The notes under the pieces: model-generated
Told to the model about the DNA's origin: nothing
Databases searched by the model: none
What the model saw: the letters and a program-made list of their open reading frames with translations, nothing else
Position numbers and translations under genes: made by a program
NCBI GenBank assembly: GCA_001784175.1
Contig: MFPR01000040.1
Location: 1-64,000, forward strand
From: Candidatus Lindowbacteria bacterium RIFCSPLOWO2_12_FULL_62_27
Lineage (GTDB): Bacteria > Lindowbacteria > 2-12-FULL-62-27
Length of the DNA stretch: 64,000 bases
Direction of reading: 5' to 3'
Part shown: positions 1-64,000 of the stretch, piece by piece
Numbering within the stretch: the first letter of the stretch is position 1
Layout of the letters: each line of letters opens with the position of its first letter

Positions 1-3000
1 TATTACGATCGTGTCCTCGACGCCCCCGCCTCGCACGATCACCGTCGTACGCGTGTCCACGTTCGAGCCGCGCACGATCAGGACGACCTTCGAAGATCGT
101 GGCAGCACCGTGTCGCCGCCGGCGGCTACCGCGATTGCCTTGCCTGCCGTGTCGGCGCCGTTCACGCTCACCTGCCCGCCGCTGCGCACGCTCTTGTTGC
201 CGACGGCGTCTGTCGCCGTCGCGTAGATCACATTGTCGCCCTGCGACAGAGTCACGGTCGTCGTCCATTCGCCTGTCGTCGCGCTCGCCGTCACTGTGCC
301 CTTGTCCGTGCCGTTCACGTTCACCGTTACGGTCGCGCCCAGTTCCGCAATGCCGGCCACGGTCTGCGTCGTGGCGGACACCGCAAGGTTGTCCGGGCTG
401 GTAATGCGTGGCGTCGGCGGCGCCGTCAGGTCCGCGACCACCGTCAGTTCCGCCGATACGACGTCGTTGACGGTCGGGTCCTGCGCGATCAACTTCACTT
501 TGTACGTCCCCTCCGTCGCGTAGGAGCCCGTGTCGGTCCGGCCGTTCCACGTGAAGGTGTAGGTGTCGGCGGCGCTGGGTTTGGTCACGTCCGAATCGGC
601 CCGGATCGTCCGGACGATCGAGTCGGACGAATTCAATACCTGCAGCGTCAGGAGGGCCGCCTTGGTCGTGCTGAATGACACGATTGTCTCGTCCTTCACG
701 CCGTCCCCGTTCGGGCTGATCCGCGTCTCCGTTACGGCGAAATTGACGATCTGAAGCACCGCGCTCTGCGCGCGCAACGCCGCTGTCTTGATCTCCAGAT
801 TGCCCGACAGGTCCTGCACGGTGACCTTCACGTCGTAATCGCCGTCGGCAATGCCGCTGGGGCCGGCCGTCGCCGTGTAGTCGCCCGAGCCGGCAAAGGG
901 CGGCTGGTAGACCAGGTCCTGAACTTTCGCGCCGTCTTTCTTGAACAACTCCACCCGCATGTTGCCGCCGGGCTTGGTCCGCAATTCAAAATCGAAGTTC
1001 GAGGCCAGCGCGGCGTTCGAAAACTGGCCGCTGACGCCGGTCACGGTCGCGAATTCCGTGTTCACGTCGTATACCGTGTTGACCGGGTCCGACGACGACA
1101 GCGTGACGGGCGCCGACTGGATGGTGGCGCCGGTGGCGTCCGTGCCGTTGACCTGCAGCGTCAGGCTCTGGTTGCTGATCTTCGTCTTGACGAACTGCAG
1201 CTTCGACGGTTTCGACGGGTTCACCGGCCCGAAGAGCGGCGTCATGCTTCCAAAGGCGTCCCCGGCGTTGTGGAAGAAGTTGATCCGCTCGAGGAGTTCG
1301 GAGCTTTCGACGTTTGACACGGTGACGGTGATGGTCGCGATGTCGTTGAGGTTGTCGTTGTTGGGGGAAAACGGGTTCGGCGTGACGCCGGTGATGACCA
1401 CCGTCGGCAGGATCGTGTCGAGAATGACCTGGCCCAGCTTCTGTTTCGTCTGATTCCCGCTTACGTCCGTTGCCGTGATCCAGACATCGTAGGTGTTGTC
1501 CGCCACGCCGCCGTCCCACTCGAATTTCACCTGGCCGCCGATGCGCAGCGCGCCCACCGACACCGTGTCCAGCGCGTTCTCGGGACCCGCCGCGCCCGCC
1601 GACGTGATTACGATGGTGCAGTAGGCGTTCTCCGACAAAAGAAACAGGATGTGGGCTGTGTCGTTCACGCCGTCGCCGTTGGGCGAGAAGGGATTCGGCA
1701 TGATTGAAGCGTCCGAAACGTTGGGCGAGATGATGTCGGTCGCGCCGGTGTCGTACAAGACCGTGATCGTGTCCATGGCTACGGAAACGTTTCCGGCCGA
1801 ATCGATCGCGCGCGATACGATGTAGACCACGGTCTCGCCGTACGCGCCGCTCACGCCGAGCTTGGTCCAGTTGATGTAATAGGACCACGCGGTCGTCCCG
1901 GTGGCCGTGTCAAAGGACAGCGCGCCGCCCGCGCCGCCGGTGTCCAGGCCGATTTCGACCCGCACCACGCTGGAGGTCGTGTCGCTTGATTTGCCGGACA
2001 TCGTGAAGTTCAAGTTGAACTGCTTGTTCGTGGCCGGGAACAGGATCAAGGCACTCGGCGGGGTGGTGTCGAAGGTGAATTTCCGGGTGAAGGTCCCCGA
2101 ATTGCCGGCTTTGTCCTTGCGCGTCACGCTGATCTCGTACTGGCCGTCCTCGGAGGCCGTGTCCAGGGGGTTCGACAGCGTCAGAATCACCGAATCGCCG
2201 CTCGAAGTCTGCGTGGCCGAGATCAACGCCACGCCCTTCGTCAAGGTCACGATCGACGACACGCCGTCCACGCCGGAAAAACTGTCCACCAGCGCCACCA
2301 CGAAACTGTCGATCCGTACGTTGAAGAGTTCGGCCTCGGTGATGTTGTCGGTCGTGCCGTTCCGCAGGATGTTCGCCACCAGGGGTGCGGTCGCGTCGAA
2401 GACGATGGCCGTCGTCTCCTCCGTCATCACGTTGCCGCCCTTGTCCCCCGCGCGGATGTTTACGCGGTAGACGCCGTCCGATCCGCCCGTCTTGGTCAGC
2501 GGGCTGATCAGCGTGAGGGTGGCGGCGGACACGCCGTCGTTGGTCATCGTGCCCTGCAGCACATTGCCGCCGGCGTCCAACAGTCGGATGAGAACGCTGT
2601 CAAAACTGATCCCCGCGCCCACTTCGGTGAACGTCGCCTGGATCTGCGTCACCGTGTCGGTCACTGTCGTGTCCACGGCGGTGACGGTGTCGGCGCCTGC
2701 CAAAAGCGTCGTGCGCGCCGGCGCCTGCTGGTCGAAGACGAATCCGCGGCGCTCCACTTTCTGGTTGCCGGCCGCGTCCAGGGCGGCTACGGTGATGTCG
2801 TAGGCGCCGGATGCGGGCGTCGAATCGGTGAGCCGGAAGACCAGGAGAGAATCGCCGGCGTTGCTGAGCGAGCCGCCGATGGTCTGGCCGGTCGTCAGGT
2901 TCGTCAGCGTGATGACGCTGGCGCCCAGGCTGACGCCGCCGCGGTACTTGAATCCCAGCTCGCCCGCCGTCTGGCTCGAGGAATCCGTCATCTGTACGGC

Positions 3001-6000
3001 CACGGTCTCGATCGTCGCGCCGGCGCCGAAGAGCCGGCCCTCCGAGATCGAGTCGCCGCCGCCCTGGTTGTTCACCCAGAAAAATCCGTCGATGACGCTC
3101 GGGCCTACGCTGTCCACCACAAAAGAGTCCGTCAGCGTTGTCGTGTTGCCCGCGTTGTCCTGCGCCACCACATAGATGCCGTACACGCCGTCCTTCTTGC
3201 CGTCCCCCACGACGTCCAGCACCAGGTCCATCGTGATCTGGTCGCCCGGCGTCGGGCCGTTGTTGGTCAGCGTGACGCCCTGATTGACGGCCTCGGGATT
3301 GACGAGGCGCGCGCCGCCGGTGGTCGCGTTGATGTTCAGGCCGGCGTTCTGCCCGGTTGTGCCCGGATCGACCAGCTTGACCTTGACCTTGCCGATGCCT
3401 GTCCTGACCGTCGAATCAAAACTCGAGATGATCTTCGTCGTCGCCGCCTGGCCGGGCTTTGTGTCTGATTCGACCGACAGCCAGTCCGTCGTCGTGAAGG
3501 CTGGCGGCGTGGCGTCGTAGACGAATTTGTCCGTTGTGCCGACGGCCTGCGTGTTGCCGGCGTTGTCCACGGCGGACGCCGAGATCGTGTATTCGCCCTC
3601 GCCGCCGCCCACGAGCGTGCTGTTCGGAATCCGCACCTGCCACGTGTCGAACCCGCCGCCCGATACGGAGGTGTCGATCGAGCCGCCGGCGTCCGTCGTC
3701 TTCGCCGTCGTCACCGACCCGTTCGGCGCTGTCACCTGCACGTCCACCCGAACGAGACCCCCGGTCTTGCCGGCCGGCGTGCTTCGGCCGATCACCACGA
3801 GGTTCTCCGAGGCGCTCTGCACGCTCTTGCCGTTGAACGGCTTCGCCTGGCTGCTCAGCTCCTCCTTGACCGTCGTGATCGTCGTCACGGGCGCGGCGTT
3901 GTCCAGCCGGAAAAAGACGAATTGATCGTCCGCACGGACCTCCAGCGACAGGCCGGTCGCGTCGCTGTCGCCGGACTTGACGCCGATCGTGTCCAGCCGC
4001 GTGAAATCGATCGGTCCGACCACGGACTGGCCGATCAGCGTTCCTGTATCTATGACGATCGTGTCCTCAAGACCGCCGCCCCGCACGATCACCGTCGTCC
4101 GCGTGTCCACGTTCGAACCGCGCACGATCAGCGCGACTTTGCTCGCGCGCGGCAGTACTGTGTCGCCGCCGGCGGACACCGCGATCGCCTTGCCCGCCGT
4201 GTCGACGCCGTTCACGCCGACCTCCCCGCCGCTCCGCACGCTCTTGTTACCGACCGCGTCCGTCGCCGTGGCGTAGACGACGTTGTCGCCCTGCACGATC
4301 CCCACGGTCGCGCTCCACGCGCCGGTCGTCGCGTTCGACGTGACGGTGGCGACGTCCGATCCGTTGACGTTGACGGTGACAAGCGCGCCGGCTTCGACCG
4401 AACCGCTGATGGTCTGGCCGGCGGCGGAAGTCGCGAGGTTGTCGGGCGTGAAAATCTGCGGGGGCGCGGGGCGCTCATTGTCGAGGGTGACGTTGCCGCT
4501 GGCGGTCAGGATCTGGCCGTTGCCGCCGTCGATGGCCGTGACTTTCCAGTAGTATGTCTTCGTCGCGTTCGGGCTTAGGATGCCGCCGGTGTCGGTCTTG
4601 CCCCGGAAGATGAACGACTTCGACGCCGGAAAGACGTTGACGGTCACGCTGTCGTTGAAGACCGCGGTCGTGTCGCTCGGGTTCGCAAAGACTTGGAACA
4701 GCACCGTCGCGCTGTCCTTCGCGCCGTCCGACGTGAACCGGATGGTCGTGAAATCGTTCTGCGCGTCGCCGTTCTCGGGGCTGATGGTCGCCGGGGTGAT
4801 CGAAACGCCGGTCAGCGAGAACGGTGTGATGTCGATCTGCACTTCACTCGAGGCCTCCGACGTCAGGCCGTGCCCGTCCACCGCGGTCACCACGATCCGG
4901 TACAACCCGTCTGGAGGCGTCGGCGCGCCGGAACCGGTCCACGTCACGAGCGAGTCGGTCACGTCGCCCGGCACGTTGACCAGCGTCGCGATCAGCGCGC
5001 CCGTCGTCTTCGCGTAGACCTCCACCCGGCTGCTCACGGCGCTCACGGTCGTGTAGCGGATCGTCGTCACGTCGTCCTGGCCCGGGGTGGCGGGCGAGGG
5101 ACTGAACGGATTCGGAATGGGCGACTGCGTCAGCGTCAGCACGGGCGGCAGAACGTCCTTGATGCCTTTTACCGTCACGCTCGTCTTGTTGCCGCTCCGG
5201 TCGGTCACTCGTATTTCAAATGAGTAGGTGTCGTCCAGCACCAGGTTGCCGTTCACATCTTTTCCGTCCCACACGATCGCGTTCTGGCCCGCGCCCTGAG
5301 TCACACCGTTGGTCGGGACCGTGTCGATGAAGGTCCCGTCGCTGGACTTGATCACCACGAGCGCGGTGTCGACGGTTTCGTTCAATACATATTTGATGGC
5401 CGCGCCGGCCGCGCCGAACACCCCGGGATCGACCACGGCGTCGCTGATCTGCGGCGCCGTCACGTCGGTGATGCCGGTGTCGTACCGGATCGTCAGCGTG
5501 TCGCTGAGCGCGCCGGTGTTGCCGGCGGCGTCCACGGCGTAGGCGACGATCTTCCAGTCGCCCAGCGTGTCGCCGAGGAGCGTGAAGTTGATGGTGCCGA
5601 TCCAGGAGGCCGCGCCGGAGGCCTGGCTGTCCTGCTTCAGCTTCGTGATCTGGCCCATGTCGGTGTCCGGAACGTAGACCCGCACGAATACCTTCGCGAC
5701 GCTGCCGGTCGTGTCGCTCGCGGCGCCGGTCACGGCGATCGGCCCGATGTTGAACTGCGTGTTTTGCGCCGGCGTCACGATCCGAGCCTGCGGCAGGTCC
5801 TTGTCGAACACGAACGTCGCGGTTTCGCTCATGTAGTTGCCTGCCGCGTCAGCCGCCGTCACCACGATCGTACAGACGCCGACCTCCGACGCAAGGTCGA
5901 GGATGTTGCCCCCGCTCAGTTGCCGGCCCAGCGTGTCGGCGCCGGCCTCAAAGACCAACGTGCCGACTTTCTGGTTGGCCGCGTTGTAGAAGGTGAGGGT

Positions 6001-9000
6001 CGTGGTGTCGTTGTAGCCGGTGACGTCGGTGACCCGGCCGTTCGGGCTTGTCACGGTGTCCACGAGGTCGACGCCGGCGAACACGACGCTGTCATTGTAG
6101 GCCCGTGTCGCCACGTGGACGGTCTGCAGGCCCGATCCGGTCTTTGTCACCGGGATCGTTTCGGTCACGCTCGCGCTCGAGCCGTGGACCAGCACGAAAT
6201 CCTGCAGGGTGGGTTTCACCGTGTCATAGCGGAGAATGCGCGTGTCTTCTAGAATGTTGCCGGCGCGGTCTGTCACCCGCACCCACAGGGCATAATCGCC
6301 GTCCTGCGTGCCGCCGGTCGCGCGGCCCAAGCTGAGCGAGCTCACGTCGATCTGCGCGGCGACGCCGCTCGCGTTGAGGGACAGGGTCGTGGCCGGCTCG
6401 GTGAAGGCGCTGTCGCCGTTTTCATCCCAGATCCATTTGAGTTCCGGCGGCGTGTCGGAGCTGACGCCCGTGACCGTGTCGCCCACCCGGACGGTGATGC
6501 TGTCCAAGCGGTTCATCTTCGCGCCGGTGTCGGGCGAGATCGTGAAGAACGGCAGTTGCGCATCATATTTGAACGTCCGTTTCTCCGTCCGCTGGTTGCC
6601 CGACTGGTCAAAGGCCGTCACCTGCACCTCGAGGTCGCCGCTGATCGGGGTCGAGTCGGTCAGCCAGAAAATCACCAGCGAATCGCCGGCGCTGCTCACC
6701 ACGCCCGATACGCTCTGGCCCGTGGTCTTGTTCGTCGCGCTGATGGAACTGCCGGAGAGGTTGACGCCGCCGTTGAATTTGAAACCGAGGTCGGTCGTGA
6801 CCTGGCTCGACGAATCGGTGATCTGGACGACGATCGAGTCGATGACCTGCGTCGCGCCGAAAATCTGGCCCTCCGAGATGGTCGCGCCGCTGCCGCGCTC
6901 GTTCAGGTAAAAATTGCTCCCGACCACGGTCGGGCCCACGCTGTCGATCACGAAGGAGTCCCGCAGGGTCGCCGTGTTGCCCGCGTTGTCCGACACCACC
7001 ACCTGCACGCCGTAGACGCCGTCCTTCTTGCCGTCGCCCGCCACGTCGAACACCAGGTCCAGCGTGACTTCGTCGCCCGGCGTCGGGCCGTTGTTGCTCC
7101 GCACGATGCCGACGTTCGCGCCGGCCGGATCGATCAGACGCGCGCCGCTCGTCGTCGTGTTGATGTCGACGCCCGCGTTGTTCTGAGTCGTCACGGGCGG
7201 CGCGGGGTCGGCGAATTTCAGCTTCACCTTGCCCACGGCCGTGCGGACGGACGTGTCAAAACTCGTCAGCGTTTTTGAGCCGGCGGCCGTGTCGAGCACC
7301 ACGATCGCGGCGGTCGAGGCGAAGGCGGGGGCGGTCTGGTCCAGCGTGAAGGTGGACACGGTGGAACTGTCCAGGTTTCCGGCGTTGTCAATCGCCACCG
7401 CCACCACCTGATAATCTCCGTCGCCGCCCGCCACCAGCGTCGAGTTCAAAATCCGCGCTACCCATGTGTCAAACACCGCGCCCGCGTTCGTGTCCGGATT
7501 GTTGATCCCCGGAAACTCCGTCGTCTTCACCGTCACCGTCGTCTTGTTCGGCAGGGTCACCGTCACGTCGAGCCGGGCCAGCCCCCCCGTCACGCCGGCC
7601 GGATTGCTCCGGCCGATCACGAGGACGTCCTCCGTCGCGTCCAGCGTGCTCTTGCCGTTGAAGGGACTCACCTGGCCCGACGCCTCCTCCCGGATCGTCG
7701 TGATGCTCGGTTTCGGCGCCACATTGTCCAGCCGGAAAAATACGTATTGATCCTCTGCGCGCACCTCCACCTGCAGGCCGCTGGCGTCGCTGTCGCCTGA
7801 CTTCACCACAATCGTGTCCAGCCGCGAGAACTCGACGGTCCCCACCACTCGCTGGCCGATCGTCGTCCCCGTGTCGAGCACGATCGTGTCCTCCTGAGCG
7901 CCGCCCTTCACCACGACCACGGTCCGCGTGTCCACGGTCGACGCGCGCACGATCAGCACGACCTTGCTCGCGCGCGGCAGAACCGTGTCCGCGCCCGATT
8001 CGAGACCGATCCCCACGCCTACGGTGTCGCTCACACCCGCCAGATTCACCTGCCGGCCGCTCCGGACGCTCTTGTTGCCTACCGCGTCCGTCGCGGTCGC
8101 ATAGATCACGTTGTCCCCCTGCGCGTTCGACACCGTCGCGCTCCATAACCCGGTCGACGCGTTCGCCGTCACGGTCCCCACGTCCGTCCCGTTCAGGTTC
8201 AGCGTCACGCTCGCGCCCGGATCCGCCGATCCGCTCACCGCCTGATTCGCCACGGACACCGCCAGATTGTCGGACGTGAAAATTTGCGGAGGCGCCGGCT
8301 TCGTAAAATCAACCACGATCGTGGTGTCGGACGTCACCACGTCGTTCAGCGTCGGATCCAGCGCGCTCAGCTTCGCCCGGTACGTTCCTTCCGTCACCAC
8401 AAGGCCGGCATCGCTCTTGCCGTTCCACGTAAACGCGTACGGCCCCGCCGCGCTTGGCTGGGTGGCGAGGGTGTCGGATTTCAGCGTGCGGACCACGGAA
8501 TCGGCCGCATTGAGGATCTGGAGCGTCAGGAGCGCCGGTTTCGTCGTCGTAAACGATATGATCGATTCGTCCTTGATGAAATCGCCGTTCGGGCTGATCC
8601 GGCCTTCCGTGACGGCGAAAAAGTTGATCTGCAGCCGGGACGAGGCGGCCGTCACATCGGCCTTCTCCACGGTCACGTTCCCGCTGTTGTCCTGCGCACG
8701 CACCACCAGCACGTAGACCCCGTCCGACAGCGTGGTGGAGCCTTGCGGGAAGGTCACAAAATACGTTCCGTCGCCTTTGAAGACGGGACTGAACGTCAGA
8801 TTGTCCTGTCCGGAAATTACATTTCCGGACGGATCCTCCGCGCGGACGGTCACGGCGCCTTCCGATGAAAACACGATGATGGGAATGCCGGTTTTGCCGT
8901 CCCAGGCGGTCTGGCTGGCGCCCGTGACGGACGCGACGGAGATGGCGTCGATTTTGGAGAATTTCTGGCTCGTCGAAATCGTGCCGTTCGCCGGCAGGGA

Positions 9001-12000
9001 CACCGTCGGGTTGATGCTGTTGCCGTTTTCATCAATGCCGACCACCTGGATGTTCACATCTCCGTTGGCGGGCATCTGCCCGGACCCTACAAAAAAGACG
9101 CGGGCCGGCGAAACCAGCGTCCGGGGCAGGGTGAAATTGCCGGTGGTTCCGAGGTTGGTCGAACCTTGCTGGGTGGCCAGATCGGACACGGACAGCGTTC
9201 CGATATCCTCGCCCTGGACGCCGGCGACGGAAAACGTCATGGTGGTCGCGTCGTTGATGTTGTCGTTGTTGGGCGAAAACGGGCTGGGCGAAATGCTCGT
9301 GATGGTCACGACGGGCAGAATCGTGTCGAGCCGGATCCGGCCCAGTTTTTGCGTGATCTGATTGCGGCTCGCGTCCACCGTCACGATCCAGATGTCATAC
9401 GTGTTGTCGAGCAGCCCGCCGTCCCAGGAGAACTTGACCAGGCCCGCGGATTTGGACACGTTGACGGCAATCGTATCGAGGGCGTTTTTGAGGTCGGTGG
9501 AGAGCGTGCTCAGGACCAGCAGGGTGCAGGAGGCGTTTTCGGACAGGACAAAGACAATATCCGCGGTGTCGTTGACGCCGTCGCCGTTCGGAGAGAACGG
9601 GTTGGGGGTAATGGAGACATTCGACACATAGGGAGGCGTGATGTCCGAGGCGCCGGTGTCGTAGAAGATCGTGAGGGTGTCGGCGGGAACCTCCGCATTG
9701 CCGGCCGCATCGACCGCACGGGTGACAAGGATGACAAAGGTTTCTCCGTATTGCGACTTCACGCCCAGTTTGGACCAGTCGATGAAGTACGACCAGTTCT
9801 GCGCGCCGGTGGCGGTGTCAAACTGCAGGACACCGCCGGCGCCGCCCGTATCAAACCCGATTTCGACCCGGCTGATCGATGAGGTCGTGTCCCGCGCGGT
9901 TCCCGAAATGGTGATGTTGGAGTTGAATTTCTGGTTGCTCGATGGATAGACGAACGCGGAGGAAGGCGCGGTCGTGTCAAACGTGAATGTGCGCGTGAAG
10001 GTGCCGGAATTGCCGGCGCGGTCCTTCCGCGTGATGCTGAGGATATAGGGGCCGTCCTCGGGGGTGGTGTCCAGCGGGTTGCTCAACGCCAGGATCACGG
10101 AATCGCCGGCCGTCGTCTGCGTGGCCGTGAGCGTCGTCACGCCTTTCGTGAGCGTCACGATGGCCGACAGGCCGTCCACGCCGGAAAAACTGTCGACGAG
10201 CTGGACGACAAAACTGTCCACCCGGACGTTCAGGATCCGGCTGTCCGTGATGTCGTCCGGCTGGCCGTTGCGCAGAATGCTTAAAACCGCCGGCGGCGTC
10301 ACGTCGTACATGATCGTCGTCGTCTCCTCCGTCATCACGTTGTTCGCCTGGTCGGCGGCCCGGATGTTCACGCGGTAAATGCCGTCCGAGCCGCCGGTTT
10401 TCGAAAGCGTGGTGACCAGCGTGAGGGTCGCGGCGGACACGCCGTCGTTGGACATCGTGCCCTGCAGGGCGTTGTTGTTCGCGTCAACCAGCCGGATCAC
10501 CACGCTGTCGAAACTCAGGCCGGAACCGACTTCGGTGAAGGTCACTTTCACCGCCGACACCGTGTCCGTCACGATGGTGTCCGAAACGGTGACCGTCTCC
10601 GATCCCACGATCAGGGCGGTCCGGGACGGCGCCTGCTGGTCGAAGGTGAAGCCTCGCTTTTCCGTCTTCTGATTGCCGGCCAGATCGAACGCGGCCACCA
10701 GAATCTCGTAGACGCCGGAGGCGGGGGTCGAATCGGCCAATTGGAAAATCAAGAGCGAATCGGTCACGCTCGACAGCGTCCCGCCGGCGCTCTGGTTCGT
10801 CGTCTTGTTCGTCAGCGTGATCAAACTGGCGGCCAGACTCACGCCGCCGCGGTATTTGAATCCCAGATCGCCCGCCACCTGGCTCGACGAATCGGTGAGC
10901 TGGACCGCGATTGTCTCGATCGTCGCGCCCGGGCCGAACAGCCGGCCCTCCGCGATCGAGTCGCCGCCGCCCTGGTTGTTCACCCAGAAAAACCCGCCAA
11001 CCACGCTCGGTCCCACGCTGTCCACCACAAACGAGTCCGTCAGCGTCGTCGTGTTCCCCGCGTTGTCTTGCGCCACGACGTACACGCCGTACACGCCGTC
11101 CTTGCGGCCGTCGCCCGCTACGTCGAACACCAGGTCCATCGTCACTTCGTCCACCGCGTTGTTGCTCAAGGTCGATCCGATGTTCGACCCCGCCGGGTCC
11201 ACCAGCCGGGCGCCGGTCGTCGTCGCGCTGATACTGAGCTGCGAAACCTGCACGGTGCCCGGGTCCGTCATCTTCACCTTGACCTTCCCGACCCCCGTCC
11301 GCACGGTCGTGTCAAAGCTGGAGAGGGTCTTGGACGGGATGGCGCCGACCCCCGTGTCCGCCGTGACGTCGATCGCCCCCACGCTGACGAAGGCCGGCGG
11401 GGTGGCGTCATAAATGAATTTGTCCGAGGCCGGGAGCGGCTGCGTGTTGCCTGCGTTGTCCACGGCCGCGGCGGTGATCGTGTATTCCCCCTCGCCGCCG
11501 CCTTGCAGCGTGCTGTTCGGAATCCGGACCTGCCACGTGTCGTAGCCGCCGCCGGAGACGCTGGTGTCGATGGACCCGCCCGCGTCTGTCGTCTTGACGG
11601 TCGTCACCGATCCGTTCGGCGCGGTCACGGTCACGTCGACGCGCACGAGGCCGCCGGTCTTGCCGGCCGGAGTGCTCCGGCCAAGAACGAGTATGTTTTC
11701 AGACGCGCTCTGCACGCTCTTGGCGTTGAACGGCCGGACTTGCCCGGAGAGTTCCTCTTTCTGCGTCGTGATCGTCGTCACGGGCGCGGCGTTGTCCAGC
11801 CGGAAAAAGACGAATTGATCGTCCGCGCGGACCTCCAGCGAAAGACCGGTCGCGTCGCTGTCGCCGGACTTGACGCCGATCGTGTCCAGCCGCGTGAAAT
11901 CGACCGATCCGACCACCGACTGGCCGATCAGCGTTCCTGTATCTATGACGATCGTGTCCTCGACGCCCCCGCCTCGCACGATCACGGTCGTCCGCGTGTC

Positions 12001-15000
12001 CACGTTCGAACCGCGCACGATCAGAACGACTTTCGAAGCACGCGGCAGCACCGTGTCCCCGTTCGATTCGATGCCGATCTGCACGCCCGTGTCGCTCACG
12101 CCTGCCATGCTCACCTGCCGGCCGCTCCGAACGCTCCGGTTTCCGACCGTGTCCACCGTTATTCCATATATAATGTTGTCCCCCTGGGACAGGCTCACGG
12201 TCGCCGTCCACAGGCCGTTGATCAGGTTCGCTGTCACTGTGCCCGCGTCCACGCCGTTTACGTTCAGAACCACCTGCGACCCCGGCTCCGCCTGGCCGGT
12301 CACCGTCTGGAGTCCCGCCGACACCGCCGCGTTGTCCGACGTGAAAATCTGCGGCGCGGCCGGACGCAGGTTGTCGATCTCCACGCTGCCGCCGGCCGTC
12401 AGGACATGCCCGTTGCCGTCCACCGCCGTGACTTTCCAGTAATGGGTCTTCGTCGCCTTCACGCTCAAAACCGCGCCGGTGTCGGTCTTGCCCCGGAACG
12501 TGAACGTCTTGACGGCCGGAAAGACGTTGACGGTCACGCTGTCGTTGAATACCGCGATCGTGTCGCTCGGGTTCGCGAATACCTGGAACCGGATCGTCGC
12601 GCTGTCCTTTGCGCCGTTCGCCGTGAAGCTGATGATCGAAAAATCGCTCAGGCCGTCCGCGTTCTCCGGGCTGATCACCGTCGGGCTGATCGCGACGCCC
12701 GTCAGTGTGAACGGCGTGCGGTCGATCTCCACTTCGCTCGATACCTCCGACGTCAGGCCATGCCCGTCCACGGCGGTCACCACCAGCCGGTACAGACCGT
12801 CCGACTGGCCGCTGCCGTCCCATACGACCTGCGTGTCCGTCGCGTCACCCGACACCGTCGCGCCCGTGATGCCTGCCGGCACGAGCGTCGCCACGAGTAT
12901 CCCCGACGACTTCGCAAATACATCCACCCGGCTGCTTACGGCGCCTACGGTCGTGTACCGGATCGTCGTTACGTCGTCTTCGCCGGGCGTCACACCGGGA
13001 CTGAATGGGTTCGGAATCGCCGATTGGGTGAGCGTCAGGATCGGCGGAAGAACGTCCTTGATCCCGCTCACCGTCACAATAGACTTGTTGCCGCTCCGGT
13101 CCGTTACGGTGATCGCAAACGTGTAGGTGTCGTCCAGCACAAGATTGCCGTTCACATCTTTTCCGTCCCACCCAACCGCGTTCTGGCCCGCGCCCTGCGC
13201 GATCCCCACGAACGGGACGGTGTCCACGGCCGCGCCGGCGCTGGTCTTGATCACCACGAACGCGGTGTCCGCGCTTTCGCTCAATACATATTTGATGGTC
13301 GCGCCGTTCGCGCCGAATACCCCCGGATCGACCGTCGCGTCGCTGATGACCGGCGGCGTCACGTCCGTGATCGACGTGTCGTACCGGATCGTCAGCGTGT
13401 CCGCCAGCACGCTCGTGTTGCCCGCCGCGTCCACTGCATACGCCACGATCTGCCAGTCGCCCAGCGTGTCGCCAAGCTGCGTGAAGTTCACCGTGCCGAC
13501 CCAGCTCGCGGTCCCGGTCACGGCGCTGTCCTGTTTCTGTTTCCGGACCTGCCCGAAGGCCGTGTCCGGCACGTACACGCGCATGTAGACCCGCGCCACG
13601 CTCCCCGTCGTGTCGCTGGCTGCGCCCGTCACCGCGATGGGGCCGATGTTGAACTGCGCGTTCTGCGCCGGCGACTGGATCTTCACCTGCGGGTTGTCCT
13701 TGTCGAAGACGAAGGTCGCGGTCTCGCTCATGAAATTCCCCACGGCGTCTACGGCGGTCACCACGATCGTGCACACGCCTGCCTCGATCGCGGCGTCCAG
13801 AATGTTGCCGCCCACGAGACGCCGCCCCATCGTGTCGGCGATCGCTTCGAATTCGAACGTGCCGACCTTCTGGTTCGACGCGTTGTAGAAGGTCACGGTG
13901 GTCGTCTCGTTGTACGCCGCAACGTCCGTCACACGGCCGTTCGGGCTGGGCGAGCTGTCCGCAAGGTCCACGCCGACGAAGATGACGCTGTCGCTGTAGG
14001 CGCGCGTCGCCACAAAAACCGTGCGGCCCTGCGTGTCGGTCACGGCGGTGACCGGCATCGTTTCCGTGATGCTCGCGCTCGTGCCGTGCACGATCAGAAA
14101 ATCGATCCGCGTCGGCTTCACCGTGTCGTACCGCACGATCCGCGTGTCCTCCACGACGTTGCCGGCCTTGTCCACCACGCGCACCCACAGCGCATAGTCG
14201 CCGTCCTGCGTGCCGTTCGTGACCCGGCCCAGCGATGTGACGCTGGTGTCGATCTGGCCGGCCGTCCCGCTCGCGTTCAGCGTGATTGGTGTCGCCGGCT
14301 CGGTGAAGAGGCTGTCGCCGTTTTCGTCCCAGATCCACCGAAGCTGCGGCGGCGTGTCCGTACTCACGCCCGTGATCGTGTCCCCCACGCTCACGAGGAT
14401 GTTGTCCAGCCGGCTGGTCTTTGCGCCGGTGTCCGGCGCGATCGTGAAGAACGGCGCCTGCGCGTCGTATTTGAAGGTCCGCTTCTCCGTCCGCTGGTTG
14501 CCGCCCTGGTCAAAGGCCGTCACCTGGACCTCGAACTCGCCGCTCACCGGCGTCGAATCTGTCAGCCAGAAAATCAGAAGAGAATCGCCGGCGGAACTCA
14601 CCAGTCCCGCCACGCTCTGGCCGGTCGTCTTGTTCGTCATCGCTATGGAAGTCGCGGGCAGATTCACGCCGCCGCTGAAGCCGAATCCGAGATCGCTCGA
14701 CACCTGGCTCGACGAGTCCGTGAGCTGCACCACAATCGAGTCGATGGCGCTGGTCGCGTTGAATATCTGGCCCTCCGAGATCGTCGAACCGCCGCCTCGA
14801 TTGTTCAGATAATAATTGCTCCCGACTACCGCCGGGCCCACGCTGTCGATCACGAAAGAATCGGTCAGGACCGCCGTGTTGCCCGCGTTGTCCGACGCCG
14901 CGATGTAGACGCCGTAGACCCCGTCCTTCCGGCCGTCCGTCGCAACGTCGAAGACCAGGTCCATCGTGATCTGGTCGCCCGGCGTCGGCGCGTTGTTGCT

Positions 15001-18000
15001 CCGCACAATCCCCACGTTCGCGCCCTTCGGGTCCACCAGGCGGGATCCGCCGGTCGTCACGTTCAGGTCCAGGCCCGCGTTCTTCTGACTGGCATCCGGC
15101 GCCGCCGGATCGCTCAACGTCACCCGCACGGCGCCGACCGCCGTCCGCACGGTCGTGTCGAAATTCGTCAGCGTCTTCGAGCCTGTGCCGGTGTCGAGCA
15201 CGATGATTTTTCCGGTGGTCGCGAACGTCGGCGAGGTCTGGTCCAGCGTGAAGGTGAATGCCGCCGCGGTGGCCTTGTTGCCGGCGCCGTCGAACGCGTC
15301 GGCCACGAGCGTGTAATCGCCGTCGCCGCCGGCCAGAAGCGTCGAGTTCGGGATGCGCACGATCCACGTGTCGTATGCGCCGCCCGATACGGCCGTGTCC
15401 GGATTGCCGGCCCCGGTGAAATCGGTCGTGCTCACCTTCGTGGTCGTCGCCTGGTTCGGATACGTGATCGTCACGTCCACACGCGCGAGACCGCCGGTCG
15501 CGCCCGCCGGGGTGCTTCGGCCCGTCACCAGCACGTTCTCCGACGCGCTCTGCGCGCTCTTGCCGTTGAAGGGACTCGACTGGCCCGACAGCTCCTCCTT
15601 CGCGCTTACGATGGTCGGGACCGGCGCGACGTTGTCAAGACGGTAAAACACGAACTGGTCGTCCGCGCGGACCTCCACACTCAGCCCGATCGCGTCGCTG
15701 TCGCCGCTCTTGACGCTGATCGTGTCCAGCCGCGCAAATTCGACGCTGCCGGCCACCCGCTGGCCGACCTGCGTGCCCGTGTCGATCACGATCGTGTCCT
15801 CCAGCGCGCCGCTGCGCACGATCACCGTCGTCCGCGTGTCCACGGTCGAGCCGCGCACGATCAGGACGGCCTTCGAAGGACGCGGCAACACCGAGTCGCC
15901 GCCCGATTCGATCCCGATCGACACGCCGCCTGTGTCGCCCACGCCCGTCAGCGTCACCTGCCGGCCGCTTCGCACGCTCTTGTTGCCCGCCGAGTCGGAG
16001 GCCGTCGCGTAGATCACGTTGTCGCCCTGCGCAAGCTGCGCCAGCGTGACGGCCGCGGTCCACAGGCCGGTCTGCAAATTGGCCGTGACCGGCGGCTGAA
16101 GGTCCGTGCCGTTCAGGTTCAGCGTGATCTGCGCGCCGGGCTCCGCGGAGCCGCTCACGGCCTGGTTCGTGGTGGTGACCGCCAGATTGTCCGACGTGAA
16201 AATCTGCGGGGGCGCGGGCCGGCTGTTGTCGATGTCCAGGTTGCCGCTCGCGGTCAGGATCTGGCCGTTGCCGCCGTCCACCGCCGTCAGTTTCCAGGAG
16301 TATGTTTTCGTCGCGCCGCCGCTCAGGATGCCGCCGGTGTCGCTCTTGCCGCGGAACGTGAACGTCTTCGTCGCCGGAAAGACGTTGACGGTCACACTGT
16401 CCGTAAAGACGGCGGTGGTGTCGGTCGGATTTGCGAACACCTGAAACCGCATCGTCGCGCTGTCCTTCGCGCCGTTGACCACGTAGCTGAGCGTCGCAAA
16501 ATCCGAAACGCCGTCGGCGTTCTCGGGACTGAGCAGCGTCGGCACGAGAAGCACGTTCGTCAGGGAAAACGGCGTGACGTCGATCTCGACTTCGCTCGAG
16601 ACCTCCGCCGTCAGGCCGTTGACGTCCACCGCCGTCACTACGATCCGGTACAACCCGTCCGGCGGCGTCGGCGCGCCCGCGCCGTCCCACGTGACCGGCG
16701 TGTCCGCGATGTCCCCGAACCGCGCCGCGATCTGCCGCACGAATGCCCCGGTCGACTTCGCGTATACGTCCACTCGGCTCGTCACGGCGCCGATCGTCGT
16801 GTACCGCAGCGTCGTTGCGTCGTCCTCGCCGGGCGTCACCGGCGCCGGGCTGAAGGGGTTCGGGATCGGGGACTGCGACAGCGTCACCACGGGAGGCACC
16901 ACGTCCCGCACGCCGCTGACCGTGATCGTGGCGCGATTCCGGTTCCGGTCCGTCACTTGGATCTCGAAAAAGTAGGTGTCGTCCGCCACGAGGTTGCCGC
17001 TCGCATCTTTTCCGTCCCACACGATCGCGTTCTGGCCCGCGCTCTGAGGCGTGCCGTTGGTCGGCGCGGTGTCGACGAAGACGCCGCCGCTCGTCTTGAT
17101 CACCACGAGCCCCGTGTCGATCGGCTCATTCACGACATATCGTATCGTTGCGCCGCCCGCGCCGAACACGCCCGGGTCCACCGTCGCGTCGCTGATCTGC
17201 GGCGCCGTTACGTCCGTGATCGTCGTGTCGTACCGGATCGTCCGCGTGTCCGACAGCGCGCTCGTGTTGCCGGCGTCGTCCACGGCGTAGGCCACGACCT
17301 GCCAGTCGCCCGGCGTGTCGCCGAGAAGGACGAAATTCACCGAGCCGACCCAGCTCGCGGACCCGATCGCCAGGCTGTCCTGTTTCTGTTTCCGGATCTG
17401 CCCGAAGGCCGTGTCCGGGACGTACACGCGCATGAACACCCGCGCCACCTTGCCGGTCGTGTCGCTTGCCACGCCCGTGATGGCGATGGGGCCCACGTTG
17501 AACTGTGCGTTTTGCGCCGGGGTCACGATCCGGATCTGCGGGGCGTCCTTATCGAATATGAAGGTCGCGGTCTCGGCCATGAAGTTCCCTGCGGCGTCGA
17601 CCGCCATCACCACGATCGTGCAGACGCCCGCCTCGGCGGCGGCGTCCAGAATGTTGCCGCCCACGAGTCGCCTCCCCATCGTGTCTGTCGCGGTGTCGAA
17701 TTCGAATGTGCCGATGGCTTGGCCGGCGGCGTTGACGAAGACCACCCGCGTCGTGTCATTGTAGGCCGAAACGTCCGTCACCTTCCCGTTCGGGCTTGGC
17801 GCGCTGTCCAGAAGGTCCACGCCCACGAAAGTGACGCTGTCGCCGAAGGTCTTCGTCGCCACAAATACCGTCCGGCCCTGCGTGTCGGTCAACGCCGTCA
17901 CCGGCAGCGTCTCCATCACGCTCGCGGACGCGCCGTGCTCGACCAGAAAATTCACCCGGGTCGGCCGGACCGTGTCGTACTTCACGATCTTCGTGTCCTC

Positions 18001-21000
18001 CGTTACGTTGCCCGCCTTGTCCACCACGCGCACCCACAGGAGGTAGTCGCCGTCCTGCGTTCCGTTCGTGACGCGGCCCAAGGACAGCGTGTTCGTGTCG
18101 ATCTGGCCCGCAACGCCGCTGGCGTTCAGCGTGATGAGCGTCGCCGGCTCATTGAATATGTTGTCGCCGTTTTCGTCCCAGATCCACCGAAGCTGCGCTG
18201 CGCTCACGCCCGTGATTGTGTCGCCCACACGCACCACCACGTTGTCCAGGCGGTTCACGATCGCGCCGGTCTCCGGTGACTGCGCGTAAAAAGGACCCTG
18301 CGCGTCGTATTTGAAAGACCGCTTCGTGATCCGCTGGTTGCCCGACCGGTCGAAGGCCGTGACTTGGATTTCGATGTCGCCGCTGACCGGGGTCGAGTCC
18401 GTGAGCTGGAACATCAGGAGCGAATCGCTCACCGTCCGGATCACGCCGCCGATGCTCTGCAGGGTCGTCTTGTTCGTCATGTTGAGCGAGCTGGCCGTCA
18501 GATTCACGCCGCCGTTGTAGAGGAATCCCAGATCGCCCGCCGTCTGGCTCGAGGAATCCGTCAGATACACGGCCACGGAATCGAAGAAGTCCGAGCCGCT
18601 GAAAACTTGGCCCTCCGTGATCACTGTGAAACCGCCCGGATTGTTGATCCGGTAAAAATTGTCGCCGATCACGCTCGGTCCCACGGCGTCGATCACGAAG
18701 GAATCGACGGCCGTGTCGCTGTTGCCCGCCTTGTCGCTCACCACCACATAGATGCCGTAAACGCCGTCACGCTTGCCGTCCGACGTGATGTCGAATACCA
18801 GGTCCATCGTGACCTCGTCGACGTTGTTGTTCGCGCGTACGATGCCGACGTCCGCGCCCTGCGGGTCCACCAGGCGCGCGCCCGACGTCGTCAGGTTCAG
18901 GTCCAGTCCCGAGTTTGACTGGCCCGAAACCGGCGCGGCCGGGTCGGTGAACCGCACTTTCACTTTCCCGACGCCGGTCCTCACCGCCGTGTCGAACGTG
19001 GTCAGCGTCTTCGTCGGCAGGTTGGTGGCGCTCGGGCCTGTATCCGCTTCGACCACGATTTTGTTGGTGGCCGAAAATTGCGGCGAGGTCTGGTCGAAGG
19101 TGAACGTCAGGGCCGGCGACGTATCCTGGTTGCCCGCGTTGTCGATCGTCGTCGCCTCCAGCTTGTAGTCGCCGTCGCCGCCCGCGATCAGCGTTGCGTT
19201 CGGGATGCGCACAATCCACGTGTCAAACGCGCCGGCGTTCGTGTCCGGATTGCCCTTCGTCGCGGGAAAATCCGTCGTGCTGACCTTCGACTTCGTGCCG
19301 TTCGGCAGCGTGATCGTCAGGTCCACGCGCACAAGGCCGCCGGTCACGCCGGGCGGGGAACTGCGGCCGATCACCAGAACGTCCTCCGTCGGGTCCTGCG
19401 CGCTCTTGCCGTTGATCGGACTTTGCTGGCCGCTCGCCTCTTCCCGCACGGTCGTGATCGTCGCGTCGGGCGCCGAGACGTCCAGCCGGAAAAAGAGGTA
19501 TTGATCCTCGGCGCGGATTTCAACGCTCAGGCCCGCCGGGTCGCTGTCCCCCGTCTTCACGCCGATCGTGTCCAGCCGCGTCATGTCGAGGTTGCCTACG
19601 ACCCGCTGGCCCACGAGTGTGCCGGTGTCCAGCGTGATCGTGTCGTCCAGCCCGCCCCCGCGGAGGATGACGGCCATCTGTGAGTCCACGTTCGAACCGC
19701 GGATGATCAACACGGCCTTGCTCGCGCGCGGCAATGCCGGGTCCCCGTTCGATTCCACGCCGATCGACACGCCGTTCTGACCCACACCGTTCAGGCTCAC
19801 CTGCTGGCCGCTCCGGACGCTCCGGTTGCCCGTCGAGTCGACGGCCGTCGCGTAGATGATGTTGTCGCCCTGCACGATGTTCACCGTCGTCGTCCACTGG
19901 CCGGTCGCCGGGTTGGAGGTTACCGGCGCCAGGTCCACGCCGTTGACGGTCAACACCACCTGGGCGCCCGGCTCCGCCGAGCCGTTCACGGTCTGCGTCG
20001 CCACCGATACCGCAAGGTTGTCCGGCGTCACGATCTGCGGCGGGACCGGCCGCAGGTTGTCGATGGTCACGTTGCCGCTCGCCGTAAGAACCTGGCCGTT
20101 TGTGCCGTCGATGCCCGTGACTTTCCAGTAATAGGTGCGCACGGCCTTCGAACTCAAAATCCCGCCGGTGTCGGTCTTGCCCCGGAACGTGAATGTTTTG
20201 GAGGCCGGAAAGACGTTCACCACCAGGCTGTCGTTGTAGACGGCGGCGGTGTCCGACGGGTTGGTGAACACCTGAAAGAGGACCGTCGCCGAATCCTTGA
20301 CGCCGTCCACCCGGTAGCTGATGACTGTGAAATCGTTCACGCCGTCGCCGTTTTCCGGGCTGATCACCGTCGGGTTGATCGCAACGCCCGTCAGCGTGAA
20401 CGGCGTCACGTCGATCTCGACCTCGTTGGAGACCTGCGCCGTCAGGCCATTTCCATCCACGGCCGTCACCACGATGCGGTACAAGCCGTCCGGAGGCGTC
20501 GGCGCGCCGCCGCCGTTCCACTGCACGATCGTGTCGGTGACGTCGCCCAGCACCGTGGCCGAAATCGACACGAGGGCGCCCGTGGTCTTGGCGTATATTT
20601 CCACCCGGCTGTTCGCGGCGCCCACGGTCGTGTACCGGATCGTCGTCACATCGTCCTGGCCCGGGGTCGTGGGCGCGGGGCTGAACGGATTGGGAATCGG
20701 CGATTGCGTGAGCGTGATGACCGGCGGCACCTGGTCCTTGATGCCCTTCACTGTCACGTTCGCCTTGTTGCCGCTCTTGTCTGTCACGCGAATCTCGAAA
20801 CTGTAGGTGTCGTCAAGAACAATATTGCCGCTCGCGTCCCGGCCGTCCCACACGATCGCGTTCTGGCCGGCGCCCTGCGGCAGGCCCGCCGAGGTCGGAA
20901 TGGTGTCGACCGCGGCGCCGCCGCTCGTCGTGATCACCACGAACGCGGTGTCGACGGCTTCGCTTAATACATATTTTATGGCGGCCCCGTTCGCGCCGAA

Positions 21001-23287
21001 CACGGCGGGATCGACCACGGCGTCGCTGATCACCGGCGCCGTCACGTCCGTGATCCCCGTGTCGTACCGGATCGTCAGCGTGTCGCTGAGCGCGCCCGTG
21101 TTGCCGGCGGCGTCCACGGCATAGGCCACGATCTTCCAGTCGCCCAGCGTGTCCCCCAGTTGGGCGAAATTGAGCGTTCCCAGCCAGGAGGCCGCGCCGG
21201 ACGCCAGACTGTCCATCCGCGCCACCGCTTCCGAAGCGCCGAAGTCGGTCCCCGGAACGTATACCCGCATGTAGACCCGCGCCACGCTTCCCGTCGTGTC
21301 GCTCGCGGTGCCGGTCACCGCGATCGGGCCGATGTTGAACTGCGACCCCTGGGGCGGCGTCACGATCTTGACCTGCGGGTTGTCCTTGTCGAACACGAAC
21401 GTCGCGGTCTCCGCCATGAAGTTCCCCGCGGCGTCCACGGCCGTCACCACGATCGTGCATACGCCGGCTTCGTTCGCCGCGTCCAGAATGTTGCCGCCCA
21501 CCAGCCGCCGGCCCATCGTGTCGGCCACGGGCTCGAATTCGAATGAGCCGACTTTCTGGTTCGACGCGTTGTAGAAAAATACGACGGTCGTCTCGTTGTA
21601 TTTGGCGATGTCGCTCACTCGGCCGTTTGGATTCAGCACGGTGTCGAACATGTCCACGCCGGCAAACACGATGCTGTCGCTGATCGCGCTCGTCGCCACG
21701 AAAATCGTCTGGCCCTGCGCGTTGAGCGTGGCGGTCACCGGAATCGTCGAGAAAACGCCCCCGGAGCCGCGCTGCACCAGAAAATCCTGGCGCGTCGGTT
21801 TCACCGTGTCGTACCGCACGATCTTCGTGTCCTCAAAGACGTTGCCGCCCTTGTCCACCACCCGCACCCACAGCGCGTAGTCCCCGTCGGCCGAACCGTT
21901 CGTCGGCCGGCCCAGGCTGAGGTTGCTCGTGTCGATCTGGCCGGGATTGCCGCTCGCGTTCAGGGAGAGGAGCGTCACCGCCTCCGTGAACTGGCTGTCC
22001 CCGTTGTCGTCCCAGATCCACCGGAGTTCCGCGCTGGTCAGGCCGGTCACCGTGTCGCCCACACGAACCACGATGTTGTCCAGGCGGTTCACCACGGCGC
22101 CGGTGTCGGGCGTGATCGAGAAAAACGGCGCCTGCGCGTCGTACCGGAACGTCCGCTTCTCCGTGCGCTGGTTGCCGAACTGGTCGAAGGCCGATACCTG
22201 GACCTCGAAATCGCCGCTGCTGGCCGGGGTCGAATCGCTCAGCCAGAAGATCAAGAGCGAGTCGCCGGCGGAACTTACCACGCCCGCGATGCTCTGGAGC
22301 GTCGTCTTGTTCGTTACGCTGATGGAACTCGCCGCCATGTTCACGCCGCCGCTGAACCGGAATCCGATGTCGCTCGAGTTCTGGCTCGAGGAGTCCGTCA
22401 ACAGAACTGCGATGGTGTCGATGAAGGTCGTCGCGTTGAAGACTTGGCCCTCGGCGATGACCTCGGTGCCGCCCCGGTTGTTCACATAAAATACGCCGCC
22501 GATTACGCTCGGGCCGACGTTGTCCACTACGAAGGAATCCGTCAGCGTCGTCGTGTTGCCCGCGTTGTCCTGGGCCACGAGATAGACGCCGTACACCCCG
22601 TCCCGCTTGCCGTCACTGCCCACCTTGAACACCAGATCCATCGCCACTTCGTCCACGCCGTTGTTGCTCCGCACGATTCCCACCGCCGCGCCTGCCGGGT
22701 CCGCCAGGCGCGCGCCGATCGTCGTCTGGTTCAGGTTCAGGCCCGCGATCTGGTTCGCGGTCCCCGGATCCTGCGTCCGCACGCGCACCTTGCCCACCGA
22801 CGACCGCACCGAGGTGTCGAAGGCCGACAGGACCTTGGAACCGGCCGCGGTGTCGTCCACCGTGATCGCGCCGGCCGCGATGAATTGCGGCGGGGACACG
22901 TCATAGATGAAACTGGATGCAATGGACTGCGAATTGCCCGCGTTGTCCGCCGTCGCTACCGTGAGCTGGTAAATCCCCTCGCCGCCGCCCACGAGAACGG
23001 AATTCACAATACGCACCTGCCACGTGTCAAACGTCGAACTTGAGGTCGTGTCCAGAAGCCCCCCGGCGTCGGCGGTCGTTACGGTCGTCACCGCTCCGTT
23101 CGGCGCGCGCACCGTCACGTCCACACGCACGAGGCCCGCCGCCGCGCCCGCCGGCGCGCTCCGGCCCGATACCTGCACGTCCTCCGCCGATACGCCCGGG
23201 CTACGGCCGTTCAACGGGCTGACCTGGCCGCTCACTTCCTCCTTGATCGACGTGATGCTCGGCGCCGGCGCCGAAACGTCCACGTTG
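1..23287 (-). repeat. Tandem super-repeat array inside the giant gene (six units, two subtypes)
   Basis: The landmark peptide FFRLDN (or close variants) recurs with its DNA near 3911, 7736, 11804, 15644 and 19490, and a diverged copy (VQYNVDVSAP) lies near 23288. Spacings are 3,825, 4,068, 3,840, 3,846 and 3,798 bp, all multiples of 3 within reading error. The unit at 7736-11803 and the partial unit at 1-3910 are a longer subtype, with a different FlgD-like segment around 400-1900 and 8270-9950. The other four units carry a shorter segment with the FRGKTDTGG motif. Each unit in protein order runs: three Ig-like domains, a WIWDENGD domain, a VHG...ATRAYNDS domain, a cadherin-like domain (AYAVDAAGNTG), two or three FlgD-like domains, a Big_6-like domain (QGDNVVYATATDAVGNKS) and a short IVRGSNVDTRTTVIVRGGG segment. 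Confidence 0.88.
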
Positions 23288-26200
23288 TACTGCACAAATT
23301 CCTCGTCCGCGCGCAGCGTCACCTCGATCGCCGAGTCGACGCCGTAGCCGGAAACGCCGCCCAGAAAGACCGTGTCGAACCGGTCGAACGTCTGGCCGCT
23401 CTGGGCCGCGATGAGACGGTTCACGGCCGCCTTTGTGTCCACCACCACGCTGTCCCGCACGATGCTGCCCGCAAGCGACCCCCACACCTGCAGGACGGTC
23501 TGGGTGTCGGGCGCCTTGTTGATGAATATGTTTATCTTCGACACGCGCGGCAGCTTCAGATGCGTCGTGTCGGCGGAGATGCCCTTCGAATCGGTCGAGG
23601 TCCACGTGATCTTCGATCCGCTCGGCGTGGAAACGTTTCCGACGCCGTCCTTCGACTTCGCGTAGATGTTGTTGTAGCCCTGGACCAGCGGGACGGTCGC
23701 AAACGAAAACGTGCCGTTCGGCGAGGTCGCGATCGTCGTCAGGCCGAGGCTCGTCGCGTCCCGGAACAGCTCCACGGTCGAGCCGGCTTCCGCAATCCCG
23801 CTGATCGACGTCTGCGACACGTTCTGCGTCTTGTCCGCCTCCGTGATCCGCGGCGCGTCCGGCGACACCAAGTCGATCGTCGCCTTCGTGTCGAACGCGA
23901 TCGTCAGGTTGTCGTTCGGGTCGTAGGCCGTGATCTTGATGACGTAGTCCCGGCTCGTCACGAATACCCCCGAGTCGTTCTTGCCGTCCCACGTGACCGT
24001 GTAGGTGCCGGCGGCCCGCACCGACGTGTCGGCCACGATGGTGCGCACCGGAATGGTGTCGTCGGAGGTCTGGAAAATCTTGATGGCCAGTTGGGCCGAC
24101 TTCGTCGTCGTCGCCGCGATGAACAGCTCGTCCACCACGAAATCGCCGTTCGGGGAAATCGTCCCGTTCGTCGGCGTGAGCTGCACGTTCGTCACCTGCA
24201 ATATCGCCGTCTGGACGGTCACGGTCGTCTGGCTCTGCACGAAATTGCCGGCGTCGTCCACCACCTGCACCACGATGGTGTAGTCGCCGTCGGGGGTCGT
24301 TCCCGCGGCCGGCGCCCACTGCGAGGTGTAACTGCCGTTGCCCGTGAAGGCCGGGACGGTCGTCAGCGAACCCACCGAGGCGCCGGAGGCGTTCCGGACG
24401 TTGATCGCGATCTCGCCGGTCTTCGTGTACAGATCAAAGGATAAATCAAAACTCGTCGTCGAGGTGCCGCCCGGGCCCGTTACGCCCGTCACGCTGCCCC
24501 ACGTGCTCAGGATCGCGAGGATGTCGTTCGGCTGCGTCGTCGCCGGGATCGACACGGCATTGCCCGTCTGCGACGTGCCGTTCGCCGCCGTGCCCTGCAA
24601 CGACAGCGTGATCGCCGCGCTCCCCGAGGCCTGCTTCGCGATCCACACAAGCTCCGTCGGGCTCGGGATCGTGAACGGGCCCGACGTGAATACCGGCGCG
24701 TTCACGGTGAACGGCGACTGCGCGCCCGTGGCCGTGATCCGTACCGTGCCGATGAACGTGCTCGTCGGCAGGTTGCTCACCGAAAAGGACAGCGTCGTGC
24801 GGTCGTTCAGGTTGTCGCCGTTCGGCGAAAACGGGTTGGGACTGAGACCCGTGATGTTGACCAGTCCCGGCGTGAGATCCACGCGGACCGACGTCGTCTC
24901 CGTCGTCGTGTTGCTCTGGTAGTCCGTCACCTGCAGCCGGATGACGTAGATGCCCTCCGCCACCACCGCGTTGCCGTTGTCCTTGCCGTCCCACGACACC
25001 TTGTTCGCCCCCGCCGTCTGGCTGTCCGCCACCAGCGTCCGCACCAGATTCTTCGCCGGCGAAAAAATGTCCACAACCACGGTGTCGGTGTTCTCCGACA
25101 GGCTGTAGCTGATGAACGTCAGGTCGTTCTGGTTGTCGCCGTTCGGTGAAAAAGGGTTCGGCGAGGCCGAGAGATTCCCGATCACCGGGGCCTGAATGTC
25201 GGTCAGGCCCGTGTCGTACGTGATCTCGATGGTGTCGCCATAGCCCGAGTTGTTGCTCGCGCGGTCCTGCGCGCGTATCAGAATCCTGTACCGGCCCGTG
25301 TCCGAGCTGTTCGTGAACTTCGAATTCACCAGCGCCGTCGGGTCCAGCACGAAACTCCACGAACTGTACGGCTGCTGGCCCGCCGTCGTGTCGGATTCGC
25401 TCCTCACCGGCGAGTCCGTCACCAGCGGCGTCAGGTTGTAGCTGTTGCCGGTGCCGCTCGAGTCGAACCAGATCTGCAGATAGACCGCCGACAGGTTCGA
25501 GGCCTGGATGCCCGAAATGAACGTGTTGCCGTCCGGGTCGACCGCCGTGCCCAGCACGGTGATGGGCTTCGAGTTGAATTTCGTCCCGGTATTCGGAAGC
25601 GTGACGTCCGCTGTGGGCTTGGTGTTGTCCAGATTCACCACGGCCGAGTCCGGCCAGGTCGACGTGTTGCCCGCCTTGTCCTTCAAGGTGACGGGCAGTT
25701 TCAGGTTCACGTTGTCTTGAATGGCGTTCGTCGGCGCGATCGTGTGCGCCGTCCGGATGAAGGTCGCGGTCGTGACGCCGAGGTTGATCGTGCCGGTGTC
25801 GGTGTTGATCGAGTCCAGCGAGCTGTAGTTCACGCTCGTCACGATCGTGTCCGTGCCCACCTGGTCGGTCACGGTGAGGTCCAGCGTCACGACGTCGCCG
25901 TCCTTGAAGTTCGTGTCCGACGGGACCACGGCCGAGATCAGAATCGGGCCCTGGTTGTCCAGAACGATCGTGAAGGAGTCCCCGACGTTGGTGGTGTCGT
26001 TCGAACCGTCCGTGATCGTGATCGGGACGGTGCCGCTGTAATTTTCGAAGGTGTTCGAACTGTTGAGCGTGTACCTCACCGAAAACGAACAGCCGATGTT
26101 GTTGGCCGTGAACGGCCCCTGGATCGTGTAGCCGCCGCCGCTGAATTTCGAGTCGATCACCCCGAAATTCGGCGTGATCCGAACGTTCAGCGTGTCGTTG

Positions 26201-29200
26201 TCCTGCGGATTCACGTACACGTCGAAGTTGATGACTTCGCCCGCGTTCGCCACCGCGCCGCCGCCACGGTAGATCGTGTCCGGGTCCCGGCTCACGATGA
26301 ACCGGAAGGACGGCTTGATCGTGTCCAGCTCGATCGGGACTGTCTCGTAGGCTTCGTTGCCGACGTCGTCCTTGAAATACAGAACCACCCGCGCCGGGTC
26401 GGTGTTGCCGCTGTTGCCCGAATAGGGCACGTAGGTCATCCGGTAGGTCGTGGAGGTGTTCGCGCTGATCACGATCGTGTTGCCGTTCTGGGCCTGGAAA
26501 CTGTCCTGCAAAAAGCCGGCCTGCGGGGTGGGGTCGAAATTGTAAAAGTTCACTTCAAAGGTCGGCACGTTCGACACCGGCTCGTCCAGCGTGACCAGCA
26601 TCCGCACCGATTCGCCCGACGTGTAGGTCGTGTCGGTCACCGGCGCAAAGGCCGAGTCGGTCTGCTGCACGGTCGCCAGGGGCTTGCGCGTGTCGGCGAT
26701 GATCGGCTGCTTCTGCGTCAGGTTCTGCGTGGTCGAGATGTTCGCGTTGTTGTTCAGCGTCTCCGTGTACACGACGTCGTCCGTGTCGACCGAATAGCCG
26801 AACCGGTCGTTCACGTTCGACGTCCGGTCCACCGCGTTGCCCTGCCACGTCGTGCTCGTGGCCGTCCGGATCACCACGAAAAAGTCCGCGCCGGCCGAGT
26901 CGCTCGTGTTCACGTTCGGGACGTCTGCCACGTTGCCGATGCCGCTGCGCGGCGTCAGTTTCACCTTCAGGCCCTGCGGATTGGTGACGTCGCAGGGGAT
27001 CGGTGTGTCCGGGGCGTCGAAAACGCCCGGAATGCCCTTGTCCAGCCACAACGATATCCCGCTCGAACCGTCCGTGTCCGTGTAGCCGGCGCCGATGGTC
27101 CGCCGGAAATCGTCCAGACCGAAATTGTTCACGTCGATGAAATTCACGGTCACCGACGCCAGCCGCGCGCCGCTGTCCTTGTCGAAGGCGTCGATCCCGA
27201 TGATCGCGCGCGTTTCGGAATTCGCCGGTAAATATATGGAGGAGGTCTCCGTGACCAGATTCGTGATCAAGGTCGGGACGCGGGCGCGGAACGTGTTCGA
27301 AAGCTGGGTCTGCTTGGCGGTGTTCGAACTGTACTGAATGCCGGTCGCGGGGATCTCGAACTGGAACTGGTCGTTGAACCGCAGGCCGGTGTCGCCGTAG
27401 CCGGAGGTTTTGAACGTGATGTAAAAGTCGTTCCCGTTGTTCGTGCCGACGTCGTCGTTCGGAAGGTCCACGGGAGAGGCCGGGGTCAGGATGATCTGCA
27501 GGCCGCCGGAGATCGCCAGAAAGGACTGCGTGCCGCTGAGCTGGATCAGGCCGTTGGCGATGTCCGAGGCGTCAAAGGTCCCGTTGCCGTTGATCTCACG
27601 GTACAGCGCCATGCCGCTCGCGTTCGACACCGACGCGAACCAGTTCGCGGACACGGAGCCGTTGTAGTCCTTCACGTTGACGGTGACGCTGTTGAGCTTG
27701 ATGCCCTTGTTGGCGTCGCTCACGTTGACGCCGAAAAACGCGGTCGAGAGGCTGTTGATGTCGATCCGCTGGTCGGTCGTGGTCAGGTCCTGGATGCCGG
27801 TCGTGTTGATGTCGCCGCCTTCGATGGTCTTCGTCGCGACGGTCGTCTTGTTGTAGCCGTTCGACAGCACGATGCCGTTTTTCTCGATCGAAACCTGAAA
27901 GTCGTCCCCCAGATTGATCGTTACGCTCGGGCGCAGGACCACGAAGAAATCCGTCAGGTTGTCCTTCGTGTCCGGCAGGTCCGTGTCCTTGATGCCGCTG
28001 AATACGAATTTCACCACGTTGTTCGCGTACGTCACCGACTGCGCCGACAGCGCCGTGTCCTTGTCCTGCTCGAACACGCCGTCCCCGTCGTCCCGCCAGA
28101 TCGATACGCCGCTGCGCGAGTCGCCCGTCAGGTCCGCCAGGTCCGAAATGTTGAAATTCGTGGTGAGGGTGTCTGTGAGCTTTACGTTCACTTCCTTCAA
28201 AAATTCGTAGGAAAGCCCGCTGTCCGACATCCGGATCCCGATTACGGGCAGAGGCGAGTTGTTCTCCTTGAGAAGCTGGCCGGTCACCGTCAGGTCCGTG
28301 AATTCGACCGGAATGCCGAGCGTCAGAAAGTTCGTGGCGATCGCCAGGTCGCTGTCCGATTTGCCGACCCGGAACTTCAGGGCGCCCCCGATGATCCGCG
28401 CGTAAAAGGTGTCGCCGAAATTCGCCTTGGAACTTGTCCGGACCACCACGAAAAAGTCGTCCTTGCCGTCTGAAGCGTCCGGGATCGCCTCCGGCGTCAC
28501 CGGGATCAGTTTCACCGTGTCGCCGGTCCACGACGGCTGGATGATGCTGATGATCGGGTCCACGTTCGCGTCGAAAAGTCCGTCCCCGTTGCCGTCCTTG
28601 TACAGCGACACGCCGCTGGCGGTCGTCGTCGTCAGCGTCGCCAGAACGTTCGAGTCCGCGCGGCCCGGATACACGAAATTCACCGCCACCTCCTCCAGCG
28701 TCTGCGAACCGCCCGAACCGTCCGACACGTTGATCCCGATCATGTTCACAGGGTCCGACAGCGCGTCCACCAACTGGCCGGGCGTCGTCCAGTCCGTGTA
28801 GGACAGAGACGTGATCGACCGCACCGTGATGTTCTTGGTGTAGAACCGCTCGGTGTTGTTGCCCGCGGTGCCCGTGGTCCAGATGCGGCTCCGAAGGGTC
28901 TGGCCCGTGTCGTAGAACTCGATGTTCGGCGGGAAGGCCGGCAGCGCCGGAATGCCGTCGCCTTCCGGATCGATCAGCACGTTCCCGAACGTCACCTGGA
29001 AGGAATCCCCGTTGTCGGCTGTCAGCGAGGTCCGGACCACGAGGAAGAAGTCGTCGCCGAGATTTTCGGATGTGTCGTTGTCCGGCACCTGCGTGTCGAG
29101 CGATCGCTCGAAATTTAATACCGCGTATGGATCGTCCGTGCCGCCCCACCCCGGCCACACGGATTTGGCCATGTTGAGCGGTACCAGCGTGTCAATGCCG

Positions 29201-31239
29201 GGGTCGAATACGCCGTTGGTGTTGTCCGGATGGCCGTCGTTGTCCCGGTAGAGCGCTAGACCGCTCGCGGTCGTCGCCGCCAGGGAATTGAGGTCTGTGG
29301 TCGTGAACGACGTCCCGGCGCGCTCCAGGAAAAAGGACAGTTGATTCAGCGTCACCGGCTCGTTCCCGCCCCGGTCCGTCACGTTGAGGCCCACCACCGC
29401 CAGGGGGTCGCTCGCCTCCGGGACCTCCTGGCCGCTCAAGGTCACGTCTGACAGGAACGTCAGCACCTGCTGGCGGTAGGAGCCGACAGTCCCGGAACCG
29501 CTCGTGACGGCCGGGCGGACGCTCTTGCCGTGGCCGAAAATCACGCCGCGATCCGGAATCCCCAGATGAAACGTGTCTTCAAAATCGATCGTCTTCGACG
29601 TGAGAATCGCCACCCAGAAGCTGTAATCCGCCGGGGGCGGGGTGCCGTCCACGTCCATCGTCTTCGTCGAACGTAGCGTGTAGCCGTTCTGCAGGAAGAT
29701 GGTACAGCTCGTGGCGCCCGGGCCCCACACGGTCTGCGCGGGGGACAGCGGCAGAAGCACGTCGGCCCCCTGGCTGAACGTCAGGCCGCCGTCACCGGAA
29801 TTGTTCTCCCAGATCGATATGCCGCTGAACTGGTCGCCCGTGATCGGGCGAAGATCCGTGCGCGGATCGAACCCCTGCGAGTCGGGAAACTGGATCACGA
29901 GTCCGTCCATCGTCGTCGCCAGGTGATTGCCGTCCGTCGGGCCGCCGATGATGCGCATCGCGAATACCAGCGTCGGATTGAAATCGAGGGACGTCAGGTC
30001 CGTCATCAGCGATACCGGGCTGCCGAAAAAGGCGTCGACGTTCCGCTCCAGGGCCCCCGTCAAACTCCCCGGCGTCAGCGAACGCGGCGTTTCCATGACC
30101 TCCTTGATCTGGCCGCCTTGGTTGTTGCTCGGCGCTACCTGCGCGCTCGGACCGATCACGGCGGAGTCGTCGTTGGAACCCGGGGGGTTCGCGAAAACAT
30201 TCGGAATCTTGAACCCCACGCCCGTCGGCGGGATCGTGCATATCCACTCGTCGCCGTATCCCACAAGGCCGGTGTCCCAGCCGCCGCCGGTCTTGACGGC
30301 GACGAAGTAATTGTTGTTCCCGGACGCGTTTCCGGCGTAGGTGGTCGGCAAATCGCGCGTGGCCGAGCCGCTTAACTGAAAGATCATCGTACACGACTGG
30401 CTCGCGTCCAGCGGCGTCGACAATGTCGGATGGCCGCACAGGTACCGCGTGCCGTCCCGGTCAAATTCCTGGATGAAGGTGTCAGTGCCGAAATCGAACG
30501 ATCCGTTGCCGTTCGCGTCCCGGTACAGGCGAACCCACTCGAAATCCCAGTAAGGTTGAAAATCGCCCACGAGTCGCTGGAAGACCACCGTGACCGAATC
30601 GATCTGGCCTGTGCCGGCGGCGTTGAGACCCACCAACGAAAATTCCGAGTTCGCGCCTGCAATGTCCGGTACTTGGCCGTCCGTCAGGCCATCGATGGTA
30701 AAGGCCACGCTCACCGTGTTGGTCGCGTTGGCTGCAAAAACGGAGTTGCCGCCGCCGGAAGTGCCTCCCGTCCAGTTGACATCCACAGCCGTGATGGTGA
30801 ACTGGTCGTCCTGGTCCGCCAGACCGGCAACATAAATCCACGAGCCCAGCGTCAGGCTTCCGTTGACCGGAATCGTGTTGCCGCCCACCAGCGTCACTGT
30901 CACGTTCCCGGGGCCGCTGCGCGTGTTCGACCCGTTGTTCGTCGTGTTGTTGGCGTCGGTGATGACAAACGTGTAGACTTCGCCCGCCGCCACGTTGTTC
31001 ACGCTGGTAAGAGTAAACTGAATGTCGGTTACGGTCACGGGGTTCGTGCCGCTGCTGTTGTTCAACGTGATCGTGCCCCACCGGAATGCCTCCCCGGGCA
31101 TCGCCGCCTGGTTCGAGATCACCAGACTCGTGATCGACCCGCTGCTCAGATTCGCCGCCGCCGGCCCCGCCAGGATCGCCTGTACGAGAAGAATGCACCC
31201 GATCAGAACGCAACCGAATTCTCCTCCTGCCTTTCTCAC
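1..31239 (-). CDS. Giant secreted Ig/FlgD-like repeat protein (C-terminus beyond window)
   Basis: All codons beginning at positions divisible by 3 on the minus strand stay open from the GTG at 31239 to the window edge, giving at least 10,413 residues (about 1 MDa) and no stop. Residues 1-30 (MRKAGGEFGCVLIGCILLVQ...GPAAA) look like a signal peptide, so the protein is exported. The first 1,400 or so residues hold repeated modules with acidic DxNGDGxFD-type loops. After them come FlgD-type sandwiches recognisable by NPFSPNGDNxND and VSWDGKD...G.Y motifs. Then six tandem super-repeats of about 1,280 residues each contain around 11 Ig-like, FlgD-like and Big_6-like sandwiches ending in YDT/FDxxxP linkers. 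No catalytic domain was seen. It starts 74 bp after the phospholipase-D-like gene and is probably co-transcribed. An in-frame ATG at 31317 overlaps that gene's stop and is an alternative start. A cell-surface adhesin or structural fibre is the likeliest role (inference). Confidence 0.9.
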   Translation of the reverse strand, partial: MRKAGGEFGCVLIGCILLVQAILAGPAAANLSSGSITSLVISNQAAMPGEAFRWGTITLNNSSGTNPVTVTDIQFTLTSVNNVAAGEVYTFVITDANNTTNNGSNTRSGPGNVTVTLVGGNTIPVNGSLTLGSWIYVAGLADQDDQFTITAVDVNWTGGTSGGGNSVFAANATNTVSVAFTIDGLTDGQVPDIAGANSEFSLVGLNAAGTGQIDSVTVVFQRLVGDFQPYWDFEWVRLYRDANGNGSFDFGTDTFIQEFDRDGTRYLCGHPTLSTPLDASQSCTMIFQLSGSATRDLPTTYAGNASGNNNYFVAVKTGGGWDTGLVGYGDEWICTIPPTGVGFKIPNVFANPPGSNDDSAVIGPSAQVAPSNNQGGQIKEVMETPRSLTPGSLTGALERNVDAFFGSPVSLMTDLTSLDFNPTLVFAMRIIGGPTDGNHLATTMDGLVIQFPDSQGFDPRTDLRPITGDQFSGISIWENNSGDGGLTFSQGADVLLPLSPAQTVWGPGATSCTIFLQNGYTLRSTKTMDVDGTPPPADYSFWVAILTSKTIDFEDTFHLGIPDRGVIFGHGKSVRPAVTSGSGTVGSYRQQVLTFLSDVTLSGQEVPEASDPLAVVGLNVTDRGGNEPVTLNQLSFFLERAGTSFTTTDLNSLAATTASGLALYRDNDGHPDNTNGVFDPGIDTLVPLNMAKSVWPGWGGTDDPYAVLNFERSLDTQVPDNDTSENLGDDFFLVVRTSLTADNGDSFQVTFGNVLIDPEGDGIPALPAFPPNIEFYDTGQTLRSRIWTTGTAGNNTERFYTKNITVRSITSLSYTDWTTPGQLVDALSDPVNMIGINVSDGSGGSQTLEEVAVNFVYPGRADSNVLATLTTTTASGVSLYKDGNGDGLFDANVDPIISIIQPSWTGDTVKLIPVTPEAIPDASDGKDDFFVVVRTSSKANFGDTFYARIIGGALKFRVGKSDSDLAIATNFLTLGIPVEFTDLTVTGQLLKENNSPLPVIGIRMSDSGLSYEFLKEVNVKLTDTLTTNFNISDLADLTGDSRSGVSIWRDDGDGVFEQDKDTALSAQSVTYANNVVKFVFSGIKDTDLPDTKDNLTDFFVVLRPSVTINLGDDFQVSIEKNGIVLSNGYNKTTVATKTIEGGDINTTGIQDLTTTDQRIDINSLSTAFFGVNVSDANKGIKLNSVTVNVKDYNGSVSANWFASVSNASGMALYREINGNGTFDASDIANGLIQLSGTQSFLAISGGLQIILTPASPVDLPNDDVGTNNGNDFYITFKTSGYGDTGLRFNDQFQFEIPATGIQYSSNTAKQTQLSNTFRARVPTLITNLVTETSSIYLPANSETRAIIGIDAFDKDSGARLASVTVNFIDVNNFGLDDFRRTIGAGYTDTDGSSGISLWLDKGIPGVFDAPDTPIPCDVTNPQGLKVKLTPRSGIGNVADVPNVNTSDSAGADFFVVIRTATSTTWQGNAVDRTSNVNDRFGYSVDTDDVVYTETLNNNANISTTQNLTQKQPIIADTRKPLATVQQTDSAFAPVTDTTYTSGESVRMLVTLDEPVSNVPTFEVNFYNFDPTPQAGFLQDSFQAQNGNTIVISANTSTTYRMTYVPYSGNSGNTDPARVVLYFKDDVGNEAYETVPIELDTIKPSFRFIVSRDPDTIYRGGGAVANAGEVINFDVYVNPQDNDTLNVRITPNFGVIDSKFSGGGYTIQGPFTANNIGCSFSVRYTLNSSNTFENYSGTVPITITDGSNDTTNVGDSFTIVLDNQGPILISAVVPSDTNFKDGDVVTLDLTVTDQVGTDTIVTSVNYSSLDSINTDTGTINLGVTTATFIRTAHTIAPTNAIQDNVNLKLPVTLKDKAGNTSTWPDSAVVNLDNTKPTADVTLPNTGTKFNSKPITVLGTAVDPDGNTFISGIQASNLSAVYLQIWFDSSGTGNSYNLTPLVTDSPVRSESDTTAGQQPYSSWSFVLDPTALVNSKFTNSSDTGRYRILIRAQDRASNNSGYGDTIEITYDTGLTDIQAPVIGNLSASPNPFSPNGDNQNDLTFISYSLSENTDTVVVDIFSPAKNLVRTLVADSQTAGANKVSWDGKDNGNAVVAEGIYVIRLQVTDYQSNTTTETTSVRVDLTPGLVNITGLSPNPFSPNGDNLNDRTTLSFSVSNLPTSTFIGTVRITATGAQSPFTVNAPVFTSGPFTIPSPTELVWIAKQASGSAAITLSLQGTAANGTSQTGNAVSIPATTQPNDILAILSTWGSVTGVTGPGGTSTTSFDLSFDLYTKTGEIAINVRNASGASVGSLTTVPAFTGNGSYTSQWAPAAGTTPDGDYTIVVQVVDDAGNFVQSQTTVTVQTAILQVTNVQLTPTNGTISPNGDFVVDELFIAATTTKSAQLAIKIFQTSDDTIPVRTIVADTSVRAAGTYTVTWDGKNDSGVFVTSRDYVIKITAYDPNDNLTIAFDTKATIDLVSPDAPRITEADKTQNVSQTSISGIAEAGSTVELFRDATSLGLTTIATSPNGTFSFATVPLVQGYNNIYAKSKDGVGNVSTPSGSKITWTSTDSKGISADTTHLKLPRVSKINIFINKAPDTQTVLQVWGSLAGSIVRDSVVVDTKAAVNRLIAAQSGQTFDRFDTVFLGGVSGYGVDSAIEVTLRADEEFVQYNVDVSAPAPSITSIKEEVSGQVSPLNGRSPGVSAEDVQVSGRSAPAGAAAGLVRVDVTVRAPNGAVTTVTTADAGGLLDTTSSSTFDTWQVRIVNSVLVGGGEGIYQLTVATADNAGNSQSIASSFIYDVSPPQFIAAGAITVDDTAAGSKVLSAFDTSVRSSVGKVRVRTQDPGTANQIAGLNLNQTTIGARLADPAGAAVGIVRSNNGVDEVAMDLVFKVGSDGKRDGVYGVYLVAQDNAGNTTTLTDSFVVDNVGPSVIGGVFYVNNRGGTEVIAEGQVFNATTFIDTIAVLLTDSSSQNSSDIGFRFSGGVNMAASSISVTNKTTLQSIAGVVSSAGDSLLIFWLSDSTPASSGDFEVQVSAFDQFGNQRTEKRTFRYDAQAPFFSITPDTGAVVNRLDNIVVRVGDTVTGLTSAELRWIWDDNGDSQFTEAVTLLSLNASGNPGQIDTSNLSLGRPTNGSADGDYALWVRVVDKGGNVFEDTKIVRYDTVKPTRQDFLVQRGSGGVFSTIPVTATLNAQGQTIFVATSAISDSIVFAGVDMFDTVLNPNGRVSDIAKYNETTVVFFYNASNQKVGSFEFEPVADTMGRRLVGGNILDAANEAGVCTIVVTAVDAAGNFMAETATFVFDKDNPQVKIVTPPQGSQFNIGPIAVTGTASDTTGSVARVYMRVYVPGTDFGASEAVARMDSLASGAASWLGTLNFAQLGDTLGDWKIVAYAVDAAGNTGALSDTLTIRYDTGITDVTAPVISDAVVDPAVFGANGAAIKYVLSEAVDTAFVVITTSGGAAVDTIPTSAGLPQGAGQNAIVWDGRDASGNIVLDDTYSFEIRVTDKSGNKANVTVKGIKDQVPPVITLTQSPIPNPFSPAPTTPGQDDVTTIRYTTVGAANSRVEIYAKTTGALVSISATVLGDVTDTIVQWNGGGAPTPPDGLYRIVVTAVDGNGLTAQVSNEVEIDVTPFTLTGVAINPTVISPENGDGVNDFTVISYRVDGVKDSATVLFQVFTNPSDTAAVYNDSLVVNVFPASKTFTFRGKTDTGGILSSKAVRTYYWKVTGIDGTNGQVLTASGNVTIDNLRPVPPQIVTPDNLAVSVATQTVNGSAEPGAQVVLTVNGVDLAPVTSNPATGQWTTTVNIVQGDNIIYATAVDSTGNRSVRSGQQVSLNGVGQNGVSIGVESNGDPALPRASKAVLIIRGSNVDSQMAVILRGGGLDDTITLDTGTLVGQRVVGNLDMTRLDTIGVKTGDSDPAGLSVEIRAEDQYLFFRLDVSAPDATITTVREEASGQQSPINGKSAQDPTEDVLVIGRSSPPGVTGGLVRVDLTITLPNGTKSKVSTTDFPATKGNPDTNAGAFDTWIVRIPNATLIAGGDGDYKLEATTIDNAGNQDTSPALTFTFDQTSPQFSATNKIVVEADTGPSATNLPTKTLTTFDTAVRTGVGKVKVRFTDPAAPVSGQSNSGLDLNLTTSGARLVDPQGADVGIVRANNNVDEVTMDLVFDITSDGKRDGVYGIYVVVSDKAGNSDTAVDSFVIDAVGPSVIGDNFYRINNPGGFTVITEGQVFSGSDFFDSVAVYLTDSSSQTAGDLGFLYNGGVNLTASSLNMTNKTTLQSIGGVIRTVSDSLLMFQLTDSTPVSGDIEIQVTAFDRSGNQRITKRSFKYDAQGPFYAQSPETGAIVNRLDNVVVRVGDTITGVSAAQLRWIWDENGDNIFNEPATLITLNASGVAGQIDTNTLSLGRVTNGTQDGDYLLWVRVVDKAGNVTEDTKIVKYDTVRPTRVNFLVEHGASASVMETLPVTALTDTQGRTVFVATKTFGDSVTFVGVDLLDSAPSPNGKVTDVSAYNDTTRVVFVNAAGQAIGTFEFDTATDTMGRRLVGGNILDAAAEAGVCTIVVMAVDAAGNFMAETATFIFDKDAPQIRIVTPAQNAQFNVGPIAITGVASDTTGKVARVFMRVYVPDTAFGQIRKQKQDSLAIGSASWVGSVNFVLLGDTPGDWQVVAYAVDDAGNTSALSDTRTIRYDTTITDVTAPQISDATVDPGVFGAGGATIRYVVNEPIDTGLVVIKTSGGVFVDTAPTNGTPQSAGQNAIVWDGKDASGNLVADDTYFFEIQVTDRNRNRATITVSGVRDVVPPVVTLSQSPIPNPFSPAPVTPGEDDATTLRYTTIGAVTSRVDVYAKSTGAFVRQIAARFGDIADTPVTWDGAGAPTPPDGLYRIVVTAVDVNGLTAEVSSEVEIDVTPFSLTNVLLVPTLLSPENADGVSDFATLSYVVNGAKDSATMRFQVFANPTDTTAVFTDSVTVNVFPATKTFTFRGKSDTGGILSGGATKTYSWKLTAVDGGNGQILTASGNLDIDNSRPAPPQIFTSDNLAVTTTNQAVSGSAEPGAQITLNLNGTDLQPPVTANLQTGLWTAAVTLAQLAQGDNVIYATASDSAGNKSVRSGRQVTLTGVGDTGGVSIGIESGGDSVLPRPSKAVLIVRGSTVDTRTTVIVRSGALEDTIVIDTGTQVGQRVAGSVEFARLDTISVKSGDSDAIGLSVEVRADDQFVFYRLDNVAPVPTIVSAKEELSGQSSPFNGKSAQSASENVLVTGRSTPAGATGGLARVDVTITYPNQATTTKVSTTDFTGAGNPDTAVSGGAYDTWIVRIPNSTLLAGGDGDYTLVADAFDGAGNKATAAAFTFTLDQTSPTFATTGKIIVLDTGTGSKTLTNFDTTVRTAVGAVRVTLSDPAAPDASQKNAGLDLNVTTGGSRLVDPKGANVGIVRSNNAPTPGDQITMDLVFDVATDGRKDGVYGVYIAASDNAGNTAVLTDSFVIDSVGPAVVGSNYYLNNRGGGSTISEGQIFNATSAIDSIVVQLTDSSSQVSSDLGFGFSGGVNLPATSIAMTNKTTGQSVAGLVSSAGDSLLIFWLTDSTPVSGEFEVQVTAFDQGGNQRTEKRTFKYDAQAPFFTIAPDTGAKTSRLDNILVSVGDTITGVSTDTPPQLRWIWDENGDSLFTEPATPITLNASGTAGQIDTSVTSLGRVTNGTQDGDYALWVRVVDKAGNVVEDTRIVRYDTVKPTRIDFLIVHGTSASITETMPVTAVTDTQGRTVFVATRAYSDSVIFVGVDLADSSPSPNGRVTDVAAYNETTTVTFYNASNQKVGTFEFEAIADTMGRRLVGGNILDAAIEAGVCTIVVTAVDAVGNFMSETATFVFDKDNPQVKIQSPAQNAQFNIGPIAVTGAASDTTGSVARVYMRVYVPDTAFGQVRKQKQDSAVTGTASWVGTVNFTQLGDTLGDWQIVAYAVDAAGNTSVLADTLTIRYDTSITDVTPPVISDATVDPGVFGANGATIKYVLSESADTAFVVIKTSAGAAVDTVPFVGIAQGAGQNAVGWDGKDVNGNLVLDDTYTFAITVTDRSGNKSIVTVSGIKDVLPPILTLTQSAIPNPFSPGVTPGEDDVTTIRYTTVGAVSSRVDVFAKSSGILVATLVPAGITGATVSGDATDTQVVWDGSGQSDGLYRLVVTAVDGHGLTSEVSSEVEIDRTPFTLTGVAISPTVISPENADGLSDFSIISFTANGAKDSATIRFQVFANPSDTIAVFNDSVTVNVFPAVKTFTFRGKTDTGAVLSVKATKTHYWKVTAVDGNGHVLTAGGSVEIDNLRPAAPQIFTSDNAAVSAGLQTVTGQAEPGSQVVLNVNGVDAGTVTANLINGLWTATVSLSQGDNIIYGITVDTVGNRSVRSGRQVSMAGVSDTGVQIGIESNGDTVLPRASKVVLIVRGSNVDTRTTVIVRGGGVEDTIVIDTGTLIGQSVVGSVDFTRLDTIGVKSGDSDATGLSLEVRADDQFVFFRLDNAAPVTTITTQKEELSGQVRPFNAKSVQSASENILVLGRSTPAGKTGGLVRVDVTVTAPNGSVTTVKTTDAGGSIDTSVSGGGYDTWQVRIPNSTLQGGGEGEYTITAAAVDNAGNTQPLPASDKFIYDATPPAFVSVGAIDVTADTGVGAIPSKTLSSFDTTVRTGVGKVKVKMTDPGTVQVSQLSISATTTGARLVDPAGSNIGSTLSNNAVDEVTMDLVFDVAGDGRKDGVYGVYVVAQDNAGNTTTLTDSFVVDSVGPSVVGGFFWVNNQGGGDSIAEGRLFGPGATIETIAVQLTDSSSQVAGDLGFKYRGGVSLAASLITLTNKTTNQSAGGTLSSVTDSLLIFQLADSTPASGVYEILVAAFDLAGNQKTEKRGFTFDQQAPSRTALIVGSETVTVSDTIVTDTVSAVKVTFTEVGSGLSFDSVVIRLVDANNNALQGTMSNDGVSAATLTLVTTLSKTGGSDGIYRVNIRAADQANNVMTEETTTIMYDVTPPAVLSILRNGQPDDITDSRILNVRVDSFVVQLVDSFSGVDGLSAIVTLTKGVTTLTATQTTAGDSVILALSNPLDTTPEDGPYILSITRKDRAGNSGTFTRTFTFDTTAPSSAFVYPSSNQKFNSNITISGTARDTTSSISRVEIGFDTGGAGGVLQFDTATGAQNWSYFIDWSKLGVKSQYGETFVILVTRAVDAAGNAEVPADTLTIFYDTGASDITPPYVSNVSITPNPFSPNGDGVNDTADIVFVLSENASCTLLVLSTLSTDLKNALDTIAVNVSKSAGLVKFSWDGGLLDNTYDIWIVTVDASRNQITQKLGRIRLDTILPVVTITSISPSPFSPNNDNINDATTMTFSVAGVQGEDIGTLSVSDLATQQGSTNLGTTGNFTLPRTLVSPARVFFVGSGQMPANGDVNIQVVGIDENGNSINPTVSLPANGTISTSQKFSKIDAISVASVTGASQTAWDGKTGIPIIVFSSEGAVTVRAEDPSGNVISGQDNLTFSPVFKGDGTYFVTFPQGSTTLSDGVYVLVVRAQDNSGNVTVEKADVTAASSRLQINFFAVTEGRISPNGDFIKDESIISFTTTKPALLTLQILNAADSVVRTLKSDTLATQPSAAGPYAFTWNGKSDAGLVVTEGTYRAKLSALDPTLNDVVTSDTTIVVDFTKPAPPQIFTSDNLAVSVANQAVSGSADPGASVTLNLNGTDVGTVTANASTGLWSATVSNAQGDNVIYATATDAVGNKSVRSGRQVNLAGVSDTVGVGIGLESGADTVLPRASKVVLIVRASTVDTRTVVVVKGGAQEDTIVLDTGTTIGQRVVGTVEFSRLDTIVVKSGDSDASGLQVEVRAEDQYVFFRLDNVAPKPSITTIREEASGQVSPFNGKSTLDATEDVLVIGRSNPAGVTGGLARLDVTVTLPNKTTVTVKTTEFPGINNPDTNAGAVFDTWVARILNSTLVAGGDGDYQVVAVAIDNAGNLDSSTVSTFTLDQTAPAFASTAAIVVLDTAAGSKTLTSFDTSVRTAVGKVKLKFADPAPPVTTQNNAGVDINTTTSGARLIDPAGANVGIVRSNNGPTPGDEVTLDLVFDVAGDGKKDGVYGVQVVVSDNAGNTATLRDSFVIDSVGPTVVGSNFYLNERGSGATISEGQIFGATQVIDSIVVQITDSSSQVTTDLGFKFNGGVNLSGSSISATNKTTGQSVSGVVSSAGDSLVIFWLTDSTPISGDLEVQVTAFDQSGNQRTEKRTFKYDAQLPFFTISPDTGAKMNRLDSITVRVGDTVTGVSSDTPPELKWIWDENGDSAFTEPATTLSLNASGVAAQIDVSSLSLGRATGGTQDGDYALWVRVTDRAGNILEDTRILRYDTVKPTLQDFVLVHGSSASVTETIPVTKTGSGLQTVHVATRAYNDSVVFAGVDLVDTVTSPNGRVTDVTGYNDTTTLTFYNAANQKVGTLVFEAGADTLGRQLSGGNILDLASEVGVCTIVVTAADAAGNYMSETATFVFDKDLPQARIVTPAQNTQFNIGPIAVTGAASDTTGSVAKVFVRVYVPDTDMGQITKLKQDSQASGAASWIGTINFTLLGDTLGDWKIVAYAVDAAGNTGALSDTLTIRYDTGITDVTAPQISDAVVDPGVFGAAGAAIKYVLNETVDTALVVIKSSDGTFIDTVPTNGVTQGAGQNAIVWDGKDVNGNLVLDDTYSFEIRVTDRSGNKTSVTVKGIKDVLPPVLTLTQSPIPNPFSPSPATPGQDDVTTIRYTTVSAVSSRVEVYAKTTGALIATLVNVPGDVTDSLVTWTGSGAPTPPDGLYRIVVTAVDGHGLTSEASSEVQIDITPFSLTGVSITPATISPENGDAQNDFTTIRFTSDGAKDSATVLFQVFANPSDTTAVFNDSVTVNVFPASKSFIFRGKTDTGGILSPNATKTYYWKVTAIDGGNGQILTASGNVTLDNERPAPPQIFTPDNLATSAAGQTISGSVEAGALVTVNVNGSDVATVTSNATTGAWSATVGIVQGDNVVYATATDAVGNKSVRSGGEVGVNGVDTAGKAIAVSAGGDTVLPRASKVALIVRGSNVDTRTTVIVRGGGLEDTIVIDTGTLIGQSVVGPIDFTRLDTIGVKSGDSDATGLSLEVRADDQFVFFRLDNAAPVTTITTVKEELSSQAKPFNGKSVQSASENLVVIGRSTPAGKTGGLVRVDVQVTAPNGSVTTAKTTDAGGSIDTSVSGGGFDTWQVRIPNSTLVGGGEGEYTISASAVDNAGNTQAVGTTDKFVYDATPPAFTTTDWLSVESDTKPGQAATTKIISSFDSTVRTGIGKVKVKLVDPGTTGQNAGLNINATTGGARLVNPEAVNQGVTLTNNGPTPGDQITMDLVLDVVGDGKKDGVYGIYVVAQDNAGNTTTLTDSFVVDSVGPSVIDGFFWVNNQGGGDSISEGRLFGAGATIETVAVQMTDSSSQTAGELGFKYRGGVSLGASVITLTNLTTGQTIGGSLSNAGDSLLVFRLTDSTPASGAYDITVAALDAAGNQKVERRGFVFDQQAPARTTLLAGADTVTAVDTTVTDTVTQIQATFTEVGAGISFDSVLIRLLDAGGNVLQGTMTNDGVSAATLTLISPLTKTGGSDGVYRVNIRAGDKGGNVMTEETTAIVFDATAPLVANILRNGTTDNITEAELFNVRIDSFVVALVDSFSGVDGVSSIVTLTKGVALISATQTSSGDSVILTLSNPLDTASEDGQYEISVTRKDKAGNSGTFTRKFTFDTTPPSALILFPATNKQFNLNFTMSGKSSDTTSSVVRVEIGLDTGGAGGALSFDTATGTTAWSYYINWTKLGVSGAYGETVVYIVSRAIDSAGNVSVAMDTITVLYDTGATDIISPNVSDASIMPNPFSPNGDGVNDTAHILFLLSENAYCTIVITSAGAAGPENALDTVSVGALRIGGQVKFEWDGGVADNTYDVWITATDVSGNQTKQKLGQVILDTILPTVVITGVTPNPFSPNNDNLNDIATITVTVSNVESSELLERINFFHNAGDAFGSMTPLFGPVNPSKPSKLQFVKTKISNQSLTLQVNGTDATGATIQSAPVTLSSSDPVNTVYDVNTEFATVTGVSGQFSNAALASNFDFELRTKPGGNMRVELFKKDGAKVQDLVYQPPFAGSGDYTATAGPSGIADGDYDVKVTVQDLSGNLEIKTAALRAQSAVLQIVNFAVTETRISPNGDGVKDETIVSFSTTKAALLTLQVLNSSDSIVRTIRADSDVTKPSAADTYTFTWNGRTDTGSYATEGTYKVKLIAQDPTVNDVVSAELTVVADLTAPPTPRITSPDNLAVSATTQTVAGIAELGATVTVNVNGTDKGTVTASATTGEWTTTVTLSQGDNVIYATATDAVGNKSVRSGGQVSVNGADTAGKAIAVAAGGDTVLPRSSKVVLIVRGSNVDTRTTVIVRGGGVEDTIVI
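27000..30545 (-). repeat. Head-region repeats with EF-hand-like acidic loops
   Basis: In the N-terminal part of the giant protein the pattern G[LVI]xLY[RK]DxNGDGxFD recurs about every 500-700 bp (170-230 residues). Examples are LYRDANGNGSFD near 30530, a degenerate IWENNSGDGG near 29820, LYRDNDGH...NGVFD near 29250, LYKDGNGDGLFD near 28610, IWRDDGDGVFEQDKD near 28100, LYREINGNGTFD near 27610 and a degenerate LWLDKGIPGVFD near 27060. Each is followed by a DDFFVVVRT-like strand. The acidic loops resemble calcium-binding dockerin/EF-hand loops, so calcium-dependent rigidity is a reasonable guess. Binding itself is not shown by the sequence. Confidence 0.7.
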
Positions 31240-31244
31240 TGCCT

Positions 31245-31290
31245 TTCTCCCCCCTCCCCCCTTGTGGGGGAGGCTGGGTGGGGGGTTTTT
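31245..31290. repeat. C-rich/G-rich palindromic dispersed repeat (family 1 variant)
   Basis: This sits in the 74-bp gap between the phospholipase-D-like gene and the giant gene. A run of C (TCCCCCCTCCCCCC) faces a G-run (GTGGGGGAGG...TGGGGGG). It resembles the palindromes at 46875, 47646 and 59388. Read on the minus strand it ends in GGGGGGAGAAAGGCA just before the GTG at 31239, so it may provide the Shine-Dalgarno of the giant gene. The frame is open across it from the ATG at 31317. Confidence 0.6.
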
Positions 31291-31313
31291 GGGGTGTCTT
31301 TCATTGGGCTGTC

Positions 31314-34300
31314 TCATGGCTGGTCCATATACTGGAGAAATGCCGTGCGGTTTTTCTGGTCTTCACTCGGCAGCGCCCGGATGAAAATCACGCCTGCCGT
31401 CGTCGGCGCCTGCGGCGACGTCGCCACAATGAAGTAATTGTCGTCCGCGGCCGTCGGCCACACCGTGATCGTCGCCTTGCCGAACGCGTTGCTCACCGCC
31501 GACTTGCTCATCACGCCCGGCGCGTCGATCCCGCCGGCCTCCGCGCGCAGCGTGAAATCGACCGGCTGGCCGGACCATGGCTGACCCTCCATGTCCCACA
31601 ACTTTACGGTCACGGTCACCGGCTGGCCCGCCACCACCGCCATGGAACGCTTGCCCTCCACCGTCAACACCGGATCCAGCGACGCGCCGCGTTTGATGAT
31701 CCGGTCCGACGCCTGCCACGCTTCGTGGCCCGCCTGGTCCACCGTCGCGATGTTTACGTAATAGTGGCCGCTCGCGCTCACGGAAAACGTCTGGTTGCTC
31801 GCGCTGATGTTGCCAAGAATGGATTTATTGTATTTGTCCAGATACGTCCACGTCCCCGAGGTGCTGGGCCGGTACCGAATTCGATAAGTGCTGAAATCCG
31901 ACATGCTCGCGGGGCTCCACACCGCCGTCAACGACGGGCCGTTGTCGATCACGTTCACGCCTGCAAGCGGCGCCGGCGGGGTCGCGTCGATCTTGAACTT
32001 GAAGTCCACTCCGTTGTTGTCGAACTTGATCCCGTCCGCCCACAACGCATACTGAACCACGGCGCCGTCCGCGATCAGGGCGTCGCTCGCGCCCGCAATC
32101 ACGCCGTCGTAGACCAGCGGGTTCCACGGACGCGCCGTCATCGCAACCGCACGGCTCTGGCCCTCGCCCGCGGCGCCGCCGACGTTCCATTTCAGCGCTA
32201 CCGTCGTCACGTCCATCGGCGACGACGTGAACTCGAACGTCACCGTGATGTCCGCCTTCATCAGCCACTCCGTGCCGTCCAGCGCGTGCGCCACGTTCAC
32301 GCCGTCCGTCGCCGGGTCCGTGAACGGCACCGCGTTGATCGTCGCCACTCGGAACGTGTCCGACACCGCCGTCTGGTTGCCCACGCCGTCCACCCACATG
32401 ATCGCCATCGTGTAGGTCTCGTTCGCCGTCAGATTCTGGACCGCCGTGCCGCTCGCGCGGATGTCCTTCAATATCGGCGCCTTCGCCGGGCCCCACACGT
32501 TCGCCGTCGCGGCGCTTACCGTGTCTCCCTTCTGATAGAGGATGCGGTACTCCACAAAATCCGAAACAGCCGACGAAACCGGCGCCCACGTCACCGCCAC
32601 CGAGGTGTTCCGGTTCGGGCCCACGTCAAAATAACCGCCGAATTTGAACTGCGTTACCGTGTCGCCCGCCACGCCGTCCACCTTGTACGAAAAGGTCGCG
32701 GCGCCGTTGCGGATCACGCCGGCGTCGGTGTTGAATACGAAAAAGACCGTCGAGTCGTTCGACAGCGACGGCAGCGTGCACGAATACTGGTTCGACGCGA
32801 CCGCCGTCATGGTCACGGTCGAGTCTGAACTGCCGCCCGGGCCGTCTGCCGGCGCCGCCGAAATTGTGTTCCAGTACAGCACCGGGTTCGCCACGCTCCG
32901 GTCAAACGTCACCGAGATTGTGTGCACCGCCTGCCGAAGACGCGCCGCGCCGGAGAAAATGTCGATGGTGTTCGCGCCGTCCGCCGCCGTTACGTAGTTC
33001 GCCTTCACCGGCGCCACCGTCGTCTCCGATACGGTGTCCGACAGGCCCGAGATGTTTCCGAGCAGGTCCACCGCCGCCACGCGCAGGTTGTAATAAAGAT
33101 TGGCGCCGAGCCCCGCAAGTTGCGTGGCGTTGGCCCCGACGTTGGACAGGCCCGGGTCCTGGGAGTTGGACCAGGACTTGGAGGACACCGTGACGGCGCC
33201 TGTGTCGTAGAATACCGCGTAATTGGAAAAATCGCCCGGGTTCGCAATCGGCGTCCACGCCAGCTTGAAGCCGTTCAGCGTCTTGTCGAGGATCCGCACG
33301 CCTGTCGGCGTGTCGGGGCCTACGATGTCCACGGAAAACCGGTAGGGCAGGCCGCCCCGCGTCATCAGAATCTCGTCCTGCGCGTCGGGATTGGTCGGAT
33401 CGTTTTCGGAGGATAAAATGAAACGTATTTCTTTGAGATGCTTCGCCTCCGGGATCGCCACGTCCGTGTCCACGGCCTTCGATCCGGCCGGTATCGAGAT
33501 CGACACGGCGGCGTCCGTCGCCACACCCGCCGACCGGCCGTCCGGCGTATTGTCGGTGTCGTACCAGAATTTCAACCCGCCGCTCACCGCCGGAATCTGC
33601 GTCAGCGTCAGCTTCAGCCGGTAAGGACCGGTCTTCAGTTTGTCCAGGCCCGACAGGTCCGTCGCCGTCCGTACCGTTGTGAGATTGGTCGTGTCGCTGA
33701 TCGAAACGCCCGAATGCGACAGGAACTGGTTGAGACCGCCCGGCGTCGTGTCCGTCACCACCGACCAGTCCGTCCGGGCGTTCACGTCCGACAGCTTCGA
33801 GCCGCTCACGTCCCGCTTGCGCGCGATCGAGGGCGTACGCTGGTAGGCCACCGTCGTGAAGGCGCGCACGGCGCCCGCTGAATCCGTCCCGGCCCAGTGC
33901 GTCGGTGTCAGCGCTGCCAGGTCCGTCGCGTTGATGTTGTCCAGCTTCGTGCCGCGATACACGACCGCGTCGATCGTGTCGCCCGCCGCCGACAAGAGCG
34001 CCACCTCGTCCGTCGCCGGCTCCAGGATCGGGCCGGCGACGTACAGGTCCCGGATGCCGTTGCCGTTCGCGTCGCCCGCCGCGTCCGTCTCGTCCGCGCC
34101 CGCCGTCAGCCACACCACGACGCGGGCGCCTTTTTGCAGCGTCACCGCCGACCCCGCCAGCGTCACCGGCGCAACGTCCAGATCGGTGATCTGAAAGGCC
34201 GAAATGTCGACCGGGCCGGTCACCGCCTCAAGCTCGATGAATTCCGGGCTCTCATTGATTCCCAATTCCGTGATCAACACCGAACCCCGCACGCCCGTCG

Positions 34301-37300
34301 TGCCTACGACTTGATTCGACAGCGGTCCCACGTTCCCGAGTCCGTCCACGCCTGCGATCCGCATCTTGTAGCTCGTGTTCGGCGCCATCTCCGTGATCGT
34401 CGTGATGTACGTCGACGCGAAATACAGCGCCAGATCGTCGTTCCGGTCCCACGTCAGGGAGGAGGAGGTCACGGTGTCGGTCGCGTAATAGATGACGTAG
34501 CCGGAAAAATTCTTCTGCATCCCCAGCGGGTTCCAGGTCAGCGTGAAACCCGTGCCCAGCGTGTCCGTGATCTGCAGGTTCGTCGGCGCCACCGTGATGC
34601 CCTCCACCACCTTGAAGAGATACGGAACGCCCGTATTATTGATGACCTGGCCGGAAATCACAAACACGAATTTAATCAGCGCGCCGTCCTGAATCTCACC
34701 GTCCGTGCCCGGAATCACCGCCTGCCACTGCGCGCCTGAGCCCGCCGCGAATACCTGCCGGTCCTGGCTGTTGATGCCGCCCGGGCCGTCCGGATTGTCC
34801 CCCACGTCGAACCAGATCTGAACGTTCGACGCGCTCGCCGGAACCTTGTCCAGCGTGAACGACACTGTGATCGCGTTGTCGGTCAGTGTGCCTGATCCGT
34901 CGAATTGCGTGATCTGCAGAATCCCGTCCGATGCGTTGCTCACGCTCACCAGCGTGCCGGTCTGCGTCGCGCCCGAAACCTGCGACGACAGCCCGCTGAC
35001 GTTTCCCAGCACATCCCGCGCCTGAATCGCGAAATAGTACGTCGTCGACAGCGTCAGCCCCGTGATCTGCGCGCTCGTCTGCGTCCGGCTGGACACCGTC
35101 AGGCTCGGCGACGCCGTCGTCACCGGACTTGAAGCCGAATAAAAAATATCGTACTGGAGAAAATCCGTGTCCGGAATCGCCGTCCAGCCTACCGTGATGT
35201 CGCTGTAACTCGTCGTCTGAACCGCAAAGCCGCCCGGTAGCGTCACGGAATCGTCGATCGTGTATCTGTAGTAACTGCCGCCCTTCGTGTCCAGAATGTT
35301 GTCGATCTGCACCAGAAACCGCACCTCGCGGCCGTTCGAGATGTTCGCGTCCGTCGAACCCGGAATGATCGCCGAATAATTGACCCCGCCGCCCGAACTC
35401 GTCACCTGCTGGTCCGCGCCCGATCCCCCCGGACCGTCCGGGTTCGCGTCCACGGCGTACCAGATCGACGTGCCGGTGTTCGGCGCTGTCTGCACCGCGT
35501 AGGTCACCGTGTGGTTGGTCTGCAGAAGTTTCTCCCCCCCGGTCAAAAGCGTCGCCGCGTTGTTGTTCGCGTCCGTCACCGAAATCGACGTCACCCCGTT
35601 CGACCCCGGCGCCGGCGGGGGCGCGGGCGCCGCCACCAGCGTCACGAAGCCCGCGCTCAGGCCGCTGATTGTGGCGTTGTTGTTGTCCGTCGTCGATACG
35701 AAAATCGTAGCGCTTGGGCCCGTGTTCGGCGAGTTCGTCACCGCGATCGTGAATACCAGCGTCTCTCCCGCGTCGATGTAGGCCGGCACCGAGGCCGTCG
35801 TGTAGGTCAATATGTTGCCGCTCTTGCTCACCGACCAGTTCGCCGGCGCCGCCTGCGCCGCGCTCGCCGTCTCGCTGCTCACCGACGAGCCCAAATCCAC
35901 CACCACGGTCGTGATCGGCCGCGCGCCCGCGATGTCGTTGCCGACCGACAGCGCCAGCGAGGACGGCGTGTTGACGACGTCCGCCGGAACCGGCGTGTCA
36001 AACACCACGCTCGCGGCGGGCTTCGCGCCCGGCAGCGCCGGCAGGCTCTGGGCCGTCACCACCGACAGCGGGCCTTCGTTGCCGTGCTTGTCCACCGCCA
36101 CCACCGCGATGTAGTAGGTGATGTTGTCCTGAAGCTGGTCCCCGGCGTTGACGGTCGAGATCGTCGTCGTCACAACCGCGCCCGCCGTCTGGTTCTTCAC
36201 CTGCGCCTCCGGATACATCCACGGGTCCTCGTCCGTCTGGCCGTCCGCGTCGTCGTTGTTCGACGTGAGACTCCCCGACCCGCTCGCGAATCCGTCCGCA
36301 TCGCCCACGGGGTCCTCATCCAGATAACCGTCCGCGTCGTTGTCCAGACCGTCCCCGATGTCTCGCTGGGTCGAAATCGCCGACGTCGACACAAAAATAA
36401 AATACCGGGATAGATCCGTATTGTTCGGCGCCGTCCAGCTTACCGATATCTGGTTCGACGCGCCTGAAACGTCCGTCGCCGTCAAGCCCGTTACCGCGCC
36501 CGGCGCCGTGTTGTCGAAACTGTCCGGCTGGCCGACGCTCTCGCTCGCCGGAAGCGCCATCGACCGCCGGTATTCCAGGGTGAATCTGCGGGCCAGACGG
36601 AAATCATAAACCACCAGGAAGTTCTCCACGTTCGCGCTGCCACTGGTGCTCCGCATCGACGCATAGGTGTGGTTTGCCGACCCGAAGGCGACTTTGTCCA
36701 TGTCGAAAATCATGACCTTGTGGTGGCCCTGGGCCGTAGTGAACGCGCCCCAGTCCCGGCAGGTGTGGCTCGATTGCAGGGAAGGGAGGTTCGCGAAATT
36801 GTCCACGTCCAACCAGCCCTCCACCAGCTTCGAGCCGGCCGCCGAGTTCAGCGCGTTGGCCAGCTCCGAGCTCATTCCGAACTGGTTGATCATGTAAAAA
36901 ACCGATTCGTTGCTGTTCGAAATGTGGTACATAATCACGTCCTTGAGCGCGCTGTTCGACGAATACGGCGACAGGTTGATGTTCCCGTTGTCGTCCGGAG
37001 CGAAAAACAGTTCGATCCGGTCGCCGTTCGGCGCCGTGAACAGGTTCTGGGGGGATTTCGTGTTTTCAACAAAGGCGCCGTTCACGAACTGGTCGTCCAG
37101 CTCCGTCAGATACGCCTGGGCAATCGACGGAATCCGGATGATCACCATGTTGTTCGGCTGCTCCGAATAGGCCCCGGCCGTCAAATTCATCGACCCCGTC
37201 ATCACCATCTTGGCGCCGATCGTGATGACCTTGTTGTGCGTGTTGGAGGAACTGGAGGGCGAGGCGATCATCGGAATTTGAGAACTTTTCGTTGCGTTGA

Positions 37301-37751
37301 TGTCTGTCAGATCGTCCCCGTCCGCAATGACCCGGATCGGCGCCGCGCCCGATTGGCCCGACCGGGTCGAAAATATGTTGTTGATGCCCCACGTCCCGTT
37401 AATGATGTCGTTCGTTCCCGACCCCCAGGAAAACGATGCGACGTAGATCGTGTCGGAATTCTGGGCCGAATACGCAAATTGCGATAGGTACCGCTCCATG
37501 TTGGAGCTGGTGGAAAAACTCGTCCCATTCCCGTTCGAGAATACCGCCCACCACCACGGCGCCCCCCACGCGCCGGACACACCCACTCCCAGGACCAAAA
37601 ACAAGCCCAGACAGACCGCCGCCATCCTCTGTCCGGGCCTCCTCTGCGCGGTTCGGGTTCGTATGATTTCTAAGCTACCCCGCACTCCGTATGCGTTGCA
37701 ACGCCCACTGCCGTCTTCACTTTTTACCTTCCAAAGAACGTCGTTATCCAT
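31314..37751 (-). CDS. Secreted phospholipase D-like protein with FN3, lamin-tail-like and Big_1-like modules
   Basis: A 2,145-codon gene. A hydrophobic stretch at residues 43-63 (MAAVCLGLFLVLGVGVSGAW, then A-P-W-W-W) is a Sec signal. The printed ATG gives a 42-residue leader, and Met43 (37625) lies after an AGAGGAGG, so the start is uncertain. Residues about 60-400 form a PLD-like domain. The first motif is HNKVITIG...GSMN (around residue 172), with Gly where HKD has Asp. The second is HHKVMIFD...GSANHT (around 342) and is intact. Then come many FN3-like modules alternating with DGPGG-containing modules, and a lamin-tail-like domain (about 1154-1280, VLITELGINESPEFIELEA). The last 130 or so residues resemble an invasin/Big_1 domain (VEGKRSMAVVAGQPVTVTVK). 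Known PLD families cut or transfer phosphodiesters, but substrate and activity here are unknown. It heads a likely operon with the giant gene. Confidence 0.88.
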   Translation of the reverse strand: MDNDVLWKVKSEDGSGRCNAYGVRGSLEIIRTRTAQRRPGQRMAAVCLGLFLVLGVGVSGAWGAPWWWAVFSNGNGTSFSTSSNMERYLSQFAYSAQNSDTIYVASFSWGSGTNDIINGTWGINNIFSTRSGQSGAAPIRVIADGDDLTDINATKSSQIPMIASPSSSSNTHNKVITIGAKMVMTGSMNLTAGAYSEQPNNMVIIRIPSIAQAYLTELDDQFVNGAFVENTKSPQNLFTAPNGDRIELFFAPDDNGNINLSPYSSNSALKDVIMYHISNSNESVFYMINQFGMSSELANALNSAAGSKLVEGWLDVDNFANLPSLQSSHTCRDWGAFTTAQGHHKVMIFDMDKVAFGSANHTYASMRSTSGSANVENFLVVYDFRLARRFTLEYRRSMALPASESVGQPDSFDNTAPGAVTGLTATDVSGASNQISVSWTAPNNTDLSRYFIFVSTSAISTQRDIGDGLDNDADGYLDEDPVGDADGFASGSGSLTSNNDDADGQTDEDPWMYPEAQVKNQTAGAVVTTTISTVNAGDQLQDNITYYIAVVAVDKHGNEGPLSVVTAQSLPALPGAKPAASVVFDTPVPADVVNTPSSLALSVGNDIAGARPITTVVVDLGSSVSSETASAAQAAPANWSVSKSGNILTYTTASVPAYIDAGETLVFTIAVTNSPNTGPSATIFVSTTDNNNATISGLSAGFVTLVAAPAPPPAPGSNGVTSISVTDANNNAATLLTGGEKLLQTNHTVTYAVQTAPNTGTSIWYAVDANPDGPGGSGADQQVTSSGGGVNYSAIIPGSTDANISNGREVRFLVQIDNILDTKGGSYYRYTIDDSVTLPGGFAVQTTSYSDITVGWTAIPDTDFLQYDIFYSASSPVTTASPSLTVSSRTQTSAQITGLTLSTTYYFAIQARDVLGNVSGLSSQVSGATQTGTLVSVSNASDGILQITQFDGSGTLTDNAITVSFTLDKVPASASNVQIWFDVGDNPDGPGGINSQDRQVFAAGSGAQWQAVIPGTDGEIQDGALIKFVFVISGQVINNTGVPYLFKVVEGITVAPTNLQITDTLGTGFTLTWNPLGMQKNFSGYVIYYATDTVTSSSLTWDRNDDLALYFASTYITTITEMAPNTSYKMRIAGVDGLGNVGPLSNQVVGTTGVRGSVLITELGINESPEFIELEAVTGPVDISAFQITDLDVAPVTLAGSAVTLQKGARVVVWLTAGADETDAAGDANGNGIRDLYVAGPILEPATDEVALLSAAGDTIDAVVYRGTKLDNINATDLAALTPTHWAGTDSAGAVRAFTTVAYQRTPSIARKRDVSGSKLSDVNARTDWSVVTDTTPGGLNQFLSHSGVSISDTTNLTTVRTATDLSGLDKLKTGPYRLKLTLTQIPAVSGGLKFWYDTDNTPDGRSAGVATDAAVSISIPAGSKAVDTDVAIPEAKHLKEIRFILSSENDPTNPDAQDEILMTRGGLPYRFSVDIVGPDTPTGVRILDKTLNGFKLAWTPIANPGDFSNYAVFYDTGAVTVSSKSWSNSQDPGLSNVGANATQLAGLGANLYYNLRVAAVDLLGNISGLSDTVSETTVAPVKANYVTAADGANTIDIFSGAARLRQAVHTISVTFDRSVANPVLYWNTISAAPADGPGGSSDSTVTMTAVASNQYSCTLPSLSNDSTVFFVFNTDAGVIRNGAATFSYKVDGVAGDTVTQFKFGGYFDVGPNRNTSVAVTWAPVSSAVSDFVEYRILYQKGDTVSAATANVWGPAKAPILKDIRASGTAVQNLTANETYTMAIMWVDGVGNQTAVSDTFRVATINAVPFTDPATDGVNVAHALDGTEWLMKADITVTFEFTSSPMDVTTVALKWNVGGAAGEGQSRAVAMTARPWNPLVYDGVIAGASDALIADGAVVQYALWADGIKFDNNGVDFKFKIDATPPAPLAGVNVIDNGPSLTAVWSPASMSDFSTYRIRYRPSTSGTWTYLDKYNKSILGNISASNQTFSVSASGHYYVNIATVDQAGHEAWQASDRIIKRGASLDPVLTVEGKRSMAVVAGQPVTVTVKLWDMEGQPWSGQPVDFTLRAEAGGIDAPGVMSKSAVSNAFGKATITVWPTAADDNYFIVATSPQAPTTAGVIFIRALPSEDQKNRTAFLQYMDQP

Positions 37752-37801
37752 GAGACGAGATTATGTAGCGCCCAGAACAAGATACCACGGCCCCCAATTA
37801 T

Positions 37802-37831
37802 ATTATAATAATGTATATTTATATTAAGCAA
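37802..37831 (-). promoter_or_regulatory. Sigma70-like promoter, PLD-like/giant gene operon
   Basis: On the minus strand TTGCTT (37831-37826) and a perfect TATAAT (37807-37802) are separated by 18 bp within very AT-rich DNA. This predicts a start of transcription near 37795, 44 nt before the ATG at 37751 or about 170 nt before Met43. It is the strongest promoter match seen upstream of this gene pair. Confidence 0.6.
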
Positions 37832-37881
37832 TTTTAGGACCACTGGCGGGAATTGCGCTATTCAAAAAGGGATTTTTAGTG

Positions 37882-37896
37882 ACTTTAAGTTAAAGT
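37882..37896. promoter_or_regulatory. Perfect 15-bp palindrome, possible operator
   Basis: ACTTTAA-G-TTAAAGT is an uninterrupted inverted repeat around a central G. It lies about 50 bp upstream of the predicted -35 of the PLD-like gene, a position suited to a dimeric activator or repressor. AT-rich DNA gives some palindromes by chance, so confidence is modest. Confidence 0.35.
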
Positions 37897-38129
37897 TGGT
37901 GGGTTGTTATATTTGAATTGTCAATAGGTTATATGTGAAGTACATCCAGCCTGTTTAATGCAGTGAAATTTTTGGTTATCGATGTGAGCGCCATCACTGA
38001 TTGCCACTGTATGCCAGTTTACTCAACATTACGCTTTCTATGTTGTTGTTTTTTCCACCATAGTGTTATGGTTTTCTATATATCTTTCCGTATTGTCTGT
38101 ATGTATTTTTACTGCACTTTCTCTCCTAC

Positions 38130-38840
38130 CTACAGCCCCGATTCCCTCTTCACCGCCTTCTCCACCATCTCCCTCACTCCTTTGTCGACCGCGAACACCA
38201 AATCCTCGTACTCGTCGCCCTTCTTCACGCTCGGCCACGCCATCCATATCCCATCCTTCCCATCAATCAGCTTGCATCCCTTGATCGTCACCGCATTGTT
38301 CAGCGTCACATCCGCAAATCCCTTCACTTTGCTGTGCCCATCCAGCTCCTTCCACCTGACTTCCGTCACCTTCAACGACCCAGGCTCCGCTCTCCCCTTC
38401 GCCCTCCCGTCTTTTATCGCATCCTTGATCTGCTTGGCTATGCTCTTATCCTCTAGAAACACAATATTATACTCCCTGCCGCCCTTCCCCGGACTCTTCG
38501 GAAAAAACAATAGCTCTCTTCCATCCTCCTCTCGTATCTCCAAGCCCTTGAAAACAATAGCCCTGTTTAGCGTTGCCGAATATTTGCCGCCCTTTTCCTT
38601 ACGAACCTCCGTAACCGCCAACTCACTCACCGGCTCATCCGATTTCGACTCCTTGCCCGCCGGCTCCCCCGCTTCCTCCTTGGCCTCCGGCTCTGCCGCC
38701 GGCTCCTCCGCAACGATTGTTTCTTTCTTGGCTGCCTGTTCTGTTTTACCGCAGGAAACCACAAACGGGACCAGACCGAAAGTTATTACAGTTATCGCTA
38801 CGACTGGTGAAAATTTCTTCAGCACGGAAAATTTTTTCAA
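38130..38840 (-). CDS. Lipoprotein with two tandem SpoVG-like domains
   Basis: A TTG start at 38840 is chosen because a perfect AAAAGGAGGT lies 7-8 nt upstream. An upstream in-frame ATG at 38933 lacks such a site and would bury the signal peptide. The 236-residue product has a lipoprotein signal (LKKFSVLKKFSPVVAITVIT...LVPFVVSC, Cys30), then an acidic Glu/Ala/Lys-rich linker (31-70). Two SpoVG-like units follow: residues 73-145 (ELAVTEVR...IVFKGLEIREEDGRELLFFPKS) and 155-232 (LKVTEVRW...VTLNNAVTIKGCKLIDGKDG, then IWMAWPS). The second matches the SpoVG pattern of V-T-D-V-R, a beta hairpin and G-x-x-I/F-x-A-M/W-P-S. SpoVG proteins are normally cytoplasmic nucleic-acid binders of about 90-100 residues, so an exported, lipid-anchored duplicate is unusual. 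Function unknown. Confidence 0.8.
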   Translation of the reverse strand: MKKFSVLKKFSPVVAITVITFGLVPFVVSCGKTEQAAKKETIVAEEPAAEPEAKEEAGEPAGKESKSDEPVSELAVTEVRKEKGGKYSATLNRAIVFKGLEIREEDGRELLFFPKSPGKGGREYNIVFLEDKSIAKQIKDAIKDGRAKGRAEPGSLKVTEVRWKELDGHSKVKGFADVTLNNAVTIKGCKLIDGKDGIWMAWPSVKKGDEYEDLVFAVDKGVREMVEKAVKRESGL

Positions 38841-38847
38841 GGGACGG

Positions 38848-38857
38848 ACCTCCTTTT
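38848..38857 (-). promoter_or_regulatory. Ribosome-binding site deciding a TTG start
   Basis: AAAAGGAGGT on the minus strand is a full anti-Shine-Dalgarno match placed 7 nt before the TTG at 38840. It is the reason for preferring that start over the ATG at 38933. Confidence 0.75.
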
Positions 38858-38880
38858 GTTGTATAATGGTACAGACCCCG

Positions 38881-38909
38881 ATTCTGATTCTTCTCCCTAA
38901 TAATGTCAA
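38881..38909 (-). promoter_or_regulatory. Sigma70-like promoter of the SpoVG-like lipoprotein gene
   Basis: On the minus strand a perfect TTGACA (38909-38904) is followed after 17 bp by CAGAAT (38886-38881). The predicted transcript start is about 35 nt upstream of the TTG start codon, leaving room for the Shine-Dalgarno at 38857-38848. The -10 is only a partial match. Confidence 0.5.
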
Positions 38910-38944
38910 GCTCTTTCGATTAAGAAATTCCATATACCTTTCCC

Positions 38945-38973
38945 TTGTTTCCAGCCCGCTTTTTGCATATAAT
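38945..38973 (+). promoter_or_regulatory. Sigma70-like promoter with nearly leaderless start
   Basis: TTGTTT (38945-38950) and a perfect TATAAT (38968-38973) are separated by 17 bp. Transcription would begin near 38980, only a few nucleotides before the ATG at 38984, so the mRNA would be almost leaderless if this promoter is real. It is divergent from the lipoprotein promoter at 38881-38909. Confidence 0.45.
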
Positions 38974-38983
38974 CCCAGTATCT

Positions 38984-40285
38984 ATGAACGATCGAACAGG
39001 AATCAGGATCGCGATTGCGTTTGTGGCGCTCGCCTCATGTCTCTTGCCTTGCGCCTACGCCGCGGCCGACAACACCAACATGGACATCCTGCATTTTGCC
39101 ACGCGGCTGCAGCGGTTCGATGAACTCGTGTTCAAACTCGAGCCCGGCGACAACAAACAGGCGCGCCTCATTCTCAAGGGTCTCGATGTCCTTTCCGGCG
39201 AGATCGCCGATTACAGGATTCGCAACAAGGTCAGCGCCGACCCCACGCTCGAATCCATTTCCCAGCGCATCAACAAACTCCGGCAGGACATTCTCAGAAT
39301 CGAGTCGGCCACGCCCGAAGAGGTCGAGAACGCTACGGCGCGCCAGGTCGAAGTCCTCAAAACGGTGTCATGGGACGTCGGGAATCTCGAAGACAAAGTT
39401 GCCCGGCTCGCCGGCGCCGGATACCGGCAGGAGGAAAAAACACGGATCCTTTCCGGTAAGACCCTCCCGGCCGTGGCGGAGGACATCGGCAAACATATGG
39501 AATTGATCGCGGACGGCCTGGCCCGCGTTTCCGAAGGCAACGCCATGATGTCCCAGATCCAGGAACGGCTCCTCGCCAATCCCGGCATCTACGGGTTCGA
39601 CGCCAAGCTCATCGACCGCCTCAACACCGACCGCCGGTCCCTCGACGACCTTCAGGCGATCCTGTCCCAGCGCCAGCATGAGTACACGTCCGTTCGGTCC
39701 GCCATCGAGGAACTGACATCGATTGATGACGAAATCCAGCTCTACCCCGCCAACTACGCACAGGCCATCGCCGATTTCCGCTCGCATCTCTATCTTTCCA
39801 GCCCCGAAGCCTTCTCGGCCGAAATGCGCCATGCGCATGGTAAACTTCAGCAGGCGGAAAAGATGATCGAAGAAGGCCGCCGGACCGAAGCCACCGTCCT
39901 TTTGGTCGAGTCCCGGGAGGCCTACGACAAATGGGCGCCGACGTACCAGAGAGCGGAGGAACTTTACCTCAATGCCAAGGGCGAGCATGACCGCACCGAC
40001 GCCTTGGGCGCCCGGCGCACGGCCCTCTACGCGTTCCTCTTCCAGACCCTCGCCGGCACCCTCCGCGACCCCTCGGCCCTCGAGCAGTCCGAATCCAAAG
40101 GCATGCGCAAATACCTCCGGGCGGTCGAGCCTCTCCACGACGATTTTGCGTTCCTCGTGGACCGCTACCAGACCGTCGCCGAAACCTGGGCCTACGTAGG
40201 AGGCGCCGGCCTCAAACAGCGCCTCCAGGCGCTCCTCCTCGACGCCCCGGCGGGCCTCGGTAAAACGCGCGTCGTCCAGAAATAA
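38984..40285 (+). CDS. Exported helical protein of unknown function
   Basis: The ATG at 38984 gives 433 residues starting MNDRTGIRIAIAFVALASC, a classical Sec signal peptide with likely cleavage after AYA. An upstream in-frame TTG at 38945 coincides with a predicted -35 element and would misplace the signal. The mature part is almost all predicted amphipathic helix with heptad-like runs (LTSIDDEIQL, MRHAHGKLQQAEKMIEEG, LESISQRINKLRQDILRIES), suggesting a coiled-coil bundle acting in the periplasm. There is no lipobox, membrane segment or catalytic motif. It ends 5 nt before a CRP-type site that probably belongs to the next gene. I do not recognise the family. Confidence 0.8.
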   Translation: MNDRTGIRIAIAFVALASCLLPCAYAAADNTNMDILHFATRLQRFDELVFKLEPGDNKQARLILKGLDVLSGEIADYRIRNKVSADPTLESISQRINKLRQDILRIESATPEEVENATARQVEVLKTVSWDVGNLEDKVARLAGAGYRQEEKTRILSGKTLPAVAEDIGKHMELIADGLARVSEGNAMMSQIQERLLANPGIYGFDAKLIDRLNTDRRSLDDLQAILSQRQHEYTSVRSAIEELTSIDDEIQLYPANYAQAIADFRSHLYLSSPEAFSAEMRHAHGKLQQAEKMIEEGRRTEATVLLVESREAYDKWAPTYQRAEELYLNAKGEHDRTDALGARRTALYAFLFQTLAGTLRDPSALEQSESKGMRKYLRAVEPLHDDFAFLVDRYQTVAETWAYVGGAGLKQRLQALLLDAPAGLGKTRVVQK

Positions 40286-40290
40286 AGGAA

Positions 40291-40306
40291 TGTGACCAAG
40301 ATCACA
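40291..40306. promoter_or_regulatory. CRP/FNR-family binding site
   Basis: TGTGACCAAGATCACA contains both perfect half-sites TGTGA and TCACA with a 6-bp spacer, the Escherichia coli CRP consensus arrangement. It lies just after the stop of the helical protein gene and about 50 bp upstream of the predicted transcription start for the next gene, so activation of that lipoprotein gene is the natural reading. No CRP homologue is encoded in the window. Confidence 0.55.
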
Positions 40307-40316
40307 ATCTTTTCCC

Positions 40317-40344
40317 TTGCCTTGTCCCGGAAATAACTTAAAAT
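40317..40344 (+). promoter_or_regulatory. Sigma70-like promoter of the lipoprotein gene
   Basis: TTGCCT (40317-40322) and TAAAAT (40339-40344) with a 16-bp spacer, downstream of the CRP-type site. The predicted start near 40351 leaves an untranslated leader of about 87 nt before the ATG at 40438. Match quality is moderate and spacing to the CRP-type site is not a textbook class I or II distance. Confidence 0.4.
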
Positions 40345-40437
40345 AAGGAAGGTAAACCTCGTTTCTCGTAAATATGGGATAGCATCAAGCTGATCGTTTT
40401 CGTCCAGAGGGGGCAACCGGGGTTTTGGGGATCGGTC

Positions 40438-41514
40438 ATGAATGCGCCGGGATTGAAAATCGATTGGCGCTTTGGGGTGGTTGGGGTACTTCTATCCGTG
40501 ACGGCCGCGTGTAGTCCTCTGTCCATGGGCTATACCCAGCGGCTCAAGCCTCTCCACATCGTCACCTATGCGACCACCGACAACAAGGTGCTCAAGAAAC
40601 GCGCCTATTTCGAGGACAATTACTCGAATGTCATCACGCTGACCGACTATGTCAAAGACGGGCTTCTTCCGTACGACGACCGCGATGGGATGGTCGATCA
40701 GATCAGCCTGGAGGTCTACAACCGCGGCCTTTTGATGGATTTCTTCGTTCAGGACGGGTCCATCTACTCGGACCATCTCCTGTTGCAGAAGGAGAAGTCC
40801 ATGGATGGCGTGAACATGGACGCCATCCGGGTACTGACTGAGAAGTTCGTGCATCAGAACGATTATGTGAAGACGGCCTCCGTCAAGACCGAATATGAAA
40901 TCGCGCTCCACCGGATCATCCCCGAACAGGCCCAGGCGGTCGTCGAAGTCGACGGGCAGCAGGAGAAGCTCCGGCAGGGCGTGCTGCAGAAAGTCGGCGG
41001 CGTCTATGTGCTGCTCGACAGGATCACGCGGTATGGCATCAAGGAATTCGACGACCGGCTCGATTCCGGGTTCGTCGTGGTCCGTATCGGCAACCAGGGC
41101 GTGCTCCTCCAGGCGGGCCAGCGGTCCAGGATCAGCATCGACCCCGCCCAGGCCGGCCGCAAGAAACTTCTCAAGACGGAGAAAACCAATTTCGTCTTCG
41201 TCGTCCACCGGCACGACGCTCCGGACCGCGCGCAGAGCGAACTCGAAGACATCTTCCACACGTTCCTGGTCGATCAGCCGGGCCACGAGCACGTCTGCTA
41301 CGACCGGATCGTCCGGGAGATGGACGCCGCATTTTCGTCAGACTCGAGCGCCGTCTCCGGATACAAGGTCGTCGAGGACCCCTTCGCCAAAGACCGCCCG
41401 GCCGGGTTTGCGGCCCAGGTCAAGGACCAGATCAAAACCCGCATGGGCGAACTCTACCAGTTCCTCTCCTCCCTCACCGGCCCCACCCTCGCCATCCGCG
41501 GCTTCGTTCGGTAG
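40438..41514 (+). CDS. Lipoprotein of unknown function
   Basis: A 358-residue product. Residues 1-25 (MNAPGLKIDWRFGVVGVLLS, VTAAC) form a lipoprotein signal with lipobox TAAC, so Cys25 is probably lipidated and the protein envelope-anchored. The mature part is mixed alpha/beta with several acidic and aromatic stretches (YFEDNYSNVITLTDYV, GLLMDFFVQDGSIYSDHLLL). It ends in a helical segment (VKDQIKTRMGELYQFLSSL). A GGGGATCGG precedes the ATG as a weak ribosome-binding site. I do not recognise the family. It stands alone behind a CRP-type site and ends before a dispersed repeat that separates it from the glycan locus. Confidence 0.78.
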   Translation: MNAPGLKIDWRFGVVGVLLSVTAACSPLSMGYTQRLKPLHIVTYATTDNKVLKKRAYFEDNYSNVITLTDYVKDGLLPYDDRDGMVDQISLEVYNRGLLMDFFVQDGSIYSDHLLLQKEKSMDGVNMDAIRVLTEKFVHQNDYVKTASVKTEYEIALHRIIPEQAQAVVEVDGQQEKLRQGVLQKVGGVYVLLDRITRYGIKEFDDRLDSGFVVVRIGNQGVLLQAGQRSRISIDPAQAGRKKLLKTEKTNFVFVVHRHDAPDRAQSELEDIFHTFLVDQPGHEHVCYDRIVREMDAAFSSDSSAVSGYKVVEDPFAKDRPAGFAAQVKDQIKTRMGELYQFLSSLTGPTLAIRGFVR

Positions 41515-41525
41515 CGTGTAAGTTA

Positions 41526-41560
41526 TTTCCCCCATTGAAAAGGGGGGATGAAGGGGGGTT
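41526..41560. repeat. Dispersed repeat family 4 (CCCCC...GGGGGGATGAAGGGGGG)
   Basis: A CCCCC run, a short A-rich loop and GGGGGGATGAAGGGGGGTT form an imperfect palindrome with a duplicated G-run. The same pattern occurs inside a coding region at 60271-60301, and a half copy (CCCCCCTTCATC) lies at 51461. Confidence 0.65.
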
Positions 41561-41621
41561 CAAGCTCGCTATTGCCCCCGCCGGGGTTTGCTGTCATGAT
41601 GCGCCGAAACGGAGGTTGTCC

Positions 41622-44600
41622 ATGTGGAGCCGCGCTGCCATTCGGTCGTTCATCCTGTGTGCGTTGATGTCCCTCGCGCCGCCTGTGTGGGCGGCCGAGG
41701 CGAAAATGTCGGTCATCGAGAAGTTCGAGACGGCGGAGGGCTGGACCAAATTCCAGGGCGACGGCGTGGGATTCGACATCGGTTCCGAGGAGGGCGTCGA
41801 AGGCCGCGCGCTGGCCCTCCGGTTTGATTTCACCGGCAACAAGGCCTTCGCCGTCGCCGGGAAAAAGATGCCGGTTCGGCTGCCTGAAAATTACAAGCTC
41901 ACCTTTTATGTCCGCGGGGACGCGCCCGACAACCATCTGGAGTTGAAGCTGGTGGACGCAGCCGGCAATGTCTTCTGGAAAAAATTTTCCGATTTTGCGT
42001 TTCCCAAAGACTGGAGGAAAATCTCCATTCTGAAGCGGGACATCACGTTCGCATGGGGACCTTCGAAATATGACGACCTCCGGGAGGTCGACCGGATGGA
42101 AGTCGGCGTTTCCTGCGGGAGCGGCGGGACGGGCGCCGTCTGGTTTGACGAGCTGACCCTGGTTGAACTGCCGGCGTCCCCGCCCGAACCGAAACCGGAC
42201 CTGCAGCGCGCCCGCGTCACGGCGTCGAGCGTTCAGGAGGACCGGTTCGGCGCGAAGGCCGCCATGGACGGTGATTTCGGCACGCGGTGGTCAAGCGGGT
42301 TCAACGACGCCGAATGGCTCGTCATCGATCTGGGCGAAATCCGCGATCTGGCGGGACTCACGATCTTCTGGGAAGCCGCCTTCGGCGAGGCGTACGATGT
42401 GCTGCTTTCGGAGGACGGCGATGTCTATCGAACCGTCCACACGGAAGCGCGGGGCGACGGAAACCGCGATCTCATCTTTTTCCGGAAACAGAACGCGAGA
42501 TTCATCAAAATCGCCGGCCGCCGGCGCGGGACGGCATGGGGATACTCGATCTTCGAGGTCCAGCCGGTATTTGGCGCGGTCGCGCCCGACATCACGGCGT
42601 CGTCCAATCCCCATGATGCCCCGGCCGCACTGGACGGCGACCCGCAAACCGTTTGGGCGGCCGGCAAAGGCGCCCGGCAGAGCCTGACGATCGATTTCAA
42701 AAAAAGTATGTCCCTCGGCGGTTTTTTCATCCGGCTGGGATCATCGCCCGTCGTCCGTCGGGTCGTATCGGTGTCGGACGACGGCGAATCCTGGGAGGAG
42801 GTCGTGTCCTCCAACCGCAGAGCGGCCGGGACCGATTACATTTTCATGCCCGCGACGGATGGGCGGTACTTCAAACTTGATCTCACTGCGACCGGTGGGC
42901 CGCCGGCCGTCGCCGACATCACGCTCAAAGGGCCGGAGGAGAAAAGCACGCCCCAGCGGATCCTCGAAATCGCGGCGCTGGAATCTCCCAGAGGCTCATA
43001 CCCGCGATGGCTCAGCAAACAACAGGAGTACTGGACGGTCGTGGGCGCCGTGGACGACGACCAGGAGAGCCTTCTGTCGGAGGACGGCGTGCTCGAACCG
43101 TGGCACCGGAGCCACACCGTCGCGCCGTTTCTGAAAATCAACGGGCGACTGCGGACGTACGCGGATGTCGAAACGGAACAAGAGCTCGCCGACGGGTATC
43201 TCCCGCTGCCCCGCGTTGTCTGGAAAAGCGTCGAGTGCGATTTGATCATCGAGGCCTTTGCGGCGGGCAGCGCCCAGAAAACGTCCACGTATCTGACGTA
43301 TACGGTCGTCAACAAAACGGCCGCGCCGCTCGCGGGGCAATTCTATCTCGCCATCCGGCCCCTGCAGGTCAATCCGCCCTGGATGCACGGCGGGCTGGCC
43401 GAAATCAGAACGATCGAATACGATCGCCTCAAGCCCGGATTCATGAGCCTGAACGGCCGCCCTGCTCTGTTCGTTCCGCGTCCCCCGGACACCTATGGGA
43501 CTGCGGCCTTCAAGAGCGCCGACCAGTACGGCGACATTGTCGAGGACATTCGAGCCGGCGCCCTGTCCGTGGGCGCCGACACGTTCAGCGATCCGCAGGG
43601 CTTGGGATCGGCCGCGCTCGAGTATGCGTTCAACATCGAACCGGGCGCGCGGGCGCAGTGGAATTTTGCGGTCCCGCTGCACGAGGAAAGCGAGATCGAT
43701 CCGGCCGGCGTCAGAGACGCCGGCACTTGGGGCGCCGGAGGCGCTGATCCGGCCGGCGATGTGGAGGCCGGACGGTCCGCCGTCCTGGAATTCTGGAGGG
43801 ACAAACTGAGCCGGATCCGGATCGAGTTGCCCGATACGGAATTCGTCCGGACACTTCAATCGAACATCGCCTACATCCTCATCAACGACGACCGGTTCCG
43901 GCTGCAGCCCGGATCGAGAAACTACGAAGCCTCCTGGATGCGCGATGGGTCGATCGCGGCCCAGGCGCTCCTCGCCATGGGTTACACCTCGGAGGTGGAA
44001 CGGTACCTGAACTGGATTTCCGGGTTTGTCGGCGCCGACGGATGGGTCCCGTTCATCGTCAGCAACACCGACAAGATCGAAACGCACGGCTGGAAGGAAT
44101 TCGACAGCCAGGGCCAGTACATCTTTGCGCTCCTTCAATATTATCTGTATACAAAGGACGAGCCGTTCCTGCGCGACAAGGCCGGCCGTATCGACAGCGA
44201 CGTCCAATTCATCAGGAACCTGCGGGCGGAGCGAAAGACGGCGGACTATGAGAAGCCGGACCAGCGCGAATTTTTCGGCCTGTTTCCGGAATCGGTCAGC
44301 CATGAGGGATACATCGATCCGCCGCGCCACAGTTACTGGGATTGCTTCTGGGGCGTGAGGGGACTGGAGGACGCGGCCCGGATTTTCCGGATTCTCGGGG
44401 ACGGCGAAAAAAGCAAACGGGCCGAGGAGGAGCGGCGTGACTTTCAAACCTGTTTGTACGAATCAATCGGGCGGGTGGTCGAGAAGAAGAAGATCGATTA
44501 CATGCCCGGCTGCGCGGAATTGGGCGATCCAGATCCTACCGCGTCGGCCGCCGCCCTCTGGCCCTGCGGCCAGCTTGGAAACCTCCCGCGGCCGCTGGCG

Positions 44601-45206
44601 CTCGCGACGTTCGAGCGGTACTGGACCGATCTTCAGAAGAGAGGCGATCCGAACTGGAAGGGCGGATTCACGCCCTACGAAATCCGGAACGCCAACGCCT
44701 ATCTGTTAACCGGGCAGGCGGACCGGGCGCACGCCATGCTGAAGAGATATTTCGAATGGAAGCGGCCGAGGGCGTGGAACCACTGGGCCGAGGTCGTCGT
44801 GTCGGACTACCGGCTCGCGCAGTATCTCGGCGACATGCCGCACACGTGGATCGGCGCGGAATTCGTCAACGGGGTCCGGAACATGCTGGTGATGGAGTCG
44901 GGGGACGCCCTGTATCTCGGCAAAGGCATTTGCAGAGAATGGGTCGAGCCGGGTAAGACCGTCGCCGTCACCGAACTGCCGACGCACTTCGGCCCGGTTT
45001 CATACAAAATTGAATCCCGTGAGCAGTCGATCGAAGTCCGCGTGGACGGCCAACTGACAGGGGCCGACACCATCGTGTTCGCGTCGCCGCCGGCCGGGAA
45101 AGACATCGCCGCCGTCCTCGTGGACGATCAACCCTACGCCGGCTGGCGCTCCGGCGAGATCGTTCTACCGCAACTTCCGGCCAAGATCGTCTTTCAACTC
45201 AAGTAG
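41622..45206 (+). CDS. Secreted F5/8C-containing six-hairpin glycosidase-like protein
   Basis: The ATG at 41622 is preceded by GGAGG with 6-nt spacing and begins MWSRAAIRSFILCALMSLAP, cleaved near VWA-A. The upstream ATG at 41535 overlaps a dispersed repeat and is rejected. The 1,194-residue protein has a CIA30/CBM11-like sandwich (about 28-185), two discoidin/F5-8C modules (about 193-316, with DGDFGTRWSS; about 318-436, with ALDGDPQTVWAA), a super-sandwich domain (440-720) and an (alpha/alpha)6 domain (about 727-1125, NYEASWMRDGSIAAQALLAM). This architecture is typical of secreted polysaccharide-active enzymes of the GH15/GH65/GH94-like clans, but the exact family is not clear. Its 3' end overlaps the convergent GH94 gene by 13 bp. 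A family-3 dispersed repeat is inserted in frame around residue 700. Confidence 0.8.
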   Translation: MWSRAAIRSFILCALMSLAPPVWAAEAKMSVIEKFETAEGWTKFQGDGVGFDIGSEEGVEGRALALRFDFTGNKAFAVAGKKMPVRLPENYKLTFYVRGDAPDNHLELKLVDAAGNVFWKKFSDFAFPKDWRKISILKRDITFAWGPSKYDDLREVDRMEVGVSCGSGGTGAVWFDELTLVELPASPPEPKPDLQRARVTASSVQEDRFGAKAAMDGDFGTRWSSGFNDAEWLVIDLGEIRDLAGLTIFWEAAFGEAYDVLLSEDGDVYRTVHTEARGDGNRDLIFFRKQNARFIKIAGRRRGTAWGYSIFEVQPVFGAVAPDITASSNPHDAPAALDGDPQTVWAAGKGARQSLTIDFKKSMSLGGFFIRLGSSPVVRRVVSVSDDGESWEEVVSSNRRAAGTDYIFMPATDGRYFKLDLTATGGPPAVADITLKGPEEKSTPQRILEIAALESPRGSYPRWLSKQQEYWTVVGAVDDDQESLLSEDGVLEPWHRSHTVAPFLKINGRLRTYADVETEQELADGYLPLPRVVWKSVECDLIIEAFAAGSAQKTSTYLTYTVVNKTAAPLAGQFYLAIRPLQVNPPWMHGGLAEIRTIEYDRLKPGFMSLNGRPALFVPRPPDTYGTAAFKSADQYGDIVEDIRAGALSVGADTFSDPQGLGSAALEYAFNIEPGARAQWNFAVPLHEESEIDPAGVRDAGTWGAGGADPAGDVEAGRSAVLEFWRDKLSRIRIELPDTEFVRTLQSNIAYILINDDRFRLQPGSRNYEASWMRDGSIAAQALLAMGYTSEVERYLNWISGFVGADGWVPFIVSNTDKIETHGWKEFDSQGQYIFALLQYYLYTKDEPFLRDKAGRIDSDVQFIRNLRAERKTADYEKPDQREFFGLFPESVSHEGYIDPPRHSYWDCFWGVRGLEDAARIFRILGDGEKSKRAEEERRDFQTCLYESIGRVVEKKKIDYMPGCAELGDPDPTASAAALWPCGQLGNLPRPLALATFERYWTDLQKRGDPNWKGGFTPYEIRNANAYLLTGQADRAHAMLKRYFEWKRPRAWNHWAEVVVSDYRLAQYLGDMPHTWIGAEFVNGVRNMLVMESGDALYLGKGICREWVEPGKTVAVTELPTHFGPVSYKIESREQSIEVRVDGQLTGADTIVFASPPAGKDIAAVLVDDQPYAGWRSGEIVLPQLPAKIVFQLK
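43705..43752. repeat. Dispersed repeat family 3 (reverse orientation, in frame)
   Basis: It contains GGCGTCAGAGACGCCGGCAC followed by TTGGGGCGCCGGAGGCGCTG, the reverse complement of the element at 53041 and 62590. It is in frame within the six-hairpin enzyme gene and encodes GVRDAGTWGAGGADPAG between the sandwich and helical domains. Confidence 0.75.
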
Positions 45207-48200
45207 ACGCGGACGGCGTGGGATCGCCGGTCGTTCGTCAGCGGCACCCGCCCGTCGTTCACGGGCCGGCCGTCCAGAAGAATCTTTGCGGCTGCCCGAC
45301 GGCCACGGATCGTATTGCTCACCTCGATCCGGTACACCGTATCGCGGTACCGGTACGTCATCGAGTACCCCGGCCAGTCGGCGGGAACGCAGGGATCGAC
45401 GGTGAAGGACTTGCCTTGAAGCTTCAGCCCCAGCAGCCACTCGATACCGATGCGGTACATCCAGCCGGCCGAGCCCGTGTACCACGTCCATCCGCCGCGG
45501 CCGGTGTACGGCTCGACGCCGTACACGTCGGCGGCCATGACGTAAGGCTCGACTTTGTAGCGCTCGACGGCCGCCGGCGATCCGGCGTGCCGGACGGGAT
45601 TGATGAGATTGAATAGGGATACGGCGCGGGCGCGGTCCTTGAGCATGGCGTATGCGAGGATCACCCAGGTGGAGGCATGCGAATACTGGCCGCCGTTCTC
45701 GCGCACGCCCGCGACGTATCCTTTGATATAGCCGGGATCCAGTTTGGATCGATCGAAGGGCGGAGTCAAAAGAAGGATGAGCCCGCTCTTGCGGCGAATC
45801 AGATGCCGGTCCAGCGCCTTCATCGCGCGCCGCGCGCGCGCGCGGTCGGCCGCGCCGGAAATCACGGCCCAGGATTGCGCGAGGGAGTCGATCCGGCACT
45901 CGTCATTGCGCGCCGCGCCCAGCGGCGTGCCGTCGTCCATGTAGGCGCGCCGGTACCAGCCGCCGTCCCAGGCGTGGCGTTCGATCGAGCCGGCGATATC
46001 CCCGGCGGTCCGGCGAAACTCTTGCGCGCGACGGCCGTCGCCAAGCGATTCGCACACGCGCGAGAACCGGTTCAGCACGTCGATCAGAAACCAGCCCAGC
46101 CACACGCTCTCTCCCTTGCCCCGGTGGCCCACCCGGTTCATGCCGTCGTTCCAGTCGCAGGAACCGATGAGCGGCAGACCGTGCCGGCCGAGGCGGACGC
46201 CTTTCCGGATCGATTTCAGACAATGCTCGTAGAGCGTGCCCCGCCGGGCGGAGATTCTCGGAATGAAACAGCATTCCTGCTCGTGCTTCGGTACCGGTTT
46301 GCCTTCAACATAGGGAATTTTTTCGTTCAGCACGGAGTGATCGCCCGTCGCGGCGATGTAGTCGGAGACGACGTACGGCAAAAACAACAGATCGTCGGAA
46401 CACCGCGTGCGTGGCCCCATCCCAAACGGCGGATGCCACCAGTGCTGCACGTCCCCCTCGACGAATTGCCGCGCGGCGGACCGCAGGATGTGTTCGCGAA
46501 CGAGATGGGGCGCTGAATAAACGAGCGCGCGGGCGTCCTGAAGCTGATCGCGAAACCCGAACGCGCCGCCGGATTGATAGAACGCCGACCGCGACCAGAT
46601 CCTGCACGACAGGGTCTGGTACAGGAGCCAGCGGTTGAGCATGAGGTCGAGCGCACGGTCCGGCGTGCGGACCTGCACGGCGCCGAGGACGCGGTCCCAG
46701 TGTTCCCGGGCCGCCGCGAGCGCCCGGTCGGCCGCGCCGTGTTTCCTGTATTTCCGGGCGACGGCCCGCGCCTCCCGCGCATCGCGTCCTTGGCCGAGGA
46801 GAAACACGATTTCGCGGCTTTGATTCGGCGCGAGGTCGAACACGACTTGGAGGGCGGCGCAGGGATCCTGAGGAATCCCCCTCTCCTCCTGAGGATTTCC
46901 CCTCTCCCCCCTTGGGGGGAGAGGGTTGGGGTGAGGGGGCTGGAAGGCCGCCGGCGAGCGCAGGACGCCCTGCGGCCCCAGAAACTCGGCGCGGCTGCAG
47001 GTGCCGGCGCGGGGAAACGCGGCGGCGCAGTCGAGAAACGCGACGCGCCCGGGAAACGGGCCGGCCTTTCGATTCCGCGCCATCAATATGCCGGTCCGGC
47101 GGTCCTGCCAGGACTCGACGTGCGGATGGGTTTCGGGGCGCGTCACGCCCAGGACCCACTCGGCGTAGAGCGTAGCGGACACTTTTCGATATCGACCCGA
47201 ACGGTTTTTCAAAACAAGCCTGTATATTTTGACCGGATCATTCATCGGGCAATACAGGGACAGCCGCTGGTCCATGCCGTGGCTCGAATGCTCGAACACG
47301 GAGTATCCCTGGCCGTGGCGGATCACGTACGGCGCGCCGTCCCGGATCGGCGAGCAGGTCGTTGTCCAAACCTCGCCGGTTTCCTCGTCGCGCAGATACA
47401 GAACTTCACCGGGTGGATCGCTGACCGGATCGTTCGACCACGGCGTCAGCTTGTTCTCCCGGCTGTTCTCCGACCACGTGTATCCGGCGCCGGACTCGGA
47501 AACCTGGAACCCGAACCGCGGATTGGACACCACGTTCACCCACGGCGCCGGCGTCGTGCGGCCTTTCTCCAGCACGATGATGTATTCGCGGCCGTCGGCG
47601 CTGAACCCGCCGAGACCGTTGTATTCGACCAGCGTTTTTTTGTCCCACCCTCTCCCCCGTGTGTTCCCCCCTCTCCCCCGTAAGGGGGAGAGGGTTGGGG
47701 TGAGGGGGCTTTGAACCGGTCCCGGACTGAAATTCTCGAACGGCGCGCGATTCTTAGGAATGCGGCCGAACACGCGCGCGACCGCATCCGGATTGTGATA
47801 TCGAGAAATCATTTCTAGCGCGCGCCGTCGGTCGGGCGCGGCGCCGGTGATGAAGCTCACGCGCGCCTCCGCGCCGGCCGGGATCCGAAGGATCGTCCGG
47901 AGACTCAGAATCGGATCGAGCACAGCGCCGGTCGATCCGCTCATCCGAAAGCCTTTCTCCATCGCCGCCGGATGATCGACCGTCCGGCCGCGGCCGATGA
48001 AGCGCGCGCGGTCGGTTTCGTACTGGACCCGGCCGGGCGGTTTCCCGTTTGGCCCGACGAGCGTATGAAACATCCAGATGGTTTTTTCATTTGCCGACCG
48101 GGGCCGGCGAAACGCCAGAATCGCGCTTGCGCGTTTGTCAAATTGCGTCTGGACAAACAGATTGCTGAACGCCGGATGGGACAGATCCGCCGAGGCCGGC

Positions 48201-48610
48201 GCCAGAACCGCCTCCAGGTAGCTGGTCAGCTCGATGTCGCGAGATTCATCGGAAAGATTGCTGATCGTGACCCGCCTGATTTCCGCGCGTTCATTCGGTG
48301 TAACGACGATTTCCGTCCGCAACTCCATGAACGGATACGAACTCACATACTCGGATTTGTCCGAAGAGAACCTGTATCGAAAAATCCCGGAAGCGGCCCG
48401 GACCGGCAGAAACGCCGCCGACACGACGGCGTTCGTCATCCTATCCCGCGCGTAAATAAACGGCCCCCACCCGTCCGTCGTCGGGTCATCCCGCCAGCGC
48501 GTCAGGTCCAGAGTCTGGCCGTGGATCGAGCAGAAGCTTTTCCCGCCGCCACCGTTCGTCAGAAGAACGGAATAGAAGCCGTTAGAAAGAATGCAGCTTT
48601 CCTTCCGCAT
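45194..48610 (-). CDS. GH94 phosphorylase, probable 1,2-beta-oligoglucan phosphorylase
   Basis: A 1,138-residue product starting MRKESCILSNGFYSVLLTN with no signal peptide, so cytoplasmic. The N-terminal half (SNGFYSVLLTN, LTRWRDDPTTDGWGPFIYAR, SHPAFSNLFVQT, YETDRARFIGRGRT) reads like the GH94 part of cyclic beta-1,2-glucan synthases (NdvB/ChvB) and of 1,2-beta-oligoglucan phosphorylases. The latter are about 1,100 residues, close to this length. The helical domain has WHPPFGMGPRTRCSDDLLFL and the GH94 signature GSCDWNDGMN (Asp822 of NDG is the likely general acid). The GT84 synthase and membrane segments of NdvB are absent. Expected reaction: phosphorolysis of beta-1,2-gluco-oligosaccharides to glucose 1-phosphate. 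Two family-1 repeats are inserted in frame, encoding proline/arginine-rich peptides. The gene is divergent from a GH144-type gene across 90 bp. Substrate specificity is inferred. Confidence 0.85.
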   Translation of the reverse strand: MRKESCILSNGFYSVLLTNGGGGKSFCSIHGQTLDLTRWRDDPTTDGWGPFIYARDRMTNAVVSAAFLPVRAASGIFRYRFSSDKSEYVSSYPFMELRTEIVVTPNERAEIRRVTISNLSDESRDIELTSYLEAVLAPASADLSHPAFSNLFVQTQFDKRASAILAFRRPRSANEKTIWMFHTLVGPNGKPPGRVQYETDRARFIGRGRTVDHPAAMEKGFRMSGSTGAVLDPILSLRTILRIPAGAEARVSFITGAAPDRRRALEMISRYHNPDAVARVFGRIPKNRAPFENFSPGPVQSPLTPTLSPLRGRGGNTRGRGWDKKTLVEYNGLGGFSADGREYIIVLEKGRTTPAPWVNVVSNPRFGFQVSESGAGYTWSENSRENKLTPWSNDPVSDPPGEVLYLRDEETGEVWTTTCSPIRDGAPYVIRHGQGYSVFEHSSHGMDQRLSLYCPMNDPVKIYRLVLKNRSGRYRKVSATLYAEWVLGVTRPETHPHVESWQDRRTGILMARNRKAGPFPGRVAFLDCAAAFPRAGTCSRAEFLGPQGVLRSPAAFQPPHPNPLPPRGERGNPQEERGIPQDPCAALQVVFDLAPNQSREIVFLLGQGRDAREARAVARKYRKHGAADRALAAAREHWDRVLGAVQVRTPDRALDLMLNRWLLYQTLSCRIWSRSAFYQSGGAFGFRDQLQDARALVYSAPHLVREHILRSAARQFVEGDVQHWWHPPFGMGPRTRCSDDLLFLPYVVSDYIAATGDHSVLNEKIPYVEGKPVPKHEQECCFIPRISARRGTLYEHCLKSIRKGVRLGRHGLPLIGSCDWNDGMNRVGHRGKGESVWLGWFLIDVLNRFSRVCESLGDGRRAQEFRRTAGDIAGSIERHAWDGGWYRRAYMDDGTPLGAARNDECRIDSLAQSWAVISGAADRARARRAMKALDRHLIRRKSGLILLLTPPFDRSKLDPGYIKGYVAGVRENGGQYSHASTWVILAYAMLKDRARAVSLFNLINPVRHAGSPAAVERYKVEPYVMAADVYGVEPYTGRGGWTWYTGSAGWMYRIGIEWLLGLKLQGKSFTVDPCVPADWPGYSMTYRYRDTVYRIEVSNTIRGRRAAAKILLDGRPVNDGRVPLTNDRRSHAVRVYLS
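46875..46941. repeat. Dispersed repeat family 1, in frame in the GH94 gene
   Basis: The core palindrome CCCCTCTCCCCCC-TT-GGGGGGAGAGGG is followed by TTGGGGTGAGGGGG. It encodes a peptide with PHPNPLPPRGERGNP in the GH94 protein, whose flanking sequence continues as expected for the family, so the insertion is tolerated. Confidence 0.75.
47646..47711. repeat. Dispersed repeat family 1, second copy in the GH94 gene
   Basis: CCCTCTCCCCC...GGGGGAGAGGG followed by TTGGGGTGAGGGGG, same orientation as the copy at 46875. It encodes SPLTPTLSPLRGRGGNTRGR between the N-terminal sandwich and the following domain. Confidence 0.75.
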
Positions 48611-48700
48611 AGACTCTGGCCAATATCAGCATCAGCGGCAATTCGCAAGTGATTACAAAAGTCTTGTTTTCCTTCCGCTGCGGACTTAGGATCGCCTGCG

Positions 48701-51460
48701 ATGAGACCGTACTGGGGAGGATTTGCCGCTGTGGTCTGGATCGCCGCTCTTTCGGCCGGCGGCTCGGCCGCCCGGTGGGATTTGCGGAAGGTCGGCGTGG
48801 AAATCCGCGCGTCGTCCGAGGAGAACAACGGCCAGCTCGCCGCCGCCAATGCCTTCGACGGGAACACCGGCAGCCGCTGGTCGTCCCATTTTTCCGATCC
48901 CCAGTGGATCCAGATCCGGTTCGAGAAACAGGTGCCCATCGACGAGGTGGAAGTCTGGTGGGAGGCGGCCTGCGCGTCCGATTATCGCATCGAGGTTTCG
49001 GACGACGGGAAAACCTGGACGAAGGTCCACGAAGTGTCGGGCGGCCGGGGCGGGAACGAACGCTTCGAATTCAAAGACGTGCGGGCGACGTACCTCAGAC
49101 TGTACGGCGTGAAACGCGCGACCGAGTGGGGCTATTCGATCTTTGAGCTGATCGCGAGCGGCGATCTGCCCGATCCCGAGCCGGAATACGCGGGCCTCAT
49201 CAAGGAACCTCCGCCGCCGCCGGTCGTCACGATTTACGACCAGCTCAAGGCCGAACTCGATCCGATGTTTCGCGCGAAACTCGAGTCGGATCCGCCGACC
49301 GCTGAGAATCTGTCGGACGACGAGTTCCTTGACCTCATCCAGCGCCGCGCCTTTGACTATTACTGGTACGAAGTCGACCCCGAATCGCTCTTTCCGGTCG
49401 ACAGCCTCACCTGGAAGACCGCGACCTCGACGGCGGCCGTCGGATTCGCGCTCGCCGCCTATGTCGTCGGCCACGAACGCGAATACCGGCCCCGGCAGGA
49501 AATCTACGCGCGTGTCGAGAAACTCGTCGATCACGTCTGGGACGACCCCGCCGACCCCGGCGACCTCTGCATCGAGCACATGTCGGGTCACCCCTACCAC
49601 TGGACGAACATCCGGACGGGCCGGTGGGAGGAAATCGAGGGCATCATCACGCACGATTCGATGAAGCTGTTTTGCGGGATGATTCTGATCAAGCATTATT
49701 TCAAAGGCACGAAGGCCGGCGACATCGCCGAGAAATATCTCGACGCGATCGACTGGCCGTGGCTCGTGCACGGCGTGAAGAACCGGCAGTATCTGTCGAA
49801 TTTCTTCACCCGCCACAGCGACCCGTCCGGACCCGGCGATGTCCTCATGTACGATGGGATGAAGCTCGATTATCTGGTCCCGATGGGCGCAGCCAAAGGG
49901 GTGGCCGCGTATTTCTGGGACAACTGGGCCATGAGTTACCCGTGGGACGACTACCGCGGGCATTTCTGGCGGATCCAGCGGCCCGCGATCTGGATCCACC
50001 AGTGGGACAACGTCTGGTTTGATTTTCGAAACCTGCGCGACGCGTACGCGGACTATCACCAGAATTCCGTCGAAGCGACCCTGGCCAACCGCCAGTGGTG
50101 CATCGACAGCCGCACCTACAACGAGTCGCTCTGGGGCATCAACCCGTGCGCGGGTCCGGGACCGGCCGGCGGCGAGATCTACGGAAATTTCGGCGCGCCG
50201 CCGGACGAACTGCCGTTTCAGAACGGCAAGGGCAACGACGGTACCATCGCGCCCACCGCCGCCCTCCCTTCCATTATTTTTACGCCGAAGGAATCCATCG
50301 CCGTCGCGCGATATCTGTACGACCGCTACCGCCGCAGCATATGGGGCCGCTACGGGTTCATGGACGCGATCAACCCCTCGAAAAACTGGGTGTCCAAAAA
50401 CGTCATCGGCATCGATCAGGGGCCCATCCTCACAAACATCGAAAATTACAGGACCGGGCTCATCTGGAAATACTTTGCGATGGAAGACATGGTCTGGCGG
50501 GGTCTCGACAAGGCCGGCTTCGTGGGCGTCATCGACAACTTCGACCCGTCCGAACACTCTCCGCCGTACGCTGTCTGGGTCGCCGACAACCGGCGCGTCT
50601 CCATTCGAAAGCAGTCGGACGAAGTCAAAGAGGCCGAACACGCGCTGAAGGTGCAATACAAACTGGAGGAGGGCGCCTCGGCCAGTTTCGTGGCGCGGCC
50701 CGCCCGCCGGGATTTTTCGCGGTGGCGGTACCTCTCGTTCTGGCAGAAGGGCGGCCCGGACCTCGCCGTGACGCTGTCGTCCGAAACAGGCGCGGAAATC
50801 GCGCTGGATCGCGCGGCGGTGGTGGAGGCCGAAGGCGGATGGCGGAAAGTTTATTTTTCGGTGCCGCCGGAGTTTGTCCGGGAGCCGGCGCTCGAAGTCT
50901 GGTTTTCGTTCACAGCGTCCGGCAAGGGCGAGTTTTATCTCGACGCCGTCTTCCTCACGAACGATCTCGACCGGACTCCGCAGCCGTTTTTACTCGATGA
51001 TTTTGAGGCCGCCGCCCCGGCGGAGTGGGTCGTTTCGGACGGAATACGGGTTGCGAAGTCGGCGGAGAAAGCGCGAGGCGGCGCGGGCGCGCTCAAAGTC
51101 GAGGTGCGCAAGACCGGCGACGATGACAAATGGGCTCATCTGAAAATCAAGCCGCGCGTCCGCGACTGGCGCCGCTTTCATTCGGTCTCCCTCTGGGTCT
51201 ACGGCCAGGCGGAGATCCTCCTGAAACTGGCCGACGCCTCCGGCCGGTCCAACGACGCGTGGATCGCGCGTGCGCCGGCCGCCGGGCGGTGGAATCATGT
51301 CTTCTTCAACATCCAGAGAAACACCGATCCGAAGAAAGCCGTTTGGGATGGTGTCCTGTACGACAAAACCAACATCGCGGAACTCATGCTCTTCATCGAA
51401 CCGGGCAAACCCCGGGCCAAAGCGGACCTCTACATCGACGATCTGGCGCTGACGGACTGA
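48701..51460 (+). CDS. Secreted GH144-type (PF10091) beta-glucanase-like protein with F5/8C module
   Basis: A 919-residue product beginning MRPYWGGFAAVVWIAALSAG, a signal peptide. Residues about 24-165 are an F5/8C (CBM32-like) module (NAFDGNTGSRWSSHFSDPQW). Residues about 185-610 are a Glycoamylase/GH144-type (alpha/alpha)6 domain with family hallmarks LSDDEFLDLIQRRAFDYYWY, NSVEATLANRQWCIDS, DGTIAPTAALPSI, WGRYGFMDAINPSKNWV and IGIDQGPILTNIENYRTGLI. Two CIA30/CBM11-like sandwiches follow (625-760 and 765-919). GH144 enzymes characterised so far are endo-beta-1,2-glucanases, and the related NdvB domain acts on cyclic beta-1,2-glucan. It shares a 90-bp divergent intergenic region with the GH94 gene, supporting a joint role: extracellular cutting, then intracellular phosphorolysis. 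Confidence 0.85.
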   Translation: MRPYWGGFAAVVWIAALSAGGSAARWDLRKVGVEIRASSEENNGQLAAANAFDGNTGSRWSSHFSDPQWIQIRFEKQVPIDEVEVWWEAACASDYRIEVSDDGKTWTKVHEVSGGRGGNERFEFKDVRATYLRLYGVKRATEWGYSIFELIASGDLPDPEPEYAGLIKEPPPPPVVTIYDQLKAELDPMFRAKLESDPPTAENLSDDEFLDLIQRRAFDYYWYEVDPESLFPVDSLTWKTATSTAAVGFALAAYVVGHEREYRPRQEIYARVEKLVDHVWDDPADPGDLCIEHMSGHPYHWTNIRTGRWEEIEGIITHDSMKLFCGMILIKHYFKGTKAGDIAEKYLDAIDWPWLVHGVKNRQYLSNFFTRHSDPSGPGDVLMYDGMKLDYLVPMGAAKGVAAYFWDNWAMSYPWDDYRGHFWRIQRPAIWIHQWDNVWFDFRNLRDAYADYHQNSVEATLANRQWCIDSRTYNESLWGINPCAGPGPAGGEIYGNFGAPPDELPFQNGKGNDGTIAPTAALPSIIFTPKESIAVARYLYDRYRRSIWGRYGFMDAINPSKNWVSKNVIGIDQGPILTNIENYRTGLIWKYFAMEDMVWRGLDKAGFVGVIDNFDPSEHSPPYAVWVADNRRVSIRKQSDEVKEAEHALKVQYKLEEGASASFVARPARRDFSRWRYLSFWQKGGPDLAVTLSSETGAEIALDRAAVVEAEGGWRKVYFSVPPEFVREPALEVWFSFTASGKGEFYLDAVFLTNDLDRTPQPFLLDDFEAAAPAEWVVSDGIRVAKSAEKARGGAGALKVEVRKTGDDDKWAHLKIKPRVRDWRRFHSVSLWVYGQAEILLKLADASGRSNDAWIARAPAAGRWNHVFFNIQRNTDPKKAVWDGVLYDKTNIAELMLFIEPGKPRAKADLYIDDLALTD

Positions 51461-51474
51461 CCCCCCTTCATCAA
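51461..51474. repeat. Half copy of dispersed repeat family 4
   Basis: CCCCCCTTCATC directly follows the stop codon of the GH144-type gene and is the reverse complement of the GATGAAGGGGGG arm at 41547-41558. It looks like a decayed remnant. Confidence 0.45.
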
Positions 51475-51488
51475 CCTTCGCCTTCCGA

Positions 51489-51516
51489 TTGACAAACTCG
51501 CGATCTGAAGTAAGTT
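51489..51516 (+). promoter_or_regulatory. Promoter upstream of the CsgG-like/GH2/GH144 operon
   Basis: A perfect TTGACA (51489-51494) with a 16-bp spacer to a weak -10, TAAGTT (51511-51516). The palindrome at 51524-51545 covers the expected start of transcription, the standard position for a repressor operator. The weak -10 keeps confidence moderate. Confidence 0.5.
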
Positions 51517-51523
51517 GTCGTCT

Positions 51524-51545
51524 GGGACGAAAGCGCTTTCGTCCC
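51524..51545. promoter_or_regulatory. 22-bp perfect palindrome, LacI/CcpA-family-type operator
   Basis: GGGACGAAAGC is followed immediately by its exact reverse complement GCTTTCGTCCC. The core GAAAGCGCTTTC has the central CG and AAAnCGnTTT form of LacI-family and cre operators. It lies just downstream of the promoter at 51489-51516 and 35 bp before the first ATG of the operon, suggesting sugar-responsive repression. No LacI-family regulator is encoded in the window. Confidence 0.65.
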
Positions 51546-51580
51546 GGCGGTGCGACGGGTGACAGGGGGGTTTCTCGGAC

Positions 51581-52591
51581 ATGCGCGGTCTTGCGGGACG
51601 GTTGGCGGGTTGTCTTCTTGCATCCATCGGGGTTCTCTCGTTCCCGCCCTCTCTGGCCCGCGCCGACACGCTGACCATCGCGCTCGTCAAGCTTGGCGAC
51701 GTGTCCGGCTATCGCGGGGCCTGGCGGATCGACCGGCAGATCACGCGGCTTTTGTCCGAAGCGCTTCTCAGCCTGAACGGCGTGTCCCTCGCGCCGGCCT
51801 CGGACGTGTCGGAGGCGGCGCGGCAAACGATCGGCATGCCGGACGAGTCCCTTGATCCGAAAAAACTTCTGATGATCGGCCGCGCGGTCGGCGCGGACCT
51901 GGCGGTGGGCGGGACGGTCGATAAACTGTCTCTCGAGGGCCAGGGCGTCGTCAGCTACCGGGCCGGCGGGTATGAGCGGTTCGTGGGCGAGGTGGACCTG
52001 ACCCTGACGGTGATCGAGACGCGCGGCGGTTCAGCGCTTGTCAACAAGGAAAAGATATCGATCTCCCTCGCCGACGACGATGTCGGCATCGCGATCCTGC
52101 AGGGACCCGGCAACCGGCCGACCGAGGAAACATTGTACAAAATCTGGAACGCGCCCGTCGAATCCGACCTCGTCCAGGGATCGATCATCGGCCGCGCAAT
52201 GGCGCAGGCGGCGATGGAGGCGTCCTCCCGCGTCGCTCGCGCCATCTCCGGCGTGCCCGCCGGCCGGGAGGGCCGCGTGGTCCGCGTGCGCGGGCGGGAC
52301 ATCTATATCAGCCTGGGGTCGGAGGACGATGTGCGCGAGGGCGACGTCGTCATGATCTGGGAGAACGTGGAGGCGGTCCGCGACCCGAAAACCTCCGTGA
52401 TGCTGGGGTTCACCCGCGCGTCGGAGGGCGCCGAAGCCGAGGTCCGGGAAATCCGCGGCCGGAAACTCTCGATTTGCCGGACGGCGGAAGACCAGGAATT
52501 CCGCGAGGGCGACACGGTCCGCTTCCTCGGCGGGCGGCGCGCCGGCAAATGGGCGGGCGCGCGGCGCCGGCCTGTCCAGGAAACGGAATGA
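51581..52591 (+). CDS. CsgG/FlgT-like exported protein, first gene of the glycan operon
   Basis: A 336-residue product with signal peptide MRGLAGRLAGCLLASIGVLS and likely cleavage at ARA-D. Residues 30-140 (TLTIALVKLGDVSGYRGAWR, LLSEALLSLNGVSL, LLMIGRAVGADLAVGGTVDK) resemble the nucleotide-free alpha/beta domain of CsgG/TolB-N type envelope proteins. The C-terminal part (GRVVRVRGRDIYISLGSEDD, VREGDVVMIW) resembles the FlgT C-terminal beta domain. Such proteins act at the outer membrane or periplasm, but no transport function can be inferred here. The last codons overlap the next gene's ATG (ATGA), indicating translational coupling with a glycosidase. That is an unexpected partnership for this family. 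Confidence 0.7.
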   Translation: MRGLAGRLAGCLLASIGVLSFPPSLARADTLTIALVKLGDVSGYRGAWRIDRQITRLLSEALLSLNGVSLAPASDVSEAARQTIGMPDESLDPKKLLMIGRAVGADLAVGGTVDKLSLEGQGVVSYRAGGYERFVGEVDLTLTVIETRGGSALVNKEKISISLADDDVGIAILQGPGNRPTEETLYKIWNAPVESDLVQGSIIGRAMAQAAMEASSRVARAISGVPAGREGRVVRVRGRDIYISLGSEDDVREGDVVMIWENVEAVRDPKTSVMLGFTRASEGAEAEVREIRGRKLSICRTAEDQEFREGDTVRFLGGRRAGKWAGARRRPVQETE

Positions 52592-55500
52592 TCCTCCTTG
52601 CCGCCGGAGCCGTGCTGCTGATGATGGAAACGGCGACTTCGGCAATCCAATTCGACCGGCGCGCGCCCGAAGGGCTGGTCGGAAACGGCCGGTCGGTGGT
52701 GAAGGTCCGGCCGGGCGGTTATGAATTTTTTTCGGGCGGGAAAGCGTCGGGCCGCATCCGGGTTATGATCGGCGGGAAACGGCGTGAGATTGGCGCGGGG
52801 GATGTGCGGCGGTCGGAATTTTTCCCGGGCGGCGTCATCTATTCATTAAATATCGACGGCGTCGATCTCGACGTCCTGCACGGCGCGCTGAAGGAGGTCG
52901 CGTATGTCGCGGCGTTCCGCACGAGGGGTACGCCGCCGCCGGATGTTCAGATCGATCTCGAGTCGACTGAAACGCCGGCGGTGTCTCCCTCCGGGCGATT
53001 GGACCTCTCGGGCAAGGGCGGGTTTCTTGCGGTTTCCACCGGGTCAGCGCCTCCGGCGCCCCAAGTGCCGGGGTCTCCGACGCCGGCCGATCCGTCCTAT
53101 TCGACGAATTCCTGGGATGACCTGCGGGCTGCCGTTGAGGCGCCGTACCTGAAAGGATTTCAGGTCCGCACGCCGTCGCCGGCCGTCGACCGGGCAGCCC
53201 GGTTCTGCCAGTTTTTGCTGGACCTCGGATTTGACGGCCGGCTTCACGTCAGCGAACTTTTCCGCTGGCGCGACATCTGGTCGCGGGATCTCGGAACGGG
53301 TCTCGCGCCGGGCTCGCTGGTCGGCGGCCGGTTCGACGCCGCGCGCATCTCCATCCAGTATGATCTCGCGCGATACAAAGCGGCCAACCCAAGAGGCCTG
53401 CGGATCACGGAGGACGCGTCCCAGGGCGGGTCGGCCGAAGGGACCGCGTGGCTGACACGCGCCGTATGGCGCGATTACCTTTTGAGCGGCGACCGCGCGT
53501 TTCTCGCGGAAGCCGCCGGGACGTTGCGTCCGTGGGTGCGGGCGTGGATCGACCGGGACGCCGACGAAGACGGCCTCGTGATCGACGTCACCGAATGGAT
53601 GGACCACTCGCGGTTCTTTCTCTTCCCGGACGGCGCCCTCGGGCTGTATTCGAACGCGCTGTTCGCGGACCTCCTGGGAACGTTCTCGAAAATCGAAAAG
53701 GAACTAGGAGACGAAACCGCCGCCGCCGCCCGGCTCGATGCTTTGCGGCGGAAGACCGCCCGCGCGATCAATGACGTTCTCTGGAACGAATCGGCCGGCG
53801 CGTACGATAATCTCTCGATCTTCGGGCGAAACGATCAGCGTCTCTCGTCGGCGGAAAACGCGCTCGCGGTGCTCGCGGGCGTCGCACCGCCCGACCGCGC
53901 CCGCCGCGCGCTCCAGACGGTGCGCGACCGGAACTGGCGCAAGGCCGGGTCCGTCACGATCGCGCCGGCGATGACGCATGTGGACGACAAGAACGACCAG
54001 AACGTCCGCGTCTGGCCGTGGTGGAACGCCGTCGAAGCCCGCGCGAGGTTCCGGACGGGCGATACGGCGGGCGCCGTGCATCTGCTCGAAAAATGCGCGG
54101 CAACGCTGGAGGACGAACACTATCCCGGTCTCATCGAGGAACTGCTGACCCCGGAGGGCGTGACGGAAGGCGGCCACGCCTTTTTGAGCGCCGCCGGCAC
54201 GTTCTTGGACGCGCTGTATGAAGGATTGCTCGGGATCGAGATTCTCGAAGCGGGTTGCGCGCGCATCCGCGTGTCGCCCCACACGCCCGACTGGAAAGCG
54301 TGGGAGGCCGCCGTGCCGCTGCCGGGCGGCGATCTCTCCGTGTCTTTCGCCGACGGCGTTCTGCGCATCCGCGTGACCGACCCGCGGGTAAAAGTGGTGG
54401 AAGCGCCGGCGTCGGCAATTGTTGAGGGAGCGACGCGCGCTGATTTCTCTGTTTCTCCTGATCCGTCCGAATCTGTTTTCTCAGAATCCAAAATCCAAAA
54501 TCCAAAATCCAAAATCTCCGACCCGAAGCCCCGCCGCGCCGCGCTCTTCTCCGAGCCCGGCATCCCGCGCTCGTCCGCCGCGGGCCTGCCCAAGCAGACC
54601 ATCAACGCGGAGGCGCTCTTGACACTCGACCCCGCCCGGACGCCGGCCCTCGTGATCGCCGGCAACGCTCTGCCGCGCCGGACGAAATCCGCCGGAGATG
54701 TGCAGAACGCGCTGGCGCGGTACCTGGACGGCGGCGGCGCGATCGTGTTTTTCGGCGCGACCATGCACGACCGCGGCACGATGGGTGAACACGGCGGCGT
54801 GATCGATTGGTACGAGCATCTCCCGCAACTGAAGTACGAGCCGCTGGCCGGCTGGCGGTTCTCGATCTCGCCGGATGGCCCGGCGGCGCCGCAGGACAAG
54901 GAGCACGGTCTGGCCAAAGGCTGGCACCGGCCGGACTTTGACGATCGCGAGTGGAAACCGATCCGCGTTCCCGGCTGGTGGGAGGACCATCTCGGCCGCG
55001 CGCAGGACGGATGGGGCTGGTATCGGACGGAGTTTCTTCTGCCCGAGTCCCGAAAAGGAAAAACGGTCATTCTGGATATTGGCCGGATCGATGATGACGA
55101 CTGGATATTCGTAAACGGCGTTCCGGCCGGCTCGGACAAGGGCTGGCAGACGCGGCGGCTGTACCATCTGAAACCGGGCAGTCCGGCGCACGCGGCGCTG
55201 AACTTCGGCGGCCGAAACGTCGTGGCGGTCCAAGTCCTCGATTACGGTGGCGGAGGCGGCATGCATGCGGACCCGACAAAACTGGCGGTCGAAACGGACG
55301 AGTATTCGTGGCAGCCGATCAATCCCAAGACCGGCGTCGTCAGCGAGCAACCAGTGCGGCACGGCGTCGTGTCCTGGGGGCCGGGCGGAGACTTCTTCAA
55401 TTCGTGGGAAACGTCCAGAGGCGCATTCGGATTCCGGATTGAAGGACGAAATGTCTCGTTCGATCCGGAAGGCCCTCTGAAGGGCCTCGCGCCGATCGCA

Positions 55501-55734
55501 ATGACGGTCCATGAAGCCTTCACGGATTTCGCCGTCGCCCGGCCATGGCAATTCCAGCCGCTCGCCTTTACGGAAACACGCCGGCGGCTTCTTTACCCGG
55601 ACAATGGCGAGCGCTACCCGTGCGCGGCCCGCGTGGTGAACACGAAAACCGGAGGTGAATTCATCCTCGTGCCTGCGTCGCTGGCGGCATCTCCGGCCGG
55701 ACCTGAACTTCTGCAGAAACTCAGAATCCATTGA
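52588..55734 (+). CDS. Exported six-hairpin glycosidase with C-terminal sugar-binding module
   Basis: The ATG at 52588 overlaps the previous stop as ATGA and begins MILLAAGAVLLMMETATSAI, a short signal peptide. Longer in-frame starts run back into the CsgG-like gene and are rejected. The 1,048-residue protein has an N-terminal sandwich (15-150), an (alpha/alpha)6 domain (about 188-610, HVSELFRWRDIWSRDLGTGL, ITEDASQGGSAEGTAWLTRA, MTHVDDKNDQNVRVWPWWNA) of the GH63/GH78/GH37-like type, a Rossmann-like segment (ALARYLDGGGAIVFFGATMH) and a GH2-type sugar-binding module (about 750-900, GWGWYRTEFLL, DDDWIFVNGVPAG, VLDYGGGGGMH). The exact GH family is unassigned. A family-3 repeat (about residue 155) and a family-2 heptamer repeat (about 633-644) are inserted in frame in linkers. 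Confidence 0.78.
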   Translation: MILLAAGAVLLMMETATSAIQFDRRAPEGLVGNGRSVVKVRPGGYEFFSGGKASGRIRVMIGGKRREIGAGDVRRSEFFPGGVIYSLNIDGVDLDVLHGALKEVAYVAAFRTRGTPPPDVQIDLESTETPAVSPSGRLDLSGKGGFLAVSTGSAPPAPQVPGSPTPADPSYSTNSWDDLRAAVEAPYLKGFQVRTPSPAVDRAARFCQFLLDLGFDGRLHVSELFRWRDIWSRDLGTGLAPGSLVGGRFDAARISIQYDLARYKAANPRGLRITEDASQGGSAEGTAWLTRAVWRDYLLSGDRAFLAEAAGTLRPWVRAWIDRDADEDGLVIDVTEWMDHSRFFLFPDGALGLYSNALFADLLGTFSKIEKELGDETAAAARLDALRRKTARAINDVLWNESAGAYDNLSIFGRNDQRLSSAENALAVLAGVAPPDRARRALQTVRDRNWRKAGSVTIAPAMTHVDDKNDQNVRVWPWWNAVEARARFRTGDTAGAVHLLEKCAATLEDEHYPGLIEELLTPEGVTEGGHAFLSAAGTFLDALYEGLLGIEILEAGCARIRVSPHTPDWKAWEAAVPLPGGDLSVSFADGVLRIRVTDPRVKVVEAPASAIVEGATRADFSVSPDPSESVFSESKIQNPKSKISDPKPRRAALFSEPGIPRSSAAGLPKQTINAEALLTLDPARTPALVIAGNALPRRTKSAGDVQNALARYLDGGGAIVFFGATMHDRGTMGEHGGVIDWYEHLPQLKYEPLAGWRFSISPDGPAAPQDKEHGLAKGWHRPDFDDREWKPIRVPGWWEDHLGRAQDGWGWYRTEFLLPESRKGKTVILDIGRIDDDDWIFVNGVPAGSDKGWQTRRLYHLKPGSPAHAALNFGGRNVVAVQVLDYGGGGGMHADPTKLAVETDEYSWQPINPKTGVVSEQPVRHGVVSWGPGGDFFNSWETSRGAFGFRIEGRNVSFDPEGPLKGLAPIAMTVHEAFTDFAVARPWQFQPLAFTETRRRLLYPDNGERYPCAARVVNTKTGGEFILVPASLAASPAGPELLQKLRIH
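53041..53091. repeat. Dispersed repeat family 3 in the six-hairpin glycosidase gene
   Basis: GGGTCAGCGCCTCCGGCGCC, CCAAGTGCCG and GGGTCTCCGACGCCGG in succession. It encodes GSAPPAPQVPGSPTPAD just before the helical catalytic domain. Matches 62590-62637 and, reversed, 43705-43752. Confidence 0.75.
54485..54516. repeat. Heptanucleotide tandem repeat (CCAAAAT)n, family 2
   Basis: AAT followed by four CCAAAAT-type heptamers. In frame it encodes ESKIQNPKSKIS in the linker after the helical domain. Similar to the short tandemly repeated repetitive sequences known in cyanobacteria and other bacteria. Confidence 0.8.
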
Positions 55735-55755
55735 AACGACAGGAGACGAATCCCT

Positions 55756-58700
55756 ATGAAAAATCTATGGCTGGTGCTTTTCATGACGTCGGTCGCTGCG
55801 GCCGTTGAGCCGGCTTCGGCAAAAACGGTTTCCGGAATCCCGGAGAGCCTCTCGGGGTACTGGTTCTACTGGTCCGACCCCGACGGGACCCTTCGGGCGA
55901 CGGACATCCAGCAGAGGATGGCGCAGGGCGAGAAACGCAAGATGCTCATCCCATCAAATTGGTCGAGGCACGATCGAGATTTACTGAATTACAACGGCGT
56001 CGTCTGGTTCGCCCGCGCGTTCAACGCCAAAAAACCACGGCTGACCGAGCGGCTCTTTCTGCAGTTTGACGGCGTCGATTACGAGGCGGACGTTTTCCTC
56101 AACGGCCGGCCGGTAGGACGGCACACCGGATATTTCGAGCCGTTTCGGATCAACATCACCGATACGGTCCAGGCGGGTGAGAACCTCCTGATCGTCCGCG
56201 TCAACAGCCCGAGGGACGAGGGATACGCCGACAAGAAAACTCTGATCAAGGGAATCTTTGTTCATCACGACTGCCGCCCCGGGTCCAATTCCGGCCAGCA
56301 GAATCAGAACGAGCCCACCGGCGGCATCTGGGGAGATGTCCGGCTGGTCCGGACGGGGCCGGTGGCGGTTGAGGGCGCGCGGATCATGACGGAACTCAAA
56401 GACGGCAAAGGCAGGATCACCGCGCGGTACCGGCTCCGCAACTACTCGGCCTCCACGCAGTATCCGCGCCTGAATCTTTCCGTGGCCGGCAAAACCTTCG
56501 AGTCGACGCCGGTCAAGGGCCGCGCCAACGTCAAGATCAATCCCGGCGCGATGGAGGAAGCGGTCGTGACGCTGGACGTTCCCGACCCCCGCCTCTGGTG
56601 GACCTGGGACCACGGCCGGCCTGATCTCTATCGGGTCGTCGCCCAGCTCGTGTTCGAGGGCGTGGTGACGGAGACGCGCGAGGATGCGGTCGGGTTTCGG
56701 ACCATCGAGTTCGACGAGAAGGCCCTCATCATGAAACTCAACGGCCGCCCCGTGTTTCACCGAGGTTCCAACTACATCGCGACGCAGTGGCTGGCCGGGT
56801 ACGGCAGGGAACAGTTTCAAAAGGACATCGATCTCATGAAAGGCGCCAACCTTAACTCGATTCGTGTCCACGCGCATGTTCTGCCCCACACGTTTTACGA
56901 TCTCGCCGACGAGTCGGGCGTCCTCGTCTGGGCCGATTTCGCGCTCATCTGGGGATACGACCCCTCCGAATCCTTCGCGCGCGATGCGCTCCGGCAGTAC
57001 CGCGCGTTCATCGACGGCTGGTTTCACCATCCGTCCATCTGGCTCTGGTGCGCGCACAACGAAGGCAGCGCCAACGATCCGCTGAACATCCGGCTGGTCG
57101 AAATGGCCCGCAGTCTCGACCCCACGCGCGTGCACCTTAAAAACTCCGGCAAGTGGCCGCCCGGCCCGGGCGGCTGGGACGAACACGAGTATGCGGGGTG
57201 GTATGGGGGAAACTATTTGGAATTCGCGGACAAGCAGCATCAGTTCGTCACCGAATACGGCGCCCAGGCTGCGCCGGCGGGCTTCGAAAAAATTCTCGCC
57301 TCGGGCCACCGCTGGCCGCCGGATCTGGACGACTGGCGTTACCATGATTTCCAGCTGACTGAAAATCTCCGGAACCTCGGCCCGCTGGAACTTTTCAACA
57401 GCGTCGCGGATTTTGTCGAAACCAGCCAGAAATACCAGTACGACCTGCTGAAATTCTCGACAGAGGCGTATCGCCGGACAAAGTATCGCCCGCTCGGTGG
57501 CATCTACCACTTCATGTTCACCGAATGCTGGCCCGCCATGACCTGGGCGGTCGTCGATCACGAGCGCGCGCCCAAGCTCGGCTATCACGCGCTGCGCGAC
57601 GCCATGGCGCCTGTGATTGTTTCTCTGGAAGTTCGCCGGCGCGAGGTTGCGCCGGGCGAAACGATTGATATCCCGGTCTGGGTCGTGTCCGACCTCGACG
57701 AACCCCTGAAGAACTGGCGCGTCCGGTTCGGCGTAGAGGGCGGCGAAGCGCAGACATCGGAAGTCAGCTTGGGCGCGGACGCGGCCATGCAGGTCGCCGT
57801 TCTCAAAGTGACGGCGCCTGAAACGCCCGGCACGTCCGTTCGAATTTTCTCCGAACTGTTTGACTCCGAATCCAAAATCCAAAATCCAAAATCCAAAATC
57901 TCAATGTCCGAGTGGGGTTTCGTCGTAAAGAGCGATCCCTTTCGGCTCGGCCACTGGACCTTCCGCACCGGCGACGACATGGCTTGGGCGAAGGGCGACG
58001 CGGCGCCGGAGGGATTCAAGCCCATCAAGGTTCCCGGCAACTGGGAAAACGACGGGTATCCGGATTACGACGGATACGGCTGGTACCGCGCGACATTCGT
58101 CGTGCCGCCAGCGCACAAGGGAGAACTGCAACTCATGCTGGGGCCCGTCGACGACGTGGACGAATTGTACGTCAACGGCGAGTTCGTGGGCCGGACGGGC
58201 CGGTTCCCGCCGAATTACGAGACGGCCTGGACCGCGGAACGCGCGTACATGATTCCGGAAAAATTGTTGCGGAAGGACCGCCCAAACGTGATCGCGATCC
58301 GCGTCTATGATTCTACCGGCGGCGGCGGGCCTTACAAGGGTCCCGTCAAACTGATCGTTCCGGTCGGAGTCGATCTTGCGTCCGACCGGTGGCGGCTGAA
58401 ACACGGGGACGATCCGGCGTGGAGCGATCCGGCCTTCAACGACAAGGATTGGAAACGCGTCCGCGTGCCGCAGACGTGGGAGGGTACGCTGGGGGAAGTC
58501 GACGGATTTGGGTGGTATCGGTTGAAATTTGATGTCCCCCCCTCCGCGCTGCCGGCGGGCCCTCTGACGCTGACCATCGGCGCGGTCGATGACGTCGATG
58601 CGACGTATCTGAACGGCAAAAAAATCGGCCAGACCGGCGAGTTCCCGCCGTCGACGGGCGGCGGCGCCACATGGACCACGATGCGGAGATACTTTTTGCC

Positions 58701-58848
58701 GAGAGACCTTTTGCGCGCGAAGGACAACGTCCTCGCGGTGCGCGTCTACGACGGCGGCGGTGGCGGCGGCATATGGCAGGGCCCGGTCCGCATCGACGCG
58801 ATGGACGCGAGCCTCCGGTACCGGCCGGTGAGGGCCACGTACCCATGA
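55756..58848 (+). CDS. Secreted GH2 glycosidase with two extra sugar-binding modules
   Basis: A 1,030-residue product with signal peptide MKNLWLVLFMTSVAAAVEPA, preceded by AGGAG. Order: GH2 jelly-roll (about 30-200, WFARAF, FDGVDYEADVFLNGRPVG), Ig-like domain (200-320), TIM barrel (about 320-620), Ig-like domain, then two GH2-type sugar-binding modules (about 725-870 and 872-1015). The barrel has the acid/base motif WCAHNEG (Glu436) and the nucleophile motif FVTEYGAQ (Glu500), both intact. GH2 includes beta-galactosidases, glucuronidases, mannosidases and others. The substrate cannot be read from the sequence. It follows the six-hairpin gene by 21 bp and overlaps the next ATG by 4 bp. A family-2 repeat encodes ESKIQNPKSKIS between the barrel part and the added modules. 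Confidence 0.87.
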   Translation: MKNLWLVLFMTSVAAAVEPASAKTVSGIPESLSGYWFYWSDPDGTLRATDIQQRMAQGEKRKMLIPSNWSRHDRDLLNYNGVVWFARAFNAKKPRLTERLFLQFDGVDYEADVFLNGRPVGRHTGYFEPFRINITDTVQAGENLLIVRVNSPRDEGYADKKTLIKGIFVHHDCRPGSNSGQQNQNEPTGGIWGDVRLVRTGPVAVEGARIMTELKDGKGRITARYRLRNYSASTQYPRLNLSVAGKTFESTPVKGRANVKINPGAMEEAVVTLDVPDPRLWWTWDHGRPDLYRVVAQLVFEGVVTETREDAVGFRTIEFDEKALIMKLNGRPVFHRGSNYIATQWLAGYGREQFQKDIDLMKGANLNSIRVHAHVLPHTFYDLADESGVLVWADFALIWGYDPSESFARDALRQYRAFIDGWFHHPSIWLWCAHNEGSANDPLNIRLVEMARSLDPTRVHLKNSGKWPPGPGGWDEHEYAGWYGGNYLEFADKQHQFVTEYGAQAAPAGFEKILASGHRWPPDLDDWRYHDFQLTENLRNLGPLELFNSVADFVETSQKYQYDLLKFSTEAYRRTKYRPLGGIYHFMFTECWPAMTWAVVDHERAPKLGYHALRDAMAPVIVSLEVRRREVAPGETIDIPVWVVSDLDEPLKNWRVRFGVEGGEAQTSEVSLGADAAMQVAVLKVTAPETPGTSVRIFSELFDSESKIQNPKSKISMSEWGFVVKSDPFRLGHWTFRTGDDMAWAKGDAAPEGFKPIKVPGNWENDGYPDYDGYGWYRATFVVPPAHKGELQLMLGPVDDVDELYVNGEFVGRTGRFPPNYETAWTAERAYMIPEKLLRKDRPNVIAIRVYDSTGGGGPYKGPVKLIVPVGVDLASDRWRLKHGDDPAWSDPAFNDKDWKRVRVPQTWEGTLGEVDGFGWYRLKFDVPPSALPAGPLTLTIGAVDDVDATYLNGKKIGQTGEFPPSTGGGATWTTMRRYFLPRDLLRAKDNVLAVRVYDGGGGGGIWQGPVRIDAMDASLRYRPVRATYP
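57868..57900. repeat. Heptanucleotide tandem repeat (CCAAAAT)n in the GH2 gene
   Basis: Four successive CCAAAAT heptamers, identical in phase and encoded peptide (ESKIQNPKSKIS) to the copy at 54485. It lies exactly between the GH2 core and the C-terminal sugar-binding modules. Confidence 0.8.
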
Positions 58849-59369
58849 AAAGCCGGAGATTTTGGATTTTGGATTTTGGATTTTGGATTTCAAACATTCC
58901 AAACATGATCTGGATCGTGCCGGCGCTCACGATCGGATGCGCCGCGCCGAAGGCCGATCTGCAGCGGCCCGACGTGACGATGCCCAAGCGCCTGGAAGTC
59001 GTCGGAGCGTCGGCGTCCGGCCAGGAGTCCGACGATGTGCGAGCGATGAATGCGTTCGACGGCGATGCGAAAACCCGCTGGTCGTCCCCGCATGCCGACC
59101 ACCAGTGGCTGGTGGCGGATCTCGGGTCGGACCGCACCGTGATCGGTGTCAAGCTCGTGTGGGAGGCCGCGTTCGGAGAGGAGTATCGCGTGGAGGGATC
59201 CTTGAACAACGAGGATTGGTCCAAACTCGCAACGGTCCGGGGCGGGGACGGCGAGGAGGACCAGATCGAGTTTCGCCCGGCCAAGCTGCGGTACCTGCGG
59301 ATCAACTGTGTCCGCCGCGGCACGGAGTATGGATTTTCCCTGTATGAGGTCCAAGTCTGGGGATTTTAA
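58845..59369 (+). CDS. Small F5/8C (discoidin) domain lipoprotein
   Basis: The ATG at 58845 overlaps the GH2 stop (ATGA). The 174-residue product begins MKSRRFWILDFGFWISNIPN, then MIWIVPALTIGC. Its FWILDFGFWI segment is the translation of the family-2 heptamer repeat in reverse orientation, so the repeat now forms the hydrophobic front of the signal peptide. An internal ATG at 58905 would remove it but would leave no positive charges. The lipobox TIGC is imperfect. Residues about 42-174 are one F5/8C module (NAFDGDAKTRWSSPHADHQW, WEAAFGEEYRVEGS, GTEYGFSLYEVQVW), close to those in the 41622 and 48701 proteins. It probably serves as a surface glycan-binding protein. Confidence 0.78.
   Translation: MKSRRFWILDFGFWISNIPNMIWIVPALTIGCAAPKADLQRPDVTMPKRLEVVGASASGQESDDVRAMNAFDGDAKTRWSSPHADHQWLVADLGSDRTVIGVKLVWEAAFGEEYRVEGSLNNEDWSKLATVRGGDGEEDQIEFRPAKLRYLRINCVRRGTEYGFSLYEVQVWGF
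58858..58890. repeat. Heptanucleotide tandem repeat, reverse orientation, inside a signal peptide
   Basis: GATTTTG units in tandem, the reverse complement of the copies at 54485, 57868 and 60938. It encodes WILDFGFWI in the lipoprotein signal region. Confidence 0.8.
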
Positions 59370-59387
59370 AAAACATGTGCGCCATTC

Positions 59388-59498
59388 ACCTCCTCTCCCC
59401 CCGCAGGGGGGAGAGGATTGAGGTGAGGGGGGTGGCCGGCGTCGATAAAATCCTGCCACCCTCACCCCAACCCTCTCCCGCCAGAGGCGGGAGAGGGG
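59388..59498. repeat. Composite inverted pair of family-1 repeats (about 110 bp)
   Basis: Left half CTCTCCCCCC...GGGGGGAGAGGATTGAGGTGAGGGG and right half CCCTCACCCCAACCCTCTCC...GGGAGAGGGGGG face each other around about 30 bp, giving a MITE-like inverted structure. It fills the gap between the lipoprotein gene and the second GH144-type gene. Its right end (GGGAGAGGGGGG) lies 6-9 nt before the TTG at 59507 and can act as a Shine-Dalgarno. Confidence 0.75.
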
Positions 59499-59506
59499 GG
59501 ACACAG

Positions 59507-62500
59507 TTGCGAAACATGATATTTTGGAGTCTGAGCTGTCTCCTCCTGTCATCGGCCACGGTCGCGGACGCGGTCGAGTCGCTCCGGAACGTGTCGCTGT
59601 CCGCCAAGCCAACCGCGTCTTCTCAGTTCGATGCCGCGTCGGGCCCGCGCAACGCCATCGATGCGTCGCGGCGATCCACCTGGATCCCCGCGACCGCCGG
59701 GTCAGCGCCTCCGGCCGGAGAGGAGTGGCTGCTCCTTGAATTCGACCGCGAGGAAAACCTGCGGCGCGCGGTCCTGAACTGGGAGTTTTCCCTCAAGGCG
59801 AACTGGCGCATCGAAATTTTGCGCGGCGGGATGTGGACCGAAGCGGCGCGCGGCGTCAAGGACGGAACCGCAACGCGGATCGTCGAACTTGGAGGAAAGC
59901 GCGCGGACAAGGTGAAGCTCGTCTGCTCGGGCGCCACGCCCATGGCCTGCTCGCTGGCGGACTTCCAAGTCTGGGCGGTCGAATCGGATGTGTTTGGCGG
60001 GACGTTGGAACCGGCGGCACCGGCGCCGCCAAAATCTGAACCGGCGAAACCCCAGCCGTCCGCACCAGTCCCTGTCTTCGTCCCCGTTCCGGCGCCACCC
60101 AAGCCTCCGAAACCCGCTCCTCCACCACCGGCCGTTCCGAAACGCGAACCGGCGCCGATCCTGTCCCGGGTTCAGGCTCCGTCCAAACTCCTCGCGCCCC
60201 CGCCGCCGGCCGCAAAGAAAGCGAGCGCGCCCAGCCCCAGCCCGATTTTGCCGATCCCTTCTCCGGTTTCTCCCCCCTTTACAAGGGGGGATCAAGGGGG
60301 GTCCGGTCTCGGGTCACGGCCGCCGGCCGACGTTCGGCCGCATCTCACGACGCTTGTAGAATCGTTTGACAATATATTGGAAAGCGTGCCCTTGGGCGCC
60401 GCGCCGGTGGCGGAGGCGTCCGAAGGCTGCGTGATGCAGGGCGCCGTGACGGGTGGCGGCTGGGGCCGGGGCGGAAGGGGCGAGGCGTACCGGGCGCGGT
60501 TCGTGGTCGTGCCGGACGGCGTCGCGACGCTGAGCCAGAAATTGAAATCGTCGGCCCCGAGCGGATGGTCGGAACTCTCCTTCTGGGTCAGAGGGTCATG
60601 GGCGGCCGGCGCCCCGCTCGAAGTCGTTCTCGCGGACGACGCAAACCAACAGGCGGCCTTGGCGGCGCCCGGAACGGAAGGCGGCAGTGCGCTCTGGCGC
60701 CAGATTAAAATCCCAGCCGGCGCCGTCAAGAAAATCAATCGCGACCGCATCAAGTCCTATATCCTCCGGTTCACGCCGGCGCATCAGGCGGGAGAAGTCT
60801 ACATCGACGACATTTATCTCCACGGCGGCGCCGCACCGGGGAAGCCCCGCTCCTCCGCGGCGGATCCAAAGAAGGCTTCCGCCTCCATCTCTCCAGAACC
60901 TCCGGCCTCTATCCCTGTTTCCGACCTCGATCCGCCAGAATCTAAAATCCAAAATCCAAAATCCAAAATCTCAAATGTTTTACCGGAGGTTCGCCCCTTC
61001 ACCTACGACCCCAAAGACCGGCAGGCGGTCCACGAGATGCTGTTGGCGGCCGCCATGAACGACCCGAAAACATCGGAGGGCCTCTCGGACGACGAATTTC
61101 TTGATCTGGTCGAACGCCGCGCGTTTTTGTATTTCTGGTATGGCGCCAATCCCGAAAACGGGATCACGCTGGATGGCGCGAAAAACTGGAAACCGGACGA
61201 TGACCTCGACTGGAATTCGATCGCGGCGGTCGGGTTCGGCCTCACCGCCATCTGCATCGGCGCCGAACGCGGGTGGATCTCCAAAGAGATGGCTTACGAG
61301 CGGTGCCGCGTGACGCTCGACGCCTACTTGAACAAAATACAGAACAACCACGGGTTTTATTATCATTTCACCAATCGCAAGGGCATGAACGACCGCAATA
61401 CCGAGCTTTCGTCGATCGACTCCCTCCTCATGTTTTGCGGGATGCTCTTCGCCGCTGAGTATTTCAAGAGCACGGAGGTCGAGAAAATGGCCCGGCAGAT
61501 TTTTGAGCGGGTCGACTGGCGGTGGATGCACGACAACCGTAAGTTCGCGTCAATGGCGGTGGACCCCGGCGGTAAATTTAATCCCGCAAGCTGGGACCGG
61601 CACTGCGAAGGGCAGATCCTGTCCATCCTCGAACTCGGGCATCCCCAAAACATGCCGACAGACCTCTGGTTCGACATGCCGGAACAATACGGCACATATC
61701 GGGGGTACCGCAGCCTCAACCAGGGGCCGCTCTTTACGTTTCAGTTTCCGTCCAACTGGATCGATTTCAGGGACCGCAACGACGGGGCCGTCAATTTCTG
61801 GGAGAACGGGATCGAAGCGACGCTGGCCAACCGCTTTTACGCCATTGAAAAAATGCCTGAACGCAAGGGGTACGGCCCGAACTCGTGGGGATTCACCGCC
61901 GGCGATTTCCCCGGCGGATACCATGCGTTTGCCGCTCCGCCCTCTTATCCGGGCGAGGACGGCACCGTCACGATCAACGCGGCGGGCGGATCTGTCATAT
62001 TCACGCCGCATCTGTCCACCCAGGCGCTCCGATGGATGTACGACAACCTGCACGACAAAGTCTGGGGCAAGTACGGGTTTACGGACGGATACAACCTCGA
62101 CAAGAACTGGTCCTGCGACCGCGTGATCGGGATTGGCACAGGACCCGTTCTCCTCTCCATTGAAAATCACCGCACCGGATTCGTCTGGAAATATTTCATG
62201 CAGAACGACTATGTCAAACGCGGCATGGAACGCGTTGGCTTTAAGGACGAGCCGCGCCGGACCGCCAAAGCCCGGCCGCTGGACCTTGCCGGATACTGGA
62301 AATGGAAACCCGGCGACAACAAAACGTGGAGCAAGCCCGAGGTCGACGACTCCGGCTGGCGCGACATGTACGCGCCCGACAAGTGGGAAGTACAGCTCAC
62401 GCAGGACGGCGACCGCAAGATGGCCGAGTACGACGGGTTCGGCTGGTACCGCCGCCGCTTCACCGTGCCGCTGGATACGTGGGAATCCTGGAAAGGTCAG

Positions 62501-62821
62501 GACCTGTTTTTCCACGCCGGCGCGATCGACGACGCCGACGAGGTCTTCCTGAACGGCGAGAAGATCGGTTCGACCGGATCGATGTCCGCCGGGTCAGCGT
62601 CTCCGACGCCCCAAGTGTCGGCGTCTCCGACGCCGACCGGCGGGGAGAGCGCTTGGGAAAAACCGCGCAAGTACGCAGTCCCGCGCAAGCTCGTCAAGGT
62701 CGGCGAAGACAACGTGATCGCCGTGCGTGTCTTCGACGCCGCCGGCGGCGGCGGCCTCTGGATGCGCCCGGTCGAGCTGGGCCCGTTCCTGCCGCTCGAT
62801 TTCAAACCCTGGAAGCTATAA
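59507..62821 (+). CDS. Second secreted GH144-type (PF10091) protein, multimodular
   Basis: The TTG at 59507 is preferred because a G-rich site lies just upstream and it gives a clean signal peptide (LRNMIFWSLSCLLLSSATVA); the ATG at 59516 is the alternative. The ATG at 59375 would translate the inserted repeat and is rejected. About 1,104 residues: F5/8C-like module (20-155), long Pro/Ala/Lys linker (about 165-275), CIA30-like sandwich (283-440), GH144-type domain (about 525-915) and GH2-type sugar-binding module (923-1098). The GH144 part has LSDDEFLDLVERRAFLYFWY, VGFGLTAICIGAERGW, TELSSIDSLLMFCGMLFAAE, DGTVTINAAGGS and IGIGTGPVLLSIENHRTGFV. It is closer to characterised endo-beta-1,2-glucanases in these motifs than the 48701 protein. 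Repeats of families 2, 3 and 4 are all inserted in frame in its linkers. Confidence 0.85.
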   Translation: MRNMIFWSLSCLLLSSATVADAVESLRNVSLSAKPTASSQFDAASGPRNAIDASRRSTWIPATAGSAPPAGEEWLLLEFDREENLRRAVLNWEFSLKANWRIEILRGGMWTEAARGVKDGTATRIVELGGKRADKVKLVCSGATPMACSLADFQVWAVESDVFGGTLEPAAPAPPKSEPAKPQPSAPVPVFVPVPAPPKPPKPAPPPPAVPKREPAPILSRVQAPSKLLAPPPPAAKKASAPSPSPILPIPSPVSPPFTRGDQGGSGLGSRPPADVRPHLTTLVESFDNILESVPLGAAPVAEASEGCVMQGAVTGGGWGRGGRGEAYRARFVVVPDGVATLSQKLKSSAPSGWSELSFWVRGSWAAGAPLEVVLADDANQQAALAAPGTEGGSALWRQIKIPAGAVKKINRDRIKSYILRFTPAHQAGEVYIDDIYLHGGAAPGKPRSSAADPKKASASISPEPPASIPVSDLDPPESKIQNPKSKISNVLPEVRPFTYDPKDRQAVHEMLLAAAMNDPKTSEGLSDDEFLDLVERRAFLYFWYGANPENGITLDGAKNWKPDDDLDWNSIAAVGFGLTAICIGAERGWISKEMAYERCRVTLDAYLNKIQNNHGFYYHFTNRKGMNDRNTELSSIDSLLMFCGMLFAAEYFKSTEVEKMARQIFERVDWRWMHDNRKFASMAVDPGGKFNPASWDRHCEGQILSILELGHPQNMPTDLWFDMPEQYGTYRGYRSLNQGPLFTFQFPSNWIDFRDRNDGAVNFWENGIEATLANRFYAIEKMPERKGYGPNSWGFTAGDFPGGYHAFAAPPSYPGEDGTVTINAAGGSVIFTPHLSTQALRWMYDNLHDKVWGKYGFTDGYNLDKNWSCDRVIGIGTGPVLLSIENHRTGFVWKYFMQNDYVKRGMERVGFKDEPRRTAKARPLDLAGYWKWKPGDNKTWSKPEVDDSGWRDMYAPDKWEVQLTQDGDRKMAEYDGFGWYRRRFTVPLDTWESWKGQDLFFHAGAIDDADEVFLNGEKIGSTGSMSAGSASPTPQVSASPTPTGGESAWEKPRKYAVPRKLVKVGEDNVIAVRVFDAAGGGGLWMRPVELGPFLPLDFKPWKL
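59699..59716. repeat. Partial family-3 repeat
   Basis: GGGTCAGCGCCTCCGGCC matches only the first arm of the family-3 element. It encodes GSAPPA within the F5/8C-like module, suggesting a decayed or truncated insertion. Confidence 0.5.
60271..60301. repeat. Dispersed repeat family 4, in frame
   Basis: TCCCCCCTTTACAAGGGGGG followed by ATCAAGGGGGG, the same design as 41526-41560. It encodes SPPFTRGDQGGSG at the end of the proline-rich linker. Confidence 0.75.
60938..60970. repeat. Heptanucleotide tandem repeat (CCAAAAT)n, third coding copy
   Basis: Four heptamers, the first diverged (CTAAAAT). It encodes ESKIQNPKSKIS in the linker before the GH144-type domain, the same frame and peptide as in the GH2 and six-hairpin genes. 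Confidence 0.8.
62590..62637. repeat. Dispersed repeat family 3 within the sugar-binding module
   Basis: GGGTCAGCGTCTCCGACGCC, CCAAGTGTCGG and CGTCTCCGACGCCG in succession. It encodes GSASPTPQVSASPTPTGG in a loop of the C-terminal module, at the place where homologous modules have a short surface turn. Confidence 0.75.
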
Positions 62822-62824
62822 ATC

Positions 62825-63361
62825 GTGGAACCGAAAACTTGGGGCGTGAGCGTGATTGTTGCGCTCCTCATGAACATCCTGGGTCTTGGCGCCGGGCTTG
62901 AGCCGCCCCGGTATGAGATGTCACTCGAAGGGCAGTGGAAGCTGTCGGCGGGGGACAACTACGAATGGAAATCGCCCGAGTTCAATGATGAGAGCTGGAA
63001 AAACGCGCAGGTGCCCGCCGCTTGGGAGTCCCAGGGGCTGACCGATTACAACGGATACGGCTGGTACCGCTACACGTTCGTCGTTCCCAAAGAGTGGGAA
63101 AAAACGGCGCGTGGGTTCATCCTCGACGCGGGACAGATCGACGACGAGGACATCACGTTCGTGAACGGCCATGACGTCGGCTCCTCCTCGGGCTGGGACG
63201 TGTCCCGGTCCTACGGCGTCCCCAAATCTCTCATCAAGTTCGGCGAAAAAAATGTGATCGCCATCCGCGTCTACGACCGCACCGGCGGCGGCGGGATCCA
63301 CAAAGGCCCGGTGAAGCTACGCAGCGGCGTCGTCGGCCGGTTCGACGTCGAAGGCTATTGA
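62825..63361 (+). CDS. Stand-alone exported GH2-type sugar-binding module
   Basis: A GTG at 62825, 3 nt after the previous stop, gives 178 residues starting with signal peptide VEPKTWGVSVIVALLMNILG. The rest (about 32-175) is one jelly-roll module of the GH2 sugar-binding type: LEGQWKLSAGDNYEWKSPEF, NGYGWYRYTFVVP, IDDEDITFVNGHDVGS, VIAIRVYDRTGGGGIHKGPV. The same module is found as two copies at the C-terminus of the GH2 enzyme and one each in the six-hairpin (52588) and GH144-type (59507) proteins. Without a catalytic domain it probably binds glycans or assists the neighbouring enzymes. It appears to be the last gene of the operon. Confidence 0.8.
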   Translation: MEPKTWGVSVIVALLMNILGLGAGLEPPRYEMSLEGQWKLSAGDNYEWKSPEFNDESWKNAQVPAAWESQGLTDYNGYGWYRYTFVVPKEWEKTARGFILDAGQIDDEDITFVNGHDVGSSSGWDVSRSYGVPKSLIKFGEKNVIAIRVYDRTGGGGIHKGPVKLRSGVVGRFDVEGY

Positions 63362-63403
63362 TGTTTGGATTTCCCGTCAGTCCTTGGGTGTGGAGATAGA
63401 TCA

Positions 63404-63438
63404 ATCGTTTCGATCGTTTCTGAACACAAGTTCAGAAA
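63404..63438 (+). promoter_or_regulatory. Direct repeat and 9-bp hairpin in the leader of the last gene
   Basis: ATCGTTTC occurs twice (63404-63411 and 63413-63420). TTTCTGAAC (63417-63425) pairs perfectly with GTTCAGAAA (63430-63438) around the loop ACAA. It lies 8 nt upstream of the Shine-Dalgarno. No T-run follows, so a terminator is unlikely. An mRNA-stabilising stem or protein-binding site is possible. Confidence 0.45.
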
Positions 63439-63446
63439 AATAAAGT

Positions 63447-63456
63447 AGGAGGTGAT
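63447..63456 (+). promoter_or_regulatory. Perfect ribosome-binding site
   Basis: AGGAGGTGAT is a full match to the anti-Shine-Dalgarno end of 16S rRNA, 5 nt before the ATG at 63462. It implies strong translation of the last gene. Confidence 0.75.
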
Positions 63457-63461
63457 TCCAG

Positions 63462-64000
63462 ATGAGAGTAGTTATTTGTTGTCTTATGCTTGTTGCAGTT
63501 TTATCCGTGACAGCGTTTGCGGTCGATGTATTCTACGACGATGTATTAATTTCAGGTTCAACAGGATTTAACGCACCTGGAGAAACTGCCACTTTGTACC
63601 TAGGAGATTTCAATAACAGAGTGAATGCTGTTTGGGGATCTGGTTTGCGTTTTTCCGCATACAATGCGGAAGACCTACTTGTGTTAAATGAAGTAACGGG
63701 CAATGTGGGTATCGGGACAGTCTCTCCACAACATAAAATTCATGTTTTCGATGACACCAATCCCCGAATTGAGATCGAGGCCAAGTCGGGTATCGTCCCG
63801 CTCAGTTCCGAATTGAACCTTGTCACACAACAAGGGGACAGCCCCGCAAAATTTGTCAATCTCTTTGCAGACGAGCAAGGGAAATTCGGCATTTGGACCG
63901 GAGGGCCGGGTGGTGCAGGCTCCACAAAGCTGACTTTGACCTCACAGGGGGACCTAGATGTTACAGGAAAGATCAACAGCGGGAGTAAAGGCTTGGTCTA
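63462..64000 (+). CDS. Exported tail-fibre-like surface protein (partial, runs off window)
   Basis: The frame from the ATG at 63462 is open to the window edge (179 codons seen). It begins MRVVICCLMLVAVLSVTAFA, a signal peptide. The mature part contains VTGNVGIGTVSPQHKIHVFD, the VGIGT.SPQ.KLHV motif found in many phage-tail-fibre-like and endosialidase-chaperone-associated surface proteins, followed by beta-rich sequence (ELNLVTQQGDSPAKFVNLFA, LTLTSQGDLDVTGKINSGS). The start of this gene is visibly less GC-rich than the glycan locus, hinting at a different origin. The C-terminus, where an intramolecular chaperone would lie, is outside the window. Confidence 0.75.
   Translation, partial: MRVVICCLMLVAVLSVTAFAVDVFYDDVLISGSTGFNAPGETATLYLGDFNNRVNAVWGSGLRFSAYNAEDLLVLNEVTGNVGIGTVSPQHKIHVFDDTNPRIEIEAKSGIVPLSSELNLVTQQGDSPAKFVNLFADEQGKFGIWTGGPGGAGSTKLTLTSQGDLDVTGKINSGSKGLV

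Follow-up and report, generated by a model that had tools for sequence, protein, structure and literature searches.

A gene of probably about 33,000 codons, split between two contigs of one genome, predicted to encode a surface-anchored adhesive fibre

The window, meaning the whole 64,000-base stretch of DNA analysed here, probably carries the N-terminal third of one gene of about 33,000 codons whose product is predicted to be an extracellular adhesive fibre, secreted by a type IX-like route and anchored at the cell surface. The gene is among the longest bacterial genes recorded, comes from a little-known phylum and is relevant to the translation, export and anchoring of a chain of 3.4 MDa. 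It differs from most giant genes in having a conserved orthologue, an architecture that is recognisable over its full length and a testable hypothesis of export, built on a sorting-type C-terminus and an adjacent PorV-family protein. It is also an example of giant genes that are broken at contig ends and thus under-counted.

The giant frame in the window is coding

On the minus strand, the frame from the GTG at 31239 to position 1 runs for 10,413 codons without a stop and without an N, exactly the count that the first-pass annotation had given, and a coding signal was present throughout. The probability of a stop-free stretch of this length is about 10^-123 when base composition only is considered (stop chance 0.027 per codon). 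The GC content at the three codon positions was approximately 0.57/0.48/0.88 along the entire length of the frame. In a comparison with the orthologue from a sister genus (61% amino-acid identity, 3,207 codons) the differences at codon positions 1, 2 and 3 were 0.31, 0.23 and 0.48, which, judged from the aligned codons of an independent genome, is a pattern of purifying selection. The giant frame is therefore not merely open but coding. An ORF of 2,512 aa on the plus strand (10741-18279) was rejected as an antisense shadow in GC-rich DNA, since the minus frame agrees better with the codon-position pattern and with homology.

When read from an ATG further upstream, the same frame occupies 1..31317 (10,439 codons, again with no stop or N) and runs past the left edge of the contig. 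The 78 bases that separate ATG 31317 from GTG 31239, the start context of which is MRKAGGEFGCVLIGCILLVQAILAGPAAA, contain a REP-like palindrome, CCTCCCCCACAAGGGGGGAGGG (31252..31273, minus strand), located between the stop of the upstream gene and the GTG. At up to 3 mismatches the palindrome had 36 matches in the genome, the site in the window and 35 others, and the reversed control had none; variants with compensating changes in both arms were also seen (CTTCCCCC...GGGGGAAGG). Because this palindrome lies upstream of the GTG and the conserved start of the sister-genus orthologue aligns at position 31239, the GTG is more likely to be the start than the ATG. The ATGA overlap between the upstream gene and the ATG of the giant frame is, for the same reason, probably accidental.

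The gene continues on a second contig

Since the window corresponds to positions 1-64000 of contig C40 of its own genome (G000:C40:1-64000), its left edge is a contig end. The gene on C40 (1..31239, minus strand) has no 3' end at this edge, and at the right edge of contig C2 of the same genome (110,685 bases) lies a gene of the same orientation that has no 5' end. The frame at the right end of C2 comprises 22,286 codons (C2:110684..43824, minus strand) with its stop at C2:43824, and 22,132 N-free codons make up the C2 portion of the gene. The only break of the frame on C2 is an 18-N scaffold gap at C2:110221-110238 (L012:10221-10238), ahead of which the first ~149 codons are out of frame. An identical 11-bp overlap was found on both flanks of the gap, and the two flanking pieces are colinear with one C40 unit and in frame when the overlap is counted: the piece upstream of the Ns matches C40 residues 8332-8490 when translated in its own frame, and the next piece matches residues 8490-8788 (91%). 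Given this overlap and the consecutive alignment of both flanks, the frame most likely continues across the gap, which would be a scaffolding artefact.

The two contigs share one repeat register, in which a 140-residue probe recurs every ~1,276 residues on C40 and C2 alike. Since C40 ends 139 residues past a probe and C2 begins ~618 residues ahead of one, the gap at the junction is expected to be ~520 residues, or ~520 plus whole units. Among all unit pairs, the closest were those between the final long unit of C40 and the first units of C2 (84-91% identity); a value of 100% for c2b_4 versus c2b_5 in the unit matrix was an artefact of overlapping windows. The repeat register, the near-identical flanking units and the syntenic orthologue indicate that the two parts form one gene, although we infer the join itself, as the intervening bases, a few hundred residues' worth or more by whole units, are missing from the assembly. 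The assembled total, from which the ~149 codons before the Ns were left out, was 32,544 residues with a mass of 3.395 MDa and a pI of 4.4. The whole gene would have at least ~32,700 codons and probably ~33,200 (at least 3.4 MDa). The first-pass annotation was thus correct as to the open frame and understated its extent about threefold. It had also proposed a search to the left for the stop and for a C-terminal sorting or anchoring domain, and both were found on C2, where the protein has a sorting-type FlgD-like end.

C40 and C2 could instead each carry a giant gene of its own, both from one family, with at least 10,413 codons and an unassembled end on C40 and at least 22,132 codons and an unassembled start on C2. 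No assembled base links the contigs, and the repeats are common to both. However, exactly one N-terminus and one C-terminus were found in this genome and likewise in the sister-genus genome, each with its own conserved outer neighbours, and it is the closest of all units that flank the break; we consider two genes improbable. That the repeats were chimerically joined or inflated during assembly would suit a draft of 44 contigs with one 18-N scaffold gap, but this seems very improbable, as the window and the remaining 22,132 codons are free of N and no exact repeat in the gene exceeds 110 bp (67 bp inside one contig). The repeat units are mostly 60-90% alike and thus not identical copies, and the purifying-selection pattern also argues against such an origin. 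By the available tests, the giant frame does not appear to be an assembly artefact.

A chain of Ig/FlgD-like domains between a signal peptide and a sorting-type end

The predicted signal peptide (31153..31239, minus strand) contains the single strongly hydrophobic segment of a hydropathy scan (residues 36-54 when counted from the ATG), with a mean hydropathy of 2.28, basic residues before it and AGPAAA at its end; it has the equivalent position in the sister genus. It is followed by an N-terminal region of ~1,800 residues (25800..31152, minus strand) with few family matches and partly of unknown fold. The first 601 residues of the protein had no match in Pfam, NCBIfam or PDB sequences and are 44% identical in the sister genus. 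An AlphaFold model of the N-terminal 728 residues, built from a two-sequence input, was of low confidence (pLDDT 34).

The rest of the window's part of the gene (1..25800, minus strand) encodes an array of Ig/FlgD-like domains in super-repeats of ~1,276 residues, with 7 register marks within the window. The HMM scan that the first-pass annotation had proposed gave matches to FlgD_ig, Big_13, Big_3 and Big_6 in the repeats, and to VWA. The FlgD Ig-like domain PF13860 scored 126 bits in residues 1-4,999 (gathering cut-off 27), and the D-x-x-G-N motif typical of these Ig domains occurred 179 times. Five VWA domains lie near residues 6,880, 8,300, 9,160, 20,015 and 20,910 of the C2 protein, the first two with the MIDAS motif (DxSxS). 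A second Ig array and the FlgD-like C-terminal domain, which ends NGVYLMRLEINGKVQIVPIAVVK, complete the chain. By hydropathy, no transmembrane helix was found past the signal peptide; outside that peptide, no 19-residue stretch in the ~32,500 residues had a mean above 1.9. No convincing enzyme domain was present among the Pfam matches along the protein; PF18275 (His-Me finger) and a viral coat Pfam row were dismissed as weak cross-matches between beta-folds. The Pfam matches, the hydropathy and the model of a repeat piece described below all agree with the earlier description of a coherent Ig/FlgD-like protein without enzyme motifs.

In the model of a 735-residue repeat piece (window 4063-6267), residues 270-690 formed four tandem beta-sandwiches with a pLDDT of ~75-90. 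Among the best Foldseek matches of this model were the grappling-hook protein of Aureispira (9flw) and extender repeats from giant adhesins (6xi3, 4p99). In a VIA-align superposition, residues 270-373 fitted the C-terminal part of PorU with Z 11.4 and an rmsd of 2.2 over 98 residues. As modelled, these matches reflect a common bead fold and by themselves indicate no function.

A syntenic orthologue in a sister genus

The phylum comparison took in three genomes, namely the own genome, G001 and G002, the last from the sister genus. The orthologue in G002, a groundwater MAG, has the public record JACQOF010000071.1. Its N-terminal part is 59% identical over ~3,300 aa, up to the contig end, and is preceded by the same gene for a protein with PLD and fibronectin III domains. 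In our window this upstream, co-oriented gene (31314..37751, minus strand; 2,145 aa) encodes a PLD-like domain, fibronectin III repeats and a weak lamin-tail domain, and its product is 66% identical in the sister genus, at the same location. The C-terminal part in G002 is 57% identical over ~3,800 aa, from the contig start, and is followed by a PorV-like gene and then by a gene that we take from its sequence to be ComEC. Both G002 contigs break off within the giant gene. The PorV-family protein encoded directly downstream of the giant gene on C2 is 73% identical in G002, and a fragment of a PorV-like gene opens one contig of G001. The sister-genus contig was the only match in the genome collection searched, and no relative was found among viral contigs searched with the N-terminus.

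A candidate type IX-like export route

The genome contains 28 TIGR04183 type IX C-terminal domains, many of them on ORFs of 4,000-9,000 codons, and is thus rich in giant secreted proteins. At least eight further ORFs with type IX sorting domains (4,100-9,100 codons) lie on contigs C6, C19, C28, C34, C24, C14 and C26. The last ~65 residues of the giant protein matched an HMM of 20 sorting domains from its own genome with 37 bits (E 2.9e-10), up to the last position of the model, and the C-terminal end in G002 matched the same HMM with 32 bits. Against TIGR04183 the C-terminal domain of the giant scored 14.4 bits, below the cut-off of 23. By these profile scores the C-terminus is a divergent relative of the type IX sorting domains of this genome; the resemblance is partly a matter of shared fold, as FlgD-like domains occur along the whole chain. 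A PDB sequence search with the C-terminus gave no match, and no RTX family appeared among the Pfam matches of the C-terminal 999 or 2,669 residues.

The genome also encodes a putative SprA-like translocon protein (70 bits, below the cut-off of 200), for which a PDB sequence search gave no match, and the PorV_fam match of the gene next to the giant scored 48 bits (cut-off 90). The PorU peptidase C25, GldL and SprA_N were not found in the genome, and the control genomes were silent for them as well. The SprA-like protein and the neighbouring PorV-family protein support a type IX-like route, which we regard as a fairly probable means of export.

Predicted function and comparison with known giants

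We propose that the signal peptide would take the giant protein across the inner membrane, that it may pass the outer membrane by a divergent type IX-like route in which the PorV-family protein encoded just downstream assists, and that the FlgD-like C-terminal domain would hold the chain at the surface. Some hundreds of tandem Ig/FlgD beads would then form a stalk possibly ~1 micrometre long. The parts that likely bind ligands are the VWA domains, which lie in the C-terminal two thirds and of which two keep an intact, metal-binding MIDAS; the unique N-terminal tip may be another. The first-pass annotation had pointed to a giant surface fibre or adhesin. A giant secreted Ig/FlgD-like fibre that lacks enzyme domains agrees with every test made here, and its role as a surface fibre or adhesin is predicted.

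Other functions were weighed against an adhesive fibre. A giant weapon for predation or cell contact, such as has been proposed for the Omnitrophota giants and shown for the T9SS-secreted grappling hooks of Aureispira, would agree with the fold match to the grappling-hook fragment 9flw, with the VWA domains and with the plentiful other giant ORFs in the genome. We regard it as unlikely, since its neighbours in the window are genes for glycan degradation, the protein has neither an enzyme domain nor a transmembrane helix, and the fold matches of the Ig stalk are generic. A structural protein of a surface layer or sheath appears less likely still: Ig arrays and an acidic composition (pI 4.4) also suit coats, but the several VWA domains, two of which carry MIDAS, and the unique N-terminus, which is conserved, hint at ends that bind.

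In the SprB system, sprF has a partner-protein role. SprB, the gliding adhesin of Flavobacterium johnsoniae, has 6,497 aa (PMC9870892) and is secreted by the T9SS (PMC8986121); a title cited in PMC9870892 places sprF and other genes for partner proteins in its operon. Compared by description, both are huge, filamentous surface proteins, as predicted for the giant, for which a T9SS route is also proposed, and the PorV-family neighbour may parallel the partner genes of SprB. SprB differs in being about five times shorter and from another phylum, and its gliding motor GldL was not detected in the present genome, nor in the controls. Were the type IX reading true, an export and anchoring route of the type IX family in an uncharacterised phylum would handle the giant, with a dedicated PorV-like partner encoded next to it. 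That a single polypeptide of ~33,000 residues, about five times SprB, is the longest T9SS-type cargo and forms a micrometre-long single-molecule fibre is a tentative proposal, somewhat short of an even chance; we found no direct report in the literature on giant T9SS cargo or on this MAG lineage.

Adhesins with extender repeats and SiiE are type I secreted and have a different C-terminal signal. Their repeats (6xi3, 4p99 and, for SiiE, 2yn5) resemble the giant protein in fold and in forming long stalks of tandem Ig-like beads, whereas the giant has an FlgD/CTD-like end and gave no Pfam match there to the RTX nonapeptide repeats of RTX/LapA-type type I adhesins. Aureispira grappling hooks are T9SS-secreted and used in predation (PMC11205867); their protein GhpA (9flw), which assembles into a heptameric hook, shares the tandem Ig-like fold and the route proposed for the giant, but the match is limited to the general bead fold. 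Because Omnitrophota ORFs of 39,678 aa (Velamenicoccus archaeovorus, PMC10066038) and up to ~85,800 aa (PMC12057145) exist, the present gene is a new, very large example of already known giant surface genes, and one that domains and synteny support better than they do most others. The Omnitrophota proteins are likewise megadalton surface-type products of single ORFs, but they contain numerous transmembrane helices (42 in V. archaeovorus), carry few annotated domains and are poorly conserved, whereas the protein described here has no helix beyond its signal peptide, is full of Ig and VWA domains and has a syntenic orthologue.

Further genes on the same contig

The glycan-degradation cluster at window positions 41535-62821 encodes GH94, two PF10091 glucoamylase-like proteins, GH2 and F5/8-type C domains. 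At 38130-38933 on the minus strand, a protein that begins like a lipoprotein ends in a SpoVG domain, which is unusual company for SpoVG. Beyond the window, the plus strand of C40 carries at 104686-123045 (L047, L048) an ORF that reaches 6,120 codons before the contig ends on the right; it starts with a sequence like a signal peptide and contains Ig-like repeats.
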